Positions 1 through 24,225 of a DNA stretch of 24,225 bases are shown piece by piece. Position 1 is the stretch's first letter. Each line of letters starts with the position of its first letter. The position numbers were made by a program, and so were the translations under genes. Origin of the DNA: an uncultured Oscillospiraceae bacterium (lineage in GTDB: Bacteria > Bacillota > Clostridia > Oscillospirales > Oscillospiraceae); NCBI GenBank assembly GCA_934572445.1, contig CAKTLD010000018.1, positions 1 to 24,225 on the forward strand. Direction: 5' to 3'. Under the pieces are notes generated by a model. The model ran no database searches and was not told where the DNA came from. It saw only the letters and a program-made list of their open reading frames with translations.

Positions 1-108
1 GATATGCAGAAGACAGCCTCTGGCATCGTGGGCGGCTTCATGGAAGACATCTTCGGAAAGGAGTTGAAACCGTGGCAAGAAAGCGAAAAGCCGGAGACGG
101 AACCGTAA
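1..108 (+). CDS. C-terminal end of an unknown protein (partial)
   Basis: An open frame enters from the left edge and runs for 35 codons to a TAA at 106-108, ending in the residues KPWQESEKPETEP. It overlaps the first 37 bases of the downstream recombinase gene in another frame, which fits a tightly packed element operon. The visible residues (including GGFMEDIFGKELKPW) show no motif I recognise. Because it sits directly before an integrase it could be an excisionase, relaxase-accessory or other element gene, but nothing in the sequence decides this. Codon usage looks compatible with the integrase. It could also be a chance open frame, since only about 100 bases are visible. Confidence 0.4.
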   Translation, partial: DMQKTASGIVGGFMEDIFGKELKPWQESEKPETEP

Positions 109-1574
109 GGCAGCGCAAGGACGGACGGTGGGAAGGCCGCATCGTCATCGGCTACGATGATAACGGCTATCCAAAGACGAAAAATGTCCTCGCCAAAACC
201 AAGAAGGAGTGCGTCGAGAAGCTCCAGAAGCTCAAGGAGGAATGCGGCGGGCTGAAGCCCGAAAAAGTTCGGTCCGAGATGGCCTTCGGGGACTGGCTGA
301 CATACTGGTACGAGAATCACTCCAAGCCCAAGATCCGTCCCACCACGCAGGAGACTTACGAAAGCCGCATCCGACTGCACATCATCCCGGAAATTGGAGA
401 CATCCCGCTGAACAAGCTGACGCAGAATGACCTACAACAGTTCTACGGTCGGCTCAAGAAAAGTGGCCGGAAGCGCTTCACCGACAAGTACGGCGAAGGG
501 CTGTCCGACCGAATGGTGCGTATGTGCCACGCCACCTGCCGCTCGGCGCTGGAGAAAGCGGTGCAGGATGGGCTGATCCGTGTGAACCCGGCCATCGGCT
601 GCAAGCTGCCGCCGAAAAAGGCGCGGGAGATGCAGGTACTGACGCGGGAGGAGTTGCAACGGTTTCTTATCCAAGCGAAGTTTGAAGGCTACTACGAAGT
701 GTTCCTTCTGGACTTGGCAACCGGTCTGCGCCGAGGCGAGCTCATGGCGCTGCAGTGGGATGACCTGAACTTCAAAACCGGCGTGCTGAATGTGAACAAG
801 CAGGTCTACGATGTGCGTGGCCAGCTCCAGATCAGCACACCCAAGACGAAGAACTCTGTCCGCAAGATCGTTCTGCCGCCCGCTGTGGTGGCGGTACTGC
901 GGGAGTACAAAAAGACGGTGGACTCCCGCTGGATGTTCCCGTCGCCTGTGAAGGAGGACTGTCCCATCACACCCGGCGTGGTGAGGCGCAGACTGCAGAT
1001 CATCCTGGAACACGCAGGATGCAAGCATGTTAGATTTCATGATCTGCGCCATACGTTCGCAACCTTGGCGCTGGAAAACGGCATGGATGTGAAAACGCTC
1101 TCCGCCATGCTGGGTCATGTGTCGGCGGCCACCACACTGGACATCTATACCCACATCACCGACGACATGCGGCTCACGGCCGCCGCCAACATCGACCGCG
1201 GCATCGGCAAAGCAGCGCCGCAGGAGGACGCTTCAGAGCCGGGGCAGGAAACTGCCCCGGCCCAGGCGGAAAAGCCGAGTATGACCGATTTCAAGCCCTA
1301 CGTGGGCCGCAAGCGCAAATCCGGTACCGGCTGTGTCAGCGAGATCAACGACCATCTGTTTGAAGGCCGCTACTCTCCCAAATGGCCCGACGGTAAAAAG
1401 CACGCCCGCAATGTCTACGCCCATACTCGTGAGGAGTGTGAGGAGAAACTGAAGGTGTTGATCGTGGAGATGAAGGCAGAGATTGCGGAAGCAAAGCGGC
1501 TGAAGGATTTGGGCGAGGGCGATGGGCGGCCACTGGAGGAGAAGAAAGGTAAACGGAGGAAGAAGGGAAAGTAA
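72..1574 (+). CDS. Tyrosine recombinase / integrase of an integrated element, with a second arm-binding-like domain at the C-terminus
   Basis: A 500-aa site-specific recombinase that would cut and rejoin DNA at the element's attachment sites. The GTG start is supported by AAAGGAG eight bases upstream. Residues 1-60 form an AP2-like arm-type DNA-binding domain (GDGTVRQRKDGRWEGRI), about 70-180 the core-binding SAM-like domain, and about 190-370 the catalytic domain. The visible catalytic set is R220 (ATGLRRGE), K258 (TPKTK), H323 and R326 (HDLRH), H349 (MLGH) and nucleophile Y359 (LDIYTH). Most related integrases end soon after the tyrosine. This one continues about 130 residues, and residues 412-470 (GRKRKSGTGCVSE..FEGRYSPKWPDGKKHARNVYAHTREECEEKL) repeat the layout of the N-terminal domain. 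The protein ends in a Lys/Arg-rich tail. The gene points toward the tRNA-Pro at 3177-3252, a plausible attB for the element, but the actual attachment site is not proven. Confidence 0.95.
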   Translation: MARKRKAGDGTVRQRKDGRWEGRIVIGYDDNGYPKTKNVLAKTKKECVEKLQKLKEECGGLKPEKVRSEMAFGDWLTYWYENHSKPKIRPTTQETYESRIRLHIIPEIGDIPLNKLTQNDLQQFYGRLKKSGRKRFTDKYGEGLSDRMVRMCHATCRSALEKAVQDGLIRVNPAIGCKLPPKKAREMQVLTREELQRFLIQAKFEGYYEVFLLDLATGLRRGELMALQWDDLNFKTGVLNVNKQVYDVRGQLQISTPKTKNSVRKIVLPPAVVAVLREYKKTVDSRWMFPSPVKEDCPITPGVVRRRLQIILEHAGCKHVRFHDLRHTFATLALENGMDVKTLSAMLGHVSAATTLDIYTHITDDMRLTAAANIDRGIGKAAPQEDASEPGQETAPAQAEKPSMTDFKPYVGRKRKSGTGCVSEINDHLFEGRYSPKWPDGKKHARNVYAHTREECEEKLKVLIVEMKAEIAEAKRLKDLGEGDGRPLEEKKGKRRKKGK

Positions 1575-1583
1575 AAAGAGACG

Positions 1584-1619
1584 CTGGCCTGAGTACTGGA
1601 TTGTCAGTACTCAGACCAG
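1584..1619 (-). terminator. Hairpin terminator between convergent genes
   Basis: The arms CTGGCCTGAGTACTG and CAGTACTCAGACCAG pair over 15 positions with one C/A mismatch around a 6-nt loop. Read on the minus strand, the stem is followed within six bases by a run of five T, so it best fits termination of the minus-strand gene that ends at 1649. It may also stop transcription from the integrase on the plus strand, where no T run follows. Confidence 0.7.
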
Positions 1620-1648
1620 CCATGTTGTTATACCATCCTGAAGGGCAG

Positions 1649-2983
1649 TTATAGATATAAAGTGAATGCGCCTCCTGCTATTTCAGTACAGCGCGCAGAA
1701 GTCCATCCTTCAAGTCCCTTGGCTCGTCGATGAAGCTCACTAATATTAACAGCATTATTGCTGCTTGAAAAAGTGAGTTTGTGAGATCCTGGCATATATT
1801 CGATATTAATTGATTCGGATACAGTTTCGGGGTTAATCTTCTCATATGCCTTTATTGGTTCCAATGTATCCGCAATAGCAAGGATATATAGAAGCGGGTT
1901 ATCGAAAAAGGTAAGGGTTTTGTATGTCTCTCCTAAAGCCGTACTCAAATTATAATATTCATACAACTCGCGTGTTTCTTCTGATTGCTTCCAAATATTG
2001 TGAGACAATATGCAATCGGAAATATATGAAAAAACTGGAAGTTGATTTTCGGAGAAGTGCCTTCCATGGAAATAAAAATCACTTAAAGAAACCGGATAAT
2101 GTGTTTCTTGAAGCACAGACAAATATGCAGCCAAATAGTTTTTGATTATCCGATCATAAAATAGATACCCTCCAATAATTCCGTGATCTGGGTGCTTACG
2201 CTCATTAATGCAATAGTTAAAATATCGTGTTATGACCGTACTTGTATACTGATGATGATATATCCTCGCACCGGTATTAAATTGCAATTTTGGATGACCG
2301 CCTATTGTACATGACCGTTGTGTAAGCTCTCGAAGTATCCCACTTTCCAAGTTCACTTTTTGCCTATGTGATGCACTGTTAAACGTGCCAGGATAGGAAG
2401 AAAATGGAGAAAGGGTAATCCCAAGTTCGGCTTTTACTTTACGCAGAGCAGCATACTCGCCAAAGCAAATTTTAGAACCAAATCGAGAATAATTGTTGTT
2501 AGGAATGGGCGCTCTTGTCGGTATAGCAATCGGGGAATCATCTCTTTCTACCACGCAATAGCCATAATCATGGTACAGAAATGTCAGAAACCAAAAATAA
2601 GAAAAAGGGAAATATCCCGGGTTCTCAATTGAAAGCGAGTTTTCAGCATTTAAGCAACTCTCAATTAGTAAACCCAAAAAGAAACCGGAAACAGTATGTA
2701 TTGCACGTTCAGAGGGAAGTGCGTATTGCCTATCGAATTCGAAAAAGAGAACCCGCTCCTTACGTGCGGCTAAAAAGTAGTCTTTAAGAAATGCTGTCGC
2801 ATATTCGGGATTAAGGAGTAATGGCAACTCCTTTTCACCATTTTCAAAGTATTTTCGTATAAATTCAGCTGATGTATCCGCATGCAGAATATTATCTGTA
2901 TTGATATTTGCATAATGATAATAATTCCAGGTGATGTTGTTTTTACCCAGCAAACTGTCTTTTATAAAATCAGAAAAAAGCAT
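1649..2983 (-). CDS. HD-phosphohydrolase-like protein of unknown substrate, AT-rich element cargo
   Basis: A 444-aa cytoplasmic protein with no signal peptide. I recognise no exact family, but the His/Asp spacing follows an HD-superfamily metal site: H96 (AIHTVSGF), H138-D139 (FLYHDYGY), H264 and H267 (HPDHGIIGG), H328 (LSHNIW) and D372 (ILAIADTLEP). HD proteins usually hydrolyse phosphate esters of nucleotides, so that is the likely chemistry (inference). The frame extends to a TTG at 2998, but the ATG at 2983 is preferred because GGTGAGG lies just before it, although the spacing is short. The gene is clearly richer in A+T than everything around it, lies between an integrase and a tRNA, and has its own near-consensus promoter. 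That pattern fits horizontally acquired cargo such as a defence or regulatory gene. It could alternatively be a degenerate HD relative without catalysis. Confidence 0.75.
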   Translation of the reverse strand: MLFSDFIKDSLLGKNNITWNYYHYANINTDNILHADTSAEFIRKYFENGEKELPLLLNPEYATAFLKDYFLAARKERVLFFEFDRQYALPSERAIHTVSGFFLGLLIESCLNAENSLSIENPGYFPFSYFWFLTFLYHDYGYCVVERDDSPIAIPTRAPIPNNNYSRFGSKICFGEYAALRKVKAELGITLSPFSSYPGTFNSASHRQKVNLESGILRELTQRSCTIGGHPKLQFNTGARIYHHQYTSTVITRYFNYCINERKHPDHGIIGGYLFYDRIIKNYLAAYLSVLQETHYPVSLSDFYFHGRHFSENQLPVFSYISDCILSHNIWKQSEETRELYEYYNLSTALGETYKTLTFFDNPLLYILAIADTLEPIKAYEKINPETVSESINIEYMPGSHKLTFSSSNNAVNISELHRRAKGLEGWTSARCTEIAGGAFTLYL

Positions 2984-3031
2984 AGCCTCACCACTCAAAA
3001 GTGCGTAAATATTAATTGGAAGTAACGGCGT

Positions 3032-3069
3032 TTATAATTAATTATAACACACCCACGGGTGTTTGTCAT
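3032..3069 (-). promoter_or_regulatory. Strong sigma-A-type promoter with a palindrome in the spacer, for the HD-like gene
   Basis: On the minus strand ATGACA (3064-3069, five of six matches to the -35 consensus) is followed after exactly 17 bases by a perfect TATAAT (3041-3046). The spacer holds the inverted repeat ACACCC-AC-GGGTGT (3049-3062), and the -10 is embedded in a perfect 16-bp palindrome (3032-3047). The leader to the ATG would be about 50 nt. The spacer palindrome is a good candidate operator for a repressor, which is inference. Confidence 0.7.
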
Positions 3070-3140
3070 CGAAAAGCTGAACAACTAAATTTAATTCCCA
3101 AAATTCTCACCACTTGCGCCGCAATAGACAAAGAATAAGA

Positions 3141-3177
3141 AAAACCCCTCTGAAATTAGCAATTTCAGAGGGGTTTT
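3141..3177 (-). terminator. Perfect terminator of the tRNA-Pro gene
   Basis: A 17-bp perfect stem (AAAACCCCTCTGAAATT paired with its complement) encloses the 3-nt loop AGC. On the minus strand the stem ends in GGGGTTTTT, a classic intrinsic terminator. It begins at the last base of the encoded CCA of the tRNA. Confidence 0.9.
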
Positions 3178-3252
3178 GGTCCGAGTAGTGCGGCTCGAAC
3201 GCACGGTCTCCTGGTCCCAAACCAGGCGCGATACCAACTTCGCTATACCCGG
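3177..3252 (-). tRNA. tRNA-Pro(TGG), intact
   Basis: Read on the minus strand, the acceptor arm CCGGGTA pairs with TACTCGG (one G-T pair). A D arm GCGAAGTTGGTATCGC follows, then an anticodon stem CCTGG/CCAGG around the loop TTTGGGA with anticodon TGG, and a T arm GTGCG-TTCGAGC-CGCAC. Discriminator A and an encoded CCA end the gene. All stems close, so this copy should be functional. Its 5' half (3222-3252) is the end of the first 224-bp tandem unit, and an identical 31-nt 5' half recurs at 3670-3700, so the gene has been rebuilt by insertions at its anticodon loop. Confidence 0.93.
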
Positions 3253-3445
3253 ATATTCACTTTTCTGCCATGATACCACGGCGAGGGGTAAAAATAAAGT
3301 TTTTTCTGTCTGTGGTCATTTATGTGGTCAAAGACGATTTTGTGCCGCTTTCTGCAATCGGGGAAAATCCCGCAAACGCAGGCGTCGCAAGGCTTTGCGG
3401 CGTTTTGCCATGACCTGACCCGGATACCGCCACGGCACTCCCAAA
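3222..3445 (-). mobile_element. 224-bp tandem cassette A inserted at the tRNA-Pro anticodon loop
   Basis: The unit runs from the base after the anticodon-loop core TCCCAAA (plus strand, 3215-3221) to the next copy of that core (3439-3445). It contains a 31-nt tRNA-Pro 5' half (3222-3252) and a 186-nt spacer. The spacer carries a candidate tRNA promoter (minus strand TTTATT, 17 nt, TATCAT), two TGTGGTCA direct repeats 12 bp apart (3311-3318 and 3323-3330) and an end segment GCCACGGC next to the core. It encodes no credible protein. The spacer matches that of the neighbouring unit at 162 of 186 positions with no gaps by my count. I read it as a non-autonomous integrating element that restores the tRNA 5' half; segmental duplication is the alternative. 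Confidence 0.6.
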
Positions 3446-3476
3446 TGTCGCGCCCTACCAGTTGAGCTACACCCGG
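3439..3476 (-). pseudogene. Orphan 5' half of a second tRNA-Pro(TGG)
   Basis: On the minus strand the sequence has acceptor CCGGGTG, D arm GCTCAACTGGTAGGGC, the 5' anticodon stem CGACA and the loop TTTGGGA, and then stops being tRNA. The bases that follow (GTGCCGTGGCGG) cannot pair with CGACA, and there is no T arm. A complete gene would need TGTCG at that place. This is a displaced tRNA half, not a functional gene. Confidence 0.75.
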
Positions 3477-3669
3477 ATATTTACTTTTCTGCCATGATAC
3501 CACGGCAAGCGGTAAAAATAAAGATTTTTCTGTCTGTGGTCATTCATGTGGTCAAAGCCGCTTTTATGCCGCTTTCAGCAATTGAAGAAAATCCCACAAA
3601 CGCAGGTGCTGCAAGGCTTTGCGGCGTTTCACGATGCCCTGTCCCGGATAGCGCCACGGCGTTCCCAAA
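3446..3669 (-). mobile_element. 224-bp tandem cassette B with a different tRNA-Pro 5' half
   Basis: Same length and layout as its neighbour, ending at a third TCCCAAA core (3663-3669). Its TGTGGTCA repeats lie at 3535-3542 and 3547-3554, again 12 bp apart, and the TTTATT-17-TATCAT promoter candidate is preserved. The tRNA 5' half it carries (3446-3476) differs from the other two copies in the D arm and anticodon stem and looks like another proline isoacceptor gene. That suggests the cassette once resided at a different tRNA-Pro locus, an inference that argues against simple tandem duplication. Confidence 0.6.
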
Positions 3670-3700
3670 CCAGGCGCGATACCAACTTCGCTATACCCGG
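3663..3700 (-). pseudogene. Orphan 5' half of tRNA-Pro(TGG), identical to the intact gene
   Basis: The 31 bases at 3670-3700 plus the loop core are identical to the 5' part of the intact tRNA-Pro, up to and including the anticodon loop TTTGGGA. The sequence then changes to ACGCCGTGGCGC instead of the 3' stem CCAGG. Being outermost, it may be the original host half displaced by the insertions. Confidence 0.75.
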
Positions 3701-3994
3701 ATATTCTTATATTGCACCCTGCTGCTCCCACGCGGCAGGCCAATAGAACAACACCTGCGCTGTCCACAAGCGCCAGCCCCGCCCGCAGCTGGGTCTCGCA
3801 CATATGACCATATCATTATATTGCATTTGAAGCGCGGATGCAAGCTTTATTTGACGCATAATCACACTTGATGATTTCATGTCCGTCTTCCCGTTTCGAG
3901 AGGAATGACTTGCGCTCCGGACAATGCGCTGATAAAATAGGATTGGACAGCGGCTCTGCCGACCGGTGCCAACACATGCGAAAGGATGTCTGCC
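3701..3994. other. Intergenic stretch between the tRNA array and the acetyltransferase operon
   Basis: I see no gene with a convincing ribosome site here. The only structured signal is the promoter candidate at 3910-3938, listed separately. A short minus-strand frame near 3710-3803 (beginning MCETQLRAGLALVDSAG) has no recognisable relatives and runs into the orphan tRNA half, so it is not called. Confidence 0.5.
3910..3938 (+). promoter_or_regulatory. Candidate promoter of the acetyltransferase operon
   Basis: TTGCGC (3910-3915) and TAAAAT (3933-3938, five of six matches) are separated by 17 bases and lie about 57 bases before the ATG at 3995. The -35 matches only the TTG, so this is tentative. 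Confidence 0.35.
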
Positions 3995-4684
3995 ATGCGC
4001 ACGATCCCCTCCCCCGACGTGGTCTTCCCCAACGAATATAAGACCTCGTGCTTTATCAAAAATGTCATCACCGCGCCCAATATCTCTGTGGGTGATTACA
4101 CCTATTACGACGACGCTGCCGATCCGGCAGGCTTCGAGAAGAACAATGTACTCTTCAATTACCCCGAATTCGGCGACCGTCTCATCATCGGCAAGTTCTG
4201 CATGATCGCACAGGGCACCAAATTTATCATGGGTCCCGCCAACCACCGCATCACGAGCGTAACAGCGTACCCGTTCAACGTCTTCGGCGGCGCATGGACG
4301 GAGAACACTCCGCCGCACATGGATCAGCTGCCGCGAAAGGGCGACACTGTGCTCGGCAATGATGTGTGGATCGGCCGCGAGAGCGTCATCATGCCCGGCG
4401 TGAAGATCGGTGACGGCGCGATCATCGCCGCGTATTCCGTTGTTGCAAAGGATGTGCCCGCCTACACGGTCTTCGGCGGCAATCCCGCCAGATTTATCAA
4501 AGACCGCTTCGATGATGAGCTCAAGGACCTGCTGCTGCGTTGGAAATGGTGGGACCTGCCCGCAGAGGAATTGGCGGATACCCTGCCGCTGCTGTGTGAC
4601 AAAGACCTTGAGCAGGTCCGAAGGGCCATCCGCCAGCGGCTGGAAAAAACGATCGGAAAGAGAGGCCCGGACCATGAGACCTGA
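3995..4684 (+). CDS. Left-handed beta-helix acetyltransferase of the Vat/CatB xenobiotic family
   Basis: A 229-aa acetyl-CoA-dependent O-acetyltransferase. Relatives include streptogramin A acetyltransferase (Vat) and type B chloramphenicol acetyltransferase. Hexapeptide-repeat signatures are visible in the middle ([32 protein letters not shown]), with the family N-terminal VGDYTYYDD block. The catalytic-type His lies in GPANHRITS (residue 84 from this start) and the loop AYPFNVFGG follows. The ATG at 3995 is chosen because AAAGGA ends eight bases before it; the in-frame ATG at 3986 overlaps that ribosome site and has none of its own. It overlaps the next gene by 11 bases, so the two are probably translationally coupled. 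Whether it inactivates an antibiotic or acts on a native substrate cannot be told from sequence, and chromosomal members are often of unknown substrate. Confidence 0.88.
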
Positions 4685-5240
4685 TGAACTGCTCCGCGCG
4701 CTGCATACGGCAGAAAAGCTGAAGGACACCACACGGCACTGCTACACTTCCGGCGGGAGGCATGAAAGCGTTGCCGAGCACAGTTGGCGCACGACTCTGA
4801 TGGCATTCTTTCTGCGCGGGGAATTTCCCGACGCCGACATGGACAAGGTGATACAGATGTGTCTGATCCACGACCTGGGTGAATGTTTCACCGGCGATAT
4901 CCCAACCTTTGACAAGACCGCACAGGACGAGGAAACGGAGGAACGCCTGCTCTACGCCTGGGTGGACACGCTCCCCTGCCGCACAGAGATGCGCGCGCTG
5001 TACGACGAGATGGCGGCACTTGAAACGCAGGAGGCAAAGATCTACAAGGCACTCGACAAGCTCGAGGCCGTGATCTCACACAACGAGTCCGATATTGCGA
5101 CCTGGGAGCCGCACGAATACGAGCTGAACCTGACCTATGCCGACGGGAACGTGGCCTTCTCCCCCTACCTGACGGAGCTGCGGCAAACAATCCGCGAGGA
5201 GACGCGCGGCAAGATCGCGCAAGAGGGCACAAAATCATGA
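4674..5240 (+). CDS. HD-domain hydrolase, YfbR-like (5'-deoxynucleotidase family)
   Basis: A 188-aa cytoplasmic metal-dependent phosphohydrolase. The family HD pattern is complete: H36 (VAEHSWR), H66-D67 with E70 (LIHDLGE) and D128 (ALDKLEA). The HDLGE form and the length are like YfbR-type deoxynucleoside 5'-monophosphatases, so a nucleotide-pool role is likely by family. The ATG at 4674 has AGAGG eight bases upstream; an open frame extends further upstream but only through the coding region of the acetyltransferase. It sits second in a three-gene operon, overlapping the gene before and followed after 14 bases by the DUF1653 gene. Confidence 0.85.
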
Positions 5241-5254
5241 AGGAGGACAGACCT

Positions 5255-5503
5255 ATGCGAGAGCTTCAGATTGGGCGGGTCTACCGCCACTTTAAGGGCG
5301 ACTACTATCTGGTCGAGGGCGTGGCCCGTGATTCGGAGAACGGCGAGCCCTGCGTCATCTATCGCAAGCTTTACGGCGACGGCGGGCTTTGGGTCCGCCC
5401 GCTCGCCATGTTTCTCAGCCGTGTTGACCGTGAAAAATACCCCGACGTTACACAGGAGTACCGCTTTGCCCTGCAGGATATTCCGAGCCGCGCGGAGCAT
5501 TGA
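5255..5503 (+). CDS. DUF1653 family protein
   Basis: An 82-aa protein with the DUF1653 layout: an N-terminal GRVYRHFKGDYYLVEGVA, a central CVIYRKLYGDGGLWVRPLAMF and a C-terminal FLSRVDREKYPDV. The family is a small single-domain beta-rich protein of unknown role, often a stand-alone gene. The start at 5255 is decided by AAGGAGG nine to ten bases upstream. An in-frame ATG at 5237 lies before that site and overlaps the previous stop codon. It is the last gene of the acetyltransferase operon. Confidence 0.88.
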   Translation: MRELQIGRVYRHFKGDYYLVEGVARDSENGEPCVIYRKLYGDGGLWVRPLAMFLSRVDREKYPDVTQEYRFALQDIPSRAEH

Positions 5504-5537
5504 ACGGCCCGCCAGAAGGAACAGCGCCCGAACAGAT

Positions 5538-5573
5538 AAAACCGGAGGAAGCGGTACCGCTTCCTCCGGTTTT
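5538..5573. terminator. Bidirectional terminator, perfect 36-bp palindrome
   Basis: AAAACCGGAGGAAGCGGT is followed directly by its exact reverse complement. It separates the plus-strand operon (ending 5503) from the convergent flavin reductase gene (ending 5578) and has A/T tracts on both sides, so it should stop transcription from both directions. Confidence 0.9.
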
Positions 5574-5577
5574 CTAT

Positions 5578-6138
5578 TTACCGAAACTGTTTGCCGTCGG
5601 CAAAGGCATTGCCGACCTTCTCCCCCAGCACCAGATAGGCGTTGTTGACATAGTCGAAGGTGATGGGACGGAGCTTCTGCGGGTCTATCCTCCCCGCCTC
5701 ATCCAGAATACGCTCGTCAGCACAGACGTTCACGATCTCGCCGGTCAGCAGTTCGGTCTCCGGATCAAAGCTGATGAGCCTGCACTCCAGCGCCATGGGC
5801 AGCTCGTCGATCAGCGGCGCGTCCACATGCCTGCTTTTCGTCACATGGAAGCCTGCGCGCGCCACCTTATCCGGCACGGTGTTGCCGGAAACGATACCCA
5901 CATAGTCGCACGCCGCCGTGTGCGCTTCGTCCGCCATGCTGACGGTGAACGCCTTGCGCGCAAGGATGTTGTTCACGGTCTTATGGCTCGCGCTGAGATA
6001 CATGGCAATGCGGTCCATATCCGCGATGCTGCCCCAGGCGGCGTTCATCGCATCGGGTGTGCCGTCCTCTCCATAGGTTGCAATGATCAACACCGGCTGC
6101 GGGTACATCCACGCCTTGGCTCCAAAATCCTTTCTCAT
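5578..6138 (-). CDS. Flavin reductase / flavoredoxin family protein
   Basis: A 186-aa FMN-binding split-barrel protein of the flavin reductase-like family. Typical features are the N-terminal KAWMYPQPVLIIATYGEDG, the loop DAMNAAWGSIADMDRIAMYL, ASHKTVNNILARKAFTV, and a C-terminal DYVNNAYLVLGEKVGNAF. Members bind FMN and act in electron transfer or flavin reduction in anaerobes; the exact partner is unknown. The ATG at 6138 has GGAGG seven bases upstream. An upstream in-frame ATG at 6189 lies in the leader and lacks a ribosome site. It is transcribed alone from the promoter at 6279-6306 with a leader of about 134 nt. Confidence 0.88.
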   Translation of the reverse strand: MRKDFGAKAWMYPQPVLIIATYGEDGTPDAMNAAWGSIADMDRIAMYLSASHKTVNNILARKAFTVSMADEAHTAACDYVGIVSGNTVPDKVARAGFHVTKSRHVDAPLIDELPMALECRLISFDPETELLTGEIVNVCADERILDEAGRIDPQKLRPITFDYVNNAYLVLGEKVGNAFADGKQFR

Positions 6139-6278
6139 AACGGTTCCTCCATTCGTTGAATCAAAAGCGGCCAAAAAGCCGGCCGGCATTTGCGCGGCCC
6201 GCCGTGGCCGGTCCGCATCCGCTTCCCCTTTCGCAGCGCTCCGCGCCGGTTCCTGACCGCGCCATACATGATATATTT

Positions 6279-6306
6279 ATTATACACCCGTCCCCTGCTC
6301 CGTCAA
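6279..6306 (-). promoter_or_regulatory. Promoter of the flavin reductase gene
   Basis: On the minus strand TTGACG (6301-6306) and TATAAT (6279-6284) are 16 bases apart, close to consensus. The start point would fall near 6272, leaving an unusually long untranslated leader. I could not match that leader to a known riboswitch. Confidence 0.65.
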
Positions 6307-6415
6307 CCACTGGCATCTCAAGAGTCTCCGTCGTTAACGCCGTGCCGCAGGACTTTTGTTATACCGCGTCTTTGGAGCGTCGGCGATCGGCAGTCTTCCT
6401 CTCCGCGCGGCAGGC

Positions 6416-7390
6416 TCAGTTCTGCATCCGGATCTGCTCGCCCTCCACCGGTGCATAGACGGTCAGTTCTTCTCCGTCCAACTCTTCCCTGTGCATATCC
6501 ACGGCGCTGATCTGATGGTTGTCGTAGGTCGTGTAATAGTAAATCCCCCTGTCCGCGCTGCAGCAGGAGGTATACAGCGTGATCTCATACTTGCCCTCCC
6601 CCAGCCTGCAGCAGCCCCTCTGCTGGTCCACGCTGCCGAGAATGTGGAAAAACTGGCTCACGCTCTCCTCCTCCGAATCGCCGGAACGAGAGTTCATTTT
6701 CACAAAGGCCGCGCGGACGAACCTCGACTGGGAGGACAGGTCGCCCGGAAGCCCCATCGCTCCCATCCCGCGGCTGTACGCTTCCAGCGCAAGGTCCTTT
6801 GCAAACGTGCTCTCTCCGTTCTCTGCGGCAAGGCGGCGGTAATTGTTCAGGCCGAACATCTGGTAGGGGAACGGCGGATTGTTGGTCAGCACGCCTACCG
6901 GATTTTCGTAGACCATCAGCCCCTCCTGCACTGCTTCCACCGTGATGCACTCGTTCTTATCCGCAACGAGCCAGTGGAGTCGGGCGACCGGCAGTTCCTC
7001 CATAAACGGGGTGTCGGTCAGGTTCACGCGCTTCAGGAACCGCCGCGCTTCCTGTACGGTGGCGCATTTACCAAGAAGCCATGGGATCAGTTCAAACTGG
7101 GCGATGTTGTCCTTTCCCTCCACGCGCCTGCCATATTGCGCGTTTCCCACAAAATTGAGGCCCGCGATGCAAAGCCCCTTCTCATTCACCGCATCGTAGT
7201 ACAGCGGATATCCCCGCATGACACATGCCATCCCGATCATGGCATAGTGTCCCTTGAGCTGCCCGCCGTCCCGCAGGTCGAAGGCATAGTTTCTCGGCGT
7301 GATCACAATCTTATCGCCGTAGGACATCTCGTAATCCAGGGTCCTTCCGAAATAAAAATTCTTTGTTTTATAGGTCGCGGCCGTACACAT
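6416..7390 (-). CDS. bsh: Choloylglycine (bile salt) hydrolase
   Basis: A 324-aa N-terminal-nucleophile amidase that releases taurine or glycine from conjugated bile acids; penicillin V acylase is the sister activity. The start is fixed by chemistry: MCTAATYKTKNFYFGRTLDYE places the nucleophile Cys2 right after Met, and GAGGGA lies seven bases upstream. Other family residues are R16 and D19 (FGRTLDYE), an Asn in GLNFVGNAQY (79 or 83), N170/N171 (GVLTNNPPF) and R223 (SQSRFVR). The N-terminal region is very like BSHs of gut Clostridia, so BSH is favoured over penicillin acylase. There is no signal peptide, so the enzyme is cytoplasmic. It appears monocistronic and is separated from the upstream gene train by a terminator. 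Confidence 0.93.
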   Translation of the reverse strand: MCTAATYKTKNFYFGRTLDYEMSYGDKIVITPRNYAFDLRDGGQLKGHYAMIGMACVMRGYPLYYDAVNEKGLCIAGLNFVGNAQYGRRVEGKDNIAQFELIPWLLGKCATVQEARRFLKRVNLTDTPFMEELPVARLHWLVADKNECITVEAVQEGLMVYENPVGVLTNNPPFPYQMFGLNNYRRLAAENGESTFAKDLALEAYSRGMGAMGLPGDLSSQSRFVRAAFVKMNSRSGDSEEESVSQFFHILGSVDQQRGCCRLGEGKYEITLYTSCCSADRGIYYYTTYDNHQISAVDMHREELDGEELTVYAPVEGEQIRMQN

Positions 7391-7423
7391 GATTCGTCCC
7401 TCATTTCGATCAATGATAGTCAT

Positions 7424-7432
7424 AGTATACCA
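7424..7432 (-). promoter_or_regulatory. Candidate extended -10 promoter of bsh
   Basis: The minus strand reads TGGTATACT, a TGn-extended -10 element, about 35 bases upstream of the bsh ATG. No good -35 is present at normal distance, which is tolerated by extended -10 promoters. Confidence 0.4.
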
Positions 7433-7450
7433 CGCCCGGACAAAAAGAAA

Positions 7451-7483
7451 AAGCAAGGGAAAACGCAGCGCGTTCTCTTGCTT
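7451..7483 (-). terminator. Terminator of the 13-gene minus-strand train
   Basis: On the minus strand AAGCAAGAGAACGC pairs with GCGTTTTCCCTTGCTT (small bulge) and is followed by a T-rich tract. It lies about 90 bases past the stop codon at 7572. Confidence 0.7.
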
Positions 7484-7571
7484 CTCTTGTCAGGCGGCTC
7501 CAATTCGGATATTTTCGTCTTGTCTGGCTGATAGGCTCGCCGCAAGACGAAAGCCGCGCCAAAAAAGCGCT

Positions 7572-7955
7572 TCATTGCTGTTCGCCGCGGCTCCCCGGGG
7601 TAAACAACGCTTTGCGCAGCAGGGCCGCCAGCGCGGCAAGCTGCTCTTCCCCGCAGCACAAGCGAGACGGAGCATGCTCGCAGTCTCCCTCGCCGCGCAC
7701 AGCACGCAGCGCTGTCTCTGCATCGCCGACGGTCTTCTCCACCGCGCTTCTGGCGGCGTCAAAGCCCCGCAATACGCCAAGGCCGTTATAGAGCGCCAGG
7801 AGGCGCTCCTCATCCGACGTGCCCCTGCGTGCTTCTTCATAAAACCGCGCCGCCTTTGCCCATACCGGCGGAAGATCCTCCAGCTCCTCTGCGCGGACAT
7901 CCTCCGCCAACGCGCGGATCGCGGGGAGCATCCGCCGTGCCTGCTGTTCCGTCAT
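7572..7955 (-). CDS. Small unknown protein, translationally coupled to the response regulator
   Basis: A 127-aa, mostly helical, charged protein (MTEQQARRMLPAIRALAEDV at the start). I do not recognise a family. No signal peptide or membrane segment is seen. Its ATG overlaps the stop of the response regulator (ATGA, 4-nt overlap) and CGGAGGAAAACGT precedes it, so it is co-translated with the two-component genes. Residues C90, C99 and C100 are the only cysteines. It is the last gene before the terminator at 7451-7483. A role in modulating the regulator is possible but purely positional. Confidence 0.7.
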   Translation of the reverse strand: MTEQQARRMLPAIRALAEDVRAEELEDLPPVWAKAARFYEEARRGTSDEERLLALYNGLGVLRGFDAARSAVEKTVGDAETALRAVRGEGDCEHAPSRLCCGEEQLAALAALLRKALFTPGSRGEQQ

Positions 7956-8587
7956 ACGTTTTCCTCCGTTTCGATCCGAAAGATCATCTTTGGTCTGCCG
8001 ACCTTGCCGTATACGTTTTCCGCCAAGACGCGCCTGTCCCCCGCCAAATGCTGCAAATAGCGGTACGCCGTCTGTGTGGCAAGCCCTGTGCTGCGCGCGA
8101 TATCCTGCACGGTCATACCCTCTGGCGCGCCGCTCAGCGCCTGCAGAATGAGGTTGACTGTCGCGTCGCTCACGCCCTTTCGTCCGGACTCGCCGTAGAG
8201 ATTCACCCGCTCGCTTTCCATCAGGCGGATATGCAGCTTGATGCGCGAGATCAGGTCAAGCGCCTTAATGGGCTTGAGGGCAAAATCATTCGCTCCCGCC
8301 TGCAAAAAGGCATCCGCCACGGCCTGATCGTCGTCGATGGTAAAGACGATGATCGGCATACGGGCTGAACGCCGCCGCAGCTGCCGCACGCCCTCCACCC
8401 CGTTTGCACCGGGCAGATGGTAATCGATCAGCACGATATCGGCACGCTCCGCGTCGAACAGCGCAATGCCCTCCTCGGCGCTCTGTGCGAGCAGCGGCCG
8501 CCATCCCTGTGACTGGCACATCTGACTGAGCGCATAACGAATCTGACTGTCATCATCAATACACAAAACCGTCAAGGGGGCTGCCAT
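7952..8587 (-). CDS. Response regulator, CitB/DcuR-like
   Basis: A 211-aa two-component regulator. The receiver domain (about 5-118) has the acidic pair D11/D12, phospho-acceptor D55 (IVLIDYHLPG), T83 (VFTIDD) and K105 (ALKPIKA). The C-terminal part (about 145-205) is a winged helix of the type seen in the CitB/DcuR/MalR family, with the ending YGKVGRPKMIFRI. That family usually controls uptake and use of citrate or C4-dicarboxylates, which fits the two permeases encoded upstream. AAGGAG nine bases before the ATG supports the start. It follows the kinase gene after 15 bases. Confidence 0.9.
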   Translation of the reverse strand: MAAPLTVLCIDDDSQIRYALSQMCQSQGWRPLLAQSAEEGIALFDAERADIVLIDYHLPGANGVEGVRQLRRRSARMPIIVFTIDDDQAVADAFLQAGANDFALKPIKALDLISRIKLHIRLMESERVNLYGESGRKGVSDATVNLILQALSGAPEGMTVQDIARSTGLATQTAYRYLQHLAGDRRVLAENVYGKVGRPKMIFRIETEENV

Positions 8588-8602
8588 AGCACCGTTCTCC
8601 TT

Positions 8603-9979
8603 TCAGTTCTCTTTCTGAAAATAAATATAAAACGTCGTACCCTCGCCAGGCTTGCTGCACAGACGGATCGCACCGTGGTGACACTCCACCACCTGCTGCA
8701 CGAAGCTCAGTCCGAGACCGCTTGAACCGCGGCCGGAAAAGCCGCTGTCAAATGCGCTGTGCTGCGTTTCCTCATCCATGCCGATGCCGTTGTCCGAGAG
8801 GGCGAAGCAAACCATCTCCGCACCTTCGTACATGCGCAGCCCCGCCGTCAGGCGGATCGCGCCATGCTCATGATCGATGGCATAGTAGGCATTTTCGATC
8901 AGGTTGACCAGCATACGGGAGACACGGATCTTATTCACCTCAAGCGCAACAGATCCATCCGGCACGCAGTAGGACACGATAGGCGCATACTCCATGGTGG
9001 ATATCTGCGATTTGAGATCCTTTACGATCTCCCCCACGGTCGTGCGCGAGAAATGCGCCTCATCCAGAAATTCCGAGATCAGCTCGTTCATCCGCTCCAC
9101 GCAGCCCTCCGCCTGCGTCAGCTGCTCGATGTGTCGCTCGTTCTGCTCGTCCAGCTTTACGATACCCACCAGCGTCTGGATCGCCGTCAGCGGTGACTTC
9201 AGATCATGCACCAGCTGGTTCAGCTCCAAATGTGCGCGGGCCTCCGTTGCCTGCAGTCGTGCCTTCATCAGCTCGTGCTCCTGCTGTTCCCGCAGCAGGC
9301 TGACGGACTTGATGCGGTTTTCATCGCTCACCAGCGCCGTATAAAGCGCCACGTTGATGCCCATAACCAGCATGATAAACGTCATCGCCGCATTAAGCGC
9401 GTATTCCGCGCCCAGAAATGCCGCAATCTCCTTGATGCTCTCCGATGCCTCGCCGCGGCCAAAGCCATAGCCGTTGAGCGCCGGCATGACATCCAGGCAC
9501 TGCACCGTACACAGCAGGAAAAAGACCATGATCGCCTTTTTTGTCGGCGAGACCATAGCAAAGTCAATCAGCGCAAGCAGAAACAGGCACAGCACCATCA
9601 GCACGGACGGCACACCGAGATCGTAGCGAATACCGTAGAGCGCTTCGATCAGCCAGTAGACCGCCACCACGATCATTGCGATCAGTGACAGATATACCAG
9701 CCGGTAGACCTTGCCGACGGTCTTCTGCCGCACGGCATCCGCCACACAGAAGGCGCCAAGGTAATGCGGATAGGCGCGCAGAATATTCAGCGCCAGCAGC
9801 CGCACGGCCGCCGAGACCACATATACCGATTCCTCATTGTGCAGCGCAAGGGCCAGTTGATCGTACACATGGAAGTTGTCCACGCGGAGAAAAAGCGGCA
9901 TCGTCAGGCTCAGCAGGATCAGACTCAGGCCGAAGATCAGCAGCCGCCAGCTGCGGATCTCAAAGGTTGCTCTTTTCAT
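8603..9979 (-). CDS. Membrane sensor histidine kinase
   Basis: A 458-aa kinase, partner of the adjacent regulator. About six hydrophobic segments fill residues 10-220, followed by a short coiled region (LLREQQEHELMKARLQATEA). The H box is QLVHDLKSP with H258, the N box LVNLIENA with N363, and the G boxes are DNGIGMDE (396-403) and GSSGLGLS (418-425). No periplasmic CitA/DcuS-type PAS domain is present, so although the regulator is CitB-like, sensing probably occurs in the membrane or through a transporter (inference). The ATG at 9979 is preferred to a longer upstream frame because AGGAGG lies six bases before it. Confidence 0.9.
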   Translation of the reverse strand: MKRATFEIRSWRLLIFGLSLILLSLTMPLFLRVDNFHVYDQLALALHNEESVYVVSAAVRLLALNILRAYPHYLGAFCVADAVRQKTVGKVYRLVYLSLIAMIVVAVYWLIEALYGIRYDLGVPSVLMVLCLFLLALIDFAMVSPTKKAIMVFFLLCTVQCLDVMPALNGYGFGRGEASESIKEIAAFLGAEYALNAAMTFIMLVMGINVALYTALVSDENRIKSVSLLREQQEHELMKARLQATEARAHLELNQLVHDLKSPLTAIQTLVGIVKLDEQNERHIEQLTQAEGCVERMNELISEFLDEAHFSRTTVGEIVKDLKSQISTMEYAPIVSYCVPDGSVALEVNKIRVSRMLVNLIENAYYAIDHEHGAIRLTAGLRMYEGAEMVCFALSDNGIGMDEETQHSAFDSGFSGRGSSGLGLSFVQQVVECHHGAIRLCSKPGEGTTFYIYFQKEN

Positions 9980-10009
9980 GCCGCTCCTCCTTTTCCCAAA
10001 AACGCCGAT

Positions 10010-10042
10010 CGTCCTGCGGGCGCGGTGCGCCGCGGCAGGACG
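10010..10042 (-). terminator. Hairpin between the peptidase gene and the histidine kinase, possible attenuator
   Basis: Outer arms CGTCCTGC/GCAGGACG enclose an inner stem CGCGG/CCGCG. On the minus strand five T follow about seven bases after the stem. This could reduce transcription from the transport/peptidase genes into the kinase and regulator genes. Confidence 0.45.
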
Positions 10043-10056
10043 TTCGACTGTCGCTC

Positions 10057-11013
10057 TCACCGGAGCTCCAGATATTGCAGCACATACTGCACCACATCAA
10101 GCTGATCACCCACGCGCCGCTCTACGGGGAAGCCGCGGAAGGTCTCCACCGTGATCGACGGGATCCCCAGCTCATTGGTGACGCTCGCGTTGATGCTGCC
10201 CTCCGGCCCCGGGCCGGTGTAGCCAAACTCATTGGAACAGATCGTACCGTCCTGCGTGGCAAAAAGCAGGTCAAAGAACATCTCCTCCATGCCGTCAAGC
10301 TTTGTGAAGATCAGCGTGCTGCCAAGAAAATCGCGTCCCTCGGTATAAACGATCGCCTCGTGCAGATCCAGCAGCAGGTCCGGCTGCTTATCACCGATAT
10401 CCTCAAAAAGCGCCGCGGCAAAGCGTTCCGCCTCGTTCCCGTTCGCGTCTCCCGGGAAGCTGCGGTTGAGATCCTGCCTGTCCGTCACATAGCGCGATAC
10501 GTTCCTTGCGCCGTTGGCGTTGGCCGGGGCAAGCACATACAGCTCACCGCTGCGGATCGTGGCACCGCGCAGGAGCTTGCCTGCATACCATGCCGCGATC
10601 TCATCGCCGTGGACGCCGGCAACAATATAGACCGTCTTTCCCGGCTGCTCCGCGGTGATATGATACACCGCCGCCTCCGTGATCTCCCCCGCAGTCAGCG
10701 TATAGGTTTCGACCTGCACAGGATACTGCTCGGCGAACAGGTCATCGCCGAAGTCGGAAAAAGCCATCGTATCGATGTCAATATTGCTCTCCGGCTCCTG
10801 CACACGGTAGCCATCCCACAGCATCTCCACGCCGCCGATGGTAACAGTCTGCCACTGTTCATCGGGCGCGGGGCTGGCGTCGCTGTCGGTATCCGCCTCA
10901 TTCGGCTGCTCAGATGTTTCGGACGTTTCGTCCGACCCGGCCTGCCGCGCGCCGCAGGCGGCGCACAGCAGAGCGAGGACCAGCAACATTAAAAATAGAA
11001 ACCGCTTTTTCAA
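10057..11013 (-). CDS. Lipoprotein AstE/AspA-like (M14-related) zinc metallohydrolase
   Basis: A 318-aa exported lipoprotein with lipobox LLCAAC (C20), then an acidic Ser/Thr linker to about residue 55. The catalytic domain carries the succinylglutamate desuccinylase/aspartoacylase zinc pattern: H135 and E138 (AGVHGDE), H218 (LDLHEA), the carboxylate-binding N183-R184 (DLNRSFPGD) and a candidate catalytic E290 (ITVETF). The family removes amide-linked acyl or amino acid groups, here outside the cell. The TTG start sits nine bases after GGAG, which lies within the last codons of the preceding gene; only six bases separate the two genes. It is shorter and more canonical (HGDE) than the two other copies in the locus. 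The substrate is unknown; gamma-glutamyl material is suggested by context. Confidence 0.85.
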   Translation of the reverse strand: MKKRFLFLMLLVLALLCAACGARQAGSDETSETSEQPNEADTDSDASPAPDEQWQTVTIGGVEMLWDGYRVQEPESNIDIDTMAFSDFGDDLFAEQYPVQVETYTLTAGEITEAAVYHITAEQPGKTVYIVAGVHGDEIAAWYAGKLLRGATIRSGELYVLAPANANGARNVSRYVTDRQDLNRSFPGDANGNEAERFAAALFEDIGDKQPDLLLDLHEAIVYTEGRDFLGSTLIFTKLDGMEEMFFDLLFATQDGTICSNEFGYTGPGPEGSINASVTNELGIPSITVETFRGFPVERRVGDQLDVVQYVLQYLELR

Positions 11014-11019
11014 TGTAAG

Positions 11020-12153
11020 TTACTCCTGCGGGTCGGCAAGATATGCGCCGATCCCGTTGTCAATGATCTCCTCATAAGACGGGAAGTCACCGAGATCAAT
11101 CACACCGGCGTCGCCGCTGTATTCCGCGGCGAACATGTTCAGGCAGGTGAGGTGGCGGGCGCAGCGTTCGCTGAGGCTGATGCCGGTGGACGGAAAGTCC
11201 ACGGTCAGCGCGCCGTAGCCGTCAGCGCGGGTGTAGAACTTGTCCTCGCCGTCCACTACCAGCTCGCTGCTCATTTTACCATGCAGACGGCCCTGAGAAG
11301 CATTAGCCGTCTCCATCAGCAGCGCCAGCGTGTCGGTATAGTCTCCCAGCTCGCGGTGCGTCAGACCATGCAGGTTGGTTGGGGAGGCCTCGACCGAGAT
11401 CTGCATCTCATCCTCCACATCCCACAGGCACAGGTTTGCCAGCTCCAGCGCGCGCTCATGCGCGACGATAGCGTTGACCGTCGTGTACTCCGGAGAGGCT
11501 TCGTGCAGATCGGCCGTAATGGTCACGTCGTTTTCCTTGATGAATTCGGTGAGGGCATAGGCCACGCGCTCGGTAAAGGTACCATCGGCACGACCGGGAT
11601 AGGCGCGGTTGATGTTGCGCGTCTCGCTGCCGGAAAGGTGCTGTCCGGACGCCGCGTGAACGTAGACCTCGCTGTCCGGCCACTGATCAATGGGGTTGGT
11701 CGCGCGTGAACCAAAACGGAACCAGCGTGTGCCGTTTTCCGTCTCGATGGTGAAGCGCATTGGCGCTCCCTCCTGCGGATCGGTGCAGGTAAAGGCGCTG
11801 TTGTTCGTACGCGGGATGACATACAGCACGCCGCTTGCCGGCTTGCAGGATTCGATCAGCGCCACAGCGGAAATGAAGCCGGACGGTTCATTGGGATGCG
11901 TGCCGCCGAGCACCAGCATACTTGCGCCCGGCACGCCGGAATCCAGCACATAGATCTCCGTATCGCCCGCCGTTCCTTCCAGAGAGGGCAGGTATTCGCT
12001 CAGCATTTTTATTTCCGTCACGCCCTCACCGGCGTAGATCGGCTCCTGTTCTTTCGCCGAGCGGAAGATCGTGCCGAGATACGCAGTCATACCGATGACA
12101 AACGCGCACAGCAGGATCGCTGTGATCACATTGCGGGAAAGCTTTTTCTTCAT
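11020..12153 (-). CDS. Membrane-anchored AstE/M14-like metallopeptidase (paralogue 1)
   Basis: A 377-aa protein with an N-terminal signal anchor (residues 8-28) and no lipobox, so the catalytic domain faces outward. The zinc-site pattern is H86 and E89 (LGGTHPNE) and H217 (ADLHEASPE), with N182-R183 (RNINRAYPG) and a candidate catalytic E281 (LLMETAN). THPNE replaces the usual GxHGxE. The gene is a clear paralogue of the one at 14390-15538: both share DSGVPG, LGGTHPNE, NPIDQWPD or NPVDQWPD, and the region around HGLTHRELGD. GGGAGGGG before the ATG supports the start. It follows the 49-aa membrane protein gene after 13 bases. It probably trims or releases amino acids from an extracellular polymer or conjugate; no substrate is proven. 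Confidence 0.85.
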   Translation of the reverse strand: MKKKLSRNVITAILLCAFVIGMTAYLGTIFRSAKEQEPIYAGEGVTEIKMLSEYLPSLEGTAGDTEIYVLDSGVPGASMLVLGGTHPNEPSGFISAVALIESCKPASGVLYVIPRTNNSAFTCTDPQEGAPMRFTIETENGTRWFRFGSRATNPIDQWPDSEVYVHAASGQHLSGSETRNINRAYPGRADGTFTERVAYALTEFIKENDVTITADLHEASPEYTTVNAIVAHERALELANLCLWDVEDEMQISVEASPTNLHGLTHRELGDYTDTLALLMETANASQGRLHGKMSSELVVDGEDKFYTRADGYGALTVDFPSTGISLSERCARHLTCLNMFAAEYSGDAGVIDLGDFPSYEEIIDNGIGAYLADPQE

Positions 12154-12166
12154 CTTCGTCCCCTCC

Positions 12167-12316
12167 CTACTTGATCAGCAGCAAACGCAGCAGCAGCGTG
12201 ATCATCACGAGCGCTGCATCGACCTGATACCAGAAGTTCTTTTCCTTGCGGAACATATTGACCGCAACAAGGACGAACAGAAATGCCACAATGGCAAGAT
12301 AGATATATTTTAGCAT
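12167..12316 (-). CDS. 49-aa two-helix membrane protein, copy 1
   Basis: A small protein not recognised from any family. It starts MLKYIYLAIVAFLFVLVAVN, has a charged turn (FRKEKNFWYQ) and a second hydrophobic helix, and ends LLRLLLIK. GGAGGGG seven bases before the ATG is a strong ribosome site. It lies between a permease gene (15 bases upstream) and a membrane-anchored metallopeptidase gene (13 bases downstream). A paralogue with the same N-terminal IY, central Lys pair and C-terminal LRxLxIK lies in the same position in the second module at 15555-15701, which strongly argues that it is a real gene. A likely role is small subunit or adaptor of the permease (inference). Confidence 0.85.
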   Translation of the reverse strand: MLKYIYLAIVAFLFVLVAVNMFRKEKNFWYQVDAALVMITLLLRLLLIK

Positions 12317-12331
12317 AGTTGTCCCCTCCTA

Positions 12332-13609
12332 TCAAGCCGTCAGGAAGCTCAGCGCCGAGGAGTTGAGCATGCACAGCAGTCCCACCAGCACGCACACCAC
12401 GAAAGGCACGACGCAGTTTTTCAGCACGGGGCGGTACTTCAGCCCGACGATCTGCGCGGCATAGTTGCCCGCCAGCGCCGTCGGCGGCATCAGATCGCCA
12501 AGGCAGCACAGGAACGAAAGCATGCAGCACAGCACGATGTCGTTGTGTCCGCCCATCTGCAGCATGACCAGCAGGAACGGCACGCCCATAACGGACGCCG
12601 CACCGTAGGAGCTGATCGCGCCGAAGGCGGGCATGATCGTGCAGGAGAACACATAGAGCATCACCATGCCAAGGCTCAGGCAGCTGACAACGATCCAGCC
12701 GCGCGCGCCCACAAGCGTCAGCACCTGGATGAACATGCCGACGCCCATCAGCTTGCCGAGGACCGGGATCGTGGTGTCCATCGCCTGCAGGGACTTCTCC
12801 CAGAAATTGATCTTGCGGCCGGTAAACAGGCCGATTACGGCGGAAATGAGGAAGATGAGGCAGGTTCCCAGCTGCGGCAGCGAGGGAAACAGCTTCGTCA
12901 CGACCAGCAGCACCGCCAGCACGATAATCGGAATGTATAGCTTAAAGCCGTACTTCTTGCCCGTTTCGGTGTCAAGATTCTTGCACAGCTCGTCGATATC
13001 AAGGTCTTTGCAGTAACGAAGGCCCAGAAACAGCACGGTAAAAATCGCGCAGGGGATCGTCACAAGGAACAGGGGCCCTTCAAAGCCGATATAGGGCATA
13101 TCCACGCCGCCAGCGATCAGCATTGCAGGGATGTTGACCGGGGGCGCCGCCATGCCCATGATCGCGCCGATGGCAATGATCGCACCGGCGCGTTCCTTCG
13201 GAATACCGATCAGCAGCAGCACCGGCGCCACCAGCGCACCGGCGCTGAGCACCGCCGCGGTGGACGAACCGGTGATCATACCCGGAAACATGACCACAAA
13301 CATCAGCAGGATCAGCATCAGCGCAGGACGCTTGTAAAAGTGGGTCACGATGGCCGTATTGAGCGCGGCCAGCGCACCGGACTCCTGGATCACCGTCATG
13401 AACAGCATGGCGGTAGAGATGATGAGCATGGTATCGACATAGGTGAACGTTCCCTCAAACAGGTGCCGCAGAGGGATTCCCTCCCCGCCGACCAGCGCGC
13501 CGACGACCGCGCCGACGACCATGGAGATGCTCACAGGCAGCTTCAGCAGCAGGTTTGCCAGCAGAAAAGCGCCCAGCATCGATAAAAGGCAGATTAGTTC
13601 AATATCCAA
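12332..13609 (-). CDS. Polytopic permease of the DctM/ion-transporter type (paralogue 1)
   Basis: A 425-aa membrane protein with about ten to twelve hydrophobic segments. Two conserved loops mark it: PGMITGSSTAAV (109-120) and MGMAAPPVNIPAM (151-163). They recall the re-entrant loops of DctM-type and related carboxylate permeases of the ion transporter superfamily. The predicted substrate is an organic anion such as glutamate, a dicarboxylate or an acyl-amino acid. The TTG start is supported by AAGGAG nine bases upstream. No DctP/DctQ genes accompany it; instead a 49-aa protein and a peptidase follow directly. A paralogue lies at 15715-16986. The precise family assignment is uncertain. Confidence 0.8.
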   Translation of the reverse strand: MDIELICLLSMLGAFLLANLLLKLPVSISMVVGAVVGALVGGEGIPLRHLFEGTFTYVDTMLIISTAMLFMTVIQESGALAALNTAIVTHFYKRPALMLILLMFVVMFPGMITGSSTAAVLSAGALVAPVLLLIGIPKERAGAIIAIGAIMGMAAPPVNIPAMLIAGGVDMPYIGFEGPLFLVTIPCAIFTVLFLGLRYCKDLDIDELCKNLDTETGKKYGFKLYIPIIVLAVLLVVTKLFPSLPQLGTCLIFLISAVIGLFTGRKINFWEKSLQAMDTTIPVLGKLMGVGMFIQVLTLVGARGWIVVSCLSLGMVMLYVFSCTIMPAFGAISSYGAASVMGVPFLLVMLQMGGHNDIVLCCMLSFLCCLGDLMPPTALAGNYAAQIVGLKYRPVLKNCVVPFVVCVLVGLLCMLNSSALSFLTA

Positions 13610-13639
13610 AACAGTGTTCTCCTTCCGTTGTTATCAAAA

Positions 13640-13673
13640 GCGGCTCCCGCAGAGAAGATTCTGCGGGAGCCGC
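13640..13673 (-). terminator. Intra-operon terminator or attenuator after the DUF6305-like lipoprotein gene
   Basis: A perfect 14-bp GC-rich stem (GCGGCTCCCGCAGA and its complement) with a 6-nt loop. On the minus strand it is followed directly by TTTTGATAA. It lies between the lipoprotein gene and permease 1, so it probably sets a higher expression level for upstream genes than for the second module. Confidence 0.75.
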
Positions 13674-13686
13674 AGGGCGATGCGTT

Positions 13687-14355
13687 TTACTTGGTGAACA
13701 GGTCGGTGAACACGCTCAGAGTATCCTTGGTGGAGTAGATCAGGGTGATGGGCTTGTTGTTCTCCTCGGCATAGTTGGTGAACTTATAGTCGAAGTTGGC
13801 ATCCTCCTTCAGAACGATATAGCTGGCTTCGGCCATAACCATATCGGCAAAGGTGTCGGACAGAGAGCCGCGGCGGGAGGAACCGCCGATATGGCAGCAG
13901 ATGACCTCAACATCGTTGTCCTGGATCGCCTTGATGATCGCTTCGGCACGGGCGGTCTCGTCCGCCTCGGAGATACCGGCGGCGCCGAGGCCCTTGGAGC
14001 TGGCGCCAACGGCGATAACGACGGTCTTATAGTTCGGGATCACGCTGGCATCGGCGGTCGCCTCGTAGGTATAGGTCACGCCCGCCTTCTTCATGACGGT
14101 GTCGAGCATGGCCGCATCAGTGCTCTGGCCGAAGGAGGTCACGAGGATCGGTTCTTCGTACAGGCTCTTATCGATCTCGCCGATGGTGACGATGCTGTTG
14201 TCCGCGCTGGTCTGCATGGTAAATTCAACTTCCTTATTGGGGTCGTACTCCGCGTCGTTGCTGCCGGTGGACGGGGTAGTGTCCTGCTTTTCACCGCAGG
14301 CGGCAAGCGCCAGCACCATAATCGCGGCAAGCAGAAATGCAAGGAACTTTTTCAT
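13687..14355 (-). CDS. DUF6305-like lipoprotein
   Basis: A 222-aa exported lipoprotein with lipobox LALAAC (C20). The mature part contains LVTSFGQSTDAAML, then YKTVVIAVGASSKGLGAAG, and VEVICCHIGGSSRRGSLSD, a pattern I associate with the DUF6305 family of unknown function. The Gly-rich SSKGLGAAG loop and IGGSSRRG suggest a nucleotide- or anion-binding alpha/beta fold, facing outside. GGAGG precedes the ATG. It follows the AstE-like gene after 34 bases and is followed by a strong hairpin, a layout like that of abundant binding proteins. A role as solute-binding or accessory protein of the permeases is inference. Confidence 0.75.
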   Translation of the reverse strand: MKKFLAFLLAAIMVLALAACGEKQDTTPSTGSNDAEYDPNKEVEFTMQTSADNSIVTIGEIDKSLYEEPILVTSFGQSTDAAMLDTVMKKAGVTYTYEATADASVIPNYKTVVIAVGASSKGLGAAGISEADETARAEAIIKAIQDNDVEVICCHIGGSSRRGSLSDTFADMVMAEASYIVLKEDANFDYKFTNYAEENNKPITLIYSTKDTLSVFTDLFTK

Positions 14356-14389
14356 TTTGGTTTTCCTCCGTTTTTCTCAGTTGTTTTTT

Positions 14390-15538
14390 TCAATCGATCG
14401 GCTTGAGCAGATTCTCAAGCCCGGTATTGACAAGCTCTTCATAGCCGCCGAAGCCCTCAATGACGATGCCCTGCTCGGGGCGCGCCTCCGTGTAGGACTC
14501 GGCGAGGTACTTGATGCACAGCATCTGGCGGGCAACACGCTCGATGAGCGGATAGCCGTCCTCCGGCACGTCAAAATAGATGTAACCGGCCTTGTGTGCC
14601 TCCAGATAGTTCGGCTCGTTGCCGTTGAGGATGAGATCGTCATCCATCTTGCCGTGCATCGAACCCATCGAGGGGTTATAGGTCTCCATCAGCGTCATCA
14701 TGGACGAGGTATTGTCGCCCAGGCTGCGATGGGACAGGCCATAGGAATTTTTGCCGGAATACTCCGCGCGCATATCGAGCCCTTCCAGCTGCATCAGCAG
14801 CGCCATATTGCTGGCAATGGACATCGCACCGGCATTGTCCGCCTTTTCGTTGACCATCGTGCAGTCCAGATACAGGAACTCCGGCGATCCCTCGTGCATG
14901 TCCATCGTCAGGCTGACGTTCTCCTCGTTGATGAGGTTGAAAATGCCCGCGCACACCTTCTCGGTCAGCACGCCGTTCTCGTTGCCGTAATACAGGCGGT
15001 TGACGTTGCGGATCTCCGCACTCTCCGTGCCGACGAGTTTGCGGCCGGACGTGCCCTCATAGTAGCTGCGGTCAGGCCACTGATCCACGGGATTCGTCAG
15101 GCGGTTGCCCACGCGGAACGTGCGCACGCTGCCGTCAGAAAGCGTGATATCAAAGAAATCCTGCATTCCGTCGAGCGGAGAAGTATGCGTAAAGCCGCTT
15201 TTATTCGTCCACGGGATCACGAACACGCGCCCCTGTGTGACATTCATGTTTTCGATCAGGCAGACCGCGGACACCAGCCCCGCCGATTCATTGGGGTGCG
15301 TTCCGCCGAGGACGAGCATCGTACCGCCCGGCACGCCGCTGTCAAAAACGTATATCTCCGTGTCGCTGTCGGTGCCCTTCAGCCCCGCGCAGTAATCGGA
15401 GAGGAGCTTCACCTCTGTGAGCGCTTCCGTCTCCACGATCTTCTCCTGCTGATGCATGGCAAGAAAGTCGCGCGAGGCGGGGATGGCAAACAGCAGCGCA
15501 AGCAGGATCACCAGAGCATTTTTCCAGTATTGCTTCAT
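14390..15538 (-). CDS. Membrane-anchored AstE/M14-like metallopeptidase (paralogue 2)
   Basis: A 382-aa protein with an N-terminal hydrophobic anchor (residues 7-20) and an extracellular catalytic domain. The predicted zinc ligands are H81 and E84 (LGGTHPNE) and H215 (MDMHEGSPE), with N180-R181 (RNVNRLYYG) in the carboxylate-binding position and a candidate catalytic E285 (TLMETYN). The ATG at 15538 has a GGGGAG ribosome site six bases upstream; a longer frame to 15583 would run into the small upstream gene. It belongs to the first permease/48-aa protein/peptidase module and is paralogous to the protein at 11020-12153. The DIT..DGSVRTFRVGNRLTNPVDQWPD stretch, shared in part with its paralogue, is absent from ordinary AstE enzymes as far as I know, suggesting a distinct subfamily. 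Confidence 0.85.
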   Translation of the reverse strand: MKQYWKNALVILLALLFAIPASRDFLAMHQQEKIVETEALTEVKLLSDYCAGLKGTDSDTEIYVFDSGVPGGTMLVLGGTHPNESAGLVSAVCLIENMNVTQGRVFVIPWTNKSGFTHTSPLDGMQDFFDITLSDGSVRTFRVGNRLTNPVDQWPDRSYYEGTSGRKLVGTESAEIRNVNRLYYGNENGVLTEKVCAGIFNLINEENVSLTMDMHEGSPEFLYLDCTMVNEKADNAGAMSIASNMALLMQLEGLDMRAEYSGKNSYGLSHRSLGDNTSSMMTLMETYNPSMGSMHGKMDDDLILNGNEPNYLEAHKAGYIYFDVPEDGYPLIERVARQMLCIKYLAESYTEARPEQGIVIEGFGGYEELVNTGLENLLKPID

Positions 15539-15554
15539 CTCTTGCTCCCCTCCC

Positions 15555-15701
15555 CTACTTGATGTGCAGCGCGCGCAGCGCAAAGGTCACAAACACCACT
15601 GCAAGGCAGATCAGCTCACCCATCGGCCGCTTTTTCAGCAGATTGTACCCAAGCAGCAGCGCGAGCACCGCAATGATAATGAAATAAATGACTTCTATCA
15701 T
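15555..15701 (-). CDS. 48-aa two-helix membrane protein, copy 2
   Basis: It starts MIEVIYFIIIAVLALLLGYN, then has a charged turn LLKKRPMGE and a second hydrophobic helix ending ALRALHIK. AAGGAGG lies eight bases before the ATG. It sits 13 bases after permease 2 and 16 bases before the metallopeptidase gene, the same position as its paralogue at 12167-12316. The conserved features are V/I-IY near the start, an Asn at 20, paired Lys at the turn and LRxLxIK at the end. I do not recognise the family. It is probably a membrane partner of the permease. Confidence 0.85.
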   Translation of the reverse strand: MIEVIYFIIIAVLALLLGYNLLKKRPMGELICLAVVFVTFALRALHIK

Positions 15702-15714
15702 ATCCGTGCCCTCC

Positions 15715-16986
15715 TTACAGGATCAGTGCCGTCATGCTGTCGCCAAAGACGACCATCACGACACCCATTGCAAGCAGAAGCGCCGCCGGCAGCAGCAGAT
15801 GCTTCACCGTGCCCTTCCAGCTCACGTCCGTCAGTCCCAGCGCGTTCACCGTATCGCCGACCAGCCCGCCGCGCATCGCCAGAAGATATGCGATACCGAG
15901 CGACGAAGCAACGCCCGTTACGATCACGGTGTTTGCAAGCCAGCCGATCGGAAACACAGCATAGGCCGCAAGGAAGCCCGGAAGGGGCGCGCCGAGGAAC
16001 AGTCCGATCACGATGCTGAGCGCCATCAGCACGAGCATCACCACCGGTATCTCGATCCCGAGGATCTTCAGGCTGAAATAGCCGCGGATACCGGTCATCG
16101 ACGTGACCTCGATAAAGCTGCCCAGCGCAAACATCATCGCCACCGGCACCGCAGCATCCATCAGTCCGGCAGATACCGTATCCAGCGCGGTACGGGCACC
16201 GCAGCGGCCGAGGATAAGCAGCAGAATAACGGCGATCGTATAGACCAGCACATTGCCGCCGATATAGACCACCGAGGACAGCAGCCCCTCGACCAGCAGT
16301 GCAGCCACCGTCAGCGCGGCCACGATCAGCGGCACGCGGCAGGGCTCGACCTTGCGCGCCTCCGCTGCAAAGCCCAACGTATCACGGCAGACAAGCACAT
16401 ATACCACAAACGCCGGCAGCGAAAGCACCAGCAGCGGCAGGAAAAATCCGACATAGGGCGTCGGCAGCACGCTGCCCGCGCCGTTTGCGGCGATCATCGC
16501 CGGCATACAGTTTGGCGGCAGCATCATACCGAGGAACGCGCCGATAACAACCGTGCGCGCGATCTTGTCCTGCGCGACACCGGCGTCCTTCATGCGCTTG
16601 CCCACAAGCGCGCCCGTGGTGACCACGCTCGCCGTCGCAAAGCCGGTGAGCATACCCGGCAGGGCGATCAGCAGCGCCATGCACAGCGCCTTCAGCGTGC
16701 GGTTTTTCACGCCGAGGATCTTTTCCAGCAGTGTATCGAACGCGCCGGTCTTTTCCAGCACGCGCACGAACACCGCCGCGCACACCACACTCAGCGCGGC
16801 GTCCAGAAAGCCGAAGGGACCTTCGACGATCTCGCGGAAGCGCACGCCCATTCCCGCCGTCAGGCTGCCGGCCACCGCGGCGGCAAGCAGCACGGCGACT
16901 GCGTATTTCTTATCGTTTTTCGTTGCAATAAAGCCGACGACAGAGATCCCGAGCATCACGATCAGGATCACCAGTTCTTCTCTCAT
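15715..16986 (-). CDS. Polytopic permease of the DctM/ion-transporter type (paralogue 2)
   Basis: A 423-aa membrane protein with ten or more hydrophobic segments. It shares with permease 1 the two loop motifs PGMLTGFATASV (110-121) and LGMMLPPNCMPAM (152-164) and the overall length, but is otherwise well diverged. It is likely a secondary transporter for an organic anion; glutamate or gamma-glutamyl products are suggested by neighbours. AGGAG eight bases before the ATG supports the start. It follows the gamma-glutamyltransferase gene after 58 bases containing a GC-rich hairpin, and precedes the 48-aa membrane protein gene. The exact family is uncertain. Confidence 0.8.
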   Translation of the reverse strand: MREELVILIVMLGISVVGFIATKNDKKYAVAVLLAAAVAGSLTAGMGVRFREIVEGPFGFLDAALSVVCAAVFVRVLEKTGAFDTLLEKILGVKNRTLKALCMALLIALPGMLTGFATASVVTTGALVGKRMKDAGVAQDKIARTVVIGAFLGMMLPPNCMPAMIAANGAGSVLPTPYVGFFLPLLVLSLPAFVVYVLVCRDTLGFAAEARKVEPCRVPLIVAALTVAALLVEGLLSSVVYIGGNVLVYTIAVILLLILGRCGARTALDTVSAGLMDAAVPVAMMFALGSFIEVTSMTGIRGYFSLKILGIEIPVVMLVLMALSIVIGLFLGAPLPGFLAAYAVFPIGWLANTVIVTGVASSLGIAYLLAMRGGLVGDTVNALGLTDVSWKGTVKHLLLPAALLLAMGVVMVVFGDSMTALIL

Positions 16987-17009
16987 AGTTGACGCTCCTT
17001 TCTCTCTCC

Positions 17010-17031
17010 GCCGGGGGCGAAAGCCCCCGGC
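17010..17031 (-). promoter_or_regulatory. Intercistronic hairpin between ggt and permease 2
   Basis: A 9-bp GC stem GCCGGGGGC/GCCCCCGGC closes a TTTC tetraloop on the minus strand. No T run follows; the permease ribosome site does. It is more likely an mRNA-stabilising or processing structure than a terminator. Confidence 0.5.
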
Positions 17032-17044
17032 AGTTCAGGCGTTT

Positions 17045-18853
17045 TTAATAGGCAGCCGCGCCGTAAAGACGGCGGTAATCGCCCAGAGCATAGAAGCGTC
17101 CGTCATCGCCGACCTCAACGCCGGCAAGGCAGCCGACGTGCGCGCCGTACTCGCTGCTCTCCTCATCGATCTCAAAGCCCATTGCGGCGAGCTGATCGAG
17201 CACCGACTGACCGTAGCGTCCCTCGATGGTCAGCGTCTTGCTGATGCCGTCGCGGAACGAGCGCGGGGCAAGGATCGCCTCGGCGACGTTCATGTCAAAG
17301 TCCACATAGTTCACAATAGCGTTGAGCGCGGCGGGAACGAGCGCCCAGTTGCCCGGGGAACCGATGGCCAGAACAGGCTTGCCGTCTTCGCCGGCAAGGA
17401 TGGTCGGACACATGGTAGAGCGAACGCGGATATAGGGCATGAGCTGGTTGACGCGGGCGCTCATGGTATCATTCAGGTTGCCGAGGTGCGCGCTGAAGAC
17501 AAAGCCCGTACCGGGCACTGCCACAGCGGAGCCAAAGTTGATGCCGTTGGTGTTGGTCGTGGAGACAGCGTTGCCCATACTGTCCATCACGGCCATGTGG
17601 GTCGTGCCGCCCTGATCGGGCGTGCAGTCGGCAAGCACCTTCTCGCCCGTGGCGGAAAGGCTGACATCCAGCTTACCGGCCTTGGCGACCTTAATGCGCT
17701 CGCCGACCGTGACGCTCTTGGCGCGCTCCTCACCGTATTCCTTGGAGATCATCTCATCCACAGGCAGATTGTAATAATCAGGGTCGCCCATGTAGGCCAC
17801 GCCGTCCTGATAGGCCAGCGCGTAGGCGTCGTTGAGGATCTGCACCGTCTCGGCGCTGTCGTGGCCGTAACCGGCAAGATCAAACTGCTCGGCAATGTTG
17901 AGCATCTCCAGCAGCGCCACGCCGCCGTTGGAGGGACCGCCGGCAGTATAGACGGTGTAACCGCGATAGGTCGTGGAGACCGGCTCGCGGATCACGCTGT
18001 GATACTGCGCAAAGTCCTCGTGCGTCAGCACGCCGCCGACGCTCTGGATCCAATCGACCATTTTGTCGGTAAAGTCGCTGTCGTAGAAGCCCTGGATGCC
18101 TTCGTCGGCGATCAGCTCAAGCGTATCGGCAAGGTCGTTGTTGGTGATGAGGTCGCCCTCGTTCCACAAAAAGCCCTCGTCGGTATAGAGGTTCATCGTA
18201 TATTCGTAGGCGGACAGATTCTCATAGCGGCCCTCGATGTTGCTGTTCCAGCGGGAGGTCACGGGGAAGCCGCTGCGTGCAAGATCGATCACAGGCTGCA
18301 GCACCTCGCGCGGGGTCATCGTGCCGTACTTCTCCAGCGCGGTGAGCGTGCCATGCACGACACCGGGGATGGCGATGGCCTGCGGGGAAGGCGGGTTCTC
18401 AGACGTAGATGTATCGAGCGTCCCCGGAATGGCCGCACCGGGTGCCTGCGTCATGTACTCGATGACGACATACTCGTCGCTCTCGGCGAGGTAAACGACC
18501 ATCTGACCGGCACCGCCGATACCGGAGGCCGCCGGTTCCAGCATGCCGACGGCATAGATCATGGCAACGGCCGCATCCACTGCATTGCCGCCCTTTTTCA
18601 GGATATCCATAGCGATCTCAGCGGCCAGCGGGCTTGCGCAGGCGGCGGCGCCGTTTTCGCCGACAGCGCCGGTGCCGAAGGTGTCGCCCTCATAGGCGGG
18701 CGTAACGACAACCTCCGGTTCGTTCGTATCATCCGGCTGCTCCACCGGCGGCGTAGCAGGAGTGGGATCAGGCTCCGTTCCCTGTGCGCCGCAGCCAGCC
18801 AGAAGGCCCAGACACATCACGAGGGTCAGGAGAACAGCGGTCAGTCTTTTCAC
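17045..18853 (-). CDS. ggt: Lipoprotein gamma-glutamyltransferase (GGT/CapD-like)
   Basis: A 602-aa N-terminal-nucleophile enzyme that cleaves or transfers gamma-glutamyl groups, anchored outside the cell by lipobox LLAGC (C21) and a Pro-rich linker. Autocleavage is expected before T417 (QGGTTHMAVMDSMGNAVS), giving a large and a small subunit. Oxyanion and substrate elements are present in LGNLNDTMS and in AIGSPGN. The canonical Arg of the REMAP motif, which binds the substrate alpha-carboxylate in E. coli GGT, is replaced: the aligned segment reads EYMTQAP with M134. SS becomes ST in RSTMCP, and GSPGG becomes GSPGN. The substrate preference may therefore differ from glutathione-type GGT, for example a polymer as for CapD. 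The GTG start has AGGAGG eight bases upstream. It is second in the gene train divergent from pgsBCW. Confidence 0.92.
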   Translation of the reverse strand: MKRLTAVLLTLVMCLGLLAGCGAQGTEPDPTPATPPVEQPDDTNEPEVVVTPAYEGDTFGTGAVGENGAAACASPLAAEIAMDILKKGGNAVDAAVAMIYAVGMLEPAASGIGGAGQMVVYLAESDEYVVIEYMTQAPGAAIPGTLDTSTSENPPSPQAIAIPGVVHGTLTALEKYGTMTPREVLQPVIDLARSGFPVTSRWNSNIEGRYENLSAYEYTMNLYTDEGFLWNEGDLITNNDLADTLELIADEGIQGFYDSDFTDKMVDWIQSVGGVLTHEDFAQYHSVIREPVSTTYRGYTVYTAGGPSNGGVALLEMLNIAEQFDLAGYGHDSAETVQILNDAYALAYQDGVAYMGDPDYYNLPVDEMISKEYGEERAKSVTVGERIKVAKAGKLDVSLSATGEKVLADCTPDQGGTTHMAVMDSMGNAVSTTNTNGINFGSAVAVPGTGFVFSAHLGNLNDTMSARVNQLMPYIRVRSTMCPTILAGEDGKPVLAIGSPGNWALVPAALNAIVNYVDFDMNVAEAILAPRSFRDGISKTLTIEGRYGQSVLDQLAAMGFEIDEESSEYGAHVGCLAGVEVGDDGRFYALGDYRRLYGAAAY

Positions 18854-18884
18854 AAAAAGATCCTCCTTTTATTTGCTTAATGCC

Positions 18885-18919
18885 CGTGCCCCATCCCCGC
18901 TCAGCAGGGACGGGGCACG
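18885..18919 (-). promoter_or_regulatory. Intercistronic hairpin between the first lipoprotein gene and ggt
   Basis: Arms CGTGCCCCATCCC and GGGACGGGGCACG pair over 13 positions with one mismatch around a 9-nt loop. No T run follows. Placed after the first gene of the train, it may protect that transcript end or attenuate downstream genes. Confidence 0.5.
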
Positions 18920-18953
18920 AAAGTTTCACATCACTTTTCTTCGCGGCGCCTTA

Positions 18954-20168
18954 TCAGCCGGCAACCGCAACGATCTGCGCGAGATCCGTGGTCAGATCCA
19001 TCGCCTTGACCTCATCAGCCGTCTTGGTCTCGGTCGTACCGTCGACATAGGTCAGCTCATAGTTGGCCGTCTCGACCATGCCGGTGGCGGCAAACGCATC
19101 GGCGACCGTCCGGCCGTCGTCGGGAACATAGACGAACGCATCCTCAGCGAAGATGTAGTAGCCCGCATTGGTCACGCCGGCATCCTTGGCCTGCGTTCTG
19201 CCGAGGGTGAAATAATCCTTGTTGTCACCCTTTTCATTGGGACCCTGATAGGCAATGTACTTGGCGGCGAAATCGGCATAGCTCTCATCCTGAGAATAGC
19301 CGTCCTTGTAGGAAACGACCTTCACGGTATCGCAGGCGGCGATATCATACTTGGCCAGCAGATCCGCAACAGCCCAGGCGCTGTAATACACGCCCGCGCG
19401 GTTCTCGCTGTAGGGAGCCTCGGTCTTGTAGACGCCCTCAGCGTTGAGCGCAACGTTGATCTTGCTCACGCCCTCGGCGGCAGGCTCGGAGTCCTTGGTC
19501 ATGCCGGAGGGAACGATGTAGCGGATGTCGGCAAGGCCGGAATCGGGATACTCAATAGAAGTGGCATTCACGCCGCCGTCCTCAGTGTAGTAGATGCTGC
19601 ACTTGTCGAGGTCGGCCTTGCTGATGGTCTCGCTGTAGCCGTCGGCGCAGATAAAGTCATACGCGGAGGCGTCAGCCATGCCGACATACTCGAACAGCTC
19701 GGGGATCGCCCAGCCTTCCTCCTGCATCAGCAGAATGACTTCGGGACCAACGATGCAGTAGCCCTTATACTTCACGTCCTGGGATTCCTTCTGCGCACGG
19801 CCGACGAACAGGTCGTAGTCGTACTCAGGATTGTCCTGCTGGAAGCTGATGAACTTATTGCGGAAGGTCGCCAGATCGCACTCATCGGCATAGAAGTCGG
19901 TGTAGGCGACGGTGTAGACCGTGGTGTCATCCGCCGGAGTGAACCAGAAGTTGTTGTCGATCAGCTCGCCGAGGCTGTACGCCTTGTGGTACTCCTTGGC
20001 ATTGTAGCACTGGTCGCTCGTTGCAAGACCGTCGAACGCATTGTTCATAACGATCAGGCGCTGCATGCCCTCAAGTGCAGGCGCGGGCGCGGGCTCATCC
20101 TTCTGTCCGCAGGCCGCAAGGCCAAGCGTGAGGATCAGGGCAAGGGATAATGCAAGTAGCTTTTTCAT
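18954..20168 (-). CDS. Unknown lipoprotein with internal domain duplication, first gene of the divergent train
   Basis: A 404-aa exported lipoprotein with lipobox LGLAAC (C20) and a short Pro/Ala linker. I do not recognise a named family. Two repeats of about 125 residues are visible, about 63-190 and 263-391. Each has an AYS/AWA..LL start, a VAYTDFYADE or VVSYKDGYSQDE segment, an FISFQ or YIAYQ strand, an LFVGRAQ or TLGRTQ loop, a GYCIVGPEV or GYYIFAEDA strand and an AYDFICADGYSETIS or NYELTYVDGTTETKT end. AGGAGG six bases before the ATG at 20168 sets the start; a longer frame to 20261 would cover the promoter. Being first, exported and followed by a hairpin, it is probably abundant; binding of PGA or its fragments is inference. 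Confidence 0.8.
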   Translation of the reverse strand: MKKLLALSLALILTLGLAACGQKDEPAPAPALEGMQRLIVMNNAFDGLATSDQCYNAKEYHKAYSLGELIDNNFWFTPADDTTVYTVAYTDFYADECDLATFRNKFISFQQDNPEYDYDLFVGRAQKESQDVKYKGYCIVGPEVILLMQEEGWAIPELFEYVGMADASAYDFICADGYSETISKADLDKCSIYYTEDGGVNATSIEYPDSGLADIRYIVPSGMTKDSEPAAEGVSKINVALNAEGVYKTEAPYSENRAGVYYSAWAVADLLAKYDIAACDTVKVVSYKDGYSQDESYADFAAKYIAYQGPNEKGDNKDYFTLGRTQAKDAGVTNAGYYIFAEDAFVYVPDDGRTVADAFAATGMVETANYELTYVDGTTETKTADEVKAMDLTTDLAQIVAVAG

Positions 20169-20189
20169 AAGAATCCTCCTGTCTTTTTT

Positions 20190-20218
20190 GTTTCGCAGCG
20201 ATACGGCAGCAGCGAAAC
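20190..20218 (-). promoter_or_regulatory. Leader hairpin before the first gene of the divergent train
   Basis: GTTTCGC and GCGAAAC (20190-20196 and 20212-20218) form a 7-bp stem with a 15-nt loop in the untranslated leader, just before the AGGAGG site. It may influence translation or mRNA stability. I could not match it to a known riboswitch. Confidence 0.4.
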
Positions 20219-20259
20219 CAGACGTTTCTTTTGTCACTTCTGTCGTATTCGGCGGTTTC

Positions 20260-20288
20260 ATTTTACGAGAAAATATGTGGTTTGTCTA
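20260..20288 (-). promoter_or_regulatory. Promoter of the 13-gene minus-strand train
   Basis: On the minus strand TAGACA (20283-20288) and TAAAAT (20260-20265) are exactly 17 bases apart, each five of six to consensus. The leader would be about 85 nt. It faces away from the pgsB promoter about 75 bases to the right. Confidence 0.7.
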
Positions 20289-20362
20289 CCCTTGCGGGCC
20301 GGAGAAATATGTATAAAAAATCCCTTTCGCCCTCTTTGCGCGCTTTTTATGCCATGCAAGAC

Positions 20363-20391
20363 TTGTCCGGAAAACTTTCATGTGCTATCAT
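20363..20391 (+). promoter_or_regulatory. Promoter of pgsB-pgsC-pgsW
   Basis: TTGTCC (20363-20368), a 17-base spacer and TATCAT (20386-20391) lie directly before pgsB. The start point would be near 20398, leaving a leader of only about 17 nt. Confidence 0.6.
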
Positions 20392-20414
20392 AGGGCCATC
20401 TTTCAGACAAGGGG

Positions 20415-21548
20415 GTGCCTCCCACGGAACGCTGTCTGCTCCTTCTCTGCACCGTCTGGCTCGCGCTGCTCGTTTTCGAGCGGGCCCGTGCACGGCGCGA
20501 CCGCGCGAAGCTTGAACATGTGGTCCATGTCAACGGCACGCGCGGGAAATCCACTGTCACGCGCCTGATCGCCGCAGGACTGCGGGCGGGCGGGTGGCGT
20601 ACCGCGTGCAAGACCACCGGCACCGATCCCATTTACAGTGGCGTTGACAGCAGCGAGCGGCCGATCCGCCGCGTCGCACCGTCAAACATCCGCGAGCAGC
20701 TCCGCATCCTGCACCGCGCCGCCGATGAGGGCGCGCAGGTCCTCGTCATCGAATGTATGGCCGTTCAGCCGGAGCTGCAGCGTGTCTCCCAGCAGGAGAT
20801 GCTGCGCGGGGATATCGGTGTCATCACCAATGTCCGCCTCGATCACACGGATGTAATGGGCGCCACACTGCCCGAGATCGCATCCTCCCTGTGCAGCACC
20901 GTTCCCGATCACGGCGCGCTTTTCACCGCCGAGGACCGGCTCACGCAGCAGCTTGCCGAGACTGCGCAGGCGCGGCAGTGCCGCTTTTTCCCCGCCCGTC
21001 CCGACGGCAGCGAGCCGGACTTTGACTTTGCCGAAAACATCGCTCTGGCGCTGGCCGTCTGCGCGTACCTCGGCGTGCCGCGCGAAACGGCGCTGGAGGG
21101 GATGCGTCATTTTTCCCGCGACCCCTATGCGCTCTCACTCTGGCGGATCGGAAACGGCGTTTTTGTCAACGCGCTCTCCATCAACGACCCCGAATCCACG
21201 GCGTGCGTATATGCCGACGTGCGCGGCAGGCTGGAGCAGAACATCGCGCACACGGTTTTTCTTTTTAACAACCGCATGGATCGCGGCGCACGCACGCACG
21301 ACATGGTAAGCGTCGCTCTTAAGCTGAAGCCCGACGAGGTATGGCTGCTCGGCAGCGGACAGGACTATTTTCGGCGCAGCCTGCTGCGCGATGGTTTTTC
21401 AGGCGCGATCATCCCCCTCGGCAGGCATTTCGAGAGCCGGCTGCGCACGCTTCCCGCGGGCACGCTGGTCTTCGCTGCCGGCAACATCGCCAATGACGGC
21501 CGCCGCCTGATGGAATTTGCCGCAAAGGAGGGCTCTCCCCTTGTATGA
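20415..21548 (+). CDS. pgsB: Poly-gamma-glutamate synthase subunit PgsB/CapB
   Basis: A 377-aa ATP-dependent amide ligase of the Mur-ligase type that links glutamates through the gamma-carboxyl at the membrane. An N-terminal hydrophobic segment (about 7-21) is followed by the nucleotide loop NGTRGKST (40-47), KTTGTD (66-71), ECMAVQPE (113-120), NVRLDHTDVMG (139-149) and NNRMDRGART, all diagnostic of PgsB. The length matches the B. subtilis protein (about 393 aa). The start is uncertain: the GTG at 20415 directly abuts an AAGGGG stretch with no proper spacing, but no other ATG, GTG or TTG precedes the membrane segment. The end overlaps pgsC by 8 bases. Neighbouring ggt and peptidase genes support a PGA role. 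Confidence 0.93.
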   Translation: MPPTERCLLLLCTVWLALLVFERARARRDRAKLEHVVHVNGTRGKSTVTRLIAAGLRAGGWRTACKTTGTDPIYSGVDSSERPIRRVAPSNIREQLRILHRAADEGAQVLVIECMAVQPELQRVSQQEMLRGDIGVITNVRLDHTDVMGATLPEIASSLCSTVPDHGALFTAEDRLTQQLAETAQARQCRFFPARPDGSEPDFDFAENIALALAVCAYLGVPRETALEGMRHFSRDPYALSLWRIGNGVFVNALSINDPESTACVYADVRGRLEQNIAHTVFLFNNRMDRGARTHDMVSVALKLKPDEVWLLGSGQDYFRRSLLRDGFSGAIIPLGRHFESRLRTLPAGTLVFAAGNIANDGRRLMEFAAKEGSPLV

Positions 21549-21969
21549 CCAGATCATTTTGCTTGGCGTAATCGTCAGCGTACTCTTTTTTGAATGGACG
21601 GGGCTTTCTCCCGCCGGACTGATCGTCCCAGGCTACTTCGTTTTGAGCCTTCATTCGCCGATGCGCATCGTCTGTACACTCGCCGTATCGCTGCTGGCGG
21701 CGTTTGCCGTGCGCCTTCTCAGCCGCGCTGCCATTCTCTACGGACGCCGTCGTTTTGCCGCGCTCATCCTGCTCGCCGCCGCTATACAGTCGCTCATATC
21801 GCTCTCCGGTATGCTGCCGTTCCGCGCCGATGTCATCGGTATCCTGATCCCCGGCATCATCGCCCGTGATTTTGACCGTCAGGGCATCGTCAAGTCTCTG
21901 CTGAGCCTTGCCGTTGTCACAGCGGTGCTCGCGCTGCTGCTCACGCTTTTCGGCTACCCCGTACTGTGA
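21541..21969 (+). CDS. pgsC: Poly-gamma-glutamate synthase membrane subunit PgsC/CapC
   Basis: A 142-aa polytopic membrane protein, close to the usual about 149 aa of PgsC. Diagnostic stretches are FFEWTGLSPAGLIVPGYFVL near the start, AAILYGRRRFAALIL in the middle and IGILIPGIIARDFDRQGI near the end. It forms the membrane complex with PgsB for polymer synthesis and export. The TTG at 21541 is chosen because AAGGAGG lies nine bases upstream inside pgsB and because the resulting MYDQIILLG start matches the family; it overlaps the pgsB stop, so translation is coupled. Confidence 0.93.
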   Translation: MYDQIILLGVIVSVLFFEWTGLSPAGLIVPGYFVLSLHSPMRIVCTLAVSLLAAFAVRLLSRAAILYGRRRFAALILLAAAIQSLISLSGMLPFRADVIGILIPGIIARDFDRQGIVKSLLSLAVVTAVLALLLTLFGYPVL

Positions 21970-21979
21970 GGTGGCGGCA

Positions 21980-23053
21980 ATGAAGCAAAAACTGACAGCA
22001 CTGCTGCTCGCGCTCGCGCTCAGTCTCGGCGGGCTTGCCGCCGCATACTGCGGCGCTCCCGTGCGGAAAAGCAGCGATTATGCCATCAAATATGCCGCCG
22101 CGGAACAAATGGCACGCTGCATGGCGCAGATCCGCACTTATAAGGAGGCGCTCTCCCTTCCGCTCAGCGAGGAGGATCGGCACAGCACCGGAATGATCGG
22201 TGATTATCTGACCGATATCACCACCACGCTCGGCTCTCCCGAAGCTAAGCGCAGCACCGCAAATCCCGACATGGCCGCGCTCGTCGTCACACTGCTGCGC
22301 GAGGCCGGCATACGAAGCGGCGATACGATCGGCGCGGGATTTTCCGGCTCCTTTCCCGCGCTTGATCTCGCGCTGCTCTGTGCCTGCGATGCAATGGGCG
22401 TCAGCTGCGTCTATATTGCATCCATTGGCGCGTCCACCTACGGTGCCAATCAGCCGGAGCTGACGCTGCCGGATATGCTCTGCCGTCTTGTGCAGGACGG
22501 ATACCTCAGCACGCTCCCTGCCGCCATCACGGCCGGCGGCGCATACGACATCGGCCAGGATATGGACGCCGCCGTCCTCGCGCAGATCCTCGCGCGGCTG
22601 GAAGGGTACGGCATCCCCATCGTCAGCGAGGGCATCTATTCGCAGAATATTGCATGGCGCATGGCTCTGTATGCAGAAAACGGACCGATCTCCTGCTTTG
22701 TCGGCATCGGCGGCAATGTCACAACGCTTGGACTGGACGGCACTACGCTGCGCCAGGGCGTCTCCCGCCCCGACAGTATTCGGACTGTTTCCGCGCGCAG
22801 CGGTCTGCTCGACCGTTACAACGCCTCAGGCTTGCCTGTGATCCAGCTGCTGAACGTCAAAAAGCTTTTGACCGACTACGGTCTGCCGTTTGATCCCGAT
22901 GCTCTGCCGGAACCCGGCACAAGCGCGATCTACTACGAAACGAAGCCGCGTCTCCTGCCCGCTGCTCTCTCGCTTTTCGCGTCGCTCGCCGTGCTGATCT
23001 CCCGCGCATCTTCTCGCAGAGGGCCGTCTGCACCGCGCGGAAAACGCCGGTAA
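21980..23053 (+). CDS. pgsW: Poly-gamma-glutamate system protein, PgsW type
   Basis: A 357-aa protein with an N-terminal signal or anchor (about 5-22) and a C-terminal hydrophobic segment (about 320-340) followed by a basic tail. The middle has GAGFSGSFPALDLALL, IASIGASTYGANQPELT, EGIYSQNIAWRMAL and FVGIGGNVTTLG, which I associate with the family annotated as poly-gamma-glutamate system protein. Its biochemical role is unknown; it is found with pgsB and pgsC in anaerobes lacking a normal PgsA. GAGGTGG just before the ATG at 21980 supports the start, ten bases after pgsC. No CapA/PgsA-like gene is present in the window. Confidence 0.85.
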   Translation: MKQKLTALLLALALSLGGLAAAYCGAPVRKSSDYAIKYAAAEQMARCMAQIRTYKEALSLPLSEEDRHSTGMIGDYLTDITTTLGSPEAKRSTANPDMAALVVTLLREAGIRSGDTIGAGFSGSFPALDLALLCACDAMGVSCVYIASIGASTYGANQPELTLPDMLCRLVQDGYLSTLPAAITAGGAYDIGQDMDAAVLAQILARLEGYGIPIVSEGIYSQNIAWRMALYAENGPISCFVGIGGNVTTLGLDGTTLRQGVSRPDSIRTVSARSGLLDRYNASGLPVIQLLNVKKLLTDYGLPFDPDALPEPGTSAIYYETKPRLLPAALSLFASLAVLISRASSRRGPSAPRGKRR

Positions 23054-23249
23054 AGCAGGGTGCCGCCGTGCCGCGTTCCGGTATCAGCCCCCGTCAGACG
23101 GCACGGCAGAATCCCCCCGCTGCGCCAAAGCTTTTCCTCATCGGGGCGCCGGGCATAAAATAAGCCGCCTCGCCTGCGCGGGTGGGACGGATATGAGATC
23201 GTATTGTATTTTTCAAAGCTCTGTTCTCCTTTCGATGCATCAGAGCCTT
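23054..23249. other. Intergenic region after the pgs operon
   Basis: Holds a 9-bp inverted repeat GCCGTGCCG/CGGCACGGC (23065-23073 and 23099-23107) with a long loop that itself contains CCGTC-A-GACGG. No T run follows, so termination of the pgs transcript here is uncertain. No gene is seen. Confidence 0.45.
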
Positions 23250-23278
23250 TTTACACATTTCTTCAAATACGCTATGAT
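23250..23278 (+). promoter_or_regulatory. Promoter of the ATC hydrolase-like gene
   Basis: TTTACA (23250-23255) and TATGAT (23273-23278) are 17 bases apart, each five of six to consensus. A second TATAAT at 23285-23290 with a TTCAAA 17 bases upstream is an alternative overlapping promoter. Confidence 0.55.
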
Positions 23279-23319
23279 GAAGTATATAATTCGGAATTTG
23301 CAGATGCAGAGGAGGAAGT

Positions 23320-23934
23320 ATGATCGACCAAAGATATTACGAAAAACTCGGCGGCTTCTCTTACCTCCTGAGTGAACTGAGAAAGAAAATCGGCAAGGAA
23401 CAGACCGATGCGCTGGTTCGTGATGCGGTAAACCTCTGCAACGAATTATGCGGCAGATATCAGGACCTTTCTAAAAAGGAAAAGCTGCATACCGAACGGA
23501 TGATCTTCCCGCGAGCCGCTATTTATCTGCAGATGATCAAATATATCTCACAGGAAGAAGCCATAAGCCTGATAGAAGAATCTGTAAGAATCGGTGTGGA
23601 GCCTGATCGGAAACGTCTGCATATTGCAACGAAGCTCCCCTTTATGCGTCCCCTTTTCTTTAAGATCTTCCGCAAGATGATCGGCACTATGTTCAACGGA
23701 GATGCGGGCTTCAGATTTGCGGAAATCGAAGCCGACAGCAGGCATTACCGCGTCGATGTTCTGCAATGCCCCTATATGAAGTATTGCGAATTACTGGACT
23801 GCAAAGAGCTGACGGGCACTTTCTGCCTGAGCGATGACCGCGTCTACGGAAATATGTGCGGCATCACCTTCAGGCGGCAGGACACGATCGGACGCGGCAG
23901 CGACAAATGCGATTTCTATTTCTACAGGGATTAG
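23320..23934 (+). CDS. L-2-amino-thiazoline-4-carboxylic acid hydrolase family protein
   Basis: A 204-aa cytoplasmic protein. The C-terminal half has the family features: a Cys pair region YRVDVLQCPYMKYCELLDC, then FCLSDDRVYGNMCGITFRRQDTIGRG and the end SDKCDFYFYRD. In Pseudomonas the named enzyme opens the thiazoline ring on the route to L-cysteine, but members in Clostridia are widespread and mostly uncharacterised. The ATG has GAGGAGG four to five bases upstream and a good promoter. It stands alone, with no other cysteine-pathway genes in view. Confidence 0.85.
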   Translation: MIDQRYYEKLGGFSYLLSELRKKIGKEQTDALVRDAVNLCNELCGRYQDLSKKEKLHTERMIFPRAAIYLQMIKYISQEEAISLIEESVRIGVEPDRKRLHIATKLPFMRPLFFKIFRKMIGTMFNGDAGFRFAEIEADSRHYRVDVLQCPYMKYCELLDCKELTGTFCLSDDRVYGNMCGITFRRQDTIGRGSDKCDFYFYRD

Positions 23935-24105
23935 CAGCGGGGAGCACGCCGAAAACGGGAGGCATCGTTCATCGTGCCAGAGCCCCGGAAGCAGTATGCT
24001 CGAAGTGTCTGCGACGATCCTGCGGCCCACAATACAGCCCTCGGAACAAAACTTTTAAAACCGAAGCTCCCCAAAGGATGCAAAAGCATTTTTGACGAAA
24101 GCAAG
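23935..24105. other. Intergenic, no gene seen
   Basis: Short frames overlap here on both strands, but none has a ribosome site or recognisable family. No clear terminator for the preceding gene is visible before the tRNA terminator at 24106-24142. Confidence 0.5.
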
Positions 24106-24142
24106 AAAAAACCTTGGAATCATTGAGATTCCAAGGTTTTTT
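24106..24142 (-). terminator. Terminator of tRNA-Ser
   Basis: A perfect 15-bp stem (AAAAAACCTTGGAAT and its complement) with a 7-nt loop. On the minus strand it ends in six T, five bases after the encoded CCA. Confidence 0.9.
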
Positions 24143-24147
24143 CGATC

Positions 24148-24225
24148 TGGCGCGGAAGAGAGGATTTGAACCTCCGCGGCGCTTTTTACACACCCTACTC
24201 CCTTAGCAGGGGAGCCCCTTCGGCC
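24148..24225 (-). tRNA. tRNA-Ser(GCT), 5' end cut by the window
   Basis: On the minus strand the anticodon stem CTCCC/GGGAG holds loop CTGCTAA with anticodon GCT. A long class II variable arm follows, then the T arm GGAGG-TTCAAAT-CCTCT, the acceptor 3' strand CTTCCGC, discriminator G and an encoded CCA. The acceptor 5' strand and part of the D arm lie beyond the edge, so they cannot be checked. Confidence 0.88.

What the first reader, a model, noticed from the sequence alone, without database searches (positions are those of the whole stretch)
7572..23053. Divergent poly-gamma-glutamate synthesis and putative turnover/uptake locus
pgsB-pgsC-pgsW read right from one promoter, and a 13-gene train reads left from another promoter about 75 bases away. 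The train encodes a lipoprotein GGT, three exported AstE/M14-like hydrolases, two carboxylate-type permeases, two exported lipoproteins of unknown role and a CitB-like two-component system. PgsB, PgsC, PgsW-type and GGT identities rest on motifs in the sequence. That the left arm cuts, imports and senses gamma-glutamyl products is inference. If correct, this is a complete make-store-reuse system for a glutamate polymer in a gut anaerobe, unlike the simple cap/pgs operons of bacilli.
Basis: partly seen in the sequence, partly recalled or inferred. Interest (0 to 1): 0.82.

Follow-up and report, generated by a model that had tools for sequence, protein, structure and literature searches.

The report
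Polyglutamate synthesis with swappable recycling cassette
A bacterium carries the genes to build a glutamate polymer right beside a set of surface enzymes, importers and a sensor that probably cut the polymer up and take it back in, and this recycling set appears to be passed around as a unit, in a version whose main cutting enzyme has an altered active site.

Summary
In detail: pgsB-pgsC-pgsW read right, 13 ORFs read left from a facing promoter-like site. The left train holds a three-gene module twice: DctM/CitMHS-type permease, 48-49 aa membrane protein, exported AstE-like zinc hydrolase. Corrections: (1) the divergent layout is the exception; relatives are one-way. (2) The window's GGT keeps the catalytic Thr but lacks the residues that hold the gamma-glutamyl donor (R114, N411, Q430, D433), as do all six full-length GGTs read in five two-module loci. 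(3) The GGT-permease-AstE arm of those loci is one clade while their pgsBCW genes are scattered (p-AU 1e-8), so the arm probably moved as a unit. DUF6305 with kinase and regulator recurs beside ABC importers, which suggests sensing. PgsW seems to stand in for CapA. No product or activity is shown; 'make, store, reuse' is likely, not proved.

The parts
20415..21548 (+). pgsB, amide ligase of the poly-gamma-glutamate synthase
   Evidence: TIGR04012 318.6 bits, cut-off 222.7; Mur_ligase_M
21517..21969 (+). pgsC, membrane partner
   Evidence: TIGR04011 111.9 bits; PF14102 CapC 103.9
21980..23053 (+). pgsW, 'poly-gamma-glutamate system protein'; two membrane helices around an a/b domain taken to be extracytoplasmic
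   Evidence: TIGR04332 327.5 bits; AlphaFold2 pLDDT 94, helices 2-27 and 329-349 of the submitted chain; topology is my reading of the C-terminal positive charges
20169..20414 (.). shared intergenic with facing promoter-like sites
18954..20168 (-). LPP, lipoprotein of unknown role
   Evidence: no Pfam family; 104 homologues, of which 4 carry an organism name, all Spirochaetales groups
17045..18853 (-). GGT-family lipoprotein, donor-site-altered subfamily
   Evidence: TIGR00066 405.5 bits; residues at E. coli 114/391/411/430/433 = M/T/G/H/N
15715..16986 (-). permease 1 (module 1)
   Evidence: no Pfam hit itself; clade with permease 1 of L013, L015, L024, L029, 100/100
15555..15701 (-). 48 aa membrane protein (module 1)
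   Evidence: alignment A4
14390..15538 (-). membrane-anchored AstE-like zinc hydrolase (module 1)
   Evidence: PF24827 23.2 bits, just under the cut-off of 25; metal-site and Glu positions invariant in A5
13687..14355 (-). DUF6305 lipoprotein, probable sensor or binding protein
   Evidence: PF19823 158.3 bits; model pLDDT 89.4
12332..13609 (-). permease 2, DctM-like (module 2)
   Evidence: PF06808 55 bits
12167..12316 (-). 49 aa membrane protein (module 2)
   Evidence: A4
11020..12153 (-). membrane-anchored AstE-like zinc hydrolase (module 2)
   Evidence: PF24827 28.0 bits; A5
10057..11013 (-). short AstE-like lipoprotein (AstE3)
   Evidence: PF24827 66.7 bits; 42% identical over 234 columns to the C-terminal half of the PgsW fusion P0027
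8603..10060 (-). sensor histidine kinase (likely start 9979, my reading)
   Evidence: HisKA, HATPase_c
7952..8587 (-). response regulator, CitB/DpiA-like HTH
   Evidence: Response_reg 85.2, HTH_64 28.2 bits, cut-off 27
7572..7955 (-). small ORF overlapping the regulator; membership uncertain
   Evidence: no relatives in 79 loci

Best explanation
This is a glutamate-polymer locus with its own recycling arm. PgsB and PgsC polymerise glutamate at the membrane; PgsW, with a domain taken to be extracytoplasmic, takes the place that CapA/PgsA has in bacilli. The polymer is held at or released from the surface. A GGT-family hydrolase and three AstE-like zinc hydrolases on the outer face shorten it; two carboxylate-type permeases, each with a 48-49 aa membrane partner, take up the pieces. 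DUF6305 with the kinase and regulator senses a product or substrate and sets expression of the two facing operons. The arm GGT-permease-AstE is an exchangeable cassette; the window carries the two-module version, whose GGT has a changed donor site and therefore probably acts as a hydrolase on a substrate without a free gamma-glutamyl end (inside the chain, or a blocked or D end). Shown: genes, order, linkage, residue changes, tree conflict. Inferred: polymer, cutting, uptake, sensing.
For: Family hits. 34 of 49 Bacillota PgsW loci have at least three of five core partners; 0 of 30 other loci do. AstE-long in 3 of 391 and 3 of 101 genomes, the same three as PgsW each time. Small membrane protein in 15 of 15 PgsW genomes tested. 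PgsW-AstE3 fusions in eight of 120 listed clusters, read in four. 40 of 40 full-length pgs-linked GGTs lack the E. coli lid loop, the trait of polymer-degrading Bacillus GGTs (PMC8062742, passages). H86, E89, R183, H217 and E281 invariant in 24 of 24 long AstE (roles recalled). In L038 a C69 peptidase directly precedes DUF6305, where other loci have GGT. DUF6305 lies just before a homologous kinase in 14 of 14 non-pgs loci with room. CapA had no match in 5 of 15 PgsW genomes and lay on other contigs than pgsB in the rest.
Against: No product, activity or expression was measured. The window's GGT lacks the donor-site residues; a B. licheniformis R109M mutant kept only 4% hydrolysis (PMC8062742). 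Four PgsW loci with full flanks lack every partner (L036, L037, L039, L043); L023 also does, its genome has them elsewhere. DUF6305 occurs without PgsW in 15 of 18 genomes. Named homologues of the window's GGT and LPP are Spirochaetales, where pgs was not tested. Permease 1 matches no Pfam family. LPP is not part of the conserved set.
Confidence: 0.55

Rival explanations
1. The left arm remodels or anchors the polymer at the surface (trimming chain length, linking it to the wall, as CapD does) and the permeases only recover by-products; reuse is not its purpose.
For: GGT and AstE3 carry lipobox signal sequences (my reading); a GGT relative anchors polyglutamate in one bacillus (PMC8062742, passages).
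Against: Large-chain matches: 221 bits to a GGT (3whq_A), 134 to CapD (3g9k_L); best full precursor 4y23, a GGT, 279. Two permeases and a sensor argue for uptake. R109M and D433N mutants of other GGTs lost transpeptidation (PMC8062742).
Confidence: 0.15
2. The left arm is a scavenging system for N-acyl or gamma-glutamyl compounds from host, diet or peptidoglycan, and its neighbourhood to pgsBCW is due to shared regulation by glutamate status, not to the polymer.
For: Named homologues of window GGT and LPP are Spirochaetales; DUF6305-kinase-regulator occurs with ABC importers without pgs; GGT donor site altered; in G007 and G008 a partner module also lies away from pgsBCW.
Against: In the samples of 391 and 101 genomes the long AstE was not found without PgsW (at most 5 candidates per genome were scored); PgsW-AstE3 fusions.
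Confidence: 0.17
3. PgsB and PgsC here join a monomer other than glutamate, or a modified one, so the whole locus handles another gamma- or side-chain-linked polymer.
For: GGT donor site in the two-module loci no longer fits a free gamma-glutamyl group; CapA missing, PgsW instead.
Against: PgsB and PgsC pass curated equivalog cut-offs; both GGT types sit beside pgsBCW of close kinship, e.g. L015 as sister of L010, L017-L020 and L026.
Confidence: 0.1

Closest known systems
pgsBCA(E) / capBCADE operons of Bacillus (poly-gamma-glutamate)
   Same: PgsB and PgsC homologues over curated cut-offs; a GGT-family enzyme; extracellular polymer expected
   Different: PgsW and no CapA; zinc hydrolases, permeases, DUF6305 and a two-component system in the same locus; no PgdS-type domain among the window proteins given to Pfam
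Bacillus GGT-mediated polyglutamate degradation (B. subtilis natto, B. licheniformis; PMC8062742, passages)
   Same: GGT without lid loop; catalytic Thr kept; 34 of 40 pgs-linked GGTs keep R114
   Different: Bacillus ggt lies elsewhere (recalled); the window copy has M/G/H/N in the donor site
TRAP and CitMHS/DctM secondary transporters
   Same: permease 2 matches DctM (55 bits); DctM matches 15 and CitMHS 10 of 21 permeases
   Different: no DctP or DctQ found; instead a 48-49 aa membrane protein and a membrane-anchored hydrolase follow the permease
DUF6305 - kinase - regulator - DUF3798 ABC importer clusters of Clostridia (L107-L122, L126)
   Same: DUF6305, kinase and regulator homologous and adjacent
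   Different: ABC importer with DUF3798 and SBP_bac_5 lipoproteins (annotated in L126); no GGT, AstE or pgs found by profile

Membership tests
Poly-gamma-glutamate synthase (PgsBC core) | PgsB and PgsC homologues adjacent | tested here: met
Poly-gamma-glutamate synthase, Bacillus type (PgsBCA) | PgsA/CapA (PF09587) in the operon | tested here: not met
   no PF09587 among the 20 window proteins scanned; in relatives no match in 5 of 15 genomes and other contigs than pgsB in the other 10
Poly-gamma-glutamate synthase (PgsBC core) | product is gamma-linked polyglutamate | not testable with these tools
   needs chemistry
Gamma-glutamyltransferase family (PF01019/TIGR00066) | family score over cut-off and catalytic Thr | tested here: met
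   405.5 bits; T391 equivalent in 40 of 40
Canonical GGT | donor-site residues R114, N/E411, Q/E430, D433, S462-S463 | tested here: not met
   M, G, H, N, S-T in the window; G411, H430, N433 in 120 of 120 best homologues, M114 in 83, L114 in 35, gap in 2
CapD | anchoring transpeptidase of a capsule | tested here: inconclusive
   large chains: 134 bits to CapD, 221 to a GGT; residues not compared, no sequence fetched
AstE/AspA (M14-like) zinc hydrolases | HxxE...H metal site and catalytic Glu | tested here: met
   H86, E89, H217, E281 and R183 invariant, N182 nearly so, in 24 rows; roles of residues recalled; PF24827 over cut-off in 2 of 3 window proteins
TRAP transporter | DctM permease | tested here: met
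   permease 2 only, 55 bits; DctM in 15 of 21 permeases
TRAP transporter | DctP and DctQ partners | tested here: not met
   no such family among the 20 window proteins scanned
CitA/CitB-type two-component system | regulator with DpiA-like HTH | tested here: met
   HTH_64 28.2 bits, cut-off 27; HTH_IclR scores higher, 34.7
CitA/CitB-type two-component system | kinase with extracytoplasmic PAS/Cache sensor domain | tested here: not met
   only HisKA and HATPase_c found by Pfam

The most novel reading that the evidence does not exclude
Glutamate-polymer synthesis and its recycling are separable, exchangeable halves in anaerobic Clostridia. The recycling cassette is a new kind of extracellular polymer-reuse device (GGT-like hydrolase + membrane-anchored zinc hydrolase + permease with a 48 aa partner), and its two-module version uses a GGT subfamily whose altered donor site cuts the chain from within or from a blocked or D-glutamyl end, so that swapping the cassette changes how the same polymer can be digested.
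Probability: 0.27. Interest if true: 0.76.

Novelty: new variant of a known kind. Interest (0 to 1): 0.62.

Why it matters
Polyglutamate is studied mainly in bacilli, as capsule or industrial polymer. A conserved locus in anaerobic Clostridia that joins synthesis, surface digestion, uptake and sensing would point to a nitrogen and carbon reserve outside the cell, give PgsW and DUF6305 a testable role (one search found no paper with DUF6305, no relevant one with pgsW, one paper with the PgsW family name, seen as a listing only), and make a GGT subfamily with a rebuilt donor site available for substrate work. The apparent exchange of the digestion arm between synthesis backbones could show whether polymer and digester are matched.

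Tried and rejected

The window's own whole genome is not held, so nothing outside the 24 kb of this organism could be tested.

Full report
What is there. The right arm is PgsB, PgsC and PgsW, each over the curated cut-off of its own NCBIfam model. The left arm is a co-directional train of 13 ORFs with gaps of at most about 100 bases (hand arithmetic): LPP, GGT, permease 1, a 48 aa membrane protein, AstE1, DUF6305, permease 2, a 49 aa membrane protein, AstE2, AstE3, kinase, regulator, and a small ORF without relatives. Facing promoter-like sites lie 75 bases apart.

Is the association real? One genome scan with a PgsW alignment gave 79 loci (119 relatives were found and the best 80 kept). I took 49 as the Bacillota set (L001-L046, L051, L073, L076; a few of these records name no phylum) and 30 as the rest. 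With bit-score floors set by me, in the 49 PgsB is found in 48, GGT in 31, DUF6305 in 34, permease in 34, the small membrane protein in 33, long AstE in 34, AstE3 in 20, kinase in 27, regulator in 30; 34 have at least three of the five core partners (GGT, DUF6305, permease, small protein, long AstE), 39 have any partner, 10 have none. Of the ten, five (L005, L007, L016, L032, L040) have the contig end within 1.1 kb of PgsW on one side; L036, L037, L039 and L043 (Lachnospiraceae, two PgsW each) lack partners within the flanks, and L023 has them elsewhere in its genome. In the 30 other loci none has three core partners and three have any. By a strict distance rule the permease is followed by the small protein and AstE in 30 of 33 cases; two of the three misses (L019, L020) fail my cut-off by one or two bases because the small ORF was started upstream, the third (L042) is a fragment at a contig end with overlapping ORF calls.

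Reverse test. In a sample of 391 genomes of the class of O. valericigenes, PgsW was found in 3 (one, G038, a partial match of 69.7 bits at a contig end, below the cut-off) and long AstE in 3, the same three (at most 5 candidates per genome were scored). In 101 genomes of the family of G003 again 3 and 3, the same. Leaving out the two centre genomes, which were chosen for PgsW, the chance of such agreement is about 1 in 75,855 and 1 in 4,950 (hand arithmetic; relatedness ignored). DUF6305 was in 18 of 391, the three PgsW genomes among them; 15 of the 18 lack PgsW. All 18 PgsW genomes checked by handle have DUF6305, and all 15 checked have the small membrane protein.

What the other 15 DUF6305 genomes show. 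I read 16 loci of those 15 genomes plus a second locus of Lutispora (L107-L122, L126). In 14 of the 16 (13 genomes) there is room after DUF6305, and in all 14 a kinase homologous to the window's follows by position (some cut or in pieces, 78 to 330 bits); the regulator is found after it in 11, L113 and L117 end before it, and L121 shows none by this profile. In L126, the one such locus whose neighbours I gave to Pfam, the order is SBP_bac_5 lipoprotein, DUF6305, kinase, regulator, DUF3798 lipoprotein, ABC ATPase, two permeases; L112 reads alike (its DUF3798). DUF6305, kinase and regulator are thus a recurrent trio beside importers. I read it as sensing; that is inference.

Fusion evidence. Eight of the 120 PgsW clusters listed (424 matched) are 596-631 residues long where the length was read or listed near 600, with the AstE domain; I read four, and the C-terminal half of P0027 is 42% identical to the window's AstE3 over 234 columns.

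The GGT. Of 46 ORFs labelled GGT in the loci, 39 were long enough and were aligned with the window's and E. coli Ggt. The catalytic Thr is in 40 of 40; 40 of 40 lack the E. coli lid loop. A review (PMC8062742, passages) states that lid-less Bacillus GGTs act on polyglutamate, that R114 contacts the alpha-carboxylate and D433 the alpha-amino group of the donor, that B. licheniformis R109M keeps 4% hydrolysis and no transpeptidation, and that D433N brings in glutaryl-cephalosporin acylase activity; it also says that the Arg is replaced by Ser in GGTs of some extremophiles. R114 is kept in 34 of 40; the exceptions are the window, both GGTs of L013, L015, L024 (all M114, G411, H430, N433, T463) and L021 (Y114, G411, T430). 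Reading the full Lutispora locus added a sixth of the M type (L125). These five loci (window, L013, L015, L024, L029/L125) are those with permease 1 and a readable GGT; L042, which also has two modules, is cut before its GGT. No one-module locus has the full pattern, but L021 is part-way, L051 has N433 with R114, and one of two GGTs in G007 and in G008 has K114 and N433. The 120 best homologues of the window's GGT all have G411, H430 and N433, with M114 in 83, L114 in 35 and a gap in 2: a subfamily of its own. The search drew on residues 230-600 only and listed 120 of 2959.

Trees. Permease 1 (5 rows) and AstE1 (6 rows) of the two-module loci form clades at 100/100. In a tree of permease 2 + AstE + DUF6305 the six two-module loci plus L021 form a clade at 100 (SH-aLRT), the six alone at 88, not starred; in the GGT tree the five with GGT form a clade at 100 (quick method). 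In the tree of PgsB+C+W (49 rows) the same six are scattered, the window standing with L003, L008 and L016 at 100/99, and one clade is rejected (p-AU 1.2e-8); kinase+regulator likewise (p-AU 1.7e-4, five rows, three of which hold the regulator alone). Long branches (L042, L051, L046) weaken single placements. The simplest reading is that GGT-to-AstE2 moved as a unit between synthesis backbones, and that in the window it came to lie head to head with pgsB. Repeated loss is the alternative and was not modelled.

PgsW and CapA. PF09587 had no match in 5 of 15 PgsW genomes, one of them complete by its title (G002); nine of the other ten pass the cut-off, and in all ten the matches were on other contigs than the full-length pgsB. 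Several genomes are drafts, so absence is weak there. PgsW, with two membrane helices around a domain taken to be extracytoplasmic, probably stands in for CapA; that is inference.

How it most likely works is given in Best explanation; its steps from polymer to uptake are not shown by any experiment. Literature: one paper holds the words 'poly-gamma-glutamate system protein' (PMC5362203, search listing only); none holds DUF6305; 'pgsW' occurs only in papers with unrelated titles (listing). A recent paper proposes polyglutamate made by CapB, CapC and CapA in anaerobic Cloacimonadota (PMC13082233, passages), a different gene set, and a survey calls polyglutamate capsules rare but present in most phyla (PMC5542703, passages). 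The library lacks most subscription journals.

Noticed in passing
window 72-3252: Tyrosine recombinase (72-1574), a low-GC gene without a Pfam family over cut-off (1649-2998) and a tRNA-Pro (3177-3252, minus strand) whose 3' end faces them: may be one end of an integrated element.
   Followed up: no
window 6416-7456: Choloylglycine (bile salt) hydrolase family protein, NF038245 478 bits, a hint of a gut habitat.
   Followed up: no
window 3986-4684: Hexapeptide acetyltransferase resembling Vat streptogramin acetyltransferases, 263 bits against a cut-off of 300.
   Followed up: no
window 23320-23934: L-2-amino-thiazoline-4-carboxylic acid hydrolase family protein (PF14196) downstream of pgsW.
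   Followed up: no
L156 7300-17000: DUF6305-permease-small protein-AstE present twice in tandem with nearly equal profile scores: a recent duplication of the unit.
   Followed up: partly
L107-L122, L126: Clostridial cluster with DUF6305, kinase and regulator; in L126 with SBP_bac_5, DUF3798 and an ABC importer, substrate unknown.
   Followed up: partly
P0121-P0224 and P0225-P0344: LPP and window-type GGT share seven longest-contig lengths (11959, 19032, 18179, 15722, 9566, 305327, 7983) between the two hit lists (matched by eye), so they are probably linked on other contigs too.
   Followed up: no
L038 2859-4694: Peptidase family C69 (PF03577 224 bits) directly before DUF6305 where other loci have GGT; L041, L044 and L046 hold ORFs of the same BLAST cluster, not scanned.
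   Followed up: partly
L036, L037, L039, L043, L032: Lachnospiraceae loci with two PgsW copies and no recycling arm found, next to a peptidase-like and a Maf-like gene (names by my reading).
   Followed up: no
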